Assembly: GCA_945917985.1 (NCBI GenBank)
Contig: CAMEIH010000008.1
Span: 1-64,000, forward strand
Direction: 5' to 3'
DNA: 64,000 nucleotides
Source of the DNA: an uncultured Clostridium sp.
Lineage (GTDB): Bacteria; Bacillota; Clostridia; Lachnospirales; Lachnospiraceae
The notes under the pieces: generated by a model
Told to the model about the DNA's origin: nothing
Databases searched by the model: none
What the model saw: the letters and a program-made list of their open reading frames with translations, nothing else
Program-made: the position numbers and the translations under genes
Part shown: positions 1 through 64,000 of the stretch, piece by piece
Numbering within the stretch: the first letter of the stretch is position 1
How the letters are laid out: each line of letters begins with the position of its first letter

Positions 1-115
1 TGGGGAAAACTTCTGTTTCGTCCACTTCCTGAGCCAGAGGCTTTACTTCTTTTTCTGCAAACTCTTTGAAAAGAGTTCTCGCCATTTCATGTTTTTTGTC
101 TAACATAAAATCCAT
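1..115 (-). CDS. bcd: butyryl-CoA dehydrogenase, N-terminal part (runs off left edge)
   Basis: The first 38 residues (starting MDFMLDKKHEMARTLF, followed by a KEVKPLAQEVDE stretch) match the N-terminal helix of clostridial short-chain acyl-CoA dehydrogenases. The flavoenzyme reduces crotonyl-CoA to butyryl-CoA together with EtfAB. The ATG follows a GGAGG ribosome site. It is the last gene visible in the thl-crt-hbd-bcd operon, and the family pattern suggests etfB/etfA beyond the edge (inference). Only the N-terminus is visible, so active-site residues cannot be checked. Confidence 0.88.
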   Translation of the reverse strand, partial: MDFMLDKKHEMARTLFKEFAEKEVKPLAQEVDETEVFP

Positions 116-147
116 GATTTTATTTCCTCCATTAAAAAAATTTTTAC

Positions 148-1020
148 TTACTGAGCATCAACAGGTGTTTTGGTTCTGTCTGCATTGTATACGTAGAAGC
201 CCTTGCCTGTCTTAACACCGAGGTTACCGCCGCGAACCATCTTGCGAAGAAGAGGACATGCACGATACTTGCTGTCGCCTGTCTCGTTGTAAAGAACATC
301 CATGATAGCGAGGCAGATATCAAGACCGATGAAATCACCAAGCTCTAAGGGACCCATGGGATGATTTGCACCAAGCTTCATAGCAGCGTCGATGCCTGCG
401 ATATCGGAAACACCTTCCATCTTGATGAAAGCAGCTTCGTTGATCATGGGAACAAGGATACGGTTTACTACGAAACCTGCAGCCTCGTTTACCTGAACGG
501 GAGTCTTGCCAATCTCTTCAGAGATCTTCTTGATGGTGTCAACAGTCTCTACAGGAGTATTCACGCCTGCAATTACCTCAACCAGCTTCATTCTGTCTGC
601 AGGATTGAAGAAATGCATACCGATCATGGGACGGCTTAAGCCGTTGCCGATCTCTGTGATGGAAAGGCTTGATGTGTTGGATGCGAAAACGCATTCAGGC
701 TTAGCGATCTTGTCAAGCTCGCCAAATGTTGTCTTCTTAACTTCCATATTTTCAAATGCAGCTTCTACGATCAGATCACAATCTGCACAAAGGTCTTCCT
801 TAAGACCGGGTGTGATCTTTGCGAGGATAGCGTCTACTGCTTCCTGTGTCAGCTTTCCTTTTTCTACAAGCTTTGCATAACCTTTTGCAATCTTTGCTTT
901 TCCGCCTTCAGCCCACTCCTGCTTGATATCGCAGAGTGCAACCTCATATCCGTCAACCTGTGCAAAAGCCTTTGCAATGCCCTGACCCATGGTTCCGGCA
1001 CCAATAATACCTACTTTCAT
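148..1020 (-). CDS. hbd: 3-hydroxybutyryl-CoA dehydrogenase
   Basis: This 290-aa protein has the usual length of the family. It reduces acetoacetyl-CoA to 3-hydroxybutyryl-CoA in the cytoplasmic butyrate pathway. An N-terminal Rossmann GAGTMG motif (residues 7-12) binds the cofactor, and the catalytic region carries the GMHFFNPADRMKLVEV signature with the active-site His near residue 138. The C-terminal dimerisation domain ends in a GVKTGKGFYVY stretch typical of the family. The ATG has a clear SD (AGGAGG) in the crt-hbd gap. bcd starts about 30 bp downstream, so the two are almost certainly co-transcribed. Confidence 0.95.
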   Translation of the reverse strand: MKVGIIGAGTMGQGIAKAFAQVDGYEVALCDIKQEWAEGGKAKIAKGYAKLVEKGKLTQEAVDAILAKITPGLKEDLCADCDLIVEAAFENMEVKKTTFGELDKIAKPECVFASNTSSLSITEIGNGLSRPMIGMHFFNPADRMKLVEVIAGVNTPVETVDTIKKISEEIGKTPVQVNEAAGFVVNRILVPMINEAAFIKMEGVSDIAGIDAAMKLGANHPMGPLELGDFIGLDICLAIMDVLYNETGDSKYRACPLLRKMVRGGNLGVKTGKGFYVYNADRTKTPVDAQ

Positions 1021-1101
1021 TTTAAATCCTCCTAAAGTTTTATTAATATTGTAATCAAATGCCTGCTTCGCAGGCGCTTGATTTCATGCTGATGTTACAT
1101 G

Positions 1102-1887
1102 TTAACAGTTTTTAAAAGGCTCTTTTACTTTTTCCTTGTTCTTGTCAAGGAAGAAAGCCATACCGTACTTCTGATCTTCTGTCTCGAAGCAGTCACCGAA
1201 TAATTTCTCTTCGATCACGATTGCCTGATCCATATCTACATCAAGACCTTCATTGATTGCCTTCTTGCAGTTGCGGACAGCGATAGGCGCATTCTTTGCA
1301 ATTCCTGCTGCCATCTTCTCTGCTGCGGGCAGTAACTCTTCCTGAGTATAAACAGCATTTACAAGACCGATTCTCAAAGCTTCGTCAGCCTTGATATTTC
1401 TTGCGGTATAGATCATCTGCTTAGCCATTCCTGCGCCTACAAGACGGGCAAGTCTCTGGGTTCCGCCAAATCCGGGAGTGATTCCGAGGCCAACCTCAGG
1501 CTGTCCGAATACAGCGTTGTCGGAGCAGATTCTGATGTCACAGCTCATGGAGATCTCACAGCCGCCGCCGAGTGCAAAACCATTTACTGCGGCGATCACG
1601 GGGATAGGGAATGTCTCCAGCTTGCGGAATACATCATTACCTTTCTTACCGAAAGCTTCACCTTCTGCCTTGGTCAGCGTACTCATTTCTCCGATATCTG
1701 CACCTGCAACGAAGGATTTCTGTCCTGCACCTGTTAAGATTAAGGCTCTTACTTCATCAAGGTTTACAGCATCCAGTGTCGCATCAAGCTCTTCCAGAAC
1801 CTGAGAGTTCAGAGCATTTAATGCTTTTTCACGGCTGATGGTGATAATGCCGTATGCGCCTTTTTGTTCGTATACGATAAATTCCAT
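1102..1887 (-). CDS. crt: crotonase (3-hydroxybutyryl-CoA dehydratase)
   Basis: This 261-aa enoyl-CoA hydratase/isomerase family protein dehydrates 3-hydroxybutyryl-CoA to crotonyl-CoA. The oxyanion-hole segment (VAGADIGEM), GGGCEISMS and FGQPEVGLGITPGFGG are present, including both glutamates expected in the active site. The start chosen is the ATG of MEFIVYEQKG, because AAGGAG sits 8 nt upstream; an open frame extends 13 codons further without a ribosome site. It lies between thl and hbd in the butyryl-CoA operon. Confidence 0.95.
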   Translation of the reverse strand: MEFIVYEQKGAYGIITISREKALNALNSQVLEELDATLDAVNLDEVRALILTGAGQKSFVAGADIGEMSTLTKAEGEAFGKKGNDVFRKLETFPIPVIAAVNGFALGGGCEISMSCDIRICSDNAVFGQPEVGLGITPGFGGTQRLARLVGAGMAKQMIYTARNIKADEALRIGLVNAVYTQEELLPAAEKMAAGIAKNAPIAVRNCKKAINEGLDVDMDQAIVIEEKLFGDCFETEDQKYGMAFFLDKNKEKVKEPFKNC

Positions 1888-1978
1888 TTTCGTAACTCCT
1901 TTTCTTTTTGTTATACTTTTCAGCACCGTATCTTTTTACAATACCGGTCCTGCATTCTTCATAATCCTAAACATTCCG

Positions 1979-2010
1979 ATAAGCAGGCCTAAATCTTTAG
2001 GTCTGCTTAT
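1979..2010. other. hairpin in the thl-crt intergenic gap
   Basis: An inverted repeat of 15 bp (ATAAGCAGGCCTAAA against its near-perfect complement, 2-nt loop) lies between thl and crt. It has no clear U-run on the minus strand, so it is not a standard terminator. It could be an mRNA processing or stabilising hairpin that sets the thl to crt expression ratio (inference). Confidence 0.5.
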
Positions 2011-2029
2011 CCTCATTTTGATAATCTGA

Positions 2030-3214
2030 CTAATCTTCAATCTTTACGATGGTTGAGCATCCCATACCGCCGCCGATACAAAGGGTTGCAAGACCGGTCT
2101 TGGCGCCCTTAGCCTGCATCTCATGAAGCAGTGTTACAAGGATACGGCATCCGGAAGCTCCTACAGGATGTCCCAGTGCAATAGCACCGCCGTTAGGATT
2201 CAGCTGCTTGTCCACATCAATGCCAAGATCCTTACCTACTGCAACGGACTGTGCTGCGAATGCTTCGTTTGCCTCGATGATATCGAAGTCTTCGATCTTC
2301 ATGCCTGCTTTAGCCATAACTTTCTTGGTGGAAGCAACAGGTCCGATACCCATAACCTCAGGTCTTACACCTGCAAGGGCACCTGCCACGAAAGTAGCCA
2401 TAGGCTTAACGCCTAATTCTTTTGCTTTCTCTTCGCTCATCACAACGATAGCGGCTGCACCGTCATTGATACCGGAAGCATTACCTGCGGTAACAAATCC
2501 GTTAGGATTGATAGGACGAAGCTTTGCAAGTCCTTCGATGGTGGAACCGGGACGAGGACCTTCGTCAACCTTAAATTCAACCATTTCTTTTTTCTTCTTA
2601 ACCATAACAGGTACAATCTCTGCGTCGAAAGCACCTGACTTCTGAGCTGCCTCAGCCTTCTGCTGGCTCTTTAATGCGAACTCATCAAGCTCTTCTCTTG
2701 TAAGTCCCCACTCTTCACAGATATTGTCTGCTGTCTTGATCATGTGATAATTGTTGAATGCATCCCAAAGTGCATCATTTACCATGGTGTCCACTAATGT
2801 ACCATTGTTCATTCTATATCCGAAACGTGCCTGAGGAACTGCATAAGGAGCCATGGACATATTTTCCATACCGCCTGCCACTACGATGTCTGCATCTCCT
2901 GCCATGATCATCTGTGCTGCCTGATTCACACAGTTAAGTCCGGAACCGCATACAACGTTCATGGTAACTGCAGGTACTTCAATCGGTAAACCTGCTTTAA
3001 TAGATGCCTGACGTGCTACGTTCTGTCCCTGTCCTGCCTGGATTACGCAGCCCATGTATACCTGATCAACCTGTTCAGGTGCCACACCTGCTCTGTTTAA
3101 AGCTTCCTTGATTACGATTGCGCCAAGCTCTGCAGCGGGTGTTGTGCTTAAGGATCCACCCATGGTGCCGATAGCAGTACGACAAGCGCCGGCTAAAACT
3201 ACTTTCTTTGCCAT
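2030..3214 (-). CDS. thl: acetyl-CoA acetyltransferase (thiolase)
   Basis: This 394-aa biosynthetic thiolase condenses two acetyl-CoA to acetoacetyl-CoA, the entry step of butyrate synthesis. The nucleophilic Cys lies in [10 protein letters not shown], the other catalytic segments are [16 protein letters not shown] (His) and CIGGGMGCS (second Cys). Length is standard. GGAGGAGAG precedes the ATG. It is the first gene of the operon and carries the only clear upstream promoter. Confidence 0.96.
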
Positions 3215-3267
3215 TATTACTCTCCTCCGTTTGATATTAAACTTGTATTTATTTGCTCTTGCAATGA

Positions 3268-3285
3268 TTGTTAATTTTTTATCAT
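3268..3285. promoter_or_regulatory. Rex-like operator in the thl leader
   Basis: TTGTTAATTTTTTATCAT resembles the Rex consensus TTGTTAANNNNTTAACAA: the left half is perfect and the right half matches 5 of 7 bases. It lies within a longer perfect inverted repeat (GCAATGAT...ATCATTGC, 3261-3288), just downstream of the predicted start of transcription. Rex is known to repress butyryl-CoA genes in clostridia when NADH is low; that this site is used here is inference. Confidence 0.45.
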
Positions 3286-3298
3286 TGCCGACGTGTTC

Positions 3299-3327
3299 AT
3301 TATAACATAGGCACTATTTTTTTGCAA
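3299..3327 (-). promoter_or_regulatory. sigma-A promoter of the butyryl-CoA operon
   Basis: Read on the minus strand, TTGCAA (3322-3327) is followed by a 17-bp spacer and a perfect TATAAT (3299-3304). It lies about 85 bp upstream of the thl ATG and the candidate Rex site sits just downstream. Confidence 0.75.
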
Positions 3328-3345
3328 TCCACATTATTTTACTTT

Positions 3346-4212
3346 CTAATAAAAAATCTGCGCAATGGGAGACGTCTCATCGATGATCAAGGTCTTATTG
3401 TTTCCCGTCATGGTGGCTTTGGCTGCATCCAGGGACCTTAAGAAGATATAAAAGTCTGCCTTCTCGGGATCATTGTACGCCTCACTCAGGATTCTCATAT
3501 ACTCAGCCTCACCCTTTGCGATGATCTCCTCTGCCTGGGCATCCGCCTCGGACTGCATGACAATGATCTCCGCATTGGTGTTGTTGGAGATCTCCTTTGC
3601 CTCCTCCTGGCCTTCTGCCTGATAAGTAGCCGCAATATTATTTCTCTCGGAGATCATACGCTCATAGACAGCGTTCTTGTTCTCATCCGGCAGATCCAGA
3701 GACTTGGTTTCCACTGCAAGGAGCTTGATTCCGTACTGTTCAAGCGTATTGCCGATGTTATCCTGGATTGCCTTTGCCAGCTCGCCGTCACGACCGCTGA
3801 TCACTTCCTCCTGGCTTAAGCTGCTGATCACATTTTTCAAGCTGTTGTAGGTAATGGTATCGATACGGAACTCCGCATTGCTCTTCTGTGCACTCAAAGT
3901 CTGGGTATATTTATAGGGATCTTCAATTTTCCAGAGTACGAAGCAGTCTGCGATCATGGACTTTTTGTCCTTTGTCATCACATCACTGACGGCAAGGTCA
4001 TATAAAAGCACTTCATTCTCAATTTTTTCTGCCGTCTGGATAAAAGGAATCTTCATGCTAAGACCGGGTTCCTGCCTGATGCTCTCAATTCTTCCAAACT
4101 GCTTGATCACGGTATATTCGTTGGGATAAGTAACTACCATGCCGGAATTGATGATCATAATTGCCAGCACCGCTACAACTGCTATGATAAAAACTGATTT
4201 TTTCTTCATCAC
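3346..4212 (-). CDS. hflC: HflC-like SPFH/band 7 membrane protein
   Basis: This 288-aa protein has one N-terminal transmembrane segment (about residues 6-26) followed by an SPFH/PHB domain (EYTVIKQFGRIESI, GLSMKIPF) and an Ala/Glu-rich coiled region containing a QAEGQEEAKEI stretch. The end of the coil and the C-terminal FLRSLDAAK are typical of HflC. In other bacteria HflK and HflC form a membrane cage around the FtsH protease and modulate its access to substrates. It lies 19 bp downstream of the hflK-like gene and is probably co-transcribed with it. Confidence 0.85.
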   Translation of the reverse strand: MMKKKSVFIIAVVAVLAIMIINSGMVVTYPNEYTVIKQFGRIESIRQEPGLSMKIPFIQTAEKIENEVLLYDLAVSDVMTKDKKSMIADCFVLWKIEDPYKYTQTLSAQKSNAEFRIDTITYNSLKNVISSLSQEEVISGRDGELAKAIQDNIGNTLEQYGIKLLAVETKSLDLPDENKNAVYERMISERNNIAATYQAEGQEEAKEISNNTNAEIIVMQSEADAQAEEIIAKGEAEYMRILSEAYNDPEKADFYIFLRSLDAAKATMTGNNKTLIIDETSPIAQIFY

Positions 4213-4231
4213 TTGTTCCTCACTTTCCGAA

Positions 4232-5260
4232 TTATTCTTCTGTATTTTCGCTTACTGCCTCGCTGCCTGTACCGGTGCCTGTTTTCTCTGTCTCCGACAG
4301 ATTCGCAAAGGACTCCAAAGGAAGCATGGTCTGGGTAGTTCCGTCACTCTTTTCGATGATTACCTTCATATCGGGAAGGATTTCTTCCATGGTTTCATAG
4401 AACATTCTCTGTTTGGTGATCAGCGGATACTTCTGGTATTCCGCATAGAGTTCATTCAGTCTCGCCACCTGACCCTTTGCCTCATTGACGCGCTCCTCCG
4501 CCTGAGCCTGTGCTGTTTTTAAGGTCTCATCCACCTGGGCTCTGGCTGCAGGGATATCCTCGTTTCTCTTCTGGTTTGCCTTGTTAATGGAAGTTTCTTT
4601 TCCCTGTTTTGCATTTTCCACATTCTTGAAGGCACTGATGACCTCCTGGGTAGGGGGTTCCGCATCCTGAATGGTAATATTCACCAGCTGGACACCGATA
4701 TCTTCCTGCTCCAGACGTCCCACAATCTTCTCTTTGATGGATGCCTGAATCTCATTTTTGCCTGTGGTGATCACGCTGTCAACATCATACAGACCAATGG
4801 TATCCCTGATATAGCTCTGGGTCAGCATTTTTAGGATATCTACCGGGCTTTCCGATGCGTACAGATATTTAACCGGATCCGTAACCTTGTATTCCACGTA
4901 AAAATCCACATTGACAAAGTTGTAGTCCCTTGTGATCATAAAAGATTCCGAGTCCACAGATTCATCGGTATCCGCACGATAGCCGATGGGAAAGCCGTTG
5001 ATGGTCTTCGGCACCTTCTCAAGCTCCTGTACAAAGGGTATCTTGAGGTGGATACCTGACTGCTCTACTACCTTCGGCACACCAAAGGTGGTGACCACCG
5101 CATATTCATTCTCCTTCAGTGAGTAGATACTGCCAAACAAAAGATACACCGCAAAAATGATAACGATCACGGCTACGACGCCTTTTCCCGCCTTTGCGGC
5201 TGCATTTTTTGCACGGTCTTTTGCCTGTCCATAAGGGTTTTGTTGATTGTTCCTAAACAT
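4232..5260 (-). CDS. hflK: HflK-like SPFH/band 7 membrane protein
   Basis: This 342-aa protein starts with a short Gln/Asn-rich cytoplasmic stretch, then a transmembrane segment (about residues 27-47, VVAVIVIIFAVYLLFGSIYS). The SPFH domain follows (NEYAVVTTFGVPKVV, GIHLKIPFVQELEKV), then a coiled coil and an acidic, Thr/Ser-rich tail. Co-location with hflC supports the HflK assignment. An SD (AAAGGAGGAAAAC) precedes the ATG. The transcript leader carries a probable manganese riboswitch, which is unusual for this family. Confidence 0.85.
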   Translation of the reverse strand: MFRNNQQNPYGQAKDRAKNAAAKAGKGVVAVIVIIFAVYLLFGSIYSLKENEYAVVTTFGVPKVVEQSGIHLKIPFVQELEKVPKTINGFPIGYRADTDESVDSESFMITRDYNFVNVDFYVEYKVTDPVKYLYASESPVDILKMLTQSYIRDTIGLYDVDSVITTGKNEIQASIKEKIVGRLEQEDIGVQLVNITIQDAEPPTQEVISAFKNVENAKQGKETSINKANQKRNEDIPAARAQVDETLKTAQAQAEERVNEAKGQVARLNELYAEYQKYPLITKQRMFYETMEEILPDMKVIIEKSDGTTQTMLPLESFANLSETEKTGTGTGSEAVSENTEE

Positions 5261-5337
5261 TAAGTTTTCCTCCTTTGATTTGTGAGCTGCCCGGTCTTTT
5301 CACAAGCTGCGCGCTCTGCTTTTGTTTTACCGGAAAG

Positions 5338-5381
5338 TAAAAAAAGACCATTATTGCAGCCACTTGCTACAATAAAAGTCT
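5338..5381 (-). terminator. riboswitch-controlled intrinsic terminator
   Basis: On the minus strand AGACTTTTATTGTAGC pairs with GCTGCAATAATGGTCT (one mismatch, G-U pairs allowed) around a 5-nt loop, then a run of seven T. The 5' arm overlaps the 3' end of the upstream aptamer, the layout of a transcriptional on-switch. Confidence 0.8.
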
Positions 5382-5480
5382 TGCTACAGTCTGATCTGAT
5401 TCGAAACGGATGTTTTCATCGTCCTGACGATTCGAATATACCATCTGGTTGAAGCTATCGGTATCAGCTACTCCCTTTTA
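5371..5480 (-). ncRNA. yybP-ykoY family (Mn2+) riboswitch aptamer
   Basis: The minus-strand RNA starts with AAAAGGGAGTAGC and ends with TGTAGCAAGACTTTTATT. These correspond to the two conserved ends of yybP-ykoY riboswitches (known forms read GGGGAGUAGC ... UUAGCAAGACCUUU). The middle holds two further helices (for example GATTCGAA...TTCGAATC). It is followed at once by a terminator whose stem would compete with the aptamer. Known members sense Mn2+ and usually control Mn exporters, TerC-like proteins or P-type ATPases; here the first downstream genes are hflK-hflC. Confidence 0.8.
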
Positions 5481-5491
5481 TTGATGCACTT

Positions 5492-5520
5492 ATAATATCA
5501 TATTGTTAATTAATTGTCAA
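5492..5520 (-). promoter_or_regulatory. sigma-A promoter of the riboswitch-hflKC transcript
   Basis: TTGACA (5515-5520, minus strand), a 17-bp spacer and TATTAT (5492-5497) lie immediately upstream of the aptamer, placing the start of transcription within about 10 nt of its first helix. Confidence 0.8.
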
Positions 5521-5591
5521 ACATATTTTATAATGTCAACATCATAAAATCTCATATAAATCACTTTTATTTCAAAAGGTCTTAAGATTCC

Positions 5592-6248
5592 ATGAAAAAA
5601 ACTCATTTTCCCATATATATTATGCTGACCGGCATTTTGATCCTGGCTGTCCTTATTCTGTTTTTAAGACACCGACTGCTGATCGGCGAACCCATTCGTT
5701 CCGCTTCTCTTGCATCTTTACTTAAGGCACCCGCCATAGAAGTGGTTTCAGACACTGACAAAAGCTACATCAAATGGGTAGATTTCAATGTCACATGTGA
5801 AGCCATGACAAAAGCCTATACCCTGGATGTGGAGAGCTACGATAAAGATGTTCATCTAAACTGGATTGAACTGCTGGCCTATGCCGGTGCCAAAGGCGGC
5901 GGCTCCTTTGATAAAAAGAGTCTTTCGACGATCGACAAGCTGGCATTGGAGCTTTCAAATGGCGAAACCACTATACAAAAGCTGACGAAGGACATGAAAT
6001 ATTACGACTATTATTATGAAGCCTACGAGGCGGTGCTTGGCGGTATGGTAGGAGAATATGAGATAGAGCAGTCCGATGAAGCAGATGGAAAAGTCTGGAA
6101 AAAGGTCTATGGTCTGAAGGCCTTCTCTCCCATTGCAAAGGGCTTTCCCTACAGTGATTATGACGATTTCGGCTCTTCACGAAGCTATGGTTACAAAAGA
6201 CAGCACCTGGGGCACGACATGATGGGACAGATCGGTACACCTATGTGA
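5592..6248 (+). pseudogene. M23 metallopeptidase, 5' half (interrupted by prophage)
   Basis: This half encodes an N-terminal transmembrane anchor (about residues 8-25, MLTGILILAVLILFL), a roughly 150-residue extracellular region, and the first half of an M23 (LytM-type) peptidase domain with the HLGHD zinc-ligand motif (HxGxD). The frame ends 5 bp into phage DNA (GTPM, then TGA). Joining it at ATCGGTACACC to the fragment at the right end of the prophage restores a continuous 382-aa frame. The intact protein is presumably a membrane-anchored peptidoglycan endopeptidase; this half lacks the HxH ligands and should be inactive. Confidence 0.92.
6231..6241 (+). other. attL core
   Basis: ATCGGTACACC is shared exactly with attR. 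The next bases differ (TATGTG against CATTGTG), so the identical core is 11 bp. It encodes IGTP of the M23 domain. Short cores are normal for large serine recombinases. Confidence 0.85.
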
Positions 6249-6255
6249 ATAAATT

Positions 6256-6350
6256 ATTGAATTTCTTTTTCTTCTACTCTATATTTCTTAATTAAGGAAA
6301 TAACTTCCATTTTATCGAGTCTGCTCTGCATAAGATTGCGACGTCGCAAT
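6256..6350 (-). pseudogene. remnant of a second endolysin 3' end
   Basis: The minus strand codes for a tail (QSRLDKMEVISLIKKYR, VEE) closely matching the last residues of the adjacent endolysin (LQSRLEKMGVISLINKYRIEE). It is preceded, out of frame, by IATSQSYAE, matching the endolysin's YATSQSYAE about 75 residues earlier. The segment between was lost, apparently at a GCAGA-type repeat. It has no start and is not a functional gene. Confidence 0.7.
6335..6350. repeat. GCGACGTCGC palindrome, copy 1
   Basis: ATTGCGACGTCGCAAT is a perfect 16-bp palindrome inside the endolysin remnant. Its core TGCGACGTCGCA recurs three more times in the prophage. Confidence 0.85.
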
Positions 6351-6417
6351 ACTGTCAATGTAATAAATGATACTTCCGGATGTAATAATTAAATCCCACA
6401 ATATGAATAATATATGG

Positions 6418-6512
6418 TATAATCAAATTGCAAGCGGACATAATGGCTTGCGGATTGTCGTGTATACTTAATAAAAAGAAAGGTCCTGGATTATTTCCGG
6501 GACCTTTCTACT
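6418..6512 (+). ncRNA. candidate small RNA next to attL
   Basis: An extended -10 element (TGGTATAAT, TATAAT at 6418-6423) has no clear -35. Downstream is a hairpin (GCAAGC...GCTTGC), then a strong terminator hairpin. Together they would give a plus-strand RNA of roughly 80 nt with no reading frame, antisense to nothing. Weak evidence; it could simply be a terminator region. Confidence 0.3.
6479..6509. terminator. bidirectional terminator after the lysis module
   Basis: AAAGGTCCTGG and CCGGGACCTTT form an 11-bp stem (one G-U) around a short loop. The minus-strand side is followed by CTTTTTATT and the plus side by CTACTTTT. It ends the late/lysis transcript coming from the right. Confidence 0.85.
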
Positions 6513-6514
6513 TT

Positions 6515-7708
6515 TCATTCTTCTATTCTGTATTTATTAATCAAGGAAATAACACCCATTTTTTCCAGTCTACTCTGCAGTTTCTTCGCATTCAGTAGGC
6601 TCCTGTATGCTCCTACCTGAACAATCCACAGATATCCTTCCGGAGCTTCCTGATCCGCCTCAAACTCATCATATCTTGTCAGTCCATACCTTTCAATATA
6701 ACTAACCAGTGTTTCTGCATATGATTGCGACGTCGCATATCCGCATTCTTCCAGATACAGGCACGCAAGCACATAGTTCTCGCATCCGATCACAGGCTGA
6801 TACCTTAATGTTTTACCGCCGTCTGTACTTCTTGTGGCAATATAATCATTGTGATCCAGTATGCTCTGCTCCCAGCTGTCATATGCCCGCCACAGTTCAT
6901 TTTTATCCACACGGTAGTTTCCGTCCGGATTCTGCTCCGTGGCATCCTTCACGTATGATCTTCCTGTCCATCCATTTAGCTTGATTCCAAACAGTGCATT
7001 GGCATTTACGGCAAGCTCCGATGTCCCTATGTTGCTCTCAATGGCTGCCTGTGCGATCACCACGCTTGGAATCATTATGTGATTATCCTGCCAGTCCCTG
7101 CGTGCGATATTGCCAACAAAATCATGAAACTCATCCCTTGTGATACTATGGTTCTCCTGCACATCCACAGACGGCAGAACAGCCTCTGTATAGATTCCAC
7201 GGTAAATTGCCCGCGCAATTCCTTCCGCGCCTCCTGCGGCCTCATACGCGTCCATATCTTCCTGGTTATCACAGAAGCAGCATTCAATCAGCATGGACTT
7301 AGCTTTTGTTTTCCGGATCACGTACAGCCCTGTACCTTCTTTTACTCCCCGGTTCACAAAACCTAAGGAAGAAATCTCACTGCACACATCCAGTGCGTCC
7401 TGAAACTGTCTTCCTTCGTAGGTGTATACCTCCACCCCTTTTCCGGTATGCGCGGATGATGCATTGAAGTGGATGGATAGGAACCAGTCAAGGTCCTGCC
7501 TGTTGGCCAGTGCCACAGCTGCGGCAAGATATTCCTGCTGTGTGTTTGCCTGATCAATGGTACAGTCTACCACTGTCACTCCTGCAGACCGGAGCAGGCT
7601 CATGAGAGCCTGTCCGACCATTCTTGTATGTTCTGATTCCTTTATGATGCCTACCGCGCCATATCCCGGTCCTGATGCGGTATGCCCGCAGTTGACTCCT
7701 ATAACCAT
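6515..7708 (-). CDS. endolysin: amidase-3 plus glucosaminidase with C-terminal SPOR-like repeat
   Basis: This 397-aa modular lysin cuts host peptidoglycan at the end of the lytic cycle. Residues 1-170 form a zinc N-acetylmuramoyl-L-alanine amidase (amidase_3) with ligands H9, E24 and H80 (SIHFNAS) and the catalytic Glu in MLIECCF. Residues about 190-330 match the glucosaminidase (FlgJ/LytG-like) fold with AQAAIESNIGTSELA. The last 45 residues (WIVQVGAYRSLLNAKKL) look like a SPOR domain that binds denuded glycan. It overlaps the holin gene by 1 bp. Residues ATSQ are encoded by one of the GCGACGTCGC palindromes. There is no signal peptide, consistent with holin-dependent export. Confidence 0.93.
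   Translation of the reverse strand: MVIGVNCGHTASGPGYGAVGIIKESEHTRMVGQALMSLLRSAGVTVVDCTIDQANTQQEYLAAAVALANRQDLDWFLSIHFNASSAHTGKGVEVYTYEGRQFQDALDVCSEISSLGFVNRGVKEGTGLYVIRKTKAKSMLIECCFCDNQEDMDAYEAAGGAEGIARAIYRGIYTEAVLPSVDVQENHSITRDEFHDFVGNIARRDWQDNHIMIPSVVIAQAAIESNIGTSELAVNANALFGIKLNGWTGRSYVKDATEQNPDGNYRVDKNELWRAYDSWEQSILDHNDYIATRSTDGGKTLRYQPVIGCENYVLACLYLEECGYATSQSYAETLVSYIERYGLTRYDEFEADQEAPEGYLWIVQVGAYRSLLNAKKLQSRLEKMGVISLINKYRIEE
6726..6737. repeat. GCGACGTCGC palindrome, copy 2
   Basis: TGCGACGTCGCA lies within the endolysin gene, encoding ATSQ. Confidence 0.85.
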
Positions 7709-8139
7709 TATTTATCACCTTCTGTATTTGCTTTTGCCGTCAGAATGTCGATTGCTTTATTGAGCACTGGAGGAAGCGGTACTCCCATAAGACCCGCATT
7801 TTCAACAACAGATATCAATTCATTCGCCATAAATCCAATAATCACCGCTGTGCGTATAAAATTCAGTCCCAGTGCAAGATCAAGCCTGTATGCGATCAGA
7901 ACCACTGCAAGCGCCATTCCTTTTCTGCATAATCCTTTCCATCCTGCCCGGCTGTCAAGTGCACCGTTTTCTGATTTTTTGCTCTTATGGAACACTCCTG
8001 CAACGATCAGCCCTGATACATAATCAACTATCATAAGAATAATCAGTGTTACCAATGCGCTGTCCCACCCTCCGAATAATTTTGCGATAAATCCGCCTGT
8101 TACTCCTACTGCTGTGCATATCATTTCTTTTGCTCTCAT
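7708..8139 (-). CDS. phage holin (holin_4 / toxin-secretion-lysis family)
   Basis: This 143-aa membrane protein has hydrophobic segments around residues 8-28, 28-48 (LVTLIILMIVDYVSGLIVAG) and 70-105. The VDYVSGLIVA and SRAGWKGLCRKG motifs are typical of the holin_4 family. It would open the membrane for the endolysin. It lies directly upstream of the endolysin with a 1-bp overlap and has a GGAG-type SD. Confidence 0.9.
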   Translation of the reverse strand: MRAKEMICTAVGVTGGFIAKLFGGWDSALVTLIILMIVDYVSGLIVAGVFHKSKKSENGALDSRAGWKGLCRKGMALAVVLIAYRLDLALGLNFIRTAVIIGFMANELISVVENAGLMGVPLPPVLNKAIDILTAKANTEGDK

Positions 8140-8202
8140 AATTTTTCTCTCCTTCTTATAAATTTAAAAGCCGGTAAGGATTTCTCCCTATCGGATACAG
8201 AA

Positions 8203-8637
8203 TCAAAGTTTGTAATGTGGCATTTCCCTTTCCTCCATGAATGGGAAGTATCTATGAAAAATTAAATACAGAATATACCGTATCCAGTCATCAAGGATGA
8301 TTCCGAACATGGATAACAGGATCCAAACGAAAAAGAAATATAAGCATACCTGCCCGAGAAGATTGCATGGCAGTTCCGAATAATCCCACACGTGCCACCC
8401 AAGCCACAGATTTACTATGCACCCGGTAAAGAACTCAAACACTGTGATGATACATGCGCTTATGATCGATTGTTTGAGCAGAGAATCTTTCCAACTGAAC
8501 TTGTATTCATTCAGCAATCCCATAATCACGAAGCATACTCCACCAAGAATGAACATGGACCAGTGGCTGCTTCCTTTCCAAATAATTTCAATTAGGTAAT
8601 ACAGGGCACCGCCGATCAGAAAAAGAAAAGCTTCCAT
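8203..8637 (-). CDS. CmpB/ABC-transporter type IV-like membrane protein
   Basis: This 144-aa protein has four predicted transmembrane helices and resembles the putative ABC-transporter type IV (CmpB, PF06541) family often encoded beside holins in Firmicutes phages; recognisable parts are GGALYYLIEIIWKG, FEFFTGCIVN and WHVWDYSELP. The function is unknown; a role in lysis timing or as a second pore protein is only inference from position. Confidence 0.75.
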   Translation of the reverse strand: MEAFLFLIGGALYYLIEIIWKGSSHWSMFILGGVCFVIMGLLNEYKFSWKDSLLKQSIISACIITVFEFFTGCIVNLWLGWHVWDYSELPCNLLGQVCLYFFFVWILLSMFGIILDDWIRYILYLIFHRYFPFMEEREMPHYKL

Positions 8638-8642
8638 TTCTT

Positions 8643-9503
8643 TTATCCCTCCATTTTCATCAGATACGATTTATATACATCGTTCTGATATTCTTCCGGT
8701 ATTTCTGTACCATATGCTATTAATTCAACCTCTTCTTTAGTCTGGCATTCATCTACCCACTCACACAGGTTGTTTTTATAGGTCGTCTGATAATTCACAA
8801 ACAGCAATGCCGTCTGTATGATTGCCTGCATATCAGCTTTTGAATAGAACTTACAATGATTGTCCGAATCCTGATACGATATACGTTCACTATCACTAGC
8901 TGATATCTCAAATTGTTTACCCATAAGGAACGTGATATCCTCATCCTTTAATGGGAAGTGTTCTGTACCGGTTGATAATGTAACATCCACTCCGGACGAT
9001 TTTACAAACTGGTACATTGCCTTAATTTCCTGTTTCTTTGATTCTTTAACTTCTTCCAGCGTTGGTACATATTCAAATACTGCAGTAAAGGTTCTGCTTG
9101 CCACCACTTCACCTTCATAAGGAACGTCAGGCTCCCATTTTACAAATCTGTAATTTTCATTCGGTACAGGTTCCGGAATTAAAAGGTCTGAAAAGTCTGA
9201 TACTTCCTGTTCAGAAACACCTTCAAGTGTTCCGCCGTTTCCAGCAGAAAATGTCATTATCGGCTTTGGCGCAACGTATACAGTACCATCATCCGAAAAC
9301 TGTATGCCTCCTTCAATCTCACGGTATTTAGTAGTGAATCCAGAGTAATCCATCTTTTCCCAATCATTCATCCCTTCCCTGGAAAGCTGAAAGCCATTCT
9401 CCTTAACTGGAAAGCTTCCGATAAGCTGTACAATGTGCTCCGCTACTTTCTTAAATTCCACGGCATATTCAGTCTTGAGACCGATGTATTTCATTGTTAA
9501 CAT
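8643..9503 (-). CDS. virion/tail accessory protein of unknown function
   Basis: This 286-aa protein is the first gene behind structured-RNA copy A. The middle contains a segment like an InlB/Listeria-Bacteroides repeat (YRFVKWEP, then VVASRTFTAVFEY). The C-terminal 130 residues (starting EEVKESKKQEIKAMYQF) resemble a DUF4376-type domain found at the ends of Firmicutes phage tail and baseplate proteins. The start chosen is MLTMKYIG with AGGA 9 nt upstream; an open frame extends back through the RNA element but has no role there. Lies between the fibre and lysis genes. Confidence 0.6.
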   Translation of the reverse strand: MLTMKYIGLKTEYAVEFKKVAEHIVQLIGSFPVKENGFQLSREGMNDWEKMDYSGFTTKYREIEGGIQFSDDGTVYVAPKPIMTFSAGNGGTLEGVSEQEVSDFSDLLIPEPVPNENYRFVKWEPDVPYEGEVVASRTFTAVFEYVPTLEEVKESKKQEIKAMYQFVKSSGVDVTLSTGTEHFPLKDEDITFLMGKQFEISASDSERISYQDSDNHCKFYSKADMQAIIQTALLFVNYQTTYKNNLCEWVDECQTKEEVELIAYGTEIPEEYQNDVYKSYLMKMEG

Positions 9504-9523
9504 TTTCTTTTCCTTTCTCTGAG

Positions 9524-9597
9524 AAATAAAAATAAGCCAGCTTCTTTTTAAGAAACTGACTCCTATTAGTCCTTCATGCAACCCGATCGCCGCATGG
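9524..9597 (-). ncRNA. structured phage RNA, copy A (lysis module leader)
   Basis: In minus-strand order: hairpin CATGC/GCATG (extended by G-U and C-G pairs) closing a GATCGG loop, then AAGGACTAATAGGAGTCAG, whose last bases start a second hairpin (GTCAGTTTCT pairing AGAAGCTGGC), then TTATTTTTATT. Copies B and C have the same architecture with compensated stems. The U-rich end lies about 25 nt before the next start codon. Confidence 0.75.
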
Positions 9598-9639
9598 AAT
9601 TATTCTATTTATGATTATTTTACCATCTTAGCTGCACCA

Positions 9640-10095
9640 GTGCAACTTCCTGTTTTCTACAACAGAACATATTTTCCATTTGCCCTCTTAGACAACAGTT
9701 TAGGCGGTTTAAGTTTTGGTACTGATGGAGATGGTAACTACGGTTACTATGGGGCTGATGGCAGCCTTATCCATTTTAAGAGTGGCAAATTATTATTCGC
9801 TGCAAAATTTGCTTATTCTACAAAAGACGATGGTAATACCTGTTATTCGTTTTCAGTTGATGGAATTAATAAAATATTAATTACTGGAATAGCTCTTCGT
9901 TCAGGAACAGGACTTTATGTAGTTCCAAATAACAATATTGCTACAGGTGCAAGTACTACTCCTTCAATTTCTGATTCTATTGCTACAGTAATAAGTACTA
10001 CACCTTTGGAAGTTGATGTATCAAACTATGATTATATTACCCTTATGTATTATGGTGGCGACCAGTATATCACTTTCAAAGTAGAATCAATATAA
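9640..10095 (+). CDS. oppositely oriented alternative tail-fibre C-terminus
   Basis: This plus-strand frame stands tail-to-tail with the fibre gene; the two stop codons are 1 bp apart. Its sequence (LDNSLGGLSFG, GDGNYGYYGADGSLIHF) is of the type found near the ends of Lachnospiraceae phage fibres and aligns in layout with the resident fibre end ([29 protein letters not shown]). No SD precedes the GTG and the frame is open upstream, as expected for a silent cassette. TAGACAACAGTTTAG (9689-9703) matches, inverted and in the same codon phase, a site in the resident fibre gene. Confidence 0.65.
   Translation: MQLPVFYNRTYFPFALLDNSLGGLSFGTDGDGNYGYYGADGSLIHFKSGKLLFAAKFAYSTKDDGNTCYSFSVDGINKILITGIALRSGTGLYVVPNNNIATGASTTPSISDSIATVISTTPLEVDVSNYDYITLMYYGGDQYITFKVESI
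9689..9703 (+). repeat. inverted repeat, left copy (fibre switch candidate)
   Basis: TAGACAACAGTTTAG matches the reverse complement of 10432-10446 at 14 of 15 bases. The two copies flank 728 bp that holds both alternative fibre ends. Confidence 0.6.
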
Positions 10096-10096
10096 T

Positions 10097-12202
10097 TTAT
10101 CTATAAGCATAAAACACAGGTCTGCCACTATATTTGCACGTTATTGTAAAACCATTATCATTTATTGTTACACCAGCTGATCCAAAACTATATGAAGTAA
10201 AATCTTCATTGTAATATGAGAATAAGTTAAATTCACTTGTAGTTACATTAGTAGCAGACCACCCCACGAATAGTTCTTTTGGTTTCCTCCCAATATCAAT
10301 AGTGAGATTGGATGTAAGTTTAACTACTTTTATCTCTTCCCATCCGCCACTAAAAGGGAGTACTGTATCGGCACCTGTTGCATCAACAAAGTGAAGCTTC
10401 CCTTCATCATCAACATAAGTATTAATTTTATCTAAACTGCTGTCTATCTCCTTTAAAGCACCAGCGCCAACAGCCATAGAATCGTCAGTTGCGGCCCTTA
10501 CCTGTTCCATGGTTGTAAGCGTATCTACTTCTGCTGTGGGTGTTCCATACGTTCCATCGCCACGTAAATATTTTTCATTCTCCCCGGCCGCGGGCGCAGG
10601 AACAAGACCCGATTTACCAGCTGCGCTTGCCGTAGCACCAGTCATAGCAGAGTATGTTGTATTTGCATCGGCTCTCCACCCAGGAACACCATTGGAATCT
10701 GTTTTCCAAACCTTATTAGCCTGTCCGCTTCCTTTTGCTACATATCCTTCACTGTCTGCAGTATTGGCTTTCCATGTGTCCGTTGTCTTATATCCGCTGT
10801 CATTGGTAATCTGGCTTGTTTTTGTAGGGACTGTCACATCGACCGCTTTTGAGTTTGGTATAAGTGCGGTACCATTTACTTTTACCGTTTCAATCACATT
10901 TGCTTGTGCATTACTCGGCGCATGAGCAGAATCGGCGTGTGTTTTAGCCGCATTCCAATTTGTTCTTTCTGCGTTTGTAATATGCTTAACAGAATCTGCA
11001 ATATGAGAAATTAAATCAGTAATAGCCTTTGAAATTTTACCAAAGGCAACTGATAATTTTTCTCCACTGGATAATTTTGAAAGACTGGACGATTCCGTAT
11101 AGGTTGGTGTCTGATCGTTTGTTGTTACATTCTGGACATTGCTAAGACCTACTTCTGATTTTGTGTATGTAGGCTTTGTAGGCTGTTTTGCCCAATCCGG
11201 CACTGTAGGATCAGTTTCTGATTCTAAATATGACCCAGCCGGTTGTATTCCTAATTCCGCTAAAGTTTTATTCCCTGATAATTCGGTTCCGTTGATAGAA
11301 GGCTTGCCCTGTAACTCTTCATATGAAGAAGCACCGCCGCTTCCGATCGCATGAATGGTGCCGTCTTCGTCCACCGTAGTTGTTGTACCATCCGGCTGTA
11401 CAATACCGGGTCTTCCTTCCTTTGCCACATCGATATTTCCTATGCTTGCCGCTCTGTCTGCTTCTGTTTTTGCTCTATCCGCCTCTGTTTTAGCCCTGTC
11501 CGCTTCTTCGGAAGACAATTCCTTATAATACCGCGCATTATCAGTATCTTCTCCGGTTCTGGACGCTGTCCCTCCTTTTGCATAACTCTCAGCAGCCAAT
11601 GCAGAATTACCTGCATCCGCTACCGCCTGATTCAATTCTGCGGCTTTTTGAGTCGCCGTGTCTGCAGCATGCAAAGCAGACGTTTCACTTTCTGCAGCTG
11701 CATTTGCTTTTTCTGTTGCTATTGTAGCCGATTCTACTGACTCATTTGCTTTACTCTCCGCAGCACTGGCATAGGATTCCGCAGATAATGCGCTTGCAGC
11801 CGCCTCGTCTGCTTTATTAGAAGCCGTATTGGCTCCTATCAGTGCATTATTGGCGCTCTCTGCTGCCTCTTCTGCTTTTTTTATTGCTGTATCAGCTGCA
11901 TTCTGGGAAATTTCAGCATTCGTTGCTATAACTTCCGCCGTCTGTCCAATTTCTGTCTGGATACGTTCTACAGCTTCCTGTATAGTCTGGCAATCTGACA
12001 ATATTCCTTTAATCAGTTCCATATCACTCTCAAAGGCTTCATATGTTGCCATTCTAAGAGCGACTCCGTTTGCTACGCATATTCGGATATATCTTGAGTC
12101 GGTAGATAATGCCCATTCGCCAGGCTTTAATTTACTTATATCAAGATTCTCTTCAAGTCCCTGCCTGATCTGCATCGTTGCATATATTGTTTTGGCTGCC
12201 AT
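10097..12202 (-). CDS. tail fibre / receptor-binding protein
   Basis: This 701-aa protein starts with a short conserved attachment segment (about residues 1-60), continues with an Ala/Glu/Ser-rich coiled coil (about 90-250, with three DRAKTEA-type repeats near 225-245), then Gly/Thr/Ser-rich repeats ([28 protein letters not shown]) and a C-terminal tip (from about 585). It should recognise the host surface. The tip starts at a 15-bp sequence that is inverted-repeated beyond the stop codon, next to an alternative tip. Inversion there would replace the last 116 or so residues and give a 720-aa protein. AGGAGAG precedes the ATG. Confidence 0.88.
10432..10446 (-). repeat. inverted repeat, right copy (inside fibre gene)
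   Basis: On the coding strand TAGACAGCAGTTTAG encodes the DSSL of the fibre tip. It differs by one base from the copy at 9689-9703 and is in the same reading phase. Confidence 0.6.
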
Positions 12203-12368
12203 TTTTATTCTCTCTCCTCTCTTCTTCTAATGCTTTCTCATAAATTTCTGTAACTAATCCCTCTACGTTTTTCATCACGAACAAAACATTGATTGGTGGT
12301 AAATTTGACTCATTTATCAGCTGAATGAGATTTTCCTGAAATTCTTTAGTAGCCGTATTTATTCCCAT
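12153..12368 (-). CDS. small tail-region protein, unknown function
   Basis: This 71-aa protein begins [18 protein letters not shown] and is mostly helical and charged ([15 protein letters not shown]). Small proteins of this type commonly sit between the tail endopeptidase/hub gene and the fibre gene in Firmicutes siphophages. It overlaps the fibre start by 50 bp, suggesting translational coupling. Confidence 0.65.
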
Positions 12369-12376
12369 AATTCCTC

Positions 12377-14746
12377 CTATAATAGGTTGTAGGCCTTAAG
12401 TGCATTAATCACTTCATTGATCTTTGTTGCGTTGCTAGAAGTAGTTGCAGACGATGTACTGCTTATTGTAGTAACGGTCTTTTTACTGCTTCCACTGCTA
12501 CCAAAAAAGCCTACGTTGTCATAAGTACCATCCCCGATTTTTACATTTCCATTAAGTTTTGTTTCCCCAGACACTGTCAAACTATCTTTTAAACTTAACT
12601 TATATAAGGATGACTCATAATTACCTGTTGATTTTATAGCACCATTTGCTGTCACATTTCCTACCGTATCAACAGAAAATGCGGTACCTTCATAAATCCC
12701 ATTATAAAATGTAGCTTTTCCCCAGCATTCAAGATCCGCGGCAGTATTTAATTTCAAAGAACCGGTTCCTAATATTTCAACTGCTGACGAAAACGTAGCT
12801 CCTTCTATTTTTCCTTTTACAGATAAGTTTCCACCAATTGATACATAGTCTGCAAATCGTGTTTCATTTCCTATTACAGAGTTTTTCCCTCCCGATTTTA
12901 TTGTAATCATTCCTTTAGAAATTGATACAAATTCCGTCGAGCTACCTGTAAATAGCTGTATAGGAGTAATCTGTATAAAATCTTGTGATCCTTTCTCTAC
13001 GCGTATGAACGCTGGTCTAATTTTTGTTATCTCTGCCCCATATTTCAAATCTATTACATCATAGTCAGCTGCTGATGTCGATATACTAATTTGACCACCG
13101 GTAATCATAGCATTTTTAGATTTTATAGTTCCTTCAAAATATCCATTAGACGCCCATAAACCGTCTTTGTTAAACCTTCCTACTACATTTCCCTCTTGGT
13201 CATAAACGACCATATCACCATTTATGTTGTTATCTCCTCCGAGAGAAAGAATCCCTCCCTTAATCCAGTCACATACTATTCCTATGGCTGCAATAATGTT
13301 AAACACTGCATTACCATTAGAATCAAATCCGGCTGTATAGCTTTTTCCTCCGTCCTGCGACAAGAAGAACCCGTCTATTGTTTGCTTATATACAATCTTT
13401 GATTCTTCAATGGTGTGCTTGTCATGCATATAAACTATCCTGCTGCCGTCTTCCATATCTTCGTATGTTGTATGGAATCCCATGGAATTCATTGCAAGCA
13501 TGTTCATATTCTGCACAATTTTGTCATAGTATGATAATTCTTTCTTATTGTTCCGTCTTGCTTCTGCAACTGCCCTGGCATAGTCACTTACATAAGCACT
13601 TTTATTTCTGATAGGGTTTTCTGCTTTACATGAAATTTCAGTATATCCACCCACTCTATATACTACCTGATTGATCAACGCAAAATAGGAATTTCCTTTT
13701 CTGTCATACACTGTTGCTGTTTCAAATGGTTCTATTAAAGGATTGCTTATGCTCTGCACTGTCAGTGGCCTAAATGTAAGACCTACTAATCTGTTTCCGA
13801 GATAATTCCCGATCTCTTCTTCTTTTCCACTTGCCAGCTGATTTTTTGATACAGTCAGGACATACCCCTCTTCACCAAAAAGAAATTCTCCATTATCCGA
13901 ATCAATCTTAACTCCGGTTATTAATACGTCATCCGTGCTTATATTAAGTGACTTAACATTTTTAATCACATTTTCATCATCATCTGTATAGGTAAAAAAG
14001 TCACCGCCAAAAATAATTGTATCTGCTTCATAATTATCAAAATCGCCGCCTATTATTTCTGTCTCATTTGACGATGTCATACTTCCGCCATGATACACTA
14101 TTTTCTCTTTTTCCTCAGTCTCGTACCAAACAAGCTCAAGTGCGTCATTTACACTGATTCTCGCATTATATCCGGCAATTTGCGCTACCCATGATACTAC
14201 CTGCCTGTATGTACAATCCTCTGGTCTCTTATCCACTACAAGATTCCAATTGTTAAATTCTCCGAATCCTATCGTTACTCCGCAATCCAGGCAGCAGTCA
14301 GACAATATCGTAAGAAGGGTTGCCGGATATGCTGTTTTTGCTTCATACGGTTTATCAAACAGATACATGGAGTCTGATCCGGATAAATTTATCACATCAC
14401 CCGGAGTTGTCGGATTTATAATATAATATTTCCCTTTTCTTACCTTTTCCACGTTCCCGCTATCCAGCATAGTTCCTATATACAAATACAGGATGGCATT
14501 ATAGAAGTCATATGTAGAAAATCTTTCATCAAAGTTTGCCAGGACGATGTTGACTGTCTTCCCAGCAGTAAACCCGACTCCGAATTTCCCGTCTGTTGTC
14601 TTGTCATTAACTGTACATCCATTAAGCATAAAATCCGCAGGAGTAAGTTCTAAACTGGTTCCATCTCCGAGAATGACATCAGCATAGTTTACAAACAGAC
14701 CACCGTTATTCATTTTGTTTTTAAATTCATCACTTGCACTGATCAT
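12377..14746 (-). CDS. tail hub / tail-associated structural protein
   Basis: This 789-aa protein has an N-terminal region (about 1-370, including LPAD-type strands and GNYLGNRLVGLTFRPLTV) like gp27/prophage tail endopeptidase hub domains of siphophages. The C-terminal half has repeated short beta segments (GGDNNINGDMVVYDQEGN, NGAIKSTGNYESS) typical of phage minor structural or tip proteins. It should form the distal tail hub. It starts with a 4-bp ATGA overlap with the upstream tail gene. Confidence 0.8.
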   Translation of the reverse strand: MISASDEFKNKMNNGGLFVNYADVILGDGTSLELTPADFMLNGCTVNDKTTDGKFGVGFTAGKTVNIVLANFDERFSTYDFYNAILYLYIGTMLDSGNVEKVRKGKYYIINPTTPGDVINLSGSDSMYLFDKPYEAKTAYPATLLTILSDCCLDCGVTIGFGEFNNWNLVVDKRPEDCTYRQVVSWVAQIAGYNARISVNDALELVWYETEEKEKIVYHGGSMTSSNETEIIGGDFDNYEADTIIFGGDFFTYTDDDENVIKNVKSLNISTDDVLITGVKIDSDNGEFLFGEEGYVLTVSKNQLASGKEEEIGNYLGNRLVGLTFRPLTVQSISNPLIEPFETATVYDRKGNSYFALINQVVYRVGGYTEISCKAENPIRNKSAYVSDYARAVAEARRNNKKELSYYDKIVQNMNMLAMNSMGFHTTYEDMEDGSRIVYMHDKHTIEESKIVYKQTIDGFFLSQDGGKSYTAGFDSNGNAVFNIIAAIGIVCDWIKGGILSLGGDNNINGDMVVYDQEGNVVGRFNKDGLWASNGYFEGTIKSKNAMITGGQISISTSAADYDVIDLKYGAEITKIRPAFIRVEKGSQDFIQITPIQLFTGSSTEFVSISKGMITIKSGGKNSVIGNETRFADYVSIGGNLSVKGKIEGATFSSAVEILGTGSLKLNTAADLECWGKATFYNGIYEGTAFSVDTVGNVTANGAIKSTGNYESSLYKLSLKDSLTVSGETKLNGNVKIGDGTYDNVGFFGSSGSSKKTVTTISSTSSATTSSNATKINEVINALKAYNLL

Positions 14747-15114
14747 ATGCTATACACACTCACCGCATTGAAAGACAGGCTATCCCAAACGTATCTTCCA
14801 TTTACTTTTTTCAGGCTTCCAAAATTATAATTTGCCGTATAAAATTGATTTGTAACAAAACTTCCCTCTGATGGACTCATATACCTGAGCTGGTACCTGC
14901 TTCTTCCTTTTATCTGATTCAATATGATGCTTGCCTCTTCCACTTCAATATCTTTCCATGCGAAATGATAGCTTTCAGCAGTACCGACCACTGTATTATG
15001 CATCTCAAAATCCTGTGTTCTTCCAGAGTCCTCCGTTGATGAAGTAGCTCCGGTAGGATAGAACTCATCCGGAGTCTTTACAGAAACTCCGTTAAACTGA
15101 AAAGGTCTTTCCAT
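14743..15114 (-). CDS. tail protein (DUF6711-like, distal tail candidate)
   Basis: This 123-aa protein (MERPFQFNGVSVKTPDEF start) lies between tape measure and hub, where a distal tail protein or tail-completion protein is expected. It has no enzyme motif. It overlaps the hub gene by 4 bp. Confidence 0.65.
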   Translation of the reverse strand: MERPFQFNGVSVKTPDEFYPTGATSSTEDSGRTQDFEMHNTVVGTAESYHFAWKDIEVEEASIILNQIKGRSRYQLRYMSPSEGSFVTNQFYTANYNFGSLKKVNGRYVWDSLSFNAVSVYSI

Positions 15115-15124
15115 AATCGCTCTC

Positions 15125-18100
15125 CTATGTCAAATTAAATACATTATTTCCTGATGATATCTGTTCAAGCTTCGCTGCATCCACAATGGTTTCTAATACT
15201 TCCCTTCCGTCCAAATACAGTTTTATAATTATACTTCCAGATCCGGATGTTTTTCCCATTTCCATGTTGGCTTCTTTTAATGCCTGCTTGATCGTCGAAA
15301 GTGGGCTTACTACCTCTGTCTCCTTATTATTGTCTCCAAGGCGGGCAAGGTGTTCCTTCATCGTTCTTGGGATCACCTGTCCATTTGCGTATCCGGGAAC
15401 CTTCAAGTTCGATAGTGATACGGATCGTACAATTGAATACCCGGTATTTCCCGATCCCCCATATGTAAATCCACCGCTCATTTTTCCTTTCAGCTCTTCT
15501 ATTTTGGATTTTACACTATCGACAACGCTTGTGATTTTTGAAGAAATGGAATCAAACACACTTGCAACCTTACTCTTTAAAGATTCAAATACGTCAAACC
15601 ACGTACTCTTGATTGACCCCAATTTTTTAGAAACATTATCATCTGTTTCAGAAAGATTGCTATCGACCGATTCTTTTATACCAACGCATGCGTCATCTGT
15701 TGACTTCTTCGCCTGATCCATTCCTTCCGACACGCTATTTCCAATATTCTCGCTTGACGCTTGAATATTTTCGCTTGCAGACTGGATACCCTCATCAAAC
15801 GTATTTACAGCTCCTGACGTATTTTCCATTGCACTCTGATAGTAGGCAAGATAATCAGTTCCTTCCTGCATTGCCATAAAGAAGTTTTTGGCTTCATCTG
15901 TCATTGCAGATTGGTTTCCTGTCATCATTTCCAGTTCAAAAGAATAGTCACCAGTTGTTTTACTGAGCACGTCAAAACCGTCATGTATATCCTGTAATGT
16001 CTGTACGCTGGCATCACTTAATCCAACGAAAGTATCGGCAATACTTCTAAGTTCCGGATGCATATTAAGCATGGACTGCCTGAGCATTTCAATATCTTCA
16101 TCTGTTAATCCAAAATTCTTCTGTAATTTGGAAAGCTTTTCGTCCGTGTAGATCATTCCGTCCGCTATATTATTCATAGCAGTTTCAAGTGCTCCGGTTG
16201 CTCCTAATTGGTTGCTCATTTCCCAGCCAAGACCTTGAATTCCATTAGTTAAAATTGAAGCTGTATCTTTGACTAAATTCAAGTCTCCAGAAAGTCCATT
16301 ATATCTTTCTTTCATATAGTCTGCATCTTTCGCACTCATTCCTGCTGCTTCACCTAATTCTATAATAGGATCTTTTGCAACCTCTACAATTCCAAGTGCG
16401 GCCAATGCTCCAAGTGCAGTTTTTAATCCTCCTATTGCGGTACTTACCTCTCCAATTCCCTTTGCTGCCCCCGCACCGGCACCGCCAATTCCAAAGAATG
16501 AAAGAAAACGTATTATAGTATCAAATACTCCTGTTACAGACTTTACGGCACTAAATGCAATAAGTGCGGTTTTCAGTCCTATCAGTGCCTTTACAATACT
16601 CTCAAGCCCATCTGCCATATCTTCTGGCTTTACTTTTGACATCCAGTCTGCCACCATATCAAGAAAATTTTTAAATTCTTGACTGTTCAAAAAATTAGCA
16701 AGAGCATTAGCGCATCTATCTATGAATATAATAAGTCCCTCACCAACTGTCTCCGCGAATGGCTCCAATGCATCCCAGAAATCAGAAAGGCTTTGTCTTA
16801 GTTCATCCCATTTTACCTTTTCATTGAATTTTGTCAGCACATCAAGAAGATCAGGAAGCCCTTTTTCCAGAGTCCATTTACCAAGCGGTAATAATACCTG
16901 CTCATAGAAGTCAGTGATAACGCCACTCAGGTTATCAACTACCGGTATTAATGATTCTGTAAGTCTCTCAAACGCCTCCAGCAAAGGAGAGAAATTCAGA
17001 TTTTTTGCCCATTCAACAGTGTAATCTGCAGCTTCTCTGATATTTTTTATAATAACAGCGAATATGTCACGTATATTTTCCAGAATGTGCAGTCCAGTCT
17101 GATTCTCATTCCATGCTTCTCTGAAATTCTTTGCAAGGTTTCCGACAATTAATCCAATATCTCCAATTATATGAAGAATATCAGAAAACATATCTACAGT
17201 CTTGTCCTGCTGCCATACGGTAAGGAAATCGCGTCCAATATCCTTAATCAGACTTCCGATTTCTTTCAAAGCGAATTTCCAGGAATCCATGACAAATTTT
17301 CCTTCACGGTCCCATGCTTTTTTCAACGGCTCAAATATCTTGGAAAGCACATTTTTTATCTTATCAGCCATGTCTTTGAAGTAGCTATCAACCGGCACTT
17401 CTTCAAACATATCTGTGATTCCGTCACCTGATGCTTCTTTTCCTGTGTCTATCTTTATCTCTTTTTCAGATTCAATCTTGTTCAGCTCATCGAGTGGAGA
17501 CAATATGTTATTCATTGCCTTTTCAGCATCTTCTGCAGAATCCTTTAAGTCTTCCATAGCAGATGAAGCATTCTCTATTGATCCGACACCAGAACTGATT
17601 GCCCTTGTGTATGATCCCTTGCCCAAGAGTGCAGCAATGAGCTGTGCTACTGCATTAGCCGCCTTCGTTAGGTACGAAACAAGCGTCTCAATGTATGGTA
17701 TTGCTATCTGTACGATGGGAGCAAATGCGGATGCAAATGTATTTTTTAACTGCAGCAACCTCGAGTTCAGACTGTCAACAGATGCTTTAAATGCATTATT
17801 TTGTGCATAAAAGTTAGCGAATCCTTTCTCTATGCCAGAAAACATATTCCGGAATCCTGCACTTATCACATTAAAAATGAATATTCCGGACAAAAGGCTC
17901 TTAAGTCTCGATCCAAACTTTGACATCGCTGTATTGGATCTCTCTGTTTCTTTCCGGAATGATGGGAGTATTCTCTGTACAATATTTTTCATTCTCTTAG
18001 CAAAAGAATCTACAAAAGAATTTGCTTTTCTCAAACACGATCCAATGCTATCAAATGATTTTCTGATCGTATTCCCTAAATTTTTAGAGCTATCTGCCGT

Positions 18101-18586
18101 TTTGATTTGTTTTAAACTTAATTCTTCATGCTTCTGATTCAGAGATGTAAGATCATTTTCAGCATATTTCAACTGCTGAGACAGCTTTGAGAACTCATCA
18201 GTTGAACTTCCGATAGTAAATGCTTTTCCAGTCTCTACGAGATCCTGTAAATCTCCCTTTGCGTACCTAATTTCATTCCTTATCTCATCCATCTGGTCAT
18301 TTAATCTTTGCCAGGAAGTGCCATTATCCTTTCCCTCTCGTTGCATCTGTTCCTGTTTTTCCAGAAGCCTATTAAATTTTTGTTCTGCCTTTTCTATTTG
18401 TGCTGTTATTTCCTGGTATTCCTGCGTGGGAATTTTGGCATTTCTGAGCGAATCCATTTTTGAACGCAACGAAGAAACCTTATCTGCTGCTTTCATAATC
18501 CTATTCTGCAGTGTCAAAAGCTGACTTGACGCTTTCTTGGTATCAATTTCTGTGTTGATCCTTATGGATCCATCATATTCCGCCAT
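15125..18586 (-). CDS. tail tape measure protein
   Basis: This 1153-aa protein sets tail length. Residues 1-200 are coiled coil (LQNRIMKAADKVSSLRSKMD), followed by hydrophobic membrane-like helices around 225-250 and 655-710 (GIGGAGAGAAKGIG), and more coils near 950-1050. Length and position after the tail chaperones are diagnostic. If the usual ratio of about 0.15 nm per residue holds, the tail would be near 170 nm (inference). It is separated from the chaperone genes by a terminator-like hairpin. Confidence 0.92.
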   Translation of the reverse strand: MAEYDGSIRINTEIDTKKASSQLLTLQNRIMKAADKVSSLRSKMDSLRNAKIPTQEYQEITAQIEKAEQKFNRLLEKQEQMQREGKDNGTSWQRLNDQMDEIRNEIRYAKGDLQDLVETGKAFTIGSSTDEFSKLSQQLKYAENDLTSLNQKHEELSLKQIKTADSSKNLGNTIRKSFDSIGSCLRKANSFVDSFAKRMKNIVQRILPSFRKETERSNTAMSKFGSRLKSLLSGIFIFNVISAGFRNMFSGIEKGFANFYAQNNAFKASVDSLNSRLLQLKNTFASAFAPIVQIAIPYIETLVSYLTKAANAVAQLIAALLGKGSYTRAISSGVGSIENASSAMEDLKDSAEDAEKAMNNILSPLDELNKIESEKEIKIDTGKEASGDGITDMFEEVPVDSYFKDMADKIKNVLSKIFEPLKKAWDREGKFVMDSWKFALKEIGSLIKDIGRDFLTVWQQDKTVDMFSDILHIIGDIGLIVGNLAKNFREAWNENQTGLHILENIRDIFAVIIKNIREAADYTVEWAKNLNFSPLLEAFERLTESLIPVVDNLSGVITDFYEQVLLPLGKWTLEKGLPDLLDVLTKFNEKVKWDELRQSLSDFWDALEPFAETVGEGLIIFIDRCANALANFLNSQEFKNFLDMVADWMSKVKPEDMADGLESIVKALIGLKTALIAFSAVKSVTGVFDTIIRFLSFFGIGGAGAGAAKGIGEVSTAIGGLKTALGALAALGIVEVAKDPIIELGEAAGMSAKDADYMKERYNGLSGDLNLVKDTASILTNGIQGLGWEMSNQLGATGALETAMNNIADGMIYTDEKLSKLQKNFGLTDEDIEMLRQSMLNMHPELRSIADTFVGLSDASVQTLQDIHDGFDVLSKTTGDYSFELEMMTGNQSAMTDEAKNFFMAMQEGTDYLAYYQSAMENTSGAVNTFDEGIQSASENIQASSENIGNSVSEGMDQAKKSTDDACVGIKESVDSNLSETDDNVSKKLGSIKSTWFDVFESLKSKVASVFDSISSKITSVVDSVKSKIEELKGKMSGGFTYGGSGNTGYSIVRSVSLSNLKVPGYANGQVIPRTMKEHLARLGDNNKETEVVSPLSTIKQALKEANMEMGKTSGSGSIIIKLYLDGREVLETIVDAAKLEQISSGNNVFNLT

Positions 18587-18604
18587 AAAAATTCACCCAT
18601 TAAT

Positions 18605-18643
18605 TAAAAAAACGCCGGCAAACGCTTTTATACGTTTACCGGC
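18605..18643 (-). terminator. intrinsic terminator/attenuator before the tape measure gene
   Basis: On the minus strand GCCGGTAAACG and CGTTTGCCGGC form an 11-bp stem (one G-U) followed by GTTTTTTTAA. It sits inside the late operon only about 20 bp upstream of the tape measure ATG, and probably lowers tape-measure expression relative to the major tail protein. Confidence 0.8.
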
Positions 18644-18679
18644 ACCTATTTGCCGCCGCTCATAACCGCTTTCATGAGC

Positions 18680-19273
18680 CTATCCTAATACCCTTGTGAT
18701 GAGATCCTGGTATTCTTTCTCCTGCTGCATTTCTTCACGTGTTTTAGGCTTTCTGATTTCGATCAGCTTCCTGTTTTTTCTGAGGAACTCCATCTCATGC
18801 TTTTCCAGCTTCTTTCCCTTATTGAGCTTGTCCCTTATGCCAACAATAAAGGAAAAAGTACCTTCCTCTATTTCATTGAAATAACCTATGAATGTCCACC
18901 AGTGCATATATTCTTCCGCACGTGTCTCTCTATTTGCTACTTTATTTACGGCAGAAAATATCATCTGCTCATCTTTAGCCCAGTCGTATGTAGGCAGTTC
19001 ACATGAATTATTCTCTTCAGAACCCGCTTCGATAAACCATTTTATTCCTTCCGCGGCTTCCTTTACATCAAATCCATTCTCCACAGCTTTCTCAACATCA
19101 TCCGCACAGGAGAAATCTTCAAACAGAAGAAATATTGCAACGATCCATTTTTCTGCATTATCAAGATCTGGATCCGAAAATGCTTCCAGCACCTGTAAAA
19201 CATTTCTGAAATCAGATCGTATTGCATATTCCCTGCCGCCTACATTTAATGACTCTGGTAATGCGCCGATCAT
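18680..19273 (-). CDS. Gp15-family tail protein (tail assembly chaperone)
   Basis: This 197-aa protein matches the bacteriophage Gp15 family in its N-terminus (LNVGGREYAIRSDFRNVLQVL) and the YMHWWTFIGYFNEI segment. Such proteins occupy the second chaperone position just before the tape measure gene. ATGA overlap (4 bp) with the upstream chaperone gene. No slippery frameshift site was obvious at the junction. Confidence 0.8.
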   Translation of the reverse strand: MIGALPESLNVGGREYAIRSDFRNVLQVLEAFSDPDLDNAEKWIVAIFLLFEDFSCADDVEKAVENGFDVKEAAEGIKWFIEAGSEENNSCELPTYDWAKDEQMIFSAVNKVANRETRAEEYMHWWTFIGYFNEIEEGTFSFIVGIRDKLNKGKKLEKHEMEFLRKNRKLIEIRKPKTREEMQQEKEYQDLITRVLG

Positions 19274-19779
19274 TTTTTCCTACTCGCTTTCTTATGGTCC
19301 TGCGGCACATATCTTGCCATTCTTTCCTGGCTGGCTTTTTTATATCCTTCAATCTTCCTGTTGAAAAGGTCTTCCATAATTGGGGAAATCTTTTCAAAGA
19401 AATCAATAATACATTCTGCGTCCGGAAGGAAATCCGGAATTTCTTCATAGACATTTCGGAAGAATTTCTTTACTGTGCCTTCCCCGAAAATGCTGTCAAT
19501 TACGCTAACTGCTTCTTCAGAGAACTTTACACTCTCCTTTGACGACTCTATTGTTTTATTCATAACTGCATTAAAGTCTGTTCTGTCCGCATACTTCCTC
19601 TCAATGTCTGCAAGCTTTTTCGGAAGATCATCTGCAAGATCTGCTATGTGCTTAAATCCTGCGGCGAACTTATCAAACAGATTCTGGCTGTCTGCGGATA
19701 TTGCTACATAGTCTCCCATATCATTCAGTTCAATTTTGACTAATGAGGTACCATTTTTTTCTATTTTTATTTTTTCCAT
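19270..19779 (-). CDS. tail assembly chaperone-like protein (DUF6673 type)
   Basis: This 169-aa protein (MEKIKIEKNGTSLVKIEL start) has a small beta N-terminus and an alpha-helical remainder ending in a basic tail (DHKKASRKK). Position between the major tail protein and Gp15 fits a tail chaperone. The ATG three codons after an in-frame GTG is chosen because AAAGG lies 9 nt upstream of it. Confidence 0.65.
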   Translation of the reverse strand: MEKIKIEKNGTSLVKIELNDMGDYVAISADSQNLFDKFAAGFKHIADLADDLPKKLADIERKYADRTDFNAVMNKTIESSKESVKFSEEAVSVIDSIFGEGTVKKFFRNVYEEIPDFLPDAECIIDFFEKISPIMEDLFNRKIEGYKKASQERMARYVPQDHKKASRKK

Positions 19780-19798
19780 ACTTAACACCCTTTCTCAA

Positions 19799-19833
19799 AT
19801 CCGGTGCACGAGAGAAAGGTACGCACACCGGAT
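19799..19833 (-). other. hairpin after the major tail protein gene
   Basis: ATCCGGTG and CACCGGAT form an 8-bp stem with a 19-nt loop directly after the major tail gene. It lacks a U-run, so it may protect the abundant tail-protein mRNA rather than terminate (inference). Confidence 0.5.
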
Positions 19834-19883
19834 ATATTAAGTTTCCCTAATACCTTTGGTTATTACGTCCCAGATTCGTTTCC

Positions 19884-20381
19884 CTATGAAGTTCCCTCCG
19901 TGAATGTAGGAACCCTTTCCGTTACTGAAACTGTTCCTTCTTTCCGTCCACCATTCATGTGAATATTAAACGGAATTCCAAATCCTGTTGTATCCCCGCC
20001 GTATTCCTGAGGAACAACTACGCAGTTCTCAACCCATGCTTTACCGGTCAGGGTTGACACATCTGAGTTCTTTACTTCATCCGTGAGAACTGCTTCCATA
20101 AGGTATGCTGCAATGGTTCCTTCATCTGATTTGCGGTTCATTGCAATATCCAGAATCGGCTCATAAATAACATCCTCTGTTCTTGCAACATAGGTATCCA
20201 CACTCAGCTCAGGTGTAAATCCACTGTGTTCCACTGTGGTCTCTCCAAGGACATTCTGTTTTGTCTCAACACTCGGATTCAGTGACATGGACAAAGAATC
20301 CGTATCCTTTCCCAGAAGGGTCCATTCATTTTTGTCAAATGAAAGCCATGTGGCCTGCACTGCTCTTGCTAATTTCGGCAT
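19884..20381 (-). CDS. major tail (tube) protein
   Basis: This 165-aa protein starts MPKLARAVQATWLSFDK with AAGGAGG upstream; a longer frame of 9 codons starts inside the preceding gene. Beta-rich composition with NPSVETKQNVLGETTV, position after the tail terminator and before the chaperones, and size fit a siphovirus tail tube protein. Confidence 0.75.
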   Translation of the reverse strand: MPKLARAVQATWLSFDKNEWTLLGKDTDSLSMSLNPSVETKQNVLGETTVEHSGFTPELSVDTYVARTEDVIYEPILDIAMNRKSDEGTIAAYLMEAVLTDEVKNSDVSTLTGKAWVENCVVVPQEYGGDTTGFGIPFNIHMNGGRKEGTVSVTERVPTFTEGTS

Positions 20382-20394
20382 TTCCTTTTCCTCC

Positions 20395-20847
20395 TTAATC
20401 TTTTTCATATTCCATCACTGCGTCTGCAGCGAATATAGTACTCTTATCTCCTCCAGCCTTATCCTTATACGGAAGGCTGTTTGACGCTGTTATCTTTGTA
20501 ATAGTCCTTCCACCGGACAGTTTCTGCATTGTTCCATATTCTTCCAGCCAGCTCATGATAGTATCTACCTTAGCCTGGCTGTTGATTCTCTGATCATTGG
20601 ATGTCGGGAAGCTCCTGTATGCGATCTGAAATTTAATTTGTGCAGTAAATCCTCCGATCACATTCCGCTTAAGGTACTTTGCCCCAGGAAGCGTGTAAAT
20701 GCCTATGGATTCCACGGCATCAATCGACTGATACTGTACCGGAACTTTTTCTGGAATAAACGGACATCCCTTCACCAAATCCAGAAGCAGATTTCCGATT
20801 TTATCATACTCCTGCTTACTGAGCGGATCCTTTTCTTCGGATGGCAT
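20395..20847 (-). CDS. tail terminator / minor capsid-like protein
   Basis: This 150-aa protein resembles phage minor capsid/tail-completion proteins (PF12691-like), with RSFPTSNDQRINSQAKVDTI and the C-terminal AADAVMEYEKD. Its position immediately before the major tail protein fits the tail terminator role. Confidence 0.7.
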   Translation of the reverse strand: MPSEEKDPLSKQEYDKIGNLLLDLVKGCPFIPEKVPVQYQSIDAVESIGIYTLPGAKYLKRNVIGGFTAQIKFQIAYRSFPTSNDQRINSQAKVDTIMSWLEEYGTMQKLSGGRTITKITASNSLPYKDKAGGDKSTIFAADAVMEYEKD

Positions 20848-20848
20848 C

Positions 20849-21307
20849 TTACTTCCCTCCTATCTCAAATCTTGGTACCAGTGAATATGTATCCACATTG
20901 CTCATGGAAAATGCATAGTCGAATTTTCCCTTTACAAAATTGAAAAACCCTACTTCATAATCAGAACTTTTTATCATTCCGACAGGAAGTACAATATCGA
21001 TTCCAAGATCCTTTTTCTTTACAATGACAAAGAAGTTATCGGACTCAGGATCAAACGTGAAATGCTCTACTTTTTCATTCTCGTCCATCTCCTTCCATTG
21101 ATTGGGAGAAGCATATGCTTTTGTGTCATCAGAATGCGGAATCTTTACCACACATTTATTTGCGCTTTCCATCCCGCTTTTCATCTGGTTTGCGCCGTGT
21201 GTCAGCTCAACTCTCACACCGTCAAATCTTTTCCCGACAAAGAATTCATCTTCATCCACGATATATCTGTTATAGACAACAACAGCGTCTTCATATCCTA
21301 TTCCCAT
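20849..21307 (-). CDS. head-tail joining protein (neck, unknown family)
   Basis: This 152-aa protein (FFVGKRFDGVRVELTHGANQ) lies in the head-closure slot between the connector and the tail terminator. No motif proves its role. It overlaps the upstream connector by 10 bp. Confidence 0.6.
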   Translation of the reverse strand: MGIGYEDAVVVYNRYIVDEDEFFVGKRFDGVRVELTHGANQMKSGMESANKCVVKIPHSDDTKAYASPNQWKEMDENEKVEHFTFDPESDNFFVIVKKKDLGIDIVLPVGMIKSSDYEVGFFNFVKGKFDYAFSMSNVDTYSLVPRFEIGGK

Positions 21308-21798
21308 ATCTCACACTTTCCGGGATAAGGTCCGGCATACAGAAGGTTTACCCCATTTGCGTCTTCCATCATTGACAAATTATCTTTGATCACAGAATAG
21401 ATCTGCATATCAAAGACTTTTTCGTCTTTTGCCGCCTCTGAAAGAGTGGTTTTATCCCCGCTACCGCTTGAATAACTTCTCGATTCAGAACCGGATGTAA
21501 CGGATGTTATGATCCTGCCTATTGCTTCTCCATTCTCCCCGGTTTTATATCCAGCTGAGTCATTAAGGTTTTTCCGGTAGTCATCAACTGATTTCATGAA
21601 ATCCACCAGCTCGCATATACAGTCTTTTACGGCGCAGACAGAATCTTCATTAACGGGAAATGCAAAGGAGAGCTTTCCCATTGTGATCTGGTCCATTCTC
21701 CTTTGCGCTTTTCTTGCGTACACTTTAAATTCGTCTTCCGTAACTTTCTTACCGTTATATTCAGTTTGATAGTATTTGAAATCAGTGTACTGTGCCAT
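21298..21798 (-). CDS. head-tail connector (gp6-like adaptor)
   Basis: This 166-aa protein is mainly alpha-helical at the N-terminus (FKVYARKAQRRMDQITMGKL, CAVKDCICELVDFMKSV) with a Ser/Gly-rich loop, as in gp6-like connector proteins. It directly follows the major capsid gene. Confidence 0.72.
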   Translation of the reverse strand: MAQYTDFKYYQTEYNGKKVTEDEFKVYARKAQRRMDQITMGKLSFAFPVNEDSVCAVKDCICELVDFMKSVDDYRKNLNDSAGYKTGENGEAIGRIITSVTSGSESRSYSSGSGDKTTLSEAAKDEKVFDMQIYSVIKDNLSMMEDANGVNLLYAGPYPGKCEIWE

Positions 21799-21803
21799 AT
21801 TCC

Positions 21804-22988
21804 TTAACCTCTGGTCTTAATTCTCGCAATCGCAATAGCCTTATGAGGATAATACTCAGGTGATCCGCTCTCATTGCTGTTTGCGATCTCCCAGTTGGAT
21901 CCTGTTGCAAGCTGCTCATCCGTAGGAGAAATAATGTTTGACTTCTTGAACGAAATTCCATAGGGTGAGAAAATCTTTCTCTGGCGGCTCCAGAGTGTAG
22001 TCTCTCCTCCATTCTTGGCATCATCTTCAGACATAGAATAAGGCTTCTTAGCTCCGCAGTTTGTATACTCAATAGCTCCGTCTCCAAGAACATAAGTTGT
22101 GTACACGATACCTGCAGGAAGAAATACAACATAATCTCCCTCTACCGGTTCATATCCGGATGCCGCAGGAGTTACACTCTCCAGCTTGATCTCATTGTCA
22201 CCAGGTGTAGCAGAGTTTGCCACAACCTTAAGTGCGCCTTCATCCTTTACAGATGCTTTCACATAACATTCAGTAACTTCCTCTGTAGGCATATCGTCGT
22301 CAACAAGAGCAAGTCTTCCGTTGATGCTATACAGAGTAAGATCCTTTTCCACACCATTTGCATCTGTAAACTTAAGGTGAGCCATGAGCTTCTTATTCTC
22401 GACGCCTGTTGATACCTGGGAATGCATGATTGCCAGGCTGAACTTACTCTTGTTGTCGCCAAGAGCTTTCTGGATACCAGTATTCAGCGTTGTTTCACCG
22501 AACTCATTATTCGGAGTGTTGCTGATATCATAGGTATGACCATTTACGAATTCAAGGTTCTTCGCTCCTGTCATGGAGAAGATACCTTTCAGTGTAGCAA
22601 GCAGCGTAGCCTGGTCTACATCATCCCAGTATTCTGCAATTTCCTGTGTTGCAGGAAGAAAATCTTCCCCTGTGATATCAGATGAAAAGTCCTTCTCTGT
22701 CCAGCCATTTGCACGACCTACCACGATACGTCCCTGCAGATAGGTTTTACGACTGTTTGTTGTGATGTCTGTAGCACCATCATAATTCACTGCCTTTCCG
22801 CCAATTCTTGCCTTGATAGGAACAGCAATATAGTTTCCACCTGTCTGATCTGGAAGCATTGCCGCATACTGCGGTTTCTCAATTATTGCACCAGACTTCA
22901 GAAGCTCGTTACGCTTCAAATTGGGAGCCTTATCCACATAAGCCCCAAATACTTCACCATTGAAATTTTTTGCGTCAAATAATGGCAT
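21804..22988 (-). CDS. major capsid protein
   Basis: This 394-aa protein begins MPLFDAKNFNGEVFGAYVDK and resembles Firmicutes phage capsid proteins of the HK97-like fold. The E-loop-like region (VPIKARIGGKAVNYDGATDI) and the ITGEDFLPATQEIAEYWDD segment are typical. It follows the scaffold gene, and no separate protease gene is present, consistent with scaffold-directed assembly. Confidence 0.88.
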   Translation of the reverse strand: MPLFDAKNFNGEVFGAYVDKAPNLKRNELLKSGAIIEKPQYAAMLPDQTGGNYIAVPIKARIGGKAVNYDGATDITTNSRKTYLQGRIVVGRANGWTEKDFSSDITGEDFLPATQEIAEYWDDVDQATLLATLKGIFSMTGAKNLEFVNGHTYDISNTPNNEFGETTLNTGIQKALGDNKSKFSLAIMHSQVSTGVENKKLMAHLKFTDANGVEKDLTLYSINGRLALVDDDMPTEEVTECYVKASVKDEGALKVVANSATPGDNEIKLESVTPAASGYEPVEGDYVVFLPAGIVYTTYVLGDGAIEYTNCGAKKPYSMSEDDAKNGGETTLWSRQRKIFSPYGISFKKSNIISPTDEQLATGSNWEIANSNESGSPEYYPHKAIAIARIKTRG

Positions 22989-23003
22989 AATTCTTCATCC
23001 TCC

Positions 23004-23621
23004 TTACATGTACTGGCTGATATCCAGTCCAGGATTGTCATTCTTCATCTGCATCAGTTTTTCCGGTGACACTTTTGTACCCGGCTTAGGCAGACTTTCC
23101 ATCCTGGTTGTGAATTTCGCCTTGTTGTCCCCGGCCCTTTGCTGTTCATCAGTGATGAATGCATTCGGATCGTTCTTTGCATAGTTTTCCTGGAAATCAT
23201 TCAGACCATAGATCTTTCCATCCTTCATGGTAAGAGCAGCCTCTTTCAAATCAGCAATATAAGCTTTCTTAGCACTCTCAGAAGAGAATGTCAGTGTGCT
23301 TACATGCTCATTTACCGCATCTGCATAGTCTCTCTCTGCAATCTGCTTCGCAAATTCCTTCTCAGCGTCTTCCGCACGCTTTTTCCAGTCATCCCGGTCT
23401 TTTTTGATGTCCTCAATTTCTTTTCCATCAAGTCCGTTAAGAGTTGCCTCTGCGTCCTCAGCTCTCTTTTTCCACTCGTCCCTATCACTTTCAGCCTTTC
23501 CTACCTTCTTGTCATGTTCCAGATTAGAAATGACATCCTCGGTGAACTTCTTTGTGATAGCTCCTTTCTGATCATCAGAAAGCTCGAGTCCAAGTTTTTC
23601 CAGTTCTTCAATAATTTTCAT
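23004..23621 (-). CDS. phage scaffolding protein (GP20 family)
   Basis: This 205-aa protein has a long charged coiled coil with two repeats of DRDEWKKRAEDAE/DRDDWKKRAEDAE near residues 46-90, and a C-terminal LPKPGTKVSPEKLMQMKND that should bind capsid protein. The family guides procapsid assembly and is absent from mature virions. It sits directly before the capsid gene and behind structured-RNA copy B and a tRNA-like element. Confidence 0.9.
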   Translation of the reverse strand: MKIIEELEKLGLELSDDQKGAITKKFTEDVISNLEHDKKVGKAESDRDEWKKRAEDAEATLNGLDGKEIEDIKKDRDDWKKRAEDAEKEFAKQIAERDYADAVNEHVSTLTFSSESAKKAYIADLKEAALTMKDGKIYGLNDFQENYAKNDPNAFITDEQQRAGDNKAKFTTRMESLPKPGTKVSPEKLMQMKNDNPGLDISQYM

Positions 23622-23699
23622 TGCGTATCTCCTTCTTAAAAGTTTTTTATCCGGTCAGTCCGGCACGATTGAGCTGCTATTTTACCCATAGCTGGTAAT

Positions 23700-23754
23700 T
23701 GCACAGGCAGGATTCGAACCTGCTGCCATAAGGCTTCCTATTTCCTACAATGCA
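23700..23754 (-). ncRNA. tRNA-like element with intact T-arm
   Basis: On the minus strand GCAGG-TTCGAAT-CCTGC is a canonical T-arm. It is flanked on the 3' side by CTGTGCA, which pairs with TGCATTG 48 nt upstream (one mismatch, one G-U) as an acceptor-like stem, and GCC-TTAT-GGC could form a small arm between. At 55 nt there is no room for normal D and anticodon arms, so it is not a decodable tRNA. ACCA follows 2 nt beyond. It may be a decayed tRNA or a tRNA mimic. Confidence 0.45.
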
Positions 23755-23827
23755 AAAAAAATGGAGCCAATAACCATTTCTGGTTACTGACTCCTATTAG
23801 TCCTTACAAAGTACCGATTTACTTTGT
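23753..23827 (-). ncRNA. structured phage RNA, copy B (scaffold/capsid leader)
   Basis: Minus-strand order: ACAAAGTA/TACTTTGT hairpin with an AATCGG loop, AAGGACTAATAGGAGTCAG, then a 13-bp stem (GAGTCAGTAACCA/TGGTTATTGGCTC, GAAA loop) and CA plus eight T. The first stem differs in every pair from copies A and C but remains fully paired. It overlaps the stop codon of the 42-aa gene upstream. Confidence 0.8.
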
Positions 23828-23947
23828 GACAATATTCTTTTTTACTTCATACACAACCAGTGATCCGTCTGATCGTGCTTTTACTTCGGCATTATTTCCC
23901 TTTTTTACTATGGCTCTGATCGCCGTAAGAATCTGTGCATCGTTCAA
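23819..23947 (-). CDS. small phage protein, 42 aa
   Basis: A TTG start preceded by GGAAGGTGG gives MNDAQILTAIRAIVKKG, then NNAEVKARSDGSLVVYEVKKN. Short proteins of this type (charged, with EVKxRxDGSxxVYEVKKK) recur in head modules of Firmicutes phages. Function unknown. Its stop codon lies inside RNA copy B. Confidence 0.65.
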   Translation of the reverse strand: MNDAQILTAIRAIVKKGNNAEVKARSDGSLVVYEVKKNIVTK

Positions 23948-24041
23948 ATTACCACCTTCCTTGCACTCTGTAAACCTTCTCCTATATTGATATCATATCA
24001 TTAGCAGCAGATATAATGCAATATCATTTTTATTCATTATT

Positions 24042-24170
24042 TTAATCACTCTCCCAATAGCTATCATCAGCCATAGGATCATGATCATCCAAAACAAATT
24101 CAGTATCTTCCGGAAAGTCTTCAATATTCTTATCTGCAGGTATGTCAGTTATTTTAATCTTTCTGCTCAT
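24042..24170 (-). CDS. small acidic phage protein, 42 aa
   Basis: The frame starts MSRKIKITDIPADKNIEDF and ends in an Asp/Glu-rich tail (DDHDPMADDSYWESD). The ATG lies inside the 3' end of the minor capsid gene (17-bp overlap) with AAGGAT upstream, suggesting coupled translation. Function unknown. Confidence 0.55.
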   Translation of the reverse strand: MSRKIKITDIPADKNIEDFPEDTEFVLDDHDPMADDSYWESD

Positions 24171-25953
24171 CAAAACGATCCTTCCCATATTTCATATTAT
24201 ATTTCTCTGCAAATAATCTATTTACTTCATCACTGCAAAGCCTGTATCTCTCTATTTTTGATATCTTTCCTTCACGATATAATTCATTATATTTCTTTTT
24301 TACCTTTATTGCAATCCTATCTCTTTCTTTTTGTATTTTGTCCGCTGTGTTTATTTCTGACGGCCATTTTGAAGGCCTATGTAGATAATATACTCCATCT
24401 GATGTTGCCACACGTATTTCTGCTGCATAGCTTTTTTTAAGTGTATAAATATCAGAGGCTGATAGTGATCCACCTGAAGGATGGTTATGCGATATTACGC
24501 ATCCTTTAAGCTTTTTCATTTCCAACAGTGTGAAATTAACTTCATTATAACTCCCTCTTTTCTGAAATACAAATTTTCCATTTGCATCATATACAACCGC
24601 TGTCTCCTTATCTCTTATTGAAAGTACTTTTTCATCAGAAAGTAGCTCTCTTCTTGCCTCTTCAGCCCATTTATCACTTGTTTCTTCTAAAGACAAATTA
24701 ACCTGTTTATTCTCATATCTTGTAGCTGCGCCGTTTGCAATACTGGATTGCTTTTTCTTAAATCCTCCCACCTTTATCCTGTCATACTGCTTCTGAAGTC
24801 CGTTCTGCTCACAGAAATCATTATATGCATTATTCTGCTCCCTAAGCCTGTATGCCAGCTTATCATAGTCTTCCTTGAGCATACCTATTACATCAGTTTC
24901 TGCAACTCCATTGATTTCCTGCTGCTTCACAAGAAGTTCTCTCTTCGTCTTCCTGATCGCACGCTCCATCATACGCTGTTTCTGTTGCAAGCTATATAAT
25001 TTTTTGTTCTCCTCACTATCAATTTTGAGATTTCCATTTTCATCAAGATATGGATTTCTTAATCTCTTATCCCAAGGCTTATGGGAATGCCTGCAGTTAT
25101 ACCCATGAAGTCCACGTGGATCAACTACTATACCAGTTCCGGATACTGGATCTATATCATAACCGGTACTCTCCAAAAGATTCGGATACCCCGGCTCACT
25201 CCCTCTAATCCTGTATACTTTCCCCTGCCAGTTATCATGCCCGGAAAGATATGGCTGCCCTTTCTGCTGTGTTCTTGCGCCAAGATGAGCGGATACAAGG
25301 ACATACTCACTCTTTGCTTCCACGATATACTGATTTGTCACCTGCGCAGCTGTCTGATTCATTGAAGTCACTACACACATTCTGACTGCTGCCTCCAGGC
25401 TCCGTTTTGTCCCAGTTGGATATTCTATCTCGATTCCTTTTCTTGCATACCTGTCAAGAATATCACATACTGCAGAAGAATAGCTCTGAACTCCGCTTGA
25501 TACTCTGAATTCCGCTTCGTCAAGCATATTGATAAGATCCGCCTGGCATTTATTCATCGTGCTTCTTGTCAGATTAGAAAGCTCTCCTAGGCTCTTTTTA
25601 TACTCTGCATCCATGATCCTTATTACAGAAGGATTTTCAAGCGGAGAAAGTACATCAGCTCCAATATCCTGAAGCGTTTTCCTGTCATCCTCCCATGATG
25701 TCATGACAACCTCCTGTAGAAGACTTCTAAGCTCTTTTCTGCTTAATCCTGTCAGCTCTGACAGTTTCTTTTCTATCTCCTGTCTGCTCTCTCCCATCAT
25801 ACGCAGTCTGTAAATAAGCCTGTCTGTTGTTCCTGACATTTCTCCAGCCTTTAGCAGTCTCATAGATATATCGTGCATAATAAAATCCACAAGTTGCCTG
25901 TATATTTCAAGCATCCTGTCTTCTTTGTTAATAAAATATCCCGGTTTAAGCAT
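24154..25953 (-). CDS. minor capsid protein with C-terminal JAMM/RadC-like metallopeptidase domain
   Basis: This 599-aa protein has an N-terminal phage minor capsid (min_cap2) region (about 1-330; REQNNAY-type helices and the DPRGLHGYNCRHSHKPW motif). It is followed from about residue 420 by a separate domain with EVNFTLLEMKKLKG-CVISHNHPSGG-SLSASD, a JAB/RadC-like HxH...SxxD metal site near residues 489-501. It should sit at the portal vertex and may be ejected with DNA. The metallopeptidase-like domain could process capsid proteins or act in the host cell (inference). Confidence 0.82.
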   Translation of the reverse strand: MLKPGYFINKEDRMLEIYRQLVDFIMHDISMRLLKAGEMSGTTDRLIYRLRMMGESRQEIEKKLSELTGLSRKELRSLLQEVVMTSWEDDRKTLQDIGADVLSPLENPSVIRIMDAEYKKSLGELSNLTRSTMNKCQADLINMLDEAEFRVSSGVQSYSSAVCDILDRYARKGIEIEYPTGTKRSLEAAVRMCVVTSMNQTAAQVTNQYIVEAKSEYVLVSAHLGARTQQKGQPYLSGHDNWQGKVYRIRGSEPGYPNLLESTGYDIDPVSGTGIVVDPRGLHGYNCRHSHKPWDKRLRNPYLDENGNLKIDSEENKKLYSLQQKQRMMERAIRKTKRELLVKQQEINGVAETDVIGMLKEDYDKLAYRLREQNNAYNDFCEQNGLQKQYDRIKVGGFKKKQSSIANGAATRYENKQVNLSLEETSDKWAEEARRELLSDEKVLSIRDKETAVVYDANGKFVFQKRGSYNEVNFTLLEMKKLKGCVISHNHPSGGSLSASDIYTLKKSYAAEIRVATSDGVYYLHRPSKWPSEINTADKIQKERDRIAIKVKKKYNELYREGKISKIERYRLCSDEVNRLFAEKYNMKYGKDRFDEQKD

Positions 25954-26363
25954 TATCCTCTCCCCGCCGTTTCCTTAACAAGCTTTATCCATTCTTCCTT
26001 ATGCTGCTCCTTTGCAGTTTCAAACCAGTGGTCTCCTGTTCCCTCCGTATGGTAGCTAAGCGGTTCTCCGGCCGGATACTTTTTCTCATACTTTTTAGCC
26101 CATGAGCTTCCATTCTCTGCAAGATATAATTCACCTTCATACTGATAATGGGCATATGGAGTACTCCATTCTATTTCACCGCCATTTATTCCTTGAGGAT
26201 AATTTACACTATTCCTCAATGCTCCCTGCTGGAATGGAATCAGCGGATCACAGTCTGCCACTATCTGCATATTGAGAAGTTTCTGCGCTTCTCCTATGTT
26301 TTTATCCAGCCTTGAAGTGTCAATGCTTATGTCCACGGATCCTACATGTGTATTTATCTTCAT
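25953..26363 (-). CDS. minor capsid protein (PF11114-like)
   Basis: This 136-aa protein has the segment PFQQGALRNSVNY and YAHYQYEG, typical of minor capsid protein 2-type (PF11114) neck proteins. It follows the portal gene (4-bp overlap) and overlaps the min_cap2 start as TAATG. Confidence 0.78.
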   Translation of the reverse strand: MKINTHVGSVDISIDTSRLDKNIGEAQKLLNMQIVADCDPLIPFQQGALRNSVNYPQGINGGEIEWSTPYAHYQYEGELYLAENGSSWAKKYEKKYPAGEPLSYHTEGTGDHWFETAKEQHKEEWIKLVKETAGRG

Positions 26364-27814
26364 TTTCCGAACAGACCTTCCTGATCGGCCTCTTTGTTTT
26401 CTTCCCTTGCCATTTTTAGAAGCCTTCTTGCATCTTCCCTGGAATAATTAAGATACTCCACATAATATTCCTCCCAGGGATATTTACCGGCAACAGCTAG
26501 CTGGTAGTGGTGTATCTTGTCCTCTTCATAGTTATATGTGATGTCACCAAATGAATAATTTGCCTCATATTCACCGATAGGAGCAAGGCTGTACAGATCA
26601 GCAAATACTGATTCTGCGTACAGATATCCGTTCACTGCTACCTGCAGCGCGTCCCTGATATCCTTGATCGTCTGTATAGTCCTTCTGTCATCTGATTCCA
26701 CCTGTGTTGCTGTTACCATTCCTGTCTTCTGGTCAAACACAAAATATCCATTACTGTATCCGCATTTATAACCAATCATAGATAACAGATTGTTCATACC
26801 GGTTATCCTTATATCTGTACGGAGCGGGCGTTCTATTGCCTGATAGAAGTTATTGGCCCCCTGCCCAAAAACATTATGAACATGGTGCGGAAGTTTAATC
26901 TCAGAATCTGAATTAACCTTTGATCCTGACAGCATAAGAAGCCTGTCATCCACAAGCTCAATATTTTCACTGTCAAATATCTCGCCGGCGTTCCTGCTGT
27001 ATGCAATATCGAGATCCTTCATTTCTTCTATTGCTTCTGAAAATATGGCCATTCCAAGCGGACTGTCAAAATCTATGTTATTTGCAGCCGGCATCCTGAA
27101 TACTCCGAAAAGCATGGAATTGATCTTATCGCCGTTGTTTTTTGTTATTGTTACCTCGGGAAGCAGATTCTTCCACTTTGTTTCTGATATATCACATTCC
27201 TTTCCGATCCCTTGTGAGTTATCACTTTTATATGTCTTATTTGAGATCATATAGTAGGTAACATCCTTTTCGGATTCTTCACCAGGCATTCTCACACTTG
27301 CATTAAGGTATCTGTGGTATTCCAATTTTGTATAATACTTTTTACCGCTCTGATAAGTATCCTCAAAAATGATTCCAGAAATATTCCCGTTTCCATCCTT
27401 GTCCACTACAAAAAATCTATCCGGTGTAACTATGTCAGCGCCTTCTCCATTCGGCTTGATCACAACGGTGCCGGATGCGCATCCGAGTTCTACCCAGTTC
27501 CTTAATTTTGGCATAAGCACATTGTCGATTCTATTCTGCAGATACTCCGCCCTTGGCCCGCCATCAAGTTCTATTCCCAGAGCAAGAGTAGTGAGCCTCG
27601 CTGTCTCAGAGCAGATTGTCTTTGCAAAATTGATTGTTTTGATCCTGTCTTCCTTGCTTACCCATGAAGGGAATCCGCTGTAAATGTTGAGCCAATTCAA
27701 AATGGCAAAATCCATTTCCTGTGAACTTACAGACTCCACTTTAAATGCATTTTTTGCTTCTTTTGCAAACATATTATTCCACCATCCTTTTATTTTGCTT
27801 ATTAATCCCATCAC
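26360..27814 (-). CDS. portal protein (SPP1 gp6-like)
   Basis: This 484-aa protein has portal-family features: a core with WVELGCASGTVVIKPNGEG, the wing region with YHRYLNASVRMPG, and the stem/crown region around GYKCGYSNGYFVFDQKTG and VTATQVESDDRRTIQTIK. It forms the dodecameric DNA gate of the head. ATGA overlaps on both sides bind it to the packaging operon. Confidence 0.9.
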   Translation of the reverse strand: MMGLISKIKGWWNNMFAKEAKNAFKVESVSSQEMDFAILNWLNIYSGFPSWVSKEDRIKTINFAKTICSETARLTTLALGIELDGGPRAEYLQNRIDNVLMPKLRNWVELGCASGTVVIKPNGEGADIVTPDRFFVVDKDGNGNISGIIFEDTYQSGKKYYTKLEYHRYLNASVRMPGEESEKDVTYYMISNKTYKSDNSQGIGKECDISETKWKNLLPEVTITKNNGDKINSMLFGVFRMPAANNIDFDSPLGMAIFSEAIEEMKDLDIAYSRNAGEIFDSENIELVDDRLLMLSGSKVNSDSEIKLPHHVHNVFGQGANNFYQAIERPLRTDIRITGMNNLLSMIGYKCGYSNGYFVFDQKTGMVTATQVESDDRRTIQTIKDIRDALQVAVNGYLYAESVFADLYSLAPIGEYEANYSFGDITYNYEEDKIHHYQLAVAGKYPWEEYYVEYLNYSREDARRLLKMAREENKEADQEGLFGK

Positions 27815-28173
27815 AACGCACCTGCTTCCTGAAATGCCTTAAACAGCTTAGGCGCCTGAATAGCAATCCAGTCAACCATTTCTTCATTTTGAGCCCATCC
27901 ACCACCCAGTACACTCGAATCATCCTGCAATCCTGATTCGTTCAAAAAGGCATGAGTTATTTCATGGCGTAGTGTCCTTTTTGTCTGAAGGACCTGCTCT
28001 TCCTCAGATAGTTTTCCAAAAAATTCTTCCTCTGATGGATCGCCTATTAATATTTTGCGAGTCAAATTATTACATGATCCACACCAAGTATTCTTCTTTA
28101 GCAGATCACATTCTGAAATTCTAACGACCTCAATTGTATATTCCACTCCTAAAACATTTACATTATTTATCAT
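27811..28173 (-). CDS. small HExxH zinc metallopeptidase-like protein
   Basis: This 120-aa protein has an HEITHAFLNESG motif (HExxH) near residue 70 and two Cys (CGSC) at about 32-35. Such single-domain proteins occur beside phage portal/terminase genes; the substrate is unknown. The downstream EEMVDWIAIQ helix could carry a third ligand. It overlaps both terminase and portal genes by 4 bp, so it belongs to the packaging unit. Confidence 0.7.
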   Translation of the reverse strand: MINNVNVLGVEYTIEVVRISECDLLKKNTWCGSCNNLTRKILIGDPSEEEFFGKLSEEEQVLQTKRTLRHEITHAFLNESGLQDDSSVLGGGWAQNEEMVDWIAIQAPKLFKAFQEAGAL

Positions 28174-29810
28174 GCGCTTTCTCCTCTCCTCATTGATATC
28201 GGGCTTGTTGCATACCTGACAGCATCAATATAGTGGTTATCATGATCAGGATACCCATCTATGATTTCACCAGTTTTTTTATCAACCTCATGCTCATAAT
28301 TCGTAAACTCCTTATAAGCATTCGGCGTTCTTGCTGGATCTATGATAATTTTGCGGCACTGCAGCCACTCAAATGTTCTTTTAACGCTTCCGGACCCTGC
28401 CTCTGCCTGCCTTGCCATTAATCCGGCATCACGGAAGTCATTGATATGTTCCTGCTCATCTGCACCGCATCGCACCTCATAATCTGAGTATCCCTTATCA
28501 ATGATCATCTTGGCCATATCCTTCGTCCTGATGCAGGTTCCCCCAAGTTCGTCTATCAGCATTATTGTTTCTGTTGCATGACTGTATGACAGCCTCACAA
28601 ATGCTTTAGGATCCGGATGCCATCCCCAGTCCTGTCCCTGATATATTCTTTCCTGCCTCGCTATCTCCTCATCGGTGATCTCACGGATCTCCAAAAACTT
28701 AAATATCTCAGTTCCCAGTCCTATCGGTTCCCCAAGATATTCATGCTGGTACGCATCCGGATTTACCTTTTTCAGGTGCTCCGCTTCTTCTATGAACGCT
28801 TTTCCAAGCCACTCGGGAGGTACATCAAGATATGTAGAACGGTGCACAAGCATGGAATCCTTTGGTTTGTTGACATAATTATTCGCCCAGTTATTGATGC
28901 TGATTGGCGGGTTGAACATCTTTATGATCCACGCATCATCACCACCACGGATTGCAGACTGCTCAATCTTTCTGACTGGCTCTTCCCCTCCAAACTGGTC
29001 AAATTCTTCAAATATCAGGATTCCTATATGCCCGAAAGGCACCTTGATCGACTTTATCTTTCCTGGATCATCCGCTCCCCTAAAATAAATCTTCTGTCCG
29101 GTTGGCTTATATGTGATTTCAAGGGGAGATAATTTGAAATCCCAGTTATCTCTTACAAACATAGGATTTTCTGCCTGCTTATCTGCAGACCATTGAAACT
29201 GGGCGTATATGGAATCACGGAGCGTATTTGCCACCTGCCTTAATGCAAGGGCATGGACCTGCGGATTATTCATCATAAGCTCAAATGGTATCTCCGTTCC
29301 GCATGATGACTTCGTGGACCCTCTTCCGCCGCATAACACATATTCCCGATGCTGCCTATTTCTCATATCCCTTACAACCGGATGAAAGGTATCTGCAATG
29401 CTATCGAGATCTGTATGGTAAGGAGCTGCGTGTCTTGCTTCTTCCTCTGCCTTTTTCTTCTCTTCTTCCTTCGCCTGCACAGTCAGCGCCTTCTCCAGAG
29501 AATCCATCGCTTTCAGCTGATCGGAGAAATCAGGAGAAAAACCGAATCCGTCTTCCACCTCTCCTTTTGCGATTGCGCTTCTTCTTGCCTGGATCTCCGC
29601 AAGAGACATAATGTCATGACCTTTTATTTTCTCAATCTCATTCTGCCTTTTGGCTATATACTCTGAAACACACTTGTTTTCCCTTATTTTTTTTGCACTA
29701 CTTCTGGCATACCCTTTCCCATATCCAGCTGATATTGCTGCCTGATAATCATTTCCTCCATTTTCTATCCACGCATCAGCAAAATCCTTCTGTCTTTGAT
29801 TTATCGCCAT
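28170..29810 (-). CDS. terminase, small and large subunits fused in one protein
   Basis: This 546-aa protein begins with a small-subunit (Terminase_2/XtmA) DNA-binding domain (RQKDFADAWIENGGNDYQAA, residues 6-60). A charged coiled linker follows (about 110-128), then a large subunit with Walker A GGRGSTKSS (161-169), Walker B ILIFEEFDQF, and the RNase H-like nuclease DWGWHPDP. The two subunits are normally separate genes. The protein recognises and cuts concatemers and pumps DNA into the head. It overlaps the next gene by 4 bp. Confidence 0.9.
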   Translation of the reverse strand: MAINQRQKDFADAWIENGGNDYQAAISAGYGKGYARSSAKKIRENKCVSEYIAKRQNEIEKIKGHDIMSLAEIQARRSAIAKGEVEDGFGFSPDFSDQLKAMDSLEKALTVQAKEEEKKKAEEEARHAAPYHTDLDSIADTFHPVVRDMRNRQHREYVLCGGRGSTKSSCGTEIPFELMMNNPQVHALALRQVANTLRDSIYAQFQWSADKQAENPMFVRDNWDFKLSPLEITYKPTGQKIYFRGADDPGKIKSIKVPFGHIGILIFEEFDQFGGEEPVRKIEQSAIRGGDDAWIIKMFNPPISINNWANNYVNKPKDSMLVHRSTYLDVPPEWLGKAFIEEAEHLKKVNPDAYQHEYLGEPIGLGTEIFKFLEIREITDEEIARQERIYQGQDWGWHPDPKAFVRLSYSHATETIMLIDELGGTCIRTKDMAKMIIDKGYSDYEVRCGADEQEHINDFRDAGLMARQAEAGSGSVKRTFEWLQCRKIIIDPARTPNAYKEFTNYEHEVDKKTGEIIDGYPDHDNHYIDAVRYATSPISMRRGESA

Positions 29811-30064
29811 TCCATCACCGCCTTATAAATATCCAACAGGCAGAAGATTACTTCTGGCATCGAACACGTTTTTAATATTTCATAGTCTTTCTGCTTCCAA
29901 AGGCAGCTTCTTTCTGAGTAATATGTAACAGGTGTACTTATCCTGTATGACGTTATCATCCTTTTCTGATCAGCAGAATAAAACTGGCTGCTGTTTACCT
30001 TTACCACCAGTCCACTTTTTACAATCGCTGTCTGCAATTTTTTCATTCTGCCATTCAGATTCAT
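29801..30064 (-). CDS. small phage protein upstream of terminase, 87 aa
   Basis: The frame starts MNLNGRMKKLQTAIVKSG and contains SSQFYSADQKRMITSYRIST, a pattern seen in short genes ahead of terminases in Lachnospiraceae phages. Function unknown. The frame stays open upstream through RNA copy C, but GGGAAAG supports this ATG. It overlaps the terminase start by 10 bp. Confidence 0.65.
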   Translation of the reverse strand: MNLNGRMKKLQTAIVKSGLVVKVNSSQFYSADQKRMITSYRISTPVTYYSERSCLWKQKDYEILKTCSMPEVIFCLLDIYKAVMEWR

Positions 30065-30080
30065 ACTGCTTTCCCTCAAA

Positions 30081-30151
30081 CAAAAAGAGCCAGCACCCTT
30101 ATTCAGAGTTCTGACTCCTATTAGTCCTTCATGCATACCAATTTATGCATG
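30081..30151 (-). ncRNA. structured phage RNA, copy C (terminase operon leader)
   Basis: Minus-strand order: CATGCAT/ATGCATG hairpin with an inner A-U pair closing an AATTGG loop, AAGGACTAATAGGAGTCAG, then GAGTCAG/CTGGCTC with a short inner helix, then TTTTTG. It sits ahead of the whole late operon. Confidence 0.78.
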
Positions 30152-30196
30152 GATTATTATGATAAAATTATAACTGTATTTTTTTCCTGTGTAAAG

Positions 30197-30469
30197 CTAT
30201 TCATATGCTTTACGCAATCTCTCTTTTGCAATAAACTGGCATCCACATATCTTGCAGTCAAATGCATCAAATTCTCTTGGCTCATCATATGTTCCATTCA
30301 ATGAGCTTAATCCTCCTGTACACAATCTTTCCTTTACTACATATCTTCTGTCTTTATTTGGCACTATATCGCTCCCACATACTTTGCAAATATACTTTTT
30401 AGGTGGATTCATTCCAGGTATCTCAATTTTCTTTTTTCTTTTCCAGTTGCTCATTTTTTTCTTCTCCAT
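30197..30469 (-). CDS. zinc-ribbon protein, unknown
   Basis: This 90-aa basic protein has two CxxC pairs (CKVCG, CKICGC) that could bind zinc. It lies at the border between early and late genes. No further family recognised. Confidence 0.55.
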   Translation of the reverse strand: MEKKKMSNWKRKKKIEIPGMNPPKKYICKVCGSDIVPNKDRRYVVKERLCTGGLSSLNGTYDEPREFDAFDCKICGCQFIAKERLRKAYE

Positions 30470-30612
30470 TCATATGCATTTTTCTTCAATTCTTCGTATT
30501 CTTCTCTTTTAATTATTACGTATCCACCAGATACTATTATCTCATTATTTCCGCAGATAAACGGTTTTCTTTGTAAATTGTTCACCACAATTTCTACATC
30601 TCTTCTATCCAA
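30451..30612 (-). CDS. small phage protein, 53 aa
   Basis: A TTG start with AAGGAGG 7 nt upstream gives MDRRDVEIVVNNLQRK and ends in a basic tail (EWRRKK). Longer frames with upstream ATG codons exist but lack a ribosome site. It overlaps the next gene by 19 bp. Unknown function. Confidence 0.5.
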   Translation of the reverse strand: MDRRDVEIVVNNLQRKPFICGNNEIIVSGGYVIIKREEYEELKKNAYEWRRKK

Positions 30613-30661
30613 ACCAAATTCCTCCTTTTTAAGCCGCATACAACGCCTGTTTTCTACTCTT

Positions 30662-30847
30662 TTAATCAATTTCGACTACTTTACAATTCAAATTTCTTAT
30701 GTATTCGCATTCAGTTATTTTCTTTGCCTTTTCTACTGCTTCAGATTTTGTTTGTGCATATATTGTCACGTCAAATCTATCTTCTGCGTTATAAGCACCA
30801 TAATAATTGCACTGTATAAAAGACATATTCCATTGTATTTTACTCAA
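30662..30847 (-). CDS. small phage protein, 61 aa
   Basis: A TTG start after GGAGGTAG gives a small alpha/beta protein (RFDVTIYAQTKSEAVEKAKK). The TKSEAVEKAKK helix recalls short ferredoxin-like folds. Unknown function. Confidence 0.5.
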   Translation of the reverse strand: MSKIQWNMSFIQCNYYGAYNAEDRFDVTIYAQTKSEAVEKAKKITECEYIRNLNCKVVEID

Positions 30848-30869
30848 TCTTTCTACCTCCTCTAAATGA

Positions 30870-31322
30870 TTACTTCATAAACAAAAGCCATCTTGTTTTA
30901 CCACGCTGATCCCCTAAGAGTGGTTTTACTTCAAATATTTTAAGAACTTCATATAGCTTTATTTGATCCTCATTCCACTTGAATACCAACAACCCATCAG
31001 GTTCAAGGACTCTCATACATTCATCAAATCCGGATTTCAAATACGTTGACCAATCCCTTGGAAGTATTCCATATTTTTGTCCAAGCCAGGATCCCGTCCC
31101 AGCATGACATAAGTGTGGTGGATCAAAGACTACCACCTTGAACGAATTATCTTCGTATGGCATATCGCGAAAGTCCATTTTGATATCAGGCTTAACAACA
31201 AGGCTCCTACCGTCACATAAAGTTGTTTCCACTTCCCTGTTATCAGCAAAGATAACATCAGGATTCTTTTTATCAAACCAAAACATCCTGCTTCCACAAC
31301 AAGCATCAAGTATCTTTTTCAC
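30870..31322 (-). CDS. SAM-dependent methyltransferase (phage DNA-modification type)
   Basis: This 150-aa class I methyltransferase has motif I as ILDACCGSRMFWF and motif IV as VFDPPH, followed by a LLVFKWNED strand. The GTG start is chosen because GGAGG lies 6 nt upstream; an ATG eight codons earlier has none. Such single-domain phage proteins are thought to modify DNA, though the target is unknown. There is no restriction partner nearby, so protection from host restriction is a plausible role (inference). Confidence 0.75.
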   Translation of the reverse strand: MKKILDACCGSRMFWFDKKNPDVIFADNREVETTLCDGRSLVVKPDIKMDFRDMPYEDNSFKVVVFDPPHLCHAGTGSWLGQKYGILPRDWSTYLKSGFDECMRVLEPDGLLVFKWNEDQIKLYEVLKIFEVKPLLGDQRGKTRWLLFMK

Positions 31323-31423
31323 GTTGCTTCCTCCACTAAAGATCATGACAGCTCAAAATTGAGCCGTCCGGTGCGTCCAATTTTGGACACTCCTAATTTG
31401 TTATCCAACTAAAGGCTGGTTTA

Positions 31424-31443
31424 AATGTGTATCGATACACATT
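31424..31443. promoter_or_regulatory. 20-bp perfect palindrome, candidate operator
   Basis: AATGTGTATCGATACACATT is a perfect palindrome overlapping the stop codon of the RHH gene and lying upstream of the methyltransferase gene. It is a likely site for a dimeric regulator, perhaps the adjacent RHH protein. Confidence 0.55.
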
Positions 31444-31603
31444 AAGCCACATTGTTTCTCAGATATTCCTCAACCGCTTTCCGGATCACCCAGGATAACG
31501 GCCGCTCTGTCTTCTCACAGTAATCTGTCAGCTGCCGGAACTGATCCGGCTCCATCGTGATATCCTTCCTGATAAACTTATTATCGCTTTTCGGTCTCCC
31601 CAT
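31442..31603 (-). CDS. ribbon-helix-helix (CopG-like) DNA-binding protein
   Basis: This 53-aa protein starts MGRPKSDNKFIRKDITMEPD, with the strand ITMEP and helices DQFRQLTDYCEK / LSWVIRKAVEEYL, a standard RHH fold. GGAGG lies 5 nt before the ATG. It is probably a phage transcription regulator. A 20-bp palindrome overlaps its stop codon. Confidence 0.8.
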   Translation of the reverse strand: MGRPKSDNKFIRKDITMEPDQFRQLTDYCEKTERPLSWVIRKAVEEYLRNNVA

Positions 31604-31656
31604 AAGTACCTCCATTTCTCTACACATTAATGAGTTATCAAATTGTTAAGGCTGGT

Positions 31657-32169
31657 TTAGTTAACTTTCTGTAATGACTTTACAAGTTCTTCTAAATCAT
31701 AATTAATATCTTCAATAATTCTTACGTCATGATAATATTCTTCTCCATACTGGCATTCATACCATAATTGTTGAATATCCTGGTCATAATATTTTAATGC
31801 GTGTTCGTATGCCCGTAGATCTTTTTCAGATTTACTGAAGTCATATCTTCTTTTTAACCTTTTAAGCCAATCTTCCTTAAGTGATTTTGAAGGAAAGATT
31901 GCACAAAATCTCTCTAAATTGTGAATAGATAGGTATTTTCTTACCTCCTCATGGCATGAAACAAATACTGTATATCCCTGTCTCGAAAGATCTTGTGCAA
32001 CTTGTGCATAATAAATATACCAATCATCATGGCGTGTTTTATTGCCTGTTCTATTTAGAGCATTATCTTCTTCATATTTCCAAAAGCTGCTGCTCTCCAA
32101 ATCAATAATTTTGTTGTTTTTACTTGCTAGTGAAGTTTTCCCTATTCCTTGATATCCTGTAATAATCAT
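31657..32169 (-). CDS. P-loop NTPase (nucleotide kinase-like)
   Basis: This 170-aa protein has MIITGYQGIGKTSLA with a Walker A (GYQGIGKTS) at the very N-terminus, then IIDLESSSFW and VFVSCHEEVRKYL in Walker B/lid positions. It resembles small phage nucleotide kinase or adenylate-kinase-like proteins of unknown substrate. The start follows AAGGAGG; an in-frame extension overlaps the preceding gene. Confidence 0.68.
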   Translation of the reverse strand: MIITGYQGIGKTSLASKNNKIIDLESSSFWKYEEDNALNRTGNKTRHDDWYIYYAQVAQDLSRQGYTVFVSCHEEVRKYLSIHNLERFCAIFPSKSLKEDWLKRLKRRYDFSKSEKDLRAYEHALKYYDQDIQQLWYECQYGEEYYHDVRIIEDINYDLEELVKSLQKVN

Positions 32170-32194
32170 ATATTTTTTCCTCCTTAAGGTCAGT

Positions 32195-32416
32195 TTACAT
32201 ACGATTCTTAATGTAATCTTCCACATTTAATTTTGCATTTGCCGGTTCACAATAAATCATGCAACCGTTAATAGTGCTGTCTGCAATATCCGAATCAGTC
32301 AAGTCTGCACCATTTTTTTCAAGCCATGAATCCAATTGTGCACACGCATCTATCAGTTCCATTGCTAATCTTTCTCGTCTGTCGATAAGCTTCTGGATTT
32401 TCTTTGGAATTTCCAC
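32195..32416 (-). CDS. small phage protein, 73 aa
   Basis: A GTG start after GGAGGGAG gives a helical N-terminus (KIQKLIDRRERLAMELIDA). Unknown function. Overlaps nothing; flanked by two copies of the TAAACTGACC linker. Confidence 0.55.
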   Translation of the reverse strand: MEIPKKIQKLIDRRERLAMELIDACAQLDSWLEKNGADLTDSDIADSTINGCMIYCEPANAKLNVEDYIKNRM

Positions 32417-32452
32417 TTTTCTCCCTCCACTAAAAGTTAATTCTCGGTCAGT

Positions 32453-32722
32453 TTAGTCACCCTTTGATTCCTCTAACGCAGATATTAGTTCATCTATATC
32501 CACGTTATCAAACCAATCAACCGCATTTTCAAGAGATTCCACTGCGTTTTCAGCAGTTTCATATCTTTCAGAGCCCTGTAGGTTTTCAGGAATGTTTTCC
32601 AAATATTCCTGTTCTTCATCCCTGATTTCTTCAACGATTTGTTGAAGTCCTTCTAAAGCTTCCTGCAATTGATTTACTTCTTCGATTGCTTTATCAATCT
32701 TTTTTCTTCGTTCCTTATTCAT
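32453..32722 (-). CDS. acidic coiled-coil phage protein, 89 aa
   Basis: The start at MNKERRKKIDKAIEEV follows GGAGG by 5 nt. The protein is almost wholly predicted coiled coil (QLQEALEGLQQIVEEI) with a very acidic C-terminus. A common type of Firmicutes phage early protein with no known function. Confidence 0.65.
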   Translation of the reverse strand: MNKERRKKIDKAIEEVNQLQEALEGLQQIVEEIRDEEQEYLENIPENLQGSERYETAENAVESLENAVDWFDNVDIDELISALEESKGD

Positions 32723-32773
32723 TGTTTCCTCCATTTAAAGCTCATCATCAATCGAATTGATATAAAGGTCAGG

Positions 32774-32917
32774 TTATTCATGTGTCATAATTGTAAAATC
32801 TCTTCCACAATCGTCACAATTAATTGAATCTTCGCCTTTGTTTTTTACAAGGTTAGGACTCCAACAATACGGGCAAAAATGAATTTCTGTTGTTAATTCA
32901 ATAATATTATTTTCCAT
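32774..32917 (-). CDS. zinc-ribbon protein, 47 aa
   Basis: The frame starts MENNIIELTTEIHFCPYCW and has a second pair in CDDCGRDF, giving a four-Cys zinc ribbon. The SD is weak. The stop codon lies in a TAACCTGACC linker copy. Function unknown. Confidence 0.5.
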   Translation of the reverse strand: MENNIIELTTEIHFCPYCWSPNLVKNKGEDSINCDDCGRDFTIMTHE

Positions 32918-32940
32918 ACTCTTTTTACCTCTGCTAAAAA

Positions 32941-33024
32941 TTATTTTTCATCAAAATATCTAATTATTAAATATATTATCATTCCTAATGTAAAAAATCC
33001 TAACGCACATAAAGCTGCTATCAT
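32941..33024 (-). CDS. small membrane protein, 27 aa
   Basis: MIAALCALGFFTLGMIIYLI is a single transmembrane helix followed by IRYFDEK. GGATGAG lies upstream. Short but the hydrophobic pattern and tight fit between neighbours support it weakly. Confidence 0.35.
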   Translation of the reverse strand: MIAALCALGFFTLGMIIYLIIRYFDEK

Positions 33025-33079
33025 TTTGAAATTCTCATCCTTCCTCTTTCATTATTCATTTATCTAAAGGTCAGTTTAA

Positions 33080-33343
33080 CTAATCAGCACCTACTTTTAA
33101 TTCATCAATTATTTTATCAATTATTGCAGTATCAACGCATAGCTTCTGACTTCCATCTTCGAGAGTAATCATATAGTTTGCTTGCGCCATAATGTCTGCA
33201 AGTATGCCAAGAGCATATAGCCTATTCAGTTTTGATGGTTCTATAGTAGGTTGGTTTGTGATAATGTCTATTGCTTTAAATATATCAGTTGTCATATTTG
33301 CTTTAACATTATTTACTAAATCATCTGCATCAATTATTCTCAT
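33080..33343 (-). CDS. small phage protein, 87 aa
   Basis: The start MRIIDADDLVNNVKAN follows GGAG; the RIIDADxL opening and IITNQPTIE segment recur in many Firmicutes phage proteins of unknown function. The remainder is helical. Confidence 0.6.
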   Translation of the reverse strand: MRIIDADDLVNNVKANMTTDIFKAIDIITNQPTIEPSKLNRLYALGILADIMAQANYMITLEDGSQKLCVDTAIIDKIIDELKVGAD

Positions 33344-33364
33344 ACTACGAATCTCCATTAAAAG

Positions 33365-33607
33365 TTAATTTAACTTTGCAAATGCTTTCTCTAAAACTGA
33401 TATCTGGTGCATTATATATTCTCTTATTTTCATTTCAAGTTCCGGCTCATCTTTCAGATGTAAATATTTATTGTCTTCTACTTCACCTATAAAATTATTT
33501 GCTCTAATTGCATTACCATACGGAGAGTCAAAAGCCCTAAGAAAAGACTTATACTCTTCTATTTTTTTGCTTATTATATTAGCTTTATTCAATGTTTCCT
33601 TTGTCAC
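33365..33607 (-). CDS. small phage protein, 80 aa
   Basis: A GTG start gives an 80-aa mainly helical protein (KIEEYKSFLRAFDSPYGN). Unknown function; it belongs to the run of small early genes. Confidence 0.5.
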   Translation of the reverse strand: MTKETLNKANIISKKIEEYKSFLRAFDSPYGNAIRANNFIGEVEDNKYLHLKDEPELEMKIREYIMHQISVLEKAFAKLN

Positions 33608-33645
33608 GCTTTCTTACCTTACCTTTCTAAGAAGTTAATTCTCTG

Positions 33646-33858
33646 TCAGTTTAGCTTAGCATCTGCTTCTTGCCAGTTTTTAAAATGATATACTTCACAT
33701 TTGCCTCGCTTTACAGGGTTATCATAAAACTCTGGATGTTCAAACTTCATTACACATACCGACTTAAAACCTTTATCTGCTCCTTGTGGCGTATAACCTT
33801 TTGACATAAGGCTATCATGGGCTTCATTTTCTCTTCGTATATAGTCTCTATCTATCAT
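33646..33858 (-). CDS. small phage protein, 70 aa
   Basis: The start MIDRDYIRRENEAHDSLM has GGGAGAGG upstream inside the DUF551 gene (4-bp overlap). The Cys and KCEVYHFKNWQEAD C-terminus show no known fold. Confidence 0.55.
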   Translation of the reverse strand: MIDRDYIRRENEAHDSLMSKGYTPQGADKGFKSVCVMKFEHPEFYDNPVKRGKCEVYHFKNWQEADAKLN

Positions 33859-34343
33859 TCTTTTGCCTCTCCCTTCGGCTGATATGGCTCTCTCTTCTCT
33901 GCCCATGCCAATACTTCTATTTCGATAGGCTTATTTTCTACCTCGTCCCAAAACCACATTCCTACAAATGGGTTATAAATTGCCGTATCGCTATGTATTC
34001 CTGCCTCATTCTTTGTAGTAATGTCGTATTGCTTATGTTCTTCCGGCAACCGCTCCGATAACGGAATCCAGCCATTGTGATTCTCTTCAATTTCATTCAC
34101 AGAGTCCGTAATCACTTTGCAGAACTTCGGACAATGATGCTTTTCCTTATCGTATGCTTCACACTCTCCACAATCCTTGTAACATTCTTCATATTCTGCG
34201 GATTCCTGCTTTACAATTTCGATTGCTTTCATAAATGCTTTGTTTTCGCAACAAGAATCTTCAAATTGGCAATTTTCTTCACTGCAAGGTCTTTTCATCA
34301 AATTTTTAATTTCATCAATGATCTTCTCAAATACTTCCTGCAT
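33855..34343 (-). CDS. DUF551 domain protein
   Basis: This 162-aa protein has a Cys-rich N-terminal half (CSEENCQFEDSCCENK, ECYKDCGECEAYD, HHCPKFC) and a C-terminal DUF551 domain (GWIPLSERLPEE ... EVLAWAEKREPYQP). DUF551 proteins are common in phages and have no proven function. Confidence 0.7.
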   Translation of the reverse strand: MQEVFEKIIDEIKNLMKRPCSEENCQFEDSCCENKAFMKAIEIVKQESAEYEECYKDCGECEAYDKEKHHCPKFCKVITDSVNEIEENHNGWIPLSERLPEEHKQYDITTKNEAGIHSDTAIYNPFVGMWFWDEVENKPIEIEVLAWAEKREPYQPKGEAKE

Positions 34344-34372
34344 CTACTCCACCATCTTTCTTAAGCAACAAT

Positions 34373-34495
34373 TTACGCTAATTCGATTACAAGATGAATC
34401 GCATCTGCGGCATCATCTTCTGATTCAATATTCGTATCCACAAGCTCATTCAGCCTTGTGATTTCTCCATCTGACAAGTCTATTACTACCTTCAT
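34373..34495 (-). CDS. small phage protein, 40 aa
   Basis: The frame starts MKVVIDLSDGEITRLNELV and ends AADAIHLVIELA; GGGAGG lies 7 nt upstream. It resembles a minimal RHH-like or helix-hairpin protein. Unknown. Confidence 0.5.
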   Translation of the reverse strand: MKVVIDLSDGEITRLNELVDTNIESEDDAADAIHLVIELA

Positions 34496-34514
34496 GCTCA
34501 TACCTCCCTTTAGC

Positions 34515-34961
34515 TTATCTTACTGCCATAAATCTGTTCATAAGCTTACTGGCCCATGCTGATTCCTGTTTTCTCCCGGAAACAGATCTCTCATGCTCAT
34601 TCAGAATGTCACATACGAATTTTCCAATCTGACACTCAAAGCAGATATCATCAAGTTCATCCTGGGAAATATCTGTCCTGTGCGGATGCCGGCAGAGATC
34701 ACTACAGAAATGCTCCGCCATTTTATCCGTTATTTCTTCCATCCTGCTATTATCCTGATCTGCATCACAGGGAATCCTGCTAGTTTTCAGATATTCATAC
34801 GCGCTTTCCTTGTCAATGCCATACTGACCCATTACTGCGTGCAGTTCATTATATATTTCTATTTCACATCCGGCACACAGATATTGTGTTGCATCAGCCG
34901 GGTTATCAACAATAATTGACTCTCCCTTACATCTGGGACATATATTTCTGCTCATGATCAT
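34515..34961 (-). CDS. zinc-finger phage protein, unknown
   Basis: This 148-aa protein has CPRCKGE and CAGCE near the N-terminus and further Cys (CSDLCRHPH, CFECQIGKFVC) in the second half, suggesting two metal sites. Function unknown. It overlaps the upstream gene by 4 bp. Confidence 0.55.
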   Translation of the reverse strand: MIMSRNICPRCKGESIIVDNPADATQYLCAGCEIEIYNELHAVMGQYGIDKESAYEYLKTSRIPCDADQDNSRMEEITDKMAEHFCSDLCRHPHRTDISQDELDDICFECQIGKFVCDILNEHERSVSGRKQESAWASKLMNRFMAVR

Positions 34962-35971
34962 TTTCCTTTCTTCTGAAGATTTTTAAGGAAATCAATAAGG
35001 TATGTTTCACTGTTTGCGCTGTGCCTGAATACCTCATCATATTTCTTTTTATAGCTTTTCTTGTTCTTCTCAAGCAGATGATAAAATCTCTCATCCTCTG
35101 ATTTATCACTCCAGTAACAGTGTCGATTCGGATACTCAGAAACAATAAGCCGGCTCCCGTCTTCAAAATCATACTTGTAATAATTCACATCGATATTCTC
35201 ATCACGGTACCATAATCCCCATGCTTTATAATCTCCCAACCATTCTTTTCTCTGGTCATTATTTTTCAGTACCGGCAGCTCTGGCTGCGGAACAGGATCA
35301 GGCTCCTCCTTTACGTTCTCAAGCTCATATACCATGGATGCCAAAGCACCGACGATCGTTTTCTTCTCGAAAATTATATTTTCAGGGACATCCTCCGCCT
35401 TCGCAACTTTCATCCACTCTTCCAGATCATGCTTCTTTTCTTCCAGAAGATTTCTTACCATTGACAGTCCGTCTGTCTCAATTGCGACGTCGCAACCATT
35501 TTCCTGTTCCTTGACTTCCCGGTATTCACCATCAATAACGATCTCTTCTTTCACAGGATCCGGTTCTTTTTCCTTCTTTGCCTGCTTCTTAATCTCCCGG
35601 ACCTGCTTTACCGTCATATCAGGTGTCACATTCTCCTCCAGCTCCGGCGGCATGCTAAGCATTTCCATCAGAAGCCCCTGGGAGTAGCTTTCATACTTTT
35701 CCGAGATCTCCATGCTTGATCCGGATATGGAATACTTCTTGTTGATATTCATGAATCTGTTCGCCATGGAATAATCCATGTGCAGTTCATTATCCAGATA
35801 TTCATCAAAGCAGTCGTAAGCTGATTCCCATAGCTTTCCATCCACCATGCGCCTAAGCATGAATCCAAGCTGTACGGCATCCCTGGCAGATCGTCTCATT
35901 GTTCTCTTAATCTCACTGTTCAGATCCTCATAAGTGAGGTTCCTTATGCTGATTGTCATTGACGTACTCAT
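34958..35971 (-). CDS. large early phage protein of unknown function
   Basis: This 337-aa protein starts MSTSMTISIRNLTYEDLN after AAGGAAAAT. The first 120 residues (RRMVDGKLWESAYDCFDEYL, then SMANRFMNINKKYS) resemble the N-terminus of DUF3102/ParB-associated phage proteins, followed by a basic linker (VKQVREIKKQAKKEKE) and a C-terminal domain. It may be a DNA-binding regulator; not established. Residues GCDVAIE are encoded by palindrome copy 3. Confidence 0.5.
   Translation of the reverse strand: MSTSMTISIRNLTYEDLNSEIKRTMRRSARDAVQLGFMLRRMVDGKLWESAYDCFDEYLDNELHMDYSMANRFMNINKKYSISGSSMEISEKYESYSQGLLMEMLSMPPELEENVTPDMTVKQVREIKKQAKKEKEPDPVKEEIVIDGEYREVKEQENGCDVAIETDGLSMVRNLLEEKKHDLEEWMKVAKAEDVPENIIFEKKTIVGALASMVYELENVKEEPDPVPQPELPVLKNNDQRKEWLGDYKAWGLWYRDENIDVNYYKYDFEDGSRLIVSEYPNRHCYWSDKSEDERFYHLLEKNKKSYKKKYDEVFRHSANSETYLIDFLKNLQKKGK
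35482..35495. repeat. GCGACGTCGC palindrome, copy 3
   Basis: TTGCGACGTCGCAA is a perfect 14-bp palindrome inside the large early gene. Confidence 0.85.
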
Positions 35972-36276
35972 AATTTTCCTTCTTTCTTCAGCCTGCACCT
36001 TGCGTCATATACTGCCTGGACATTCAGTCCCATTTCATTCGCAATCTGTGCAGCTGACCATCCTGCCCTTGTAAGTGCCATGACCTTTCCATGGTCAATA
36101 CGGTTCCTTCCCTTCTTTTCTGCAGGCAGATCCTTCACCATTTCTTCCAGGCGGTCTATCTGTGCCATATTTACGGGCTCCATATCGGAATTCCTTTTCT
36201 CGTCGCCAGAAATGTCTGATACCGGATCATCCTTACCTCTATTGGGGGGGGGTAACACCATCCACCATTTCATCAA
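35968..36276 (-). CDS. HTH protein, possibly the C-terminal half of a slippage fusion
   Basis: The C-terminal part (RAGWSAAQIANEMGLNVQAV) is a helix-turn-helix of the Sin/terminase-small type. The frame begins at TTG/ATG codons (MMKWWMVLPPPN) within the 3' end of the preceding zinc-ribbon gene and crosses a C9 tract. Removing one C joins the two genes into one 181-aa frame. AAGGCGG lies upstream of the ATG, so independent translation is also possible. Confidence 0.55.
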   Translation of the reverse strand: MMKWWMVLPPPNRGKDDPVSDISGDEKRNSDMEPVNMAQIDRLEEMVKDLPAEKKGRNRIDHGKVMALTRAGWSAAQIANEMGLNVQAVYDARCRLKKEGKL

Positions 36277-36514
36277 CCGCCTTTTTAAATTCCGGATTTT
36301 CTTTCAGTCCTCCAATGGCAAATCTGACTATCTTTCTCGCACAGTCCTCACAGAAATCCTTATCCATGATCTTTTCTGCCCATTCAGGAAACTGCCCATC
36401 ACTATCCGGCCAGAGCTCTCCTGTCTCCCTGTCAACATATTCCGGAACGATCTTTACCGGATATCCTTTTATTTCCTTTCCGCATCTGTCACATGAAATT
36501 ACCACTGTTCTCAT
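36239..36514 (-). CDS. zinc-ribbon phage protein ending at a C9 tract
   Basis: This 91-aa protein starts MRTVVISCDRCGKEIKG after AGGAGG and has a second Cys pair in DFCEDCARK. The last codons are read through nine C (GVTPPQ, TAG). Loss of one C would continue in frame into the downstream HTH gene. Confidence 0.6.
   Translation of the reverse strand: MRTVVISCDRCGKEIKGYPVKIVPEYVDRETGELWPDSDGQFPEWAEKIMDKDFCEDCARKIVRFAIGGLKENPEFKKAVDEMVDGVTPPQ
36244..36252. repeat. G9/C9 homopolymer at a gene junction
   Basis: Nine consecutive G on the plus strand (C9 in the mRNA) lie in the overlap of two minus-strand frames that are one base out of register. Confidence 0.9.
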
Positions 36515-36524
36515 ACTTTTCCTC

Positions 36525-36674
36525 CTAAAGATTCTCATCCAGCCACAGAATTTCCTCTTCTGTCACTCCGTACTCCCTGGCTGCCTCCCTGCACAGGCTG
36601 TGCTGGTGCGCCTGCCAGAGATTCAGTCCGTGTTTCTTTGCATACTTTTCAAGATACTTTCTGTACTCTTCCAT
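36525..36674 (-). CDS. small phage protein, 49 aa
   Basis: The frame starts MEEYRKYLEKYAKKHGLN and ends VTEEEILWLDENL; AGGAGG precedes the ATG. It overlaps the helicase 3' end by 26 bp. Helical, unknown function, of a type commonly seen after phage helicases. Confidence 0.6.
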   Translation of the reverse strand: MEEYRKYLEKYAKKHGLNLWQAHQHSLCREAAREYGVTEEEILWLDENL

Positions 36675-38094
36675 CCGGATCCTCCTGTCTTACTGCCGTA
36701 TATTTTTCTATTCTTGCTTTCAGTGCCTCCAGAAGGGCTGCCTGGCAGTCATCCTTCCTTTGCAGGGCACTCATGACGTCCTCGTCCACCGTTCCTGCGG
36801 CGATAAGATGATGGATGTACACCGTATGCTTCTGTCCCTGTCTGTGAAGTCTCGCATTCGCCTGCTGGTATAATTCAAGGCTCCAGTTCAGACCAAACCA
36901 TATCACATCACTGCCACCGTCCTGCAGGTTAAGCCCATACGCCACACTTGCCGGATGTGCCAGAAGGACATCAATCTTCCCGGCATTCCAGTCTGCTATA
37001 TCCACGGACGTCTTAAGCTCTCTTACCACAAGTTTTGTCTTAGACAGTGCCCTTTCCAGTCTGTCAAGATCATGCTGGAAATTATAAAACACAAGCACAT
37101 GTTTCCCGTTAAGTTCTTCAATGAGTTCCATGAATCCTTCGATCTTGTTGTCATGGATCTCTATCACTTCCCTGTTCTGCCTAACCTCATCGTTTTCTAT
37201 CTGCTCTGCTGTATGGTATATCGCACCGTTTGCAAGCTGCAGAAGCTTTCCGGAGAGAACGGCTGCACTGCCGGCATCCAGAATCCCTTCCGGGAGCTCA
37301 AGGACCTTTTCCCTCTCCATTTCGTCATACGATTTTCTTGCTTTTGCATCCAGCTGTATGTACCGGAAATTGTCAATCCTATCCGGGAGACTGAGATAAT
37401 CCTTTGCTGATAAGCTGATGCAGATATCCCGGATAAGTTCCTGTATCTGCTCCTCCGCTCCCGGTCTCGGCTCATAGGAAAATATTGTGTTGGCATTCCT
37501 TGCCGATGGAAAAAAATAATTGTTCCGGTATTCTGTCAGTGTCCGACCAAGTCTCTCCCCCTCATCCAGAAGGTACATCTGCGCCCACAGATCCGTAAGC
37601 CCGTTTGGGGAAGGTGTACCGGTCAGCTCCACGAGCCGGTGGATATGTCTCCGGATATTCTTAAGTCCCCTGAATCTTTTTGCCTGATGGCTCTTGAAGC
37701 TGCTGGACTCATCGATTACCACCATGTCAAACGGCCAGGAATTGCGGTAGTAATCCACAAGCCATGGAACATTTTCCCTGTTGATCACATATACGTTTCC
37801 GGGGCTGTTCAGTTCCCTGATCCGCTTATTCTTTACACCAAGGACAGGCCGGACTTTTAACAGACTCAGGTGATCCCATTTTGACTGTTCCCTTGTCCAG
37901 GTATCCTCTGCTACCTTCTTTGGTGCGATCACGAGACACCTGCTTACCTGGAAGCGGTTAAAGATCAGGTCGCATACTGCGGTAAGCGTGATGACAGTTT
38001 TCCCCAGTCCCATGTCAAGGAACAGGGCAAGGAATTCATCCTGAATGATCCTTGTGATGCAGTATCGCTGATAATCATGCGGTATAAATTTCAT
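36649..38094 (-). CDS. SNF2-family DEAD/DEAH helicase
   Basis: This 481-aa protein has Walker A DMGLGKT (about 27-33), DESSSFKS as the DEAH-type motif II, ELTGTPSPNGL as motif III, and motif VI NARLHRQGQKHTV. These are the hallmarks of the phage SNF2/SWI2 ATPases that often accompany VRR-NUC nucleases. It likely remodels DNA during phage replication or recombination. It overlaps the VRR-NUC gene by 4 bp. Confidence 0.92.
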   Translation of the reverse strand: MKFIPHDYQRYCITRIIQDEFLALFLDMGLGKTVITLTAVCDLIFNRFQVSRCLVIAPKKVAEDTWTREQSKWDHLSLLKVRPVLGVKNKRIRELNSPGNVYVINRENVPWLVDYYRNSWPFDMVVIDESSSFKSHQAKRFRGLKNIRRHIHRLVELTGTPSPNGLTDLWAQMYLLDEGERLGRTLTEYRNNYFFPSARNANTIFSYEPRPGAEEQIQELIRDICISLSAKDYLSLPDRIDNFRYIQLDAKARKSYDEMEREKVLELPEGILDAGSAAVLSGKLLQLANGAIYHTAEQIENDEVRQNREVIEIHDNKIEGFMELIEELNGKHVLVFYNFQHDLDRLERALSKTKLVVRELKTSVDIADWNAGKIDVLLAHPASVAYGLNLQDGGSDVIWFGLNWSLELYQQANARLHRQGQKHTVYIHHLIAAGTVDEDVMSALQRKDDCQAALLEALKARIEKYTAVRQEDPDGRVQKVS

Positions 38095-38450
38095 GGTGTC
38101 ATTCCTGCCTTTCCTAGCCTTCGATTTATCATCTCCTGAAACAGTCTGTCCCTGGAATGTGTCTGCGGAACCTGCATCCGGATCTCCGCAATGACGCCCT
38201 CTATGCTCTCAATGCTGTCCACCACCGCCGTATAACATCCCATGTTCTCAAGCTCTGTCATTCTTAGCTCCTGAAGTTTTCTCGGTACCTCTCCCGGACG
38301 TTTTAGTTCCACAAATCCAATCCTTCCTCCAGGGAGAACAACAAGCCTGTCCGGCACGCCATCATTCCCCGGCGATACAAACTTGTAAGCCTTACCACCT
38401 GCCTGACTTACTCTCTCCCTGAACTTTTTCTCCAATTCACTTTCTCTCAT
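38091..38450 (-). CDS. VRR-NUC domain nuclease
   Basis: This 119-aa protein has the VRR-NUC pattern: KFVSPGNDGVPDRLVVL with the catalytic Asp and IGFVELKRPGE giving the ExK of a PD-(D/E)XK core. The chosen ATG (MRESELEKKF) follows GGAGG; the frame extends 10 codons upstream without one. It probably resolves branched DNA together with the SNF2 helicase. Confidence 0.85.
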   Translation of the reverse strand: MRESELEKKFRERVSQAGGKAYKFVSPGNDGVPDRLVVLPGGRIGFVELKRPGEVPRKLQELRMTELENMGCYTAVVDSIESIEGVIAEIRMQVPQTHSRDRLFQEMINRRLGKAGMTP

Positions 38451-38465
38451 GGTTGCCTCCGCTGT

Positions 38466-38654
38466 GTAAACATTATCCAATTTTCCCTATATATACCCTA
38501 TATAAAGGGTACAAGGGTATATAATATATCTATTTCCCTTGTATTTATATTTCATATATAAAAAATGTTTACATGTTTACAAATAGATATAATTGTTGTA
38601 TTTATCAGCTTTTTCATGAAAACATTTTAAAATTTTTAATGTTTACTTGTTTAC
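38466..38654. other. iteron-like, AT-rich candidate replication origin
   Basis: Five exact TGTTTAC/GTAAACA heptamers lie at 38466, 38566, 38574, 38640 and 38648, two pairs having an 8-bp period. They sit in a 250-bp non-coding, very AT-rich stretch with GGGTATATATAGGG-like repeats, adjacent to the primase-helicase gene. This is the usual layout of a phage origin, but function is inferred. Confidence 0.5.
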
Positions 38655-38697
38655 ATTTCCCTTGTTAACATTTTTTCCAAAATAGAATGTTGACAAA

Positions 38698-41121
38698 TTA
38701 AATGTTTCTTCTGATAAATCCTCTCTGTGTTCCATATTCTCCACCAAACCGTATTGCGCCCTTCTGCCGTTCCCATCCGGGTATCCTCTCCAGTATGCTG
38801 TTGATCTCCTTGGAATCTGCTTTCTTCATACGGCTGTATCCCGGCATCTTGAAGCATTCGTTCCATATCTCCCATGCGCATATCCTGTCTCTGTACATCA
38901 GCTGGTCTTCGTCCACCTGCTTCTGGTTAAATTCAGAATCCAGCCAGTTACGGCGCTCATATGTGCTCCTCTTATACCAGTCAAGTGGCACTTTCTTTTC
39001 CAAGAACTCCACAATGGCTCCTTCAGAGTAGGATACCTCCCTGTGTTCATCCTGGACTCCCTCTGCCATCTTGTCTGCTTCTTCTGACAGTACAAGTGGT
39101 TCTCCAAGGCGGAACATGGCTACCGCCTCCGCCCATATCTGTGGAACTTCTGCAGGGAGATCTCTCCATATATTTTTTCTGTGCGGATGCAGTCCAAGAT
39201 CTACGGGCCAGAAACGCCGGTTCCCTGTATAGTCCTTCAGGAACTCTGTTTCATTTGTGGTACCAACGATGATACACTGCCTCAGATGCTTCTCCGTTCT
39301 TCTGCCATATGCCGCACGGTACACATCATCACGCTTGCTGAGGAACTGCTTTACGGAATTCATTTCCGACTTTGTCATACCTGTAAGTTCTCCGGCCTCA
39401 ATGATCCAGTACCCCTGCAGCAGTTCCGCCGCGTCCTTTCCTTCGAAGGTACAGAGGGAATCAGAATACCATTCCATTCCAAGCATCAGGAAGAAAGTGC
39501 TCTTGCCGATCCCCTGTTTCCCTGCCAGGATCAGCATGGTGTCGAATTTGATCCCCGGGCTTATGATCCTTGCCACAGCTCCCACTAAGGTCTTTCTCAT
39601 GGCTTCCCTTGTATAAAGGTTGTCCTCCGCACCGAAATAATCAACAAGAAGGGTATCCACACGCTTTACGCCGTCCCACTGCAGGGAAGAAAGCCTGTCC
39701 CTTAACCGGTTTACCCTATGGTTAAGTGCAAATACCGCAAACCCGTCAAGGATCCTCTCTTTCCCTGTGATATGGTAGATAAATTCCATGTAGCTTCTAA
39801 GCCCTGCGTCATCGTCGTCCTTCCACTGCCTTATCTGGTAAGGATACTTCTGAGGTTCCCATGGCATCGGCGCTGATACCATGGCGCGCCCTGCCATCTC
39901 ATCATGATATATCCTGTCCTTAAGCCTCGGGTCATTCTCCAGTATGATCTGCACGTTCTGGATGGTATTCAGTGGCTCCCCGGTCTTCGGATTTGTCTGC
40001 AGCTTTAATACCCAGCTTGCGTCCGTCTGCTCCTGCCGTTCCTGTCCGGAAAAGCTCTGGACTGCCATCTCATATCTTTCCCTTGCCATCATTTCCGATA
40101 CGGGCTGCAATTCAGAGGCAAACTCACACATATGTCTGAATGATGGTAGATTTGCCGTTGGTGTATCCGGCTTTGCCTCGTCGTCTTCTTCTCCGAACAG
40201 ATGGAGCCTTACAAGGTCAAAGGCATTTACCAGCTTTCCGGAACATGGATCCGTCGCATGGTGGCTGTAAAGGAATTTCCCGTCCTCGTAGAGGACCGCA
40301 CCGCCTACCGTGCTTCCTTCCGTATAGGTAAATCTTCCGGGATCCGCGCACGGCTCATAAGTACCCGGCAGAAACTGTTCCATGGCTTCTTCAATGGAAT
40401 ACAGCTTGCAGAATGCCCCGACGATTCCTTTCTTTTCCAGCGGGTCTCCCTGTTTCTTTGCTGACCTGTCACGTATCTTTGCAGCTCCCGGCACTTCCGG
40501 CCATTCGGAAACGTCTTTCCAGTTCCTGTAAGTTGCAAGCATTCCCTCTTTTGACAGGAGAGGCTTATCCTCATAAGTAAATATGTATTCGCTGTCTGCA
40601 CTGCAGCTTGGCCAGTACATAAGCCGGACCGGTTCAAAGGTAGTGGGATCAAATATCTGCATGCCGATGAAGCTTGCCATTCTCCTTGCTATCGGTTCAT
40701 ATTCATCCGCGGAGCACGGCTCATCAAGCGGGACTACGATACGAAGCCTGGGCGCTGCTCCTTCATGCTTTCTTGTGGAATAAATAGCGTAGGCACATCC
40801 GAGACCGGATACGATATTAAGGACTGTCTGCGTGCCTCCCGGCTCTATTGTGTCAGCGTCCAGCGTTATCAGATACCTGTCGCCTGCATTTTCATTTTTC
40901 CTTCTCGGACCCTTAAGGATGCCGCCTACAAAGCCTCCTATGTCCTTTAATTTATCCTGTTCCGGCTTTGGCATTGATTTATACTGTGCAAAGCTTTCCT
41001 GTGTCCTTAAAGGCTTTGAGAGCTTCTGCAGGAAGTCTGACCACAGGAGTTCCTGACCGTTCCAGACTGTGGACTTTCTGCTGGTTCCCGTTGTTATCTT
41101 TATCAGTCTGTCATACTGCAA
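38698..41121 (-). CDS. primase-polymerase / VapE-type helicase
   Basis: This 807-aa replication protein has an N-terminal archaeo-eukaryotic primase-like region (about 70-180; YLITLDADT, AIYSTRKH, PRLRIVVPLD). From about residue 470 there is a VapE/D5-like ATPase with Walker A AGKQGIGKST, Walker B WIIEAGEL and the sensor IIVGTTNETEFL, then NRRFWPVDLG. It should prime and unwind phage DNA at the origin. It is followed downstream by the AT-rich origin candidate. Confidence 0.9.
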   Translation of the reverse strand: MQYDRLIKITTGTSRKSTVWNGQELLWSDFLQKLSKPLRTQESFAQYKSMPKPEQDKLKDIGGFVGGILKGPRRKNENAGDRYLITLDADTIEPGGTQTVLNIVSGLGCAYAIYSTRKHEGAAPRLRIVVPLDEPCSADEYEPIARRMASFIGMQIFDPTTFEPVRLMYWPSCSADSEYIFTYEDKPLLSKEGMLATYRNWKDVSEWPEVPGAAKIRDRSAKKQGDPLEKKGIVGAFCKLYSIEEAMEQFLPGTYEPCADPGRFTYTEGSTVGGAVLYEDGKFLYSHHATDPCSGKLVNAFDLVRLHLFGEEDDEAKPDTPTANLPSFRHMCEFASELQPVSEMMARERYEMAVQSFSGQERQEQTDASWVLKLQTNPKTGEPLNTIQNVQIILENDPRLKDRIYHDEMAGRAMVSAPMPWEPQKYPYQIRQWKDDDDAGLRSYMEFIYHITGKERILDGFAVFALNHRVNRLRDRLSSLQWDGVKRVDTLLVDYFGAEDNLYTREAMRKTLVGAVARIISPGIKFDTMLILAGKQGIGKSTFFLMLGMEWYSDSLCTFEGKDAAELLQGYWIIEAGELTGMTKSEMNSVKQFLSKRDDVYRAAYGRRTEKHLRQCIIVGTTNETEFLKDYTGNRRFWPVDLGLHPHRKNIWRDLPAEVPQIWAEAVAMFRLGEPLVLSEEADKMAEGVQDEHREVSYSEGAIVEFLEKKVPLDWYKRSTYERRNWLDSEFNQKQVDEDQLMYRDRICAWEIWNECFKMPGYSRMKKADSKEINSILERIPGWERQKGAIRFGGEYGTQRGFIRRNI

Positions 41122-41133
41122 TTTCTTTCCCTC

Positions 41134-43098
41134 CTAGTCCTTTTTGTAATAAGCGGATTCAAACCCGTCTGCATTAAGCGGAAGACCGTAGGCCCACTGT
41201 GGAATCCGGCACATGATTCTGATTGCTTCTTCCAGTGTCTTATTGGAATTCTCCGGCACTTCCAGTATTACTTCATCATGGATATGGAAATTGATCTTAA
41301 ATCCTTCCAGGTAAAGGTTCATCATGGAATTGGCAAGAAGGTCCCTCGCCACTGCCTGGACGATGTTTTCTGTAAGTTTTCCGCCGTAGGTTGAAATGTA
41401 TTCCCACTTTCCCGTCTTCTGGTTTGTGCCAAGGAAATGGATGGCATCCCGGCCGAGATCGTTCAGACGGACTTCCGGTTTATAATAGTGAAGGTTTCTT
41501 CCGCTTGGCAGTGTGATCATCAGGTATTCTTCGTCCCTGCTGAAAGTGATTCCGCAGGGCATGTACCCCACTGTTCCGTGCTTCACTGTTTCCAATGCAT
41601 AACGTTCCACGGCATACCAGAAATCAACGATCCGCTGGTTGCTTCCACGCCATCTTTTTACGATGTCCGGAAGTTCTTCTTCCGTAAGGCCCATACTCAA
41701 CGCACCCATGGAGATCAGGGATCCTTTTCCGCCCTGGTATCCCAGTGCCAGTTCTGCGATCTTTCCCTTTCCCCGGAGTGCGTATTCCGGATTTCCCTTT
41801 TTAATAAGGTTTATATCAACGCCAAACATCGTGGAAGCAGATGCCTCATAGATCTTTCCGTGCGTCCGGAACACATCCAGTCTCCACTGCTCCCCTGCAA
41901 GCCATGACAGCACCCTTGCCTCAATAGCGGAGAAGTCAGCCACCATGAACTTGTGTCCATCACCTGGAATAAAAGCGGTACGTATCAGCTGGGACAGGGT
42001 ATCAGGCACGTTTCCATAGATAAGCCTTATTGCATCAGTCTGCCTTTTCTTTACCAGTTCCCTCGCTGTATCAAGGGTGCCAAGATAATTTCTCGGAAGA
42101 TTCTGCACCTGCACAAGCCGTCCTGCCCATCTTCCCGTCCTGTTGGCGCCGTAGAACTGGAGCAGTCCACGGATCCGGCCGTCTTCACATACGCATGTCT
42201 CCATTGCTGCGTATTTTTTTACTGAGGTCTTTCCCAGTTCTTTTCTGATCCGGAGAACTTCCTTTACCAGCTCGTCCCCGGACTTGTCAGCAAGGACTTC
42301 CGCCACAGTCTGCTTATCAAGGGCCTCAAGCTCCAGATCAGAATTTTCGTTGATCCACTGCTTCAGCTGTGCCACACTATTTGGATTATCGAGCCCTGTC
42401 AGTCTCTTTGCCCGCCCGGACAGCTCATCCTGCACCTGTGCAAAGATGTCAAGTGCTCCCCGGATAAGATCCGTGTCCATCTGTACGCCGCCAAGATTGA
42501 TATACTGGTCAAGTACCCAGATACAATGCTCCGCATCCGGGAAAGGATGTCTCTCCAGCATCTTATGGATCTCCATTTCCGTTTCAACGTCCCTGATACA
42601 GTATTTCTTAAAGAGCTCCCATTTATTTTTGTCGTGGTACCACAGATTACGTGTTCTTCCATAATTTGTCTTTGTTGGATTGCAGGGAACACAGAAATAC
42701 CTGATCAGCTGTTTTCCGACTGCCATCTTCTGTTTGCTCTCCGCAAGGCCCAGTGCTTTTCCAAGCTGTCCGAGCTGCCCGGGCAGACCGCAGTAATATG
42801 CATGTACCATGGTGCAGTGCCACTGGCAGATCTCAGTAGGAAAGAATTTTAGAAGACAGTTTATTTCAAAAGCCGCATTATGGGCTACTTTTTTCACGTT
42901 TGGGTCATTCAGGTCACTTATGATCTGGAATGGTATCTGTTCTCCTGCAGCAAGATCAATGATCCTGACAGGCTCATAATCATAGGAATAAGCAAATAAC
43001 AGTATTTCAAATGCCGGGGACTGTACATATCTGTACAGCCCGGCTTTCTTAAGATCTACATCTGAATAAGTTTCGATATCTATGTGAAGTGTTCTCAT
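41134..43098 (-). CDS. DNA polymerase I-like phage polymerase
   Basis: This 654-aa protein begins with a 3'-5' exonuclease domain (LHIDIETYSDVDL with D/E residues), followed by an A-family polymerase (VADFSAIEARVLSWLAG motif A, KGKIAELALGYQGG motif B, and NFHIHDEVILEV motif C). There is no 5' nuclease domain. It replicates the phage genome. The DUF2815 gene overlaps it by 4 bp. Confidence 0.93.
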   Translation of the reverse strand: MRTLHIDIETYSDVDLKKAGLYRYVQSPAFEILLFAYSYDYEPVRIIDLAAGEQIPFQIISDLNDPNVKKVAHNAAFEINCLLKFFPTEICQWHCTMVHAYYCGLPGQLGQLGKALGLAESKQKMAVGKQLIRYFCVPCNPTKTNYGRTRNLWYHDKNKWELFKKYCIRDVETEMEIHKMLERHPFPDAEHCIWVLDQYINLGGVQMDTDLIRGALDIFAQVQDELSGRAKRLTGLDNPNSVAQLKQWINENSDLELEALDKQTVAEVLADKSGDELVKEVLRIRKELGKTSVKKYAAMETCVCEDGRIRGLLQFYGANRTGRWAGRLVQVQNLPRNYLGTLDTARELVKKRQTDAIRLIYGNVPDTLSQLIRTAFIPGDGHKFMVADFSAIEARVLSWLAGEQWRLDVFRTHGKIYEASASTMFGVDINLIKKGNPEYALRGKGKIAELALGYQGGKGSLISMGALSMGLTEEELPDIVKRWRGSNQRIVDFWYAVERYALETVKHGTVGYMPCGITFSRDEEYLMITLPSGRNLHYYKPEVRLNDLGRDAIHFLGTNQKTGKWEYISTYGGKLTENIVQAVARDLLANSMMNLYLEGFKINFHIHDEVILEVPENSNKTLEEAIRIMCRIPQWAYGLPLNADGFESAYYKKD

Positions 43099-43877
43099 TG
43101 TAATCCCATTATTCCTCCGGATAATAAGGGCCTTCCCGTTATCGGGTCAATCTGCTGTGTCTGCTGGTACGGCGGCTGCTGGACAGGTGTCTGGTAGCTC
43201 TGCATAGGCAAAGGAGCCTGCTGTGGCGTCTGATATCCCTGCATCGGTACGGGAGCCTGCTGTGGCATCTGATAATTCTGCATCTGTGGAGGTGCCGGGT
43301 ATCCCATTGCAATACCGGGAGTCGAGGGCATTGCCATATTGGCACCGGTATAGGTATTCGCGCCCCCGAACGCTTCCTCAGCGGATACTCTTGCCGTAAG
43401 GGGTTCTCCGTCTTCAATCTTCTGCACGCAGTTCAGTCCGCATCCGATTCCTTTGTTCCCATTGCTGTTGTAAGCAAAGAAATTGATGTTTGCCCTGATG
43501 TAACATCCACTGTATACTTCAGCCGGGTTAATGATGTTCTGCATGTCTGTATTAACGATGATCGGCTGCATCTTTGCGGAAGCGGTCATTACCATGCATC
43601 CTTTGCATTCCTCCCCGAAAAGCTCGCCGTTTGCCCTGTATCCGTCCCCGTCATAGATAGGGATCTTGCACATGGGGGGAATGTTCCCGTTAAAAACCTT
43701 CTGGGCTCCCTCCTGCTTTGCCTTTTCTATCTCTGCGTAAATCGCATTGATCGTCGCTGTATCTGACTTAGGAATCAGCAGTGTAACTGAATATTTTGGG
43801 TCCCCGCCATTTTCAGGCACCCTGGGCTGAAAGATATTCACATAACTTGCCCTTACTTTGTTTGTCGTAATTGCCAT
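43095..43877 (-). CDS. DUF2815 protein (ssDNA-binding protein-like)
   Basis: This 260-aa protein has an OB-fold-like DUF2815 domain (about 1-165; RASYVNIFQPRVPENGGDPK, YSVTLLIPKSD) and a low-complexity tail of Met/Gln/Pro/Tyr repeats (PQQAPVPMQGYQTP). The family is thought to be phage single-strand DNA-binding. Between the two parts lies RVSAEEAFGGANTY, which also ends the DUF2800 protein next to it. Confidence 0.85.
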   Translation of the reverse strand: MAITTNKVRASYVNIFQPRVPENGGDPKYSVTLLIPKSDTATINAIYAEIEKAKQEGAQKVFNGNIPPMCKIPIYDGDGYRANGELFGEECKGCMVMTASAKMQPIIVNTDMQNIINPAEVYSGCYIRANINFFAYNSNGNKGIGCGLNCVQKIEDGEPLTARVSAEEAFGGANTYTGANMAMPSTPGIAMGYPAPPQMQNYQMPQQAPVPMQGYQTPQQAPLPMQSYQTPVQQPPYQQTQQIDPITGRPLLSGGIMGLQ

Positions 43878-43879
43878 GG

Positions 43880-45130
43880 CTATTTTTCCTCCTTATATGT
43901 ATTTGCCCCGCCGAAAGCCTCTTCAGCGGATACTCTCTGAAATACCATTGCCGGACGTTTATCGTCCTCAGGGGCAAGTGTCGGTGCTCCCTGTGGTTTT
44001 ACAATATATTTCTGCAGGATATTTTCTTTGTCTTCCTTGCTCACCAGCTTCTCAAGCTCTCCAAGTGCAATCGGTTTTCTGTCATACAGTATTTCTTCCG
44101 CATAACCGGCCTCTGCCAGCTCCTTAAAAGCGGAATCCACGTCCCCGATCTTCCGGTTGCTCCGCCCTTCTATTGCTTTCCATCCGGGGACTTCCAGTCC
44201 GGAAACAATCCGTTCAAGGGATATCTTCTGCAGGTTTTCTACCCAGCTCTTTAAGAACATTGCCTTATTAAGCAGCTGCCCGACTTCTTCCCAGGATAAA
44301 AGCGGAGGAAGTTTTCTTGAGTTGTTCTTCTCGTCCCAAGCATCCTTAAAAAGCTCCATGTTCTTTTCCATGGTCGCCCGGCATCTCCCATAAGCTTTGC
44401 AGAACCCGTCCTTGCAGTAATTCTCTTTGTCCCCCCTGCAGTAGTCTGCGGGCTGGAAGTCTCCTTCTCCCTTGAAGGCTTTTTCTGCCGCCGGCTTTAC
44501 CACTTTTTCTCCCCATACCAGAAGTTCCTTTAAGGTAGTGCTCCATGAGGAATTATTGGGGATACGCGGCTGTATGATATGCAGATGCACATTTTCAATA
44601 TTGAAAAGGAACCCGTATTCCTGATAAGCTCCAAGGGCATACAGTGCAAGCTGATAATTTCCTTCTGCCTTTACCGGAACGCCTTTTCCGTATTTGAAAT
44701 CCACAATATGGAGCTCACTGCCGTAGATCATGATGCAGTCTACCGTTCCAAAGCCTTCCGGTGCCCAGTTACTGTAAGACACTTTCTGTTCTATACGGAT
44801 AAAAGGAGCTGTCGGAAAGCCTAGTGCGATACCGGAAACGAAATCCGCATATTCATCCGTATATCCGTCCATTTCCGGGGAATACAGCTCATTCTCCTGC
44901 AGCTTCTTAAGTCGGCTCTTATATGTCCTGTCCGTCATGTTTCTGTCAGTGAACAGTTTTGAAAGCTTCAGCTCACAGATACTGTGTGCAAGTGTTCCTT
45001 CTGCTGCATACGGTGATTCCTCATCCGGGATACTGTCTTCCAGTCTGGCAGACGGTGTACAGTGGATCCACTTTTTTGCACTGGATGCGGACAGAAGAGC
45101 GTGTGTCCTTTCTTCCTTCTTCTTTGCCAT
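43880..45130 (-). CDS. DUF2800 protein (PD-(D/E)XK nuclease-like)
   Basis: This 416-aa protein matches DUF2800, a RecB/Cas4-like nuclease family paired with DUF2815 in phages: HALLSASSAKKWIHCTPSA, then AAEGTLAHSICELKL, and a catalytic region with LHIVDFKYGKGVPV (D..xK). Four Cys in the C-terminal half (CRGDKENYCKDGFCKAYGRC) could hold an Fe-S cluster as in Cas4/AddB. The last residues repeat RVSAEEAFGGANTY of the neighbour. Confidence 0.85.
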   Translation of the reverse strand: MAKKKEERTHALLSASSAKKWIHCTPSARLEDSIPDEESPYAAEGTLAHSICELKLSKLFTDRNMTDRTYKSRLKKLQENELYSPEMDGYTDEYADFVSGIALGFPTAPFIRIEQKVSYSNWAPEGFGTVDCIMIYGSELHIVDFKYGKGVPVKAEGNYQLALYALGAYQEYGFLFNIENVHLHIIQPRIPNNSSWSTTLKELLVWGEKVVKPAAEKAFKGEGDFQPADYCRGDKENYCKDGFCKAYGRCRATMEKNMELFKDAWDEKNNSRKLPPLLSWEEVGQLLNKAMFLKSWVENLQKISLERIVSGLEVPGWKAIEGRSNRKIGDVDSAFKELAEAGYAEEILYDRKPIALGELEKLVSKEDKENILQKYIVKPQGAPTLAPEDDKRPAMVFQRVSAEEAFGGANTYKEEK

Positions 45131-45618
45131 CAGATCTGTGCACCCGCCTCTCTTAAGGCAAGGGCAAACTCTCCGTAACGTTCTTTAGGAAGCTCTGTCA
45201 TTGCCTGGATACCAAACTTCTGCAGAATTCCCATAACCTGCGGCATCTTACCCATACCCGTAAGTCCGGCTGCCGCTACCTGCAGCTGTTCGATTGTGAA
45301 TGTCTGTGGAGCTGCGGTTGTCGGAACGGGACCCTGCATAGGTGCCATTCCGGATACCGGTACTCCCATAGTCTGCTGGGGGACAGGCATTGCCGGAGCC
45401 GCCTGCTGTGGAATCTGCCCCATTTGTGAAAATGCCTGCGGCTGTGCCTGGCAGACGGGAGCCTGAACAGGCAGCGTCGTGCCTACAGGATTCTGTGTGT
45501 CAGGTACCTGTGTATTAGCCACCACGGGGGCATTGCCCGCTGCCACAGAGGATGCCAGTCTGTTTACTGCATCTGTAAGCTCCTTCATTCCTTCGATAAC
45601 AATCTTAATTTCATTCAT
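45130..45618 (-). CDS. phage replication-region protein with Pro/Gln-rich linker
   Basis: This 162-aa protein has a helical N-terminus (MNEIKIVIEGMKELTDAVNR), a disordered Pro/Gln/Met linker and a C-terminal helical domain (FTIEQLQVAAAGLTGMGK). It overlaps DUF2800 by 1 bp and is commonly found before it in Clostridia phages. Function unknown; a role in loading recombination proteins is speculation. Confidence 0.6.
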   Translation of the reverse strand: MNEIKIVIEGMKELTDAVNRLASSVAAGNAPVVANTQVPDTQNPVGTTLPVQAPVCQAQPQAFSQMGQIPQQAAPAMPVPQQTMGVPVSGMAPMQGPVPTTAAPQTFTIEQLQVAAAGLTGMGKMPQVMGILQKFGIQAMTELPKERYGEFALALREAGAQI

Positions 45619-45645
45619 TGCAAATCTCCTTTTCTGTGATATAAT

Positions 45646-45792
45646 TTAATTGTTAATTGACTGGTCCTGATCTGCCCGCCCGGCGTCGGGACCTTCTTTC
45701 TGTTGCGACGTCGCATTTTCTTCATCCTGGCAGTCACATCTTTCACCAGGATCCAGATGTGCGCCACAGTAAGGACATATTTTGTATCCCAT
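45646..45792 (-). CDS. zinc-ribbon protein, 48 aa
   Basis: The frame starts MGYKICPYCGAHLDPGERC and contains a second Cys (CDC), then an acidic tail in which ENATSQQ is encoded by palindrome copy 4. GGAGG lies 7 nt upstream. Confidence 0.6.
   Translation of the reverse strand: MGYKICPYCGAHLDPGERCDCQDEENATSQQKEGPDAGRADQDQSINN
45704..45715. repeat. GCGACGTCGC palindrome, copy 4
   Basis: TGCGACGTCGCA occurs in the small zinc-ribbon gene, again encoding ATSQ. Confidence 0.85.
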
Positions 45793-45795
45793 CAC

Positions 45796-46101
45796 TTATC
45801 CCTCCTCTCTCTCCATTTCATCCGTCATGGCACGTACCTGAAGCATTCTTTTTACTTCCTCCGGATCCTTTCCATCTTTACATCTGCCAGAGTATACCTT
45901 TACACCGAACATCATGGATACCATATGATAGGCGCGATTGTTAAAATCTTTTGATGATTTCAGTGCCTCCACATATTTTTCCAGAAGAAAGGCCCTTATT
46001 GGCATCATTCCGACTGTGCTTTCTCCTAATATGGATGCTAGCTTTTCATTTTCTTCCTGCATGATTCTCATAAGCTCTCCCGTAAGTTCGTCTTTTCCCA
46101 A
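45796..46101 (-). CDS. small phage protein, 101 aa
   Basis: This 101-aa helical protein (ELTGELMRIMQEENEKLASI) has no recognised family. It lies 3 bp upstream of the zinc-ribbon gene and follows a 58-aa gene. Confidence 0.55.
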   Translation of the reverse strand: MGKDELTGELMRIMQEENEKLASILGESTVGMMPIRAFLLEKYVEALKSSKDFNNRAYHMVSMMFGVKVYSGRCKDGKDPEEVKRMLQVRAMTDEMEREEG

Positions 46102-46107
46102 TTTTTC

Positions 46108-46284
46108 TCACTCCTTTACTGTATCTTTGATATCTCTGATCATATGGCTCTTGATCATGTACCTGCGCTTGAGCTCGTCCCACAGGACATCATCATTCAG
46201 CAGTCTTGCTATGATGATCTGTTCCTCACCGGTTGTCGCCCGGATCCGATCCGCCAGCTCTTCTCTCTCTATTCCACTCATCAT
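46108..46284 (-). CDS. small phage protein, 58 aa
   Basis: The frame starts MMSGIEREELADRIRATT and ends MIRDIKDTVKE; AAAGGAG precedes the two Met codons. Helical, unknown function. It overlaps the upstream membrane-protein gene by 4 bp. Confidence 0.5.
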   Translation of the reverse strand: MMSGIEREELADRIRATTGEEQIIIARLLNDDVLWDELKRRYMIKSHMIRDIKDTVKE

Positions 46285-46433
46285 ATCTCTCCTTTCCTTT
46301 CAGATTCCTTGGCCATTCTGAAAAGTCCGGCCAGTGATATAAACAGCACTACGGTGCACGTGATGGGAAAAAGTTCGTAAAAGAACATGGAGCCCATGAA
46401 CACCGTAAATGCGATTGCTTCCTTAACTTTCAT
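46281..46433 (-). CDS. small membrane protein, 50 aa
   Basis: The frame starts MKVKEAIAFTVFMGSMFF and has two hydrophobic stretches (residues 6-20 and 22-38) and a charged tail. AAGGAC precedes the chosen ATG. Function unknown. Confidence 0.5.
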   Translation of the reverse strand: MKVKEAIAFTVFMGSMFFYELFPITCTVVLFISLAGLFRMAKESERKGEI

Positions 46434-46455
46434 CTGCTTGTCCTTTCTTGCCGGG

Positions 46456-46614
46456 CTATGCCGGCTTTCTCTTTTCTCTTTCTCCATCCAGTAATGGTCC
46501 TTCATACAGACCATTCTTGATTCCGTAGTATAGATCTACAAAAGCTTCTGTTATCCTGTCTATTGCTCCTTCTGTAAATTCAACCGTGCATGTCAATTCT
46601 TCTTTTCCTGCCAT
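46456..46614 (-). CDS. small phage protein, 52 aa
   Basis: The frame starts MAGKEELTCTVEFTEGAI and contains AFVDLYYGIKNGLYEGP; AAGGAGAGG lies upstream. This short family occurs in the early region of Firmicutes phages; function unknown. Confidence 0.55.
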   Translation of the reverse strand: MAGKEELTCTVEFTEGAIDRITEAFVDLYYGIKNGLYEGPLLDGEREKRKPA

Positions 46615-46666
46615 AGAATCCTCTCCTTTCCCCTAAATTCTATGTATTACTGGTTGTACGACTTTC

Positions 46667-46750
46667 TTACTCTTTATGGTCCTTCGTCAAAATCAATAAA
46701 ACAATGATTATCGTTACGCATATAATTGCAGTTTTGATAACTCCAATCAT
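46667..46750 (-). CDS. small membrane protein, 27 aa
   Basis: MIGVIKTAIICVTIIIVLLI is a single transmembrane helix with the tail LTKDHKE. GGTGAG lies 9 nt upstream. Only length and hydrophobicity support it. Confidence 0.35.
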   Translation of the reverse strand: MIGVIKTAIICVTIIIVLLILTKDHKE

Positions 46751-46849
46751 TTTCTTCTCACCTTCTTTCTTGCTTTTTCCATTCCCAGTCCATATACTGT
46801 TCTTACAGGCTCCCGCCAGAGCCGAGTACATAAGAAAGGGGAATTTTCA

Positions 46850-47140
46850 TTATGGAAATGAATATTTATGATCAGCTTGCTTTGCTATATGTTCAAAAAA
46901 GTAATACATTAGGTTTAGAGCCTGCGGATTTTTATGACATGTATTGTAAAGCAAGAGATGAAATATGCGAGCGAGCAAAAAAAGAAGAAATGTAAAGTCA
47001 ATTCTTGACAATTCTTTATTGATTGCGGACATTGCATACGCATAGTCTTTTTCATTCCCAGGTAAGGGTCGCTTTGACTCCTCTGACAGTAATTCCATCT
47101 GCTGTTTGAGGAGTCTTCTTCTTTCAAAGTATCCTTTCAT
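46850..47140 (-). CDS. small early phage protein with a chimeric C-terminus
   Basis: This frame starts after GGGAGGTGAG and its first 45-50 residues (MKGYFERRRLLKQQMELL, then AMSAINKELS) look like a normal helical phage protein. Beyond about 46995 the frame reads the antisense of the plus-strand 47-aa gene (TFLLFLLARIFHLLL), which is not convincing as protein. The native 3' end was probably replaced. Confidence 0.4.
   Translation of the reverse strand: MKGYFERRRLLKQQMELLSEESKRPLPGNEKDYAYAMSAINKELSRIDFTFLLFLLARIFHLLLYNTCHKNPQALNLMYYFFEHIAKQADHKYSFP
46852..46995 (+). CDS. small phage protein on the opposite strand, 47 aa
   Basis: The frame starts MEMNIYDQLALLYVQKS and contains EPADFYDMYCKARDEI, the type of small DNA-binding-like protein common in Firmicutes phage early regions. 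AAAGGGG precedes it. It runs antisense through the 3' half of a minus-strand gene, and its stop codon overlaps TGTAAAGTCAATT, which recurs as a direct repeat 182 bp further on. Confidence 0.55.
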   Translation: MEMNIYDQLALLYVQKSNTLGLEPADFYDMYCKARDEICERAKKEEM

Positions 47141-47282
47141 GATTTCTCACCTCCCTCTTTCACCGGATCTTTTGTAAAGTCAATTGAATTAAGTTCGTTT
47201 TTTTTGTATTTAGATATCTTGAATGTTTATTTCGATAATGATAATATTTTATAAATAAAGCACTATCGAAAGGATTTTTTAC

Positions 47283-47480
47283 ATGATAGAACAAACCACT
47301 AGGCTGTATCACTGTCACAAAATAAACAAGAATGTAACTATTTTTGAAGATTATGAAGTTTCTGGAGACATTCGGAACCTAGTGCGCTGCTCATGTCCAT
47401 ATCACATATACAAGGATATGAAGCCGCACTGTGATGGTTATAATGATTTTGGTTTCCAGTGTTGCTATGCAGAAAACTGA
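47283..47480 (+). CDS. Cys-rich small protein, plus strand, 65 aa
   Basis: The frame starts MIEQTTRLYHCHKINKNV and carries CSCPYHIYKDMKPHCDGYN and FQCCYAEN, a plausible zinc-binding pattern. An inverted repeat (TTTCGATA...TATCGAAA) lies just upstream with an AT-rich promoter-like region (TTGAAT, TAATAT). It is antisense to the end of the next minus-strand gene. Confidence 0.5.
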   Translation: MIEQTTRLYHCHKINKNVTIFEDYEVSGDIRNLVRCSCPYHIYKDMKPHCDGYNDFGFQCCYAEN

Positions 47481-47616
47481 TAACCAAACTAACAAGCTCC
47501 TCCGGTCTCTCTGACGGAGAAAGATAACAGTAAAGTCTTAGATCGCATTTACAACAATCTCCTCCAGATTCTTTGCAATGCTGGCTTACTTCCTTATTGA
47601 ATTCCATGGCATCCAT
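47338..47616 (-). CDS. Cys-rich early phage protein, 3' end overlapped antisense
   Basis: The first 55 residues (MDAMEFNKEVSQHCKESG, then CCKCDLRLYC and PEELVSLVISFL) match a recurring Firmicutes phage zinc-binding small protein. The remainder is antisense to the plus-strand 65-aa gene and probably not native. It lies directly downstream of cro. Confidence 0.45.
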   Translation of the reverse strand: MDAMEFNKEVSQHCKESGGDCCKCDLRLYCYLSPSERPEELVSLVISFLHSNTGNQNHYNHHSAASYPCICDMDMSSALGSECLQKLHNLQK

Positions 47617-47635
47617 TATTTTCTTTCTCCATTCT

Positions 47636-47845
47636 TCATTTTGTTTCGTCTGGTAGACGTGGCTTGAACTGCTCCAGTGGAACTCCAATAGCATCACAAA
47701 TTTTCATGTATTCATTTGCTTCGATTTTCCTGTTGTCATTCAACATCATATTGAGTATTGGAGCTGGTATTCCTGTTTTTTCTGATACGAAAGCTTGCTT
47801 GATTCCATTCTCTTCAAGGTACTTTTTAATATCACTACCCTTCAT
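47636..47845 (-). CDS. Cro-like HTH repressor
   Basis: This 69-aa XRE-family protein has the HTH KQAFVSEKTGIPAPILNMML near residues 19-40. The start is the ATG after AAGGAGG (MKGSDIKKYL). It is divergent from the CI-like gene and downstream of a promoter whose spacer contains one of three operators, the classic position of Cro, the first lytic gene. Confidence 0.85.
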   Translation of the reverse strand: MKGSDIKKYLEENGIKQAFVSEKTGIPAPILNMMLNDNRKIEANEYMKICDAIGVPLEQFKPRLPDETK

Positions 47846-47865
47846 CTGTTTTCCTCCTTTCAAAT

Positions 47866-47937
47866 TCAGATTTTCTGATTTTCTTTATCATATATCAGTA
47901 TTTCTGATTTGTCAATATAATTTTTCAGAATATCTGA
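47866..47937. promoter_or_regulatory. three-site CI/Cro operator region
   Basis: TCAGATTTTCTGA (47866-47878), TCAGTATTTCTGA (47895-47907) and TCAGAATATCTGA (47925-47937) share TCAGANNNTCTGA. Two are perfect and one has a single mismatch. They lie 29-30 bp apart, about three helical turns, between the divergent cro and cI genes. Confidence 0.85.
47887..47915 (-). promoter_or_regulatory. lytic (cro) promoter
   Basis: Minus strand TTGACA (47910-47915), 17-bp spacer, TATGAT (47887-47892). The middle operator lies entirely in the spacer, so repressor binding would block RNA polymerase. Confidence 0.85.
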
Positions 47938-47945
47938 TTTTTTTA

Positions 47946-47974
47946 TTGCGTTTTCAAAATTTCTGTGATACTAT
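47946..47974 (+). promoter_or_regulatory. repressor (cI) promoter
   Basis: Plus strand TTGCGT (47946-47951), 17-bp spacer, TACTAT (47969-47974), about 25 bp before the cI ATG. The nearest operator ends 8 bp upstream of the -35. Confidence 0.7.
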
Positions 47975-47998
47975 CTTCTTATAAAAAGGAGGTTGCTT

Positions 47999-48460
47999 AT
48001 GAGTGACGATACCGTAAAAAAGAACATATCTAAAAATATTGGAAGATATAGAGAAGCAATTGGTATGAGCCAAAAAGAATTGGCAAATAGACTAGGTGTA
48101 GTACCATCCAGAATTTCTAATTGGGAAACTGGCGCAAATTGCCCGACTATTGATATATTGTTCCAAGTTTGTGAAATACTTGGTGTTTCAATAAATGATA
48201 TTTATGGTGTATATCCGGATTCCAAATTCATATTGCGATATAATGAACAGGAGATATTAAAAAAATATCGTGAACTTGATGCTCACGGAAAAGAAATGGT
48301 TGACTTTACATTACATAAAGAATGGGAGCGTTCCGTTTCTATAGAAAAAGTTGTTCCATACTCTCCTGTTACTCAGGCCGCGCACAACGATCATCAGAAT
48401 GAGGACGGAGAACAGAAAAAGATGCAGGATGATCTTTCCAATCTTAAGAGACCGGAATAA
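47999..48460 (+). CDS. CI-like XRE repressor of lysogeny
   Basis: This 153-aa protein has an N-terminal HTH (MSQKELANRLGVVPSRISNW, about residues 22-41) and a C-terminal region without a LexA/S24 peptidase domain, so it is not self-cleaving. AGGAGG lies 6 nt before the ATG. The next gene encodes an ImmA/IrrE-type protease, which in ICEBs1 and related phages cleaves the repressor to cause induction; the same circuit is likely here. Confidence 0.9.
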   Translation: MSDDTVKKNISKNIGRYREAIGMSQKELANRLGVVPSRISNWETGANCPTIDILFQVCEILGVSINDIYGVYPDSKFILRYNEQEILKKYRELDAHGKEMVDFTLHKEWERSVSIEKVVPYSPVTQAAHNDHQNEDGEQKKMQDDLSNLKRPE

Positions 48461-48499
48461 CGGACAGCTATTTTGATAAAGTGTATTTGGGGTGATTTT

Positions 48500-48964
48500 A
48501 TGACATATGAAGGTTTACTGGATGAAGCACAGAAAGATAATGTATACATTATAGAGAACGCTGATTTTAAATCAAAAGCGGACGGGCTGATCAATGGTGA
48601 TGTTATTGGAATAAATAAAAATATCCGTTCCAGCAGAAAACGGTCATGTATTCTTGCTGAAGAGCTTGGGCATTACCACACTACTTACGGGAATATCATC
48701 GGCCAGTCTTCTGTATCTGACAGAAAGCAGGAACTACGTGCCAGGGCATGGGCATATGATCGTATGGTAGGAATAACCGGTATTATTGATGCGTATAACC
48801 AAGGATGCCGATCGGTATATGAAACTGCAGAGTATTTGAATGTCACGGAAGAATTTCTTTCGGAAGCACTGCAGCACTATAGAAGAAAATATGGGATATA
48901 TACAAAGATAGATAGTTATGTAATCTATTTTGAACCGTCGCTCGGAGTGTTCAAATTGATATAA
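48500..48964 (+). CDS. ImmA/IrrE-like anti-repressor metallopeptidase
   Basis: This 154-aa protein has the HExxH-like motif as AEELGHYHTT near residue 55 (the E-x-x-H order EELGH is seen in this family) and a downstream RKQELRARAWAYDR helix with conserved E/A residues. Start chosen at MTYEGLLDEAQ. ImmA proteases inactivate their paired repressor after DNA damage or cell signals. It immediately follows the CI gene. Confidence 0.8.
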   Translation: MTYEGLLDEAQKDNVYIIENADFKSKADGLINGDVIGINKNIRSSRKRSCILAEELGHYHTTYGNIIGQSSVSDRKQELRARAWAYDRMVGITGIIDAYNQGCRSVYETAEYLNVTEEFLSEALQHYRRKYGIYTKIDSYVIYFEPSLGVFKLI

Positions 48965-48989
48965 AATACTATAGAAAAGAGGGGATTTT

Positions 48990-49415
48990 ATGAAGTGTCC
49001 TAATTGCGGTGCAGAAGCTACAGGAAATTTCTGTAATTATTGTGGAAGCGAACTTCCAAAGAAACAGGAAACAATGAACATTAATGGTAATGTTACCATT
49101 AACAATTACTACCAGTATCCAAATGATCCAAATGAATCGGACTATGAAGAAGAATATGAGGAAGATGAAGATTTTGATTTTGAAGATGAAAAAGAGTCAG
49201 GATTCTCAATAGCATCGCTTGTGTGCTTTATACTCGCTATCTTTTTTGCCTTCGGAATTGCGCCATTAGGTATAATTTTCTCAATTTCTTCCATAATATT
49301 CGCTTTAATAGCGTATTTTGATGGGAAAGGATCATGTAAGTGTGCGAATATAGTTTTTTGGATTAACATAGTGGGAGTCATTTTAATGATAGTAGCAGCT
49401 GTTTTAATACAATAA
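48990..49415 (+). CDS. zinc-ribbon membrane protein
   Basis: This 141-aa protein has an N-terminal zinc ribbon (MKCPNCGAEATGNFCNYC), a short strand with NINGNVTINNYYQ, an acidic Glu/Asp run, and two or three transmembrane helices (about 76-97, 100-112, 120-140). AAGAGGGG precedes the ATG. It starts a three-gene cargo group behind the immunity genes. Function unknown. Confidence 0.6.
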   Translation: MKCPNCGAEATGNFCNYCGSELPKKQETMNINGNVTINNYYQYPNDPNESDYEEEYEEDEDFDFEDEKESGFSIASLVCFILAIFFAFGIAPLGIIFSISSIIFALIAYFDGKGSCKCANIVFWINIVGVILMIVAAVLIQ

Positions 49416-49445
49416 TATAAATTTATATTAAGGAGGAATTTTACT

Positions 49446-49751
49446 ATGTCACTTATCAAATGCAAAGAGTGTGGGAAAGAAATTTCTGATCAGGCAAGTT
49501 CTTGTCCACATTGTGGGTTCCCTATAAATCCAAACGCACAATCTATCAACGTAAACATGAATAATGGACCTTCCATAAAATGTCCTAAATGCGGATCTAC
49601 TAATTTGCAAGCAATTTCTGATACTCATGGAAAAGGTGCCAGCTTCTGGAAACTTTGTTTTTGTGGATTGCTTGGTTTATGTGGAACAGGAAAAACTAAA
49701 ACAGAACATTACTGGGTTTGCCAGTCTTGTGGTAACAAATTTAAAATGTGA
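49446..49751 (+). CDS. double zinc-ribbon protein
   Basis: This 101-aa protein starts MSLIKCKECGKEISDQAS and has four CxxC pairs (CKEC, CPHC, CPKC, CQSC) arranged as two ribbons separated by a Gly-rich and Cys-rich hydrophobic stretch (KLCFCGLLGLCG). AAGGAGG lies 10 nt upstream. The DUF2085 gene overlaps it by 4 bp. Function unknown. Confidence 0.6.
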   Translation: MSLIKCKECGKEISDQASSCPHCGFPINPNAQSINVNMNNGPSIKCPKCGSTNLQAISDTHGKGASFWKLCFCGLLGLCGTGKTKTEHYWVCQSCGNKFKM

Positions 49752-50110
49752 TGGACTTCAAAACAAAAATATGGATTCATTTAATGGATTTTTGTAGTAA
49801 ATATTGGGGCTGCCACCAAATGCCAGAAAGAAGTTTTTTTATAGGCAGGTATCAGCTTCCTGTTTGTGCGAGATGTACTGGAATAATAATTGGATATATA
49901 GCAGCTATTGTTATTTCTATATTTGACATAAATATAAAATCTATCATTTGTCTCCTTTTTATATTACCAATTGCAATAGATGGCACAATACAATATCTAA
50001 CAAAATATGAATCCAATAATATAAAAAGATTATTAACTGGTTTTCTTTCTGGATTAGGGTTTATCACACTTATAATGAATTTTGTTAAGTTCTTACTACA
50101 TGTTATATAA
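49748..50110 (+). CDS. DUF2085 membrane protein
   Basis: This 120-aa protein matches DUF2085: GCHQMPERSFFIGRYQLP, then PVCARCTGIIIGYI, followed by three predicted transmembrane helices. Function of the family is unknown. Translation is coupled (ATGA) to the zinc-ribbon gene before it. The group is followed by hairpins that would end its transcript. Confidence 0.75.
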   Translation: MMDFKTKIWIHLMDFCSKYWGCHQMPERSFFIGRYQLPVCARCTGIIIGYIAAIVISIFDINIKSIICLLFILPIAIDGTIQYLTKYESNNIKRLLTGFLSGLGFITLIMNFVKFLLHVI

Positions 50111-50114
50111 AAAA

Positions 50115-50175
50115 CCGCCCCAGTGCTGGTAACACCGGAGCGGAGTTCCGAACTATATCGGGGGAAACCGATATA
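50115..50175 (+). other. tandem hairpins upstream of the integrase gene
   Basis: First hairpin: CCGCCCCAGTG with CACCGGAGCGG, loop CTGGTAA, two mismatches. Second: TATATCGG, loop GGGAAA, CCGATATA (perfect). Similar GC-rich plus GGGAAA hairpins are seen ahead of integrases in clostridial mobile elements. Likely a terminator and/or integrase leader RNA. Confidence 0.55.
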
Positions 50176-50283
50176 ATCCGCATTGCATCATACAAATGTG
50201 ATTATATCATTCTCCCGGCAAAAACACAAGTGCCGGGCATTTTTATGCCCTGAATTAAGTAAAATGTACGGGAGGATGATATT

Positions 50284-51843
50284 ATGCTTACTATCGGAAT
50301 TTATCCCCGCAAATCAGTCTATCGAGACAACAGCGACTCTGTCAAAGTACAGGTGCAGCTTTGCAAGGAATACGCAGGTATTATCTATAAGGATCAGGAA
50401 ATTGAATTTAAGGTCTATGACCAGGATGAAGGATTCTCCGGAAAAAATACCAACCGGCCCGGATTTCAGAAAATGATGCATGACGTCAACGACAATATCC
50501 TTGATGTTGTAATGGTCTATAAGCTTGACCGTATCAGTAGAAACGTCAAAGAGTTTTCTGCCATGTATGAAGTATTTGAGCAGCATAACGTATCATTTGT
50601 TTCCGTAAAGGAATCCTTTGATACCACTACTCCGATGGGCCGCACTGTTATGTATATTCTTGCTGCCTTTGCACAGCTTGAGCGTGAAAATACATCTGAA
50701 AGAGTATCTGACAATATGCATGCTATTGGTGCATCCGGTAAATGGACCGGTGGAAAACTGCCAAGCGGCATGACTTCCATTAGGAGAAAGGTAGATGGCA
50801 AAAAGCATTCTTATCTAGTAGTTGATCAATCCTCTATCTGGCGCCCGAAGATTCTTTATAAGCTTGCTCTCGATGGTTATCCTATCACTAGAATAGAAAG
50901 ATACTGCCGAGATCATGGAATTAAGAGTCAGACCGGTAATTATTTCAGCAACTCTCAGATATATAATATTCTTACCAATCCTGTTTACTGTCAGAATGGA
51001 ATGGATGCCTACTATTATTTTCATGATCTCGGATGTACGCTTCCCGATCAGAGACTTTTTGATGGTTCTTACGGTCTTATCGGATATGGAAAGACAAAAA
51101 CCGGCAAAGACTCTCAAAAGAAAGTAGATCCAACTGATTGGAGCATAGCTATAGGAATCCATGATCCTGTAATCCCCGCTTCTGACTGGATACAAGTGCA
51201 AAAACGTCTTAGTATCACAAACAAGATGATTCATACCCAAAAGCATGAAGTCGGTATTCTGAAAGGCGTGTTAAGGTGCAGCTGTGGTTCCCGTATGGAT
51301 GTCCGCACCTACATTAAAAATGGAATCCGATTTTCCTATTATTTCTGTGCACAGATGGTCCGCAGGGGAAAAGAATATTGTAACTCCGGATATGTTCGCA
51401 TGGAAAAGATAGATCAGCTGTTTATCAGTCATCTGCAGAAAATAAAGCTAAATCCTATGAATCTCAAAATCAGAGATGATTCCATGGTATCTTTACGCAG
51501 TTCTGATGATATCAAGCATGAGATTTCCAGTGTTCAGACTTCAATCAATAATCTTACCTGTGCTCTTTCCCAGGCAATGGATACGCCTGCTGCCGGCTAT
51601 ATTATTAATCAGATCAGTGAACTTGACTCTCAAAAGCGAAATCTTGAAGATGAACTTAGAAATACTCTCATGAAGGAGTCTGAAAATAAAACTGCTGCCG
51701 AAGCTGAAAAACAGATTTATGATAATATCTGCTATCTGCTGGACAATTTTGAAGATATCGATTATACTGGGAAAAACGAACTGGTCAGAAAGACCGTGAA
51801 AAGCTGTGTTTATGATGGAAAAAGCCTGCGCATCATTTTCTGA
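50284..51843 (+). CDS. int: large serine recombinase integrase
   Basis: This 519-aa protein has an N-terminal resolvase domain with catalytic Ser11 (YPRKSVYRDNSDSV), the YKLDRISRN and KESFDTTTPMGR motifs, a recombinase domain, and a zinc beta ribbon (LRCSCGSRMDV ... YFCAQM ... EYCNSGYV), then a coiled coil. It would integrate the phage at the M23 gene. GGGAGGAT precedes the ATG and the gene ends only 26 bp before attR. No separate directionality factor was recognised. Confidence 0.95.
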   Translation: MLTIGIYPRKSVYRDNSDSVKVQVQLCKEYAGIIYKDQEIEFKVYDQDEGFSGKNTNRPGFQKMMHDVNDNILDVVMVYKLDRISRNVKEFSAMYEVFEQHNVSFVSVKESFDTTTPMGRTVMYILAAFAQLERENTSERVSDNMHAIGASGKWTGGKLPSGMTSIRRKVDGKKHSYLVVDQSSIWRPKILYKLALDGYPITRIERYCRDHGIKSQTGNYFSNSQIYNILTNPVYCQNGMDAYYYFHDLGCTLPDQRLFDGSYGLIGYGKTKTGKDSQKKVDPTDWSIAIGIHDPVIPASDWIQVQKRLSITNKMIHTQKHEVGILKGVLRCSCGSRMDVRTYIKNGIRFSYYFCAQMVRRGKEYCNSGYVRMEKIDQLFISHLQKIKLNPMNLKIRDDSMVSLRSSDDIKHEISSVQTSINNLTCALSQAMDTPAAGYIINQISELDSQKRNLEDELRNTLMKESENKTAAEAEKQIYDNICYLLDNFEDIDYTGKNELVRKTVKSCVYDGKSLRIIF

Positions 51844-51868
51844 TGCACAGGCTCTATTTTTTATTCTT

Positions 51869-51879
51869 ATCGGTACACC
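51869..51879 (+). other. attR core
   Basis: ATCGGTACACC, identical to attL, 26 bp after the integrase stop codon. The host M23 frame continues immediately to the right. Confidence 0.85.
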
Positions 51880-52378
51880 CATTGTGGCAATTGAGTCCGG
51901 TTATGTGGAAGCCCTGGGCTGGAATCAGTACGGCGGCTGGCGCATCGGCATCCGCAGCTTTGACGGCAAGCGATATTATTACTACGCCCACCTGCGTCAG
52001 AACTTTCCCTACGCCCTTAACCTGGAAGAAGGGAGCGTAGTCACCGCCGGAGATGTGATCGGTTACATGGGGCATACCGGCTACAGTACCAAGGAAAACA
52101 CCAACAATATCGACACGGTCCATCTTCACTGGGGACTGCAGCTGATTTTTGATGAATCCCAGAAAGAAGGAAACAATGAAATCTGGATCGACTGCTATGA
52201 GCTGACAAAATTCCTTTATAAAAACAGATCCCTCACCGAAAAGAATCAGGAAACCAAAGAATGGCTCCGCATCTATCAGATGAAGGATCCGTCCGTAAAC
52301 GCTTATCAGTCATCAAAGTCCGTTTCCCCGTCACCGGGTACTGCTAATACACAAACTCGCGCTGAATCACAAAACTGA
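51880..52378 (+). pseudogene. M23 metallopeptidase, 3' half
   Basis: This is the remainder of the split gene: an M23 domain with VAIESGYVEALGWNQYGGW, the HLHWGLQL zinc ligands (HxH), and a Ser/Thr-rich tail. In the lysogen it has no native start, though an ATG inside the integrase gene could allow a hybrid N-terminus (MFMMEKACAS...). It overlaps the convergent glycosyltransferase gene by 35 bp. Confidence 0.92.
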
Positions 52379-53405
52379 TAAAGAAAAGAAAGACATCAAC
52401 CGGTATCTTGACCAGCACTTCCGCTCCGCCAAATAAAGGATAGAGGAAATTTACCAGAAGCGCACTGCAGCACATCTGTACCACTGCAAGAAGAAAATAC
52501 TTTGCCAAAGTGACGCCCACAGAACTTCTGCTCTCGAATACCACCTTATAGTTGATGGAATAATTGTAAACTGCGGACAATACTCTGGCAAACACCGTGG
52601 ATGCCATGATATAAGTGATGCTTCCCCACTGTTGTCCTTTTAAGAGGTAGCAAAACAGGGAAAAAAGCACCAGATCCACCACGCTGGAGGACAGGGAAGA
52701 AAACAGGAACTTTCCGAAAAGCATATAGATTCTGACAGAATCCCTGATCGGATTAAAATGGCTTGTCTTGTTTTCCTCTATATAGATTGTCTGGATCGGC
52801 ACTTCCACGATAGGGATTTTTCTTTTCTTTGTCTCCATCAGCATGTTAGTCTCAAATTCAAACCGTTCCCCCTTAAGCGTCAGAAGCTCACGCATAAAGG
52901 ATGAAGGTATTCCCCGTAATCCTGTCTGGGTGTCAGACACGGAAACTCCCGCAAGAAATTTCATTACCACCCTGGTACATTTATTTCCAAACTCCGATCT
53001 TGCCGGCACATTTTCTTTGTCAAAGCATCGGCATCCCATAATGAGAGAATCGGGATGTGCAAGCAGAGCATCTGCGCAAGCCAGAATACATTCGGGCGTG
53101 TGTTGACCATCAGAGTCAGCCGTAATGCTTCCCACAGAATCCGGGAATTCCCTGAGTACAAAATCAAAAGCTGTTTTGAGGGCCCTTCCCTTTCCCATAT
53201 TGACAGCATGGTGCATGACAAAACAGTCGAATTTCTCCTTTGCCTGTTCAAAAAAATGCTGATATTCCTCTCCGCTTCCGTCATCTACGATCACGATTTT
53301 TGAAAAGCCCTTCTCTTTCAGATCGGCAAGCAATTTTATAAGCTTTTCATCCGGCTCGTAAGAAGGTATGATAATGGGTATTTCTCTTGGATCTGTCTTG
53401 CTCAT
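52344..53405 (-). CDS. GT2 glycosyltransferase with C-terminal GtrA domain
   Basis: This 353-aa protein has a family 2 glycosyltransferase domain (about 1-215; IPIIIPSYEPDEKL, KIVIVDDGSGEE, SITADSDGQHTPECIL with the DxD) and a GtrA-like membrane domain with four helices (about 230-350). Such fusions make polyprenyl-phosphate sugars and flip them for cell-surface decoration. It lies 3 bp downstream of a GT-C-like membrane protein and probably feeds it. Confidence 0.88.
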   Translation of the reverse strand: MSKTDPREIPIIIPSYEPDEKLIKLLADLKEKGFSKIVIVDDGSGEEYQHFFEQAKEKFDCFVMHHAVNMGKGRALKTAFDFVLREFPDSVGSITADSDGQHTPECILACADALLAHPDSLIMGCRCFDKENVPARSEFGNKCTRVVMKFLAGVSVSDTQTGLRGIPSSFMRELLTLKGERFEFETNMLMETKKRKIPIVEVPIQTIYIEENKTSHFNPIRDSVRIYMLFGKFLFSSLSSSVVDLVLFSLFCYLLKGQQWGSITYIMASTVFARVLSAVYNYSINYKVVFESRSSVGVTLAKYFLLAVVQMCCSALLVNFLYPLFGGAEVLVKIPVDVFLFFISFVIQREFVY

Positions 53406-53408
53406 TTT

Positions 53409-55304
53409 TTATTCCTCCAACAGCATTCTGCCGTCTTTCCATATAACACGATACAGACAGCCATATGCAAAGGGTTCGCCTTCAGTGAATTCATCAAACA
53501 ATTCCTGTCCGTCTGTGATCTCATCCACATACAGATATCCCGCATGTGCATCATCCACAGCCTTTATGATATCGTTCTTTCCCATTGCCTGTGCGTCCAC
53601 ATTTCCGTACATCACGGATACCGGCGCTGCATAAAAGCTGATATAGGTATTTCTCACCCAGCTGACATCGGAAATATCCCGAAGATACAGGACTCTGCCG
53701 CCACTTCCCGGCTGCCCGGCTCCAACTTTTTCAAGAAAAGCAGCTGCGCCTTCATCAAGCATATCTTCCGCCGCCCGCCGATCATCTGAAACATTGTTTC
53801 TATAACCGATAAGTCCCCGATAAGCACTGTTATAGTCTGCCGTCAAAAGCACAAAGACAAGGCAGATAACGATCCCCCCATACGAAGTCATCCATCTTGG
53901 CTTTTTTCCTGTTTCATCTGCCCCGGCATTTTGACGCATACAGAGATGTGCCAGCAGATAAAGACCTCCTACCGTAAAAGGAGCTCCGTACCTCTCTATG
54001 GAGGATACCATTCCGAAAGGCTCCAGATACTGGGTTTCCACTACAAATATGGTCAGATGGCTGAGCAGATTGATGGTATAAAAACAGATACCGCTCACCG
54101 CGAAAAAGCAGCCGCAGAAGATGCTTTGCTTTTTCTCTATTTTTCCTTTTTTATATAAAAGAAATACAAAGAGGAGCAACAAAAGATACAATGCCAAAGG
54201 ACTTAAATCAATGGCAAAGGTACTCCATCTGTGTAGGGGATATTTAAAGAATGCCGTAAAATAGGCATCTACCATTTCCTTCTTTACATCAGGTACATTC
54301 ATACTGCCTGCAACCATATGAAGAGCCGTCCCTGTCAGCTTTGCAACTCTTCTGTTAACGAGGCAGAAGGAAAGCCAGGAGCACTCTGTGAGGACAGGAA
54401 GCAGGATCACCCACCATATTCCTCTCCTTTCTCTTTTCTCCTTCTGAAATGTCCCAAGGACAAAGCCATGATAGCCAAGAAAGAAAAAAAGCCCAAATGC
54501 CACCCATAGAAAGCCCACATTCTTGCAAAGCACAAGTACCATCAAAAGCAAAGTCAGTTTCCCGTAATAGAAGACCCGGCTGTGTCCCTCCCGGTCAACC
54601 ACAGAGACAAGAAAACAGCCATAGATCACTGCCATAGTCAGGTCTGCACAACATCCGTCATAGGAAAAGACCTCCACACAGGACGGAAAAAGCCAGAGTG
54701 CCACACTCATCAGAACCATAAGGGGAATATTCCTCTTTTTCAGATATTTAAAAAGAGGCACCATGAAGGCAAGGTTCATGAAATAATAGCCTGCAAACAT
54801 CATTCCTTCCTTAAATTCCGAAGGATGCATATGAAGGAACCACCATTTCATCATCTGCGTTCCGGGAGGATAATCCCCGAATTCCGGCGCCACATTCTGA
54901 TATTTTCCCGCAAAGCCATTCAGATAAAAGATAGATTTCACATCTGTCGCCCAGAAATTAAAATCGTCCCACCAGGTCACAGTTTTTCCGGCCGTCAAAG
55001 CAGGGACCGCCACAAGGATGACAATCGCCATGATCGTTCCCGGTTTTTTCAGTTCTGTCAGGAAAAAAGTGAGAAATTCTCTCCGCTTTTCCTTTCCCTG
55101 TCTGATCAAAAGAAAAACCGCCAGAAGGAGCAAAAAAACTGCCAGATAATCCGATATTTTTAGACCATTCAAAAAAGAAAGACCATACAGCACAAGCACA
55201 AGAACACAGACTCCTACGGGAATTACATCCGTAAGAGATTCTTTTGCAAGATACGCGATCATGATAACAAGCACAGCAAATGCTGCTATGTGAAAAACTG
55301 CCAT
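53409..55304 (-). CDS. large polytopic membrane glycosyltransferase-like protein
   Basis: This 631-aa protein has about 13 predicted transmembrane helices and an early extracytoplasmic loop with WWDDFNFWATDVK (an acidic DD motif in GT-C position) and FGDYPPGTQMMKWW. This layout fits a GT-C enzyme using polyprenyl-phosphate sugars. The start follows AAAGGAACG; 29 further upstream codons are open but unsupported. Co-transcribed with the GT2-GtrA gene. Confidence 0.75.
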   Translation of the reverse strand: MAVFHIAAFAVLVIMIAYLAKESLTDVIPVGVCVLVLVLYGLSFLNGLKISDYLAVFLLLLAVFLLIRQGKEKRREFLTFFLTELKKPGTIMAIVILVAVPALTAGKTVTWWDDFNFWATDVKSIFYLNGFAGKYQNVAPEFGDYPPGTQMMKWWFLHMHPSEFKEGMMFAGYYFMNLAFMVPLFKYLKKRNIPLMVLMSVALWLFPSCVEVFSYDGCCADLTMAVIYGCFLVSVVDREGHSRVFYYGKLTLLLMVLVLCKNVGFLWVAFGLFFFLGYHGFVLGTFQKEKRERRGIWWVILLPVLTECSWLSFCLVNRRVAKLTGTALHMVAGSMNVPDVKKEMVDAYFTAFFKYPLHRWSTFAIDLSPLALYLLLLLFVFLLYKKGKIEKKQSIFCGCFFAVSGICFYTINLLSHLTIFVVETQYLEPFGMVSSIERYGAPFTVGGLYLLAHLCMRQNAGADETGKKPRWMTSYGGIVICLVFVLLTADYNSAYRGLIGYRNNVSDDRRAAEDMLDEGAAAFLEKVGAGQPGSGGRVLYLRDISDVSWVRNTYISFYAAPVSVMYGNVDAQAMGKNDIIKAVDDAHAGYLYVDEITDGQELFDEFTEGEPFAYGCLYRVIWKDGRMLLEE

Positions 55305-55369
55305 TTTCGTTCCTTTCTGTCTTTCATGCACCGGTTTTCTCGGACCTGTCACTTCTACCAGTATAACAA

Positions 55370-55397
55370 AAAGATGTGTGGCATGCCACACATCTTT
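55370..55397. terminator. terminator after hpf
   Basis: A perfect 28-bp palindrome (AAAGATGTGTGGCA and its complement) is followed on the minus strand by TTTTTG. It ends hpf transcription and lies close to the next gene's leader. Confidence 0.8.
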
Positions 55398-55420
55398 CTA
55401 TTATTATCTTAAAATCTTCT

Positions 55421-55948
55421 CTATACTTCCGGTTCAATCAGTCCGTAAGTATTGCCTTTTCTCTTATAAACCACATTTACCTGATCTGTTTCCGCATTGC
55501 AGAACACATAGAAATTATGTCCCAGCAATTCCATCTGCACACAGGCATCTTCAGGATACATGGGCTTGATGTCAAATTTCTTAGTTCTTACAATCTGAAC
55601 CTCTTCCTCATCCATATAATCCTTTTCAATGAAATCCTGCTTGAAGCATCCTGCAGACTGTTCTTTTGCGATCAGCTTGGTCTTGTATTTCTTCAGCTGT
55701 CTTTCAATAATCTCCTCAACCAGATCAATGGATACATACATATCATTGCTCACCTGCTCAGAACGGATGATATTGCCTTTCACCGGAATTGTCACTTCAA
55801 TTTTCTGTCTGTCCTTCTCAACGCTTAAGGTAACATGTGCTTCTGTATCAGGATTAAAATATTTTTCCAGCTTGCCGATCTTGTCCTCTACTGCGCTGCG
55901 AAGTCCTGGCGTAACCTCAATATTCTTGCCTAAAATAATAAATTTCAT
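55421..55948 (-). CDS. hpf: ribosome hibernation promoting factor, long form
   Basis: This 175-aa long-type HPF has an N-terminal RaiA domain (MKFIILGKNIEVTPGLR, YFNPDTEAHVTLSVEKD), a linker, and a C-terminal dimerisation domain (IVRTKKFDIKPMYPEDA, QMELLGHNFYVFCNAETD). It links inactive 70S ribosomes into 100S dimers in stationary phase. The ATG with AAAGGATG upstream is chosen; further upstream frame lacks a site. Confidence 0.95.
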   Translation of the reverse strand: MKFIILGKNIEVTPGLRSAVEDKIGKLEKYFNPDTEAHVTLSVEKDRQKIEVTIPVKGNIIRSEQVSNDMYVSIDLVEEIIERQLKKYKTKLIAKEQSAGCFKQDFIEKDYMDEEEVQIVRTKKFDIKPMYPEDACVQMELLGHNFYVFCNAETDQVNVVYKRKGNTYGLIEPEV

Positions 55949-56023
55949 ATTCATCATCCTTTCCGTGGAGTATTGCCATGGCCACCAAAAAAACAGTTTC
56001 CGATGGCTTATTCCTTTAGCAAC

Positions 56024-56053
56024 AGTATACCATACCACACTATTATTTTGCAA
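56024..56053 (-). promoter_or_regulatory. hpf promoter
   Basis: Minus strand TTGCAA (56048-56053), 18-bp spacer, TATACT (56024-56029) with an extended -10 TGG. About 75 bp upstream of the ATG. Confidence 0.65.
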
Positions 56054-56183
56054 CAATTCACTGCTTTTGTTTTAAAATGTTTTCAATTTTCAAACAATTC
56101 TTTTCATCTTCAAATTACGACATTTTCAGTCATATTGTGCAAGTTTATTACAACTTCACAAAACGCCCGTTCCGTATTTTCAT

Positions 56184-56254
56184 GGTGGATAATGTGGATA
56201 ACTTCGTGTATAAATCAAAAATGCCTATTTTAAGCTATTTTTATATGTGGATAA
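56184..56254 (+). other. DnaA-box-like cluster in a non-coding stretch
   Basis: TGTGGATAA occurs at 56193-56201 and 56246-56254 and GGTGGATAA at 56184-56192; these are perfect or 8/9 matches to the DnaA box (TTATCCACA). The 516-bp gap between hpf and the NlpC gene (55949-56464) holds otherwise only the hpf promoter, T-rich DNA and a terminator. It is not near dnaA/dnaN, so it is not an oriC claim. Confidence 0.45.
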
Positions 56255-56393
56255 CTTTCTGCTCCTTTTTTCTTCCTCTCTTCCCCTTTTGTATCATTGC
56301 CCGATTTTTTTTGTGAATCTTGTACAACTTTTTCCTTGTCAATATCTTTTTCTCAAAAAGAAAAATTCAGACTTTTTCCTTCTAAGAAAAAAA

Positions 56394-56424
56394 GGGTTCC
56401 AAAAAGTGTCTGCTCTTTGGAACC
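56394..56424. terminator. terminator after the NlpC/P60 gene
   Basis: GGGTTCCAAA and TTTGGAACC form a 9-bp stem; the minus strand continues CTTTTTTTC and the plus strand TTTTTATC. It terminates the NlpC/P60 transcript. Confidence 0.8.
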
Positions 56425-56464
56425 TTTTTATCATTTTATCAAATTTCCCGGTTTACCATCCGGA

Positions 56465-57796
56465 TCAGAAAATTCTTCTGATAGAAAGAATGGAACGGTA
56501 GTTTGCGTTGGAGATGATGATACCTGTCTTTGCAGTAGATGCATGGACAATCTGACCGCCACCGATATAAATTGCCACGTGACCGGAATAGCAGATGATA
56601 TCACCGGGCTGTGCATTCTCAAGTCCGTTTACCGCACTTCCCACACTTCTGTCCGCTGATGATGAGTGAGGAAGGCTTACGCCGAAGTTCGAATAAACAC
56701 TCATTACAAATCCGGAACAGTCAGCACCGTTTGTCAGTGAGGTGCCACCCCATACATAAGGATTCCCGACAAACTGACATGCAAAGTTTGCTACAGACTG
56801 ACCAAGCTCACTTCCGCTTCCTGAAATCACAGGTGCTGTCACAGTCTGGCTGCCGGTTCCCTGCTTATTCGAGTTAGCTTTTGCAGCTGCCTTGGCTGCT
56901 GCTTCCTGAGCCGCTTTTCTCTCAGCTTCTTCCTTGGCAAGTCTTGCTTCCTCCTCTGCCTTGGACTCTGCTTTTACAAATTCTGTGGAAAGAGTAACGT
57001 AATCCATGGAAACATAGCCGTCACCTTCCTCGATATTAACCTTAACCCATCCGTCCAGCTCTTCCGTAACAAGAAGTTCATCTTCTATCGGCACCATACC
57101 GATCACGGCAGATTCTGTTGTAGGTTCTTCTCTTACATAAAGTGTTGTTGTATTTACGGTAGCGATTCTTGTTCCGACTTTCTTCGCAAGTTCCACCGCA
57201 TCTTCACCTGTTACACAATACTCAGCTTTTACATATCCGGTAACGCTTCCTGATGTGATCTCGTACCATCCGTCCTGTTCAGAGATAAACTCTCCCACAG
57301 ATTTATCATAAAGCTTACCTAAAATCTCGCCTTCCTCACTGGGAATGCTTCTTACATTTACATAATCATTTACCTTGGCGATTACCAGGGACTTAAAGCT
57401 TTCCTCTTCCTTCTTGGTCGCCATTTCTCTTTCCTTTTCGGGAATAGTCTTGGTGGTGGAAGCCATTACGGTTTCTTCAATCACCTTTTCTTCCTTGATT
57501 GGCTGAACGTCCAGTTCCACCGATGATGTGGAAGCGGGTGTCGCCGAAATGGAAGGAGTCGCTGTTATAGCGGGTGTTGCATTTTGCGCTGCATCTGCAG
57601 TCTGCTGCTCCGCTTTCTTCTCATCCTCTTCATCCTTCAGACTTTTCACACTCGTGGCATTTGAGGAAAGAAAATAATCAATTCCTGCCGAAGGCAATCC
57701 TGTCCCTTCCTTCGCAAAAGTTTCTATATTCATGCTGGAAAACAAAAGTGCTGCTGACATCATGCACACTGCTATTTTCACGCTTTTGTTCTGCAT
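56465..57796 (-). CDS. secreted NlpC/P60 peptidoglycan hydrolase with SH3 domains
   Basis: This 443-aa protein has a signal peptide (MQNKSVKIAVCMMSAALLFS, cleavage after FA), a low-complexity segment, two bacterial SH3 domains (about 145-215 and 215-275; YVNVRSIPSEEGEILGKLY, LYVREEPTTES), a Glu/Ala-rich helix and a C-terminal NlpC/P60 domain with catalytic ADCSGF, GHVAIYIG and VHAST. It cuts the stem peptide in cell-wall turnover. Start chosen after GGAGG. Confidence 0.93.
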   Translation of the reverse strand: MQNKSVKIAVCMMSAALLFSSMNIETFAKEGTGLPSAGIDYFLSSNATSVKSLKDEEDEKKAEQQTADAAQNATPAITATPSISATPASTSSVELDVQPIKEEKVIEETVMASTTKTIPEKEREMATKKEEESFKSLVIAKVNDYVNVRSIPSEEGEILGKLYDKSVGEFISEQDGWYEITSGSVTGYVKAEYCVTGEDAVELAKKVGTRIATVNTTTLYVREEPTTESAVIGMVPIEDELLVTEELDGWVKVNIEEGDGYVSMDYVTLSTEFVKAESKAEEEARLAKEEAERKAAQEAAAKAAAKANSNKQGTGSQTVTAPVISGSGSELGQSVANFACQFVGNPYVWGGTSLTNGADCSGFVMSVYSNFGVSLPHSSSADRSVGSAVNGLENAQPGDIICYSGHVAIYIGGGQIVHASTAKTGIIISNANYRSILSIRRIF

Positions 57797-57850
57797 AAAA
57801 TCCTCCATAAATTAAATTATTAATACAAATATTACAAAAATGTTAAATCC

Positions 57851-57879
57851 ACTATAACACTTTCCTCTAATGCTGTCAA
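57851..57879 (-). promoter_or_regulatory. promoter of the NlpC/P60 gene
   Basis: Minus strand TTGACA (57874-57879), 17-bp spacer, TATAGT (57851-57856). Confidence 0.8.
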
Positions 57880-57992
57880 CTGTTTCCAAAATTTGGATAA
57901 GCGGTTGCGCATATGATAAAATCACATTTTTTTAATCAAATATCTGTATCTGTAGCCTCCATATTCTACAAGATATTGTGTCCTAACGCAAG

Positions 57993-58018
57993 AAAAAAGA
58001 GGCATTTCTGCCTCTTTT
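57993..58018. terminator. terminator after trxB
   Basis: GAGGCAGAAATGCCTC on the minus strand forms a tight stem flanked by A and T runs (TTTTTTCTTG). It ends the SDR-trxB transcript. Confidence 0.8.
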
Positions 58019-58044
58019 CCCAAAATATTATTTTAAATATTTAA

Positions 58045-59040
58045 TTATTTTGTAATTTTTGCCTGCAGAAGATATTCCTGTACAGACTGTATTGCCGACG
58101 CACCGTCTGCCACGGCCGTCACAATCTGACGAAGTTTTTTACTTCGGATATCACCTGCAGCAAAAATACCCGGCACATCAGTAACACCGTCTTCTCCGGC
58201 AAGCACATACCCCTTTGGATCACAGTTCACGATTTCTTTCAATATTTCACTGTCAGGAAGAATACCCACTGCTACAAATACGCCATCGACAGGGAGCTCC
58301 ATCTTGTCGCCTGTCTTCACGTTCTTGAGCGAAATGCCTTCTACCTGCCCGTTTCCCTCGATCTTTTCTGCAACGGTATCCCAGATGATCTCCACATTGG
58401 GAAGGCTCATTACCTCCTCCTGCAGAATTTTTGCTGCCCGAAGTTCATCCCTCCTGTGGATCAGGTATACCTTTTCACATCCTCTTGCAAGAAAAATGGC
58501 ATCCTCCACCGCCACATCTCCGCCGCCGATGACTGCGGTCACTTTTCCCCTAAAAAACGCACCGTCACAGGTAGCGCAGTAGGAAACACCCCGGCCGGCC
58601 ATCTCTTCCTCTCCGGGAATGCCCAGCTTTGCATGCACTGCCCCCATTGCTGCTACCACTGCCTTTGCACGAAAGACTCCTTCATCCGTCTCGATCATAA
58701 AGCCCTGTGCCCGCACCGGCTCAAATGCAGCATCCACAGCTGTCTCATTTACAGAAGCTGCCTTTAACTGCTTCTCTTCCCTGTGCTCTTTGCAAACGGA
58801 AAGAACCTCCGCCGTCTGAAACTCACAGCCAAGTCCATCAGCATGTTCCCGGAATTTCACTCCCATATCAAAACCGTTAATGCCCGGAAGTCCCAGATAA
58901 TTGTCAACCTCATAAGTATTCAGCACCTGACCGCCGCTTACGGGATTCTTTTCCAAGGTAAGCGCCTTGAGACCTGCTCTCTTTGCATACACAGAGGCGC
59001 TTAAACCGGCCGGTCCTGAACCGATAATAATAACATCATA
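58045..59040 (-). CDS. trxB: thioredoxin reductase with a small insertion
   Basis: This 331-aa flavoprotein has the FAD GSGPAG motif (residues 8-13), the redox CATC (SYCATCDGAFF) and a second Rossmann GGGDVA for NADPH. Canonical TrxB is about 310 residues; here about 25 extra residues (KEHREEKQLKAASVNETAVD) lie between the FAD and NADPH parts. It reduces thioredoxin using NADPH. The ATG of MYDVIIIG follows AAGG; an in-frame upstream codon overlaps the preceding gene. Confidence 0.9.
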   Translation of the reverse strand, partial: YDVIIIGSGPAGLSASVYAKRAGLKALTLEKNPVSGGQVLNTYEVDNYLGLPGINGFDMGVKFREHADGLGCEFQTAEVLSVCKEHREEKQLKAASVNETAVDAAFEPVRAQGFMIETDEGVFRAKAVVAAMGAVHAKLGIPGEEEMAGRGVSYCATCDGAFFRGKVTAVIGGGDVAVEDAIFLARGCEKVYLIHRRDELRAAKILQEEVMSLPNVEIIWDTVAEKIEGNGQVEGISLKNVKTGDKMELPVDGVFVAVGILPDSEILKEIVNCDPKGYVLAGEDGVTDVPGIFAAGDIRSKKLRQIVTAVADGASAIQSVQEYLLQAKITK

Positions 59041-59057
59041 CATAACTTTTCCTTTCC

Positions 59058-59777
59058 TTACATCCATCCTCCGTCCATGGTGATTACCTGTCCTGTCAAA
59101 TACGCGGGGGATTCCAATATTTTTAAGATCATTTCCGCAGCCTCTTTTGCGCTGCCTATTCTGTCCGCAGGGATTTCTTCTCTCAAGATCTCCATTTCCT
59201 CTTCCGAGAAGCAGGCATTCATCTGCGTGTCAATCACACCGAAAGCCACTGCATTGACCTGAATATTGCTGGGGGCCAGCTCCTTAGCCAGCGCTTTGGT
59301 AAAGCTGTTGACGCCTCCCTTGGCTGCGCTGTAAGCAACCTCCATGGAAGCACCCACATTTCCCCATACGGAGGAAACATTAATTATTTTGCCTGATTTT
59401 CTGTGAACCATACCGGGAATCACCGCCTTGCAGGTGTAGAAAAGCGCATTCAGGTTCGTATCGATTACCTGATGCCACTCCTCTGTCGTCATTTCCGCAA
59501 GGAGACCTACATAGGAAACGGCAGCATTGTTAATGAGAACATCCACATCCCCCGTCTGTTCAAACAGCATTTCCACCTGCTCCCTCTTTGACACATCACA
59601 CAGCACTGCCTGACATTCTATCCCGTACTGCTTTTTCAATTCCCCGGCCAAAGCCTGAATTTCTTCTTCCGATTTACGGCATATCAGAATAAGATCATAG
59701 CCCGCTCCGGCCAGAACCTTAGAAAGTTCCCTGCCGATTCCTCTTGATGCACCTGTGATCAGAGCTTTTTGTCGCAT
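59058..59777 (-). CDS. SDR-family 3-oxoacyl-ACP reductase-like oxidoreductase
   Basis: This 239-aa protein is a short-chain dehydrogenase with TGASRGIG cofactor motif, LINNAAVSYVG, and the YSAAKGG catalytic YxxxK. It resembles FabG but has no fatty-acid gene neighbours; the substrate is unknown. The ATG follows GGAGG. trxB starts 17 bp downstream. Confidence 0.85.
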   Translation of the reverse strand: MRQKALITGASRGIGRELSKVLAGAGYDLILICRKSEEEIQALAGELKKQYGIECQAVLCDVSKREQVEMLFEQTGDVDVLINNAAVSYVGLLAEMTTEEWHQVIDTNLNALFYTCKAVIPGMVHRKSGKIINVSSVWGNVGASMEVAYSAAKGGVNSFTKALAKELAPSNIQVNAVAFGVIDTQMNACFSEEEMEILREEIPADRIGSAKEAAEMILKILESPAYLTGQVITMDGGWM

Positions 59778-59829
59778 AAAGTTGCCTCCTGTTATCATAT
59801 CTTGCCGGCGCCCGATATCTGTCTGTGCC

Positions 59830-60702
59830 CTATACCAGATTCCGGATACCGTCACAGATCCGTTTTGCCACAGTGGTATTGTTCATAGTATAAATATGAA
59901 CACCGTCAACATCATGTGCGATCAGGTCCACGATCTGATTGATGGTATACGCCATTCCCGCGTCAAACAATGCCGCTTTGTTATCCTCATATTTATGCAG
60001 GATCCTCTCAAATTTGTGGGGCAAAGAGGCTCCGCAGGTGTTTACCATTCTCTCCACCTGTGCTTTGTTTGTCACGGGCATAACACCCGCATCCACAGGC
60101 ACATCGATTCCCGCAATTCTTGTTTTCTCATAAAAGTCATAAAACACTTCATTATGAAAGAACAACTGGGAGATCAGGTGATCTGCACCGGCATCCACTT
60201 TCTTTTTCAGATTTCGGATGTCCGTAACGGCATCGGGAGCCTCCAGATGGGTTTCCGGATAGCATCCGCCACTGATACTGAAATCCCCCTTTGATTTGAT
60301 AAAGGTGGTAAGCTCGCTGGCATATTTGAAATCATGCTTCATCGGAAAATTGGGATTCACATCCCCGCGAAGAGCCAGCACATTTTCAATTCCCGCTGCT
60401 TCAAGCTGTTTTAAGATCTCACTGATCTCCTCTTTGTCATACTGTAGACAGGTGATATGTACCAGAGGTTCTATTTTGTAATTTTCCTTGATCTTCCTTG
60501 CAATCTCAACCGTCTTATTATCCCTGCTGCTTCCTCCCGCTCCAAAAGTGACACTGATGAAATCGGGATGCAGATCACAGAGCATATCCAGCGTGGCATC
60601 AATGTTTCTCAGTGCCTCTTCTTTCTTGGGCGGAAAAATCTCGAAAGATAGCACCGGCTTTCCCTCTTTTTTCTTTTCTTCAAATATCGATGGAATTTTC
60701 AT
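59830..60702 (-). CDS. metF: 5,10-methylenetetrahydrofolate reductase
   Basis: This 290-aa FAD/NADH-dependent enzyme reduces methylene-THF to 5-methyl-THF for methionine synthesis. Motifs include LSFEIFPPKKE, FISVTFGAGGSS and NVLALRGD. Normal length for bacterial MetF. It stands alone with no obvious S-box in the short upstream gap. Confidence 0.92.
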   Translation of the reverse strand: MKIPSIFEEKKKEGKPVLSFEIFPPKKEEALRNIDATLDMLCDLHPDFISVTFGAGGSSRDNKTVEIARKIKENYKIEPLVHITCLQYDKEEISEILKQLEAAGIENVLALRGDVNPNFPMKHDFKYASELTTFIKSKGDFSISGGCYPETHLEAPDAVTDIRNLKKKVDAGADHLISQLFFHNEVFYDFYEKTRIAGIDVPVDAGVMPVTNKAQVERMVNTCGASLPHKFERILHKYEDNKAALFDAGMAYTINQIVDLIAHDVDGVHIYTMNNTTVAKRICDGIRNLV

Positions 60703-60759
60703 ACTGTCATTCCCTTTCCTTTTCTGCTGTATTTCTTCTATATATAAATATATTATTTT

Positions 60760-61833
60760 CTATCTGTTTCCGTTTCTATTCAATTGAGGGAACCGGTCAA
60801 CTTCCTCCGTATAGGAAACCCAACCCAGATGATAGGCGGTCACAGGAGATATGATCTGTGTAATTTTTCCGGTTCCGGAGCCTGATACCGTAAGCATGAT
60901 CTCATTGGGATAAGTATCTGCTACATAGTCCGTCACTTCCCTGGTAAACTCTGCATCTTCATACAGATCATGGGCTCCGAACACATGCAGAATTTCGTGG
61001 GCATAAGCAGCCGCCGTTTCCTCCTTCCCATGATTGTAATAATCCCCGTTAAAAAGGATCAGGCTCTCCTTTACATTGTCCGTTCCATCATAAACAATGG
61101 CATAAGAAATACCCGCATTATTTACAAAAACGCAGGTGGCTATCCCCTCTGCATCATATACTTCAAGCAGTTTTTCATAGGAAATCTTTTGTTCAAGCCA
61201 ATACGCGATCTCTTCATCCAGTCTGTCTACAAAATCCACATCCTCATTAATCGGAAAATCTGTTTTCGCCTCCACTTTCAAGTCTTGTTGACTTGACCAG
61301 TCATATATCAGTTCTGTGCTGACATCGTACTGCTTTGCCTGTCCTTCTATATAGTCCACAGCAACCCCTATCTTTTGCAAAACGGCTTCCTGCTCCCGAT
61401 CGGTCCAGCCACTCTCCGGCGTAGTGACAAACAGACTGACCAGAATATTTCTGTCCTTTAGGAAAGCGGCGCTGCCAAGACCGTAGCTGCTCCTCGGATT
61501 CCCCAACTCGTCTTCAGGATGAGTTGTCTCCTCCATGGGAGGGGGTGTTTCTTCCGAAGGGGGAGTTATCTCCTCATGCTCCGACGCAACTGTCGCCTCC
61601 GGCTGAACTTGCTCAGCGCCGTCCTGTTTCTCCTCTGATTCGGTTTGCACAGGTTCTTCTTCCTCCGGCAGCGTTGTGTCCACAGCAACTGCCTCTGTCA
61701 ATGCCGTTTCCGCCTCTTCTGTCACTGATTTATCCTCGGAGATCTCTGTACATCCTGTCAGAAGCAGCAAAAACATCCCTGCCATTACAACTGTCTGCAA
61801 TTTTTTCTTTGTTCCGGCATTCCCTTTTTTCAT
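60760..61833 (-). CDS. lipoprotein with metzincin-like HExxHxxGxxD motif
   Basis: This 357-aa protein has a lipobox (LLLTGC) after a basic N-terminus, a Glu/Thr/Pro-rich linker, and a C-terminal domain with AHEILHVFGAHDLY: HExxHxxGxxD, the zinc site of snapalysin-type metzincins. It is probably a surface-attached zinc protease of unknown substrate. The ATG chosen is the second Met, four bases after the stop of the preceding gene, which suggests co-translation. Confidence 0.75.
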   Translation of the reverse strand: MKKGNAGTKKKLQTVVMAGMFLLLLTGCTEISEDKSVTEEAETALTEAVAVDTTLPEEEEPVQTESEEKQDGAEQVQPEATVASEHEEITPPSEETPPPMEETTHPEDELGNPRSSYGLGSAAFLKDRNILVSLFVTTPESGWTDREQEAVLQKIGVAVDYIEGQAKQYDVSTELIYDWSSQQDLKVEAKTDFPINEDVDFVDRLDEEIAYWLEQKISYEKLLEVYDAEGIATCVFVNNAGISYAIVYDGTDNVKESLILFNGDYYNHGKEETAAAYAHEILHVFGAHDLYEDAEFTREVTDYVADTYPNEIMLTVSGSGTGKITQIISPVTAYHLGWVSYTEEVDRFPQLNRNGNR

Positions 61834-61837
61834 ATCG

Positions 61838-62716
61838 TTACCACTCATCGAACAAGCTTATCTGTTCTCCGGCAAGCTTATCCTCAAACTCATGAAGATA
61901 AGCAAAATTTCTGTTTACATCCGATTCAATCCCGTGTTCTGCGCAGGTCGCCTTAAAAATTCTCATCAATTGACCATTATGGTCAGAATTGATTTCATAA
62001 GCCAGTCCATATTTTTTCTGATACACTTCCTTCATTCCCGGGAAATGTTCATCCAGCTTCTGATAAAAATACTCACGGTTCCCATCCCTGAGGGTCATCC
62101 CCATTCCAAAGCAGATGATCCCATGTACCTTTGCCTCTATACAATAGGAAAGAATTCCCCGAAGATTTTCTTCCGTATCATTAATATAAGGAAGGATCGG
62201 ATCAAGCCATACTACCGTGGGGATCCCGTTATCCCTCATAATCTTAAGCACTTCAAAACGCCTTCCGGTAGTACAGACATTCGGCTCAATAATCCGGCAG
62301 AGTTCTTCATCATAGGTTGTAAGCGTCATCTGTACCACCGCTTTTGTCTTCTCATTAATTTTCTTTAGCAGATCCAGGTCACGCAATATCCGGTCAGACT
62401 TTGTCTGGACCGCCACACCAAAACCGTATCTGTCAATCAGTTCCAGACATTTTCGCATATTCTGAAGCTTTTCCTCACAGTGCATATAGGGATCCGTCAT
62501 AGCCCCTGTCCCTATCATACACTTTTTTCTCTTGCTGCGTAAGGCCTTTTCCAAAAGCTTCGGTGCATTGGACTTTACTTCTACATCCTCAAAGGGAAAA
62601 TCCATCTGATAACACCTGCTCCTGGAATCACAGTAAATACAGCCGTGGGTACAGCCTCTGTATATATTCATGCCATTTTCTGATGACAAAAGCGCCTTGG
62701 CTTCCTTCTCGTGCAT
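61838..62716 (-). CDS. radical SAM protein of the spore photoproduct lyase type
   Basis: This 292-aa protein has the CxxxCxxC cluster motif as GCTHGCIYC near residue 20 and follows the SPL-family pattern (MTDPYMHCEEKL, VQTKSDRILRDLDLL, VVWLDPILPYIND). It lacks proof of the photolyase Cys, so a DNA repair role is uncertain; many relatives are uncharacterised. The start follows AAAGGAG; longer frames with upstream ATG codons exist. Confidence 0.82.
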   Translation of the reverse strand: MHEKEAKALLSSENGMNIYRGCTHGCIYCDSRSRCYQMDFPFEDVEVKSNAPKLLEKALRSKRKKCMIGTGAMTDPYMHCEEKLQNMRKCLELIDRYGFGVAVQTKSDRILRDLDLLKKINEKTKAVVQMTLTTYDEELCRIIEPNVCTTGRRFEVLKIMRDNGIPTVVWLDPILPYINDTEENLRGILSYCIEAKVHGIICFGMGMTLRDGNREYFYQKLDEHFPGMKEVYQKKYGLAYEINSDHNGQLMRIFKATCAEHGIESDVNRNFAYLHEFEDKLAGEQISLFDEW

Positions 62717-62754
62717 GGTAAGTTCTCCTTTGTTTTCCATGAAGAGCATGGCAT

Positions 62755-62973
62755 CTATCCGATAGAAGGGCCACCAAAGATATCATTCCAGCCATCTTCC
62801 GGCGAAGCATTTTTGATTTGCTCTTTCCTTTCTCGCTCTTCGGCATCCTTCTGTCTGAATAACATCTCTTCCTTCTGTGCCTCAGTCAAAGGTCTTCTTT
62901 CCGTTTCAATATCATCATCAAGAAGATTCGCCATAGCAAGTCCTAAAGGTAAATTTGAATATTCATAATCCAT
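62755..62973 (-). CDS. small charged protein, unknown
   Basis: This 72-aa protein starts MDYEYSNLPLGLAMANLL after GGAGG and continues as a charged helix (EAQKEEMLFRQKDAEERER). The conserved look of the N-terminal LPLGLAMAN and strong SD support it. Function unknown. Confidence 0.65.
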   Translation of the reverse strand: MDYEYSNLPLGLAMANLLDDDIETERRPLTEAQKEEMLFRQKDAEERERKEQIKNASPEDGWNDIFGGPSIG

Positions 62974-63032
62974 TTTCACACACCTCCGTTATCAGTATGT
63001 GAAAATCGATCAAAATTAATCTGACAAAATTT

Positions 63033-64000
63033 TCATTTTTCCAACAACATTCCGCTGATATTCACCGACTTGATTCTTCTTCTCTCTTCTCCCTTTTCCT
63101 TCGTCACGCAGAAATCAATCTCGAAATGATTCACATAAAATACCCTGTTCTCATCCACCTTAATTCTGTTGAACTGTTTCATGAAAGTGCTGTCCTTCTC
63201 CTTGTTCAGTTCCGGGGTTTCCTCCATATAATTCAGACATTTTTCATAGAAATCAGCAAGATCTATCTCTACCGTTTCTCCTGTTTCCCTTTTATAAAAT
63301 TGAAACTTGGAGAAATCGATGATAATCTCATCAGCATCATTTCTGACATAACTATCACTTTGATTCAGCATATTCATTTGGCTGTATCCTGCTGTGTCAA
63401 TCTCTCCTACTAACTGACATCCGTGTAAGTATTTCCAGGTCTGCTCATAGCTTCCCTTTTCCTGAGCAATGTATTCCCCTGCGTCTCCATACTTCTCATC
63501 AAAAATCGCACTGTCCGCTCTCGTTTTCTGATACTTGTATGCTCCCTCAAACCGCTTATATTCAAGCTCAGACAATTTCTCTCCCTCCTGCACCTTATAC
63601 AGATATTGATCCAGAAAATACTTCTGGCTCCTTAAGGAAACACTGTACATATTGATACCCGGAACGGCCACGGAGATCACCGTAAGGACTGCAAGGACAG
63701 GGAGAATTCTTTCGCTGTGCTCCCTGCTGATTTTAAAGAAAAGAATGGTAACTGCCTCAAAGAGGATTACCATGACTCCCAGATATCTCTCGGGCGTGAA
63801 CCCGTAATCCATGATCCGCACTGCCACGGAATAAATCTGCATCAAAATCAGAGGTGCAAACGTATAGGGAAGAATCGATACTACCCTGCTTCGCATACTG
63901 TCATCCCTGTAAGCTTCATTCATGATCCACACCGGTGCACTCACACAAAAAAGCGCCGTCAAAATCGCAAATATCTCGTTGGAGGGCATTGTTCTCATCA
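63033..64000 (-). CDS. DUF4153 membrane protein, C-terminal part (runs off right edge)
   Basis: Visible residues include four or five transmembrane helices (about 8-28, 42-62, 75-92, 98-120 of the visible part) followed by a C-terminal soluble domain with the GAYKYQKTRADSAIF and SDSYVRNDADEIII segments, resembling DUF4153 proteins. The frame continues beyond the window on the 5' side. Function unknown. Confidence 0.65.
   Translation of the reverse strand, partial: MRTMPSNEIFAILTALFCVSAPVWIMNEAYRDDSMRSRVVSILPYTFAPLILMQIYSVAVRIMDYGFTPERYLGVMVILFEAVTILFFKISREHSERILPVLAVLTVISVAVPGINMYSVSLRSQKYFLDQYLYKVQEGEKLSELEYKRFEGAYKYQKTRADSAIFDEKYGDAGEYIAQEKGSYEQTWKYLHGCQLVGEIDTAGYSQMNMLNQSDSYVRNDADEIIIDFSKFQFYKRETGETVEIDLADFYEKCLNYMEETPELNKEKDSTFMKQFNRIKVDENRVFYVNHFEIDFCVTKEKGEERRRIKSVNISGMLLEK

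Follow-up and report, generated by a model that had tools for sequence, protein, structure and literature searches.

gut-2 RNA elements ahead of the late gene blocks of a Clostridium phage and a 42-residue protein proposed as their antitermination partner

In the genome of an uncultured Clostridium sp., a phage carries similar two-hairpin RNAs ahead of several blocks of its virion genes. What are these RNAs, and what might act on them? The window analyzed here is a stretch of 64,000 nucleotides (positions 1 to 64,000 of contig CAMEIH010000008.1).

Four copies of gut-2 in one phage

The initial annotation placed three minus-strand copies at 9524-9597, 23753-23827 and 30081-30151, and these were present at those positions. 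A descriptor scan added a fourth (copy 4), at 18635-18682 on the minus strand ahead of the tape-measure gene, with the architecture of the others and a different sequence. The phage therefore has four copies rather than three, each preceding a virion gene block. The RNA had been thought to match no named family, but comparison with Rfam identified it as gut-2 (RF02990), with 55.6 bits for copy 3 and 50.2 bits for copy 1 (cut-off 39.8). Copy 2 reached 39.5 bits, 0.3 bits under the cut-off, and copy 4 was not reported by the gut-2 model in the scan of the window. With two of the four copies at the gathering score, one narrowly below it and one unreported, the Rfam model captures part of the family. 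The gut-2 consensus structure (P1 of 8 bp, P2 of 4 bp, hexaloops in both) was recovered by alignment to the Rfam model. Our first model, R1, gave copy 4 9.5 bits (E 0.5); R2, whose training set included copy 4, gave 39.1 bits. In the literature searched, no publication on gut-2 RNA by name was found, and RF02990 surfaced only with an ectoine paper. The family may reportedly originate from a 2017 study of 224 candidate RNAs.

All features described below lie on the minus strand. Copy 3, before the terminase gene, has its P1 at 30130-30151 (loop AAUUGG), its P2 at 30113-30126 (loop AAUAGG) and its intrinsic terminator with U-run at 30078-30118. The terminator overlaps the 3' arm of P2 and is present in the leader's minimum-energy fold (z -4.92). 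Directly upstream is a sigma-70-like promoter sequence, TTTACA-17-TATAAT (30167-30195; 11/12 consensus). It ranked top among 33 promoter-like sites in 18000-32000, a region for which shuffles give 34.8 sites, and its score was reached by none of 300 shuffles of the 103 bases upstream. In copy 2, before the scaffold/capsid genes, P1 (23806-23827, AAUCGG) and P2 (23789-23802, AAUAGG) are followed by a terminator at 23754-23794 (z -8.34). Copy 4 consists of P1 (18658-18679, AAGCGG), P2 (18641-18654, GGCA[AAUAGG]UGCC) and a terminator at 18606-18646 (z -3.58), both hairpins being defined by the descriptor scan. Copy 1 has P1 at 9575-9596 (GAUCGG), P2 at 9558-9571 (AAUAGG) and a terminator at 9524-9562 (z -5.34). 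The P2 hairpins of copies 1 to 3 were assigned from the gut-2 match or alignment and from pairing, and the terminators of copies 1, 2 and 4 likewise overlap the 3' arm of P2. The genes downstream of copy 1 are, in order, a tail-fibre-like gene (phrog_1348), an unnamed ORF, holin and endolysin. Its earlier description as standing ahead of lysis is therefore only approximately right, while the placements of the terminase and scaffold/capsid copies hold. The gene boundaries that carry gut-2 elements recur across different phages.

Covariation and overlap with the terminator

Each element combines an 8-bp P1 and a 4-bp P2, with RANNGG hexaloops 21 nt apart. In copies 1, 2 and 3, P1 is paired at 8/8 positions with sequences that differ between copies, which had been read as covariation. 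A set of 34 distinct elements, including the four window copies, bore this out: double-sided changes were seen at all 8 P1 pairs and all 4 P2 pairs, and the covariation score was 1.080 compared to 0.270 in shuffles (0/500 shuffles reached the observed value). The search with a covariance model that had been proposed yielded members in other phages, with 12/12 pairs covarying. Across the 34 elements 96.8% of pairs were formed, a figure flattered by the fact that elements were chosen partly for pairing. This set (A5) comprised 32 of 35 elements from the scan and two from the pattern set; set A1 used 23 of 24 distinct sequences. Pattern matches with fewer than 6/8 P1 pairs were dropped, namely 6 among 28 viral matches and 1 among 13 from genomes.

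A scan that accepted loop spacings of 12-40 (16-40 where P1 has 8 bp), with or without a terminator, returned 35 distinct elements, and every one had a spacing of 21. Twenty-two of them fit the search pattern that fixes the spacing, and the other 13 also had 21. Note that loop conservation is partly imposed, because the pattern and the descriptor demand RANNGG-type loops; the loci found through the protein (see below) provide evidence free of this constraint.

The stretch previously described as invariant corresponds to the 19-mer AAGGACTAATAGGAGTCAG, which is indeed identical in three copies; it occurs three times in the window with 0 mismatches, and shuffled windows contain a mean of 0.03 occurrences at up to 3 mismatches. 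This stretch folds into a hairpin of its own, GACU[AAUAGG]AGUC, and its 3' arm also belongs to the terminator. The same overlap was found in 35 of 35 distinct elements, where the 3' arm of P2 doubles as the terminator's 5' arm; in 34 of them all four bases of this arm are paired in the terminator. Since this arm is shared, P2 and the terminator are mutually exclusive. In the energy calculations, P1 plus terminator was more stable than P1 plus P2 in 35/35 elements, and termination should therefore be the default state. This arrangement agrees with the earlier suggestion of a conditional terminator timing late expression, as does the location of the copies before the terminase, scaffold/capsid, tape-measure and tail-fibre/lysis genes. 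Kissing between the P1 and P2 loops was also considered and rejected; by eye, no complementarity between the two loops was seen in the window copies.

A 42-residue protein encoded next to gut-2

We find here that a 42-aa protein is encoded next to gut-2. In the window, its gene (23819-23947, TTG start, GGAAGGTGG upstream) ends at copy 2, with the stop codon inside P1. The protein belongs to the gut-2 neighbour family and is the proposed trans-acting antiterminator. The window phage has one such gene for its four elements, and the whole bacterial genome likewise gave one protein match and four elements. The protein is basic and is modeled as a helix plus beta-hairpin (alpha-beta-beta, pLDDT 91); all 26 family proteins carry net positive charge. 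Comparison of relatives indicated purifying selection, with pN < pS in 75 of the 75 pairs kept (of 171; pN <0.35 and >4 changes), pairs that are not independent of one another. No Pfam family scored above cut-off. A weak resemblance to Cro was noted, and fold comparison returned common arrangements only. In a phage collection, weak matches at E 0.5 or worse were to a Microcystis phage and to Listeria phages (E 6 and 7).

RNA and protein were found together from either starting point. Starting from the RNA, 21 of 23 gut-2 record groups (25 in total, two repeating other records) hold the small protein, as opposed to 0 of 5 control phages, in the parts examined. Starting from the protein, 40 loci were obtained, and in 33 of them R1 detected an element at the stop codon; the R2 search was given 17 of the 40. 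These loci include 22 viral contigs that were new by protein search, some of them near-duplicates. In 21 of the 22 an element lies at the stop codon of the protein, recognized by R1 in 15, by R2 in 3 (L132, L133, L159) and by eye in 3 (L136, L137, L160); in the remaining contig (L134) the element is 1.6 kb downstream of the protein gene. Among 392 genomes of the order, the protein occurs in 6 and the RNA (by R1) in 3, all among those 6. This co-occurrence has a p of about 2e-6, or 1.3e-4 without the genome that carries the window; both search models include sequences from that genome and from the phage of genome G395. No second regulator tracked gut-2 as closely among the ORF families listed for the 25 gut-2 groups and 5 controls. 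No R1 or R2 element was detected in the examined parts of Montmirail, Jekyll and Dulem virus 35 (21.9 of 45.2 kb), the terminase neighbours of the window phage, or in those of the fecal records MT835516, MT835739 and MT840013.

A proposed late switch and its relation to known systems

We assign a probability of about three in four to the reading in which every gut-2 element works as an antiterminator under protein control, with the 42-aa protein as the proposed partner. The protein, probably dimeric, would bind both hexaloops at once and hold P2 together, so that the terminator cannot form and the polymerase enters the next gene block. In this manner it would open the terminase, head, tail and lysis blocks. 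Without the protein, late transcription would halt shortly after its promoter, with further stops ahead of the head, tape-measure and tail/lysis blocks. As the late operon includes the protein gene, slight leak-through would produce protein that opens all sites, resulting in a self-reinforcing late switch.

Four other explanations were weighed. The elements might act as unregulated, fixed attenuators: intrinsic terminators of the ordinary kind, preceded by a conserved hairpin, that set virion protein ratios. Sites before terminase, scaffold and tape measure would suit a need for different amounts, but a plain terminator accounts for neither the covariation in P1 nor the pair of hexaloops, the near-constant spacing or the linked protein gene, making this explanation unlikely. 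Slightly less probable is attenuation in cis, in which ribosomes on the small ORF, with its stop at or in P1, choose the hairpin and the peptide is a mere leader. In linked cases the stop codon indeed falls inside P1 or precedes the element by no more than about 25 nt; however, no such ORF lies directly upstream in 3 of 4 window copies, 5 of 5 terminase-class copies and 5 of 7 tape-measure-class copies (L166 and L167 have one), and purifying selection and a confident fold count against a mere leader peptide.

A host protein such as an ANTAR regulator might be the real binder, the small protein being otherwise employed. This we regard as a shade less probable again: the RNA tracks the 42-aa protein, and ANTAR loops carry A1/G4 whereas gut-2 loops carry A2/G5, even though the two-hairpin, terminator-overlapping anatomy is the same as that of ANTAR targets (PMC3369931), and the host has one ANTAR protein. 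This sole ANTAR protein found in the genome is on another contig, outside the window. Least probable is a put-like RNA acting directly on RNA polymerase without protein. Two stem-loops, several copies per phage and one copy right behind a promoter-like site would be in keeping with it, but a P2 of merely 4 bp that shares an arm with the adjacent terminator is an anatomy of local switching, and a dedicated protein gene accompanies gut-2.

Control by the 42-aa protein would, with somewhat less confidence than for the antiterminator reading itself, probably define a new class of phage antitermination. In this class, a 42-aa helix/beta-hairpin RNA-binding protein would read a RANNGG two-hairpin code (core A-N-N-G, near-constant spacing), and one protein would open all late blocks via local terminators, with self-reinforcing feedback from its position in the late operon. 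If correct, this would give the orphan Rfam family gut-2 both a function and a partner protein, and the 42-residue protein would be a candidate RNA-binding regulator whose RNA code is simple. Among phages that infect Clostridia of gut and rumen, some may then use local antitermination at several gates to time their late genes.

The window copies have the two hairpins, the hexaloops, the spacing and much of the sequence in common with RF02990. In contrast to Rfam, where gut-2 is typed 'Gene; sRNA' and modeled over 48 positions without terminator or protein, we read it as a leader that acts in cis and has a partner protein; our loop consensus is broader (RANNGG, with RANNGA in some). Phage lambda N/nut is similar in that a small basic phage protein recognizes RNA hairpins and thereby turns on later genes. 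The lambda protein is rich in arginine and acts with Nus factors over distance (in part from PMC9378689), whereas the gut-2 switch would be local and the candidate protein has a helix/beta-hairpin fold.

HK022 put, to which the RNA had initially been likened, also has two stem-loops, occurs more than once per phage and acts in antitermination (PMC9378689). As described there, put operates in the absence of dedicated protein factors and acts on terminators at distances of 10 kb or more. This likeness is not favoured, because put is protein-free and long-range, whereas in gut-2 each element and its terminator overlap, and the gene of a dedicated small protein accompanies the family.

The targets of the ANTAR proteins EutV, NasR and AmiR, two small hexaloop hairpins in tandem of which the second overlaps an intrinsic terminator (PMC3369931), are matched in this anatomy by 35 of 35 gut-2 elements. 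In both loop codes an A is followed three positions later by a G, but at positions 1 and 4 in ANTAR targets and 2 and 5 in gut-2. Position 4 is never G in the window loops AAUUGG, AAUCGG, GAUCGG and AAGCGG (P1) and AAUAGG (P2); it is G in a few relatives (AAUGGG in P1 of L149 and L150). Membership in the ANTAR class was set aside, as the loops lack the A1/G4 code and the small protein, with no match to PF03861, is not an ANTAR-domain protein. ANTAR targets have a linker of 5-12 nt and 3-bp stems, in contrast to the near-constant spacing and 8-bp P1 of gut-2, and are read by an ANTAR-domain protein, whereas the candidate partner of gut-2 is a 42-aa helix/beta-hairpin protein encoded by phages.

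Identity and relatives of the RNA element

Three copies of a structured RNA were confirmed on the minus strand at 9524-9597, 23753-23827 and 30081-30151 (copies 1-3), where the initial annotation had placed them. Its statement that no named RNA has this pattern was overturned by comparison with Rfam: the window RNA belongs to gut-2 (RF02990). Copy 3 (30107-30154, minus strand) scored 55.6 bits and copy 1 (9552-9599, minus) 50.2 bits at a cut-off of 39.8, with copy 2 (23783-23830, minus) below it at 39.5 bits. The gut-2 record in the Rfam output gives no function beyond 'Gene; sRNA'. The stretch initially described as invariant is a hairpin in its own right (GACU, loop AAUAGG, AGUC). The element therefore consists of a first hairpin of 8 bp with a hexaloop (P1), 3 bases, a second hairpin of 4 bp with a hexaloop (P2) and a terminator re-using the P2 3' arm.

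A DNA pattern search returned 28 stretches in viral contigs, with at least 6 of 8 P1 positions paired in 22, and 13 stretches in 84,980 species genomes, 12 of them paired to this extent. When 34 distinct elements were aligned, 96.8% of the cells were paired and two-sided changes occurred somewhere at 12/12 pairs; shifting the partner by 1-3 columns lowered pairing to 25.5-44.1%. No element was found in the phages close to the window's by terminase (Montmirail, Jekyll and part of Dulem virus 35). Other RNAs encountered were RAGATH-21 in Dulem virus 35 (L078:10502-10578) and a type II hammerhead ribozyme in a fecal phage record (L079:13538-13605).

The fetched loci and the window (1.54 Mb) were scanned with a descriptor that combined a pair of RANNGG hexaloop hairpins with a T-tailed stem beginning in P2. 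This gave 88 matches, 35 of them distinct, and none on reversed sequences. A looser scan, with the terminator requirement dropped and 12-40 nt permitted between the hexaloops, again gave 35 distinct elements (1 match in the reversed control). Spacing was 21 nt in 35/35, a value forced by the search pattern for 22 and free in the other 13, which include a new window copy from the descriptor scan. This copy 4 (18635-18682, minus) lies directly behind an ORF ending at 18680 and ahead of the tape-measure gene (phrog_1535). Our first covariance model, R1, scored it at 9.5 bits (E 0.5); the later model R2, with copy 4 in its training, at 39.1 bits.

Competition between P2 and the terminator

For each of the 35 elements, we determined the best stem followed by a T-rich tail, its start allowed anywhere from base 20 on. 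This stem spans the P2 3' arm in 35/35, and all four arm bases pair in the terminator in 34/35. Both pairings are kept by nine different P2 3' arms. Swapping P2 arms between elements left 3.20 pairs of 4 as against 3.97, only a partial loss. By computed energies, P1 with the terminator is stabler than P1 with P2 in all 35 elements, and the computed minimum-energy folds of 4/4 window leaders contain P1 and the terminator, with P2 absent. The stability of P1 with a terminator that covers the P2 3' arm indicates that termination is the predicted default fold, and that readthrough would require something to hold P2.

A small protein encoded at the element

ORF comparison among gut-2 records revealed a family of ~45-residue proteins, with the end of the coding gene at the element. 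With an iterated HMM, the family was detected in 21 of 23 record groups and, within the parts fetched, in 0/5 control phages; it was not found in G089 (contig ending 325 nt upstream of the element) or G071 (an 8-kb fragment). The window member (23819-23947, minus; 42 aa, TTG start) has its stop codon inside P1 of copy 2. A promoter-like site within the end of the minor head gene (TTGCAA-17-TATAAT, 10/12; 24286-24314, minus) could be its separate driver. Nothing scored above cut-off in Pfam (7, then 26 members tested) or NCBIfam (4 members); among 7 members tested, one subfamily matched phrog_29211 (unknown function; E 1.4e-7). The AlphaFold2 model (26 related sequences; mean pLDDT 91.4, pTM 0.61) has a helix at 3-15 and strands at 19-24 and 30-35. 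Net charge is positive in 26/26 members. pN was below pS in 75/75 pairs kept (of 171), so the small peptide itself matters.

In a reciprocal test, viral contigs were searched by the small protein instead of the RNA, giving 16 + 24 = 40 loci, 18 on contigs already known. R1 detected an element at the small-protein stop codon in 33/40. In the 22 further contigs (some near-duplicates), the element was found by R1 in 15, by R2 in 3 and by eye in 3, of which L137 was not reported by R2; in L134 it lies 1.6 kb downstream. Among 392 genomes of the order, 6 encode the small protein and 3 have the RNA by R1, each within those 6. Searched singly with R2, the five protein-bearing genomes other than the window's own all contained the element (5/5); R2 training included elements of G395, G400, G142 and G369, and not G211 (match E 0.006). 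Among 391 genomes of the class, the small-protein search model A4 matched 4, in one case just part of a 359-aa frame, and there were 2 matches to R2.

With E values up to 0.1 accepted, the small protein was present in 10 of 12 gut-2 genomes of the species collection. The exceptions were G085 and G089; the protein of G085 was nevertheless found by the iterated HMM. In G006, found via the RNA, a weak small-protein match precedes the element by ~0.9 kb. Few of the 50,697 phage records yielded the protein (MT835513.1, E 4e-6; MT837048.1, 2e-4; Flavonifractor phage Chenonceau, 0.3; the rest worse). The element stands immediately behind the gene in MT837048.1 (R2, 31.2 bits); MT835513.1 and Chenonceau have weaker elements away from it (17.1 and 25.1 bits), the latter with a poor terminator.

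In elements found through the protein, with no loop demanded, the loops were read by eye. Their P1 loops are AAUUGG, AAUGGG, AAUCGG, AAGCGG and GAAUGG, and also AAUAGA, AAUGGA and AAUUGA; position 2 is always A and position 5 always G, whereas the final base is G or A. P2 loops are similar, except that the one in L135 has 5 bases and those in L132, L133 and L137 start with U. A match between loop and protein is hinted at in these sequences: by eye, proteins with GNT replacing GNN pair with third-base A/G loops (L166, L167, G211 and one pair of the viral record G068). However, the second G068 pair (GYT, with U) is an exception, and AAGNGG P1 loops occur with GNN proteins too.

In four relatives a tRNA-Arg gene lies behind the gut-2 terminator, beside the small-protein gene (L122:3197-3268; L123:290-360; L086:18592-18662; L082:15879-15951). 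It is just ahead of the scaffold gene in 3/4, with another gene there in L123. The same place in the window (23690-23755, minus) looks like a tRNA remnant with a GGTTCGAATCC T-arm; ARAGORN found no tRNA in the window.

Placement and comparison with ANTAR antitermination

The same gene boundaries carry elements in different phages. Elements precede terminase in the window, G090, G091, G092 (near-twin G088) and L018; scaffold/capsid in the window, G090, G091, G092, L122, L132, L133, L135, L137 and L151; a head maturation protease (L138 type); the tape measure in the window, G068 (twice), L032, L167 and L176 (one gene earlier in L166); and a tail-fibre-like gene at window copy 1. The elements of G065, G066, G067, G079, G084 and G085 are close to genes of HTH, polymerase-like or helicase-like type; these classes leave out G083, G089 and G093. 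In G068 (L107, L109), a 79-kb viral record, small-protein genes and gut-2 elements number two each, and both elements precede tape-measure-like genes.

Each of the five terminase-class copies is preceded by a sigma-70-like site, its -10 ending 15-25 nt upstream, with scores of 11, 10, 9, 9 and 11 of 12 (reached by 0, 2, 10, 35 and 0.3% of shuffles). Among 23 other copies examined, 21 scored at most 8; L032 scored 9 and G089 10. On this basis, the terminase copy resembles a leader for the late transcript, and the remaining copies resemble internal gates.

Immediately ahead of copy 3 and its late promoter-like site, the window encodes a protein of 90 aa (30197-30469, minus). It contains two CxxC pairs and matched nothing in PHROG and nothing above cut-off in Pfam. 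Seemingly flanking the prophage, ORF ends at 5592-6248 (+) and 51806-52378 (+) resemble, in translation, parts of one peptidase-like gene. Together with a serine-recombinase-like gene at 50284-51843, this suggests that the prophage may be integrated inside the peptidase-like gene.

These analyses show that P2 and the terminator are mutually exclusive, that the geometry is two-looped, that one protein gene is linked and that placement is repeated. The small protein would bind both loops, probably as a dimer, preventing termination locally. Late expression may be self-reinforcing, because the small-protein gene sits behind the first gate (window, G090, G091, G092). The anatomy of the element is the same as in ANTAR antitermination, as described in PMC3369931, but there are differences in loop positions, in spacing and in the protein. 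The gut-2 element would thus act in the manner of ANTAR targets, although it is not one of them.
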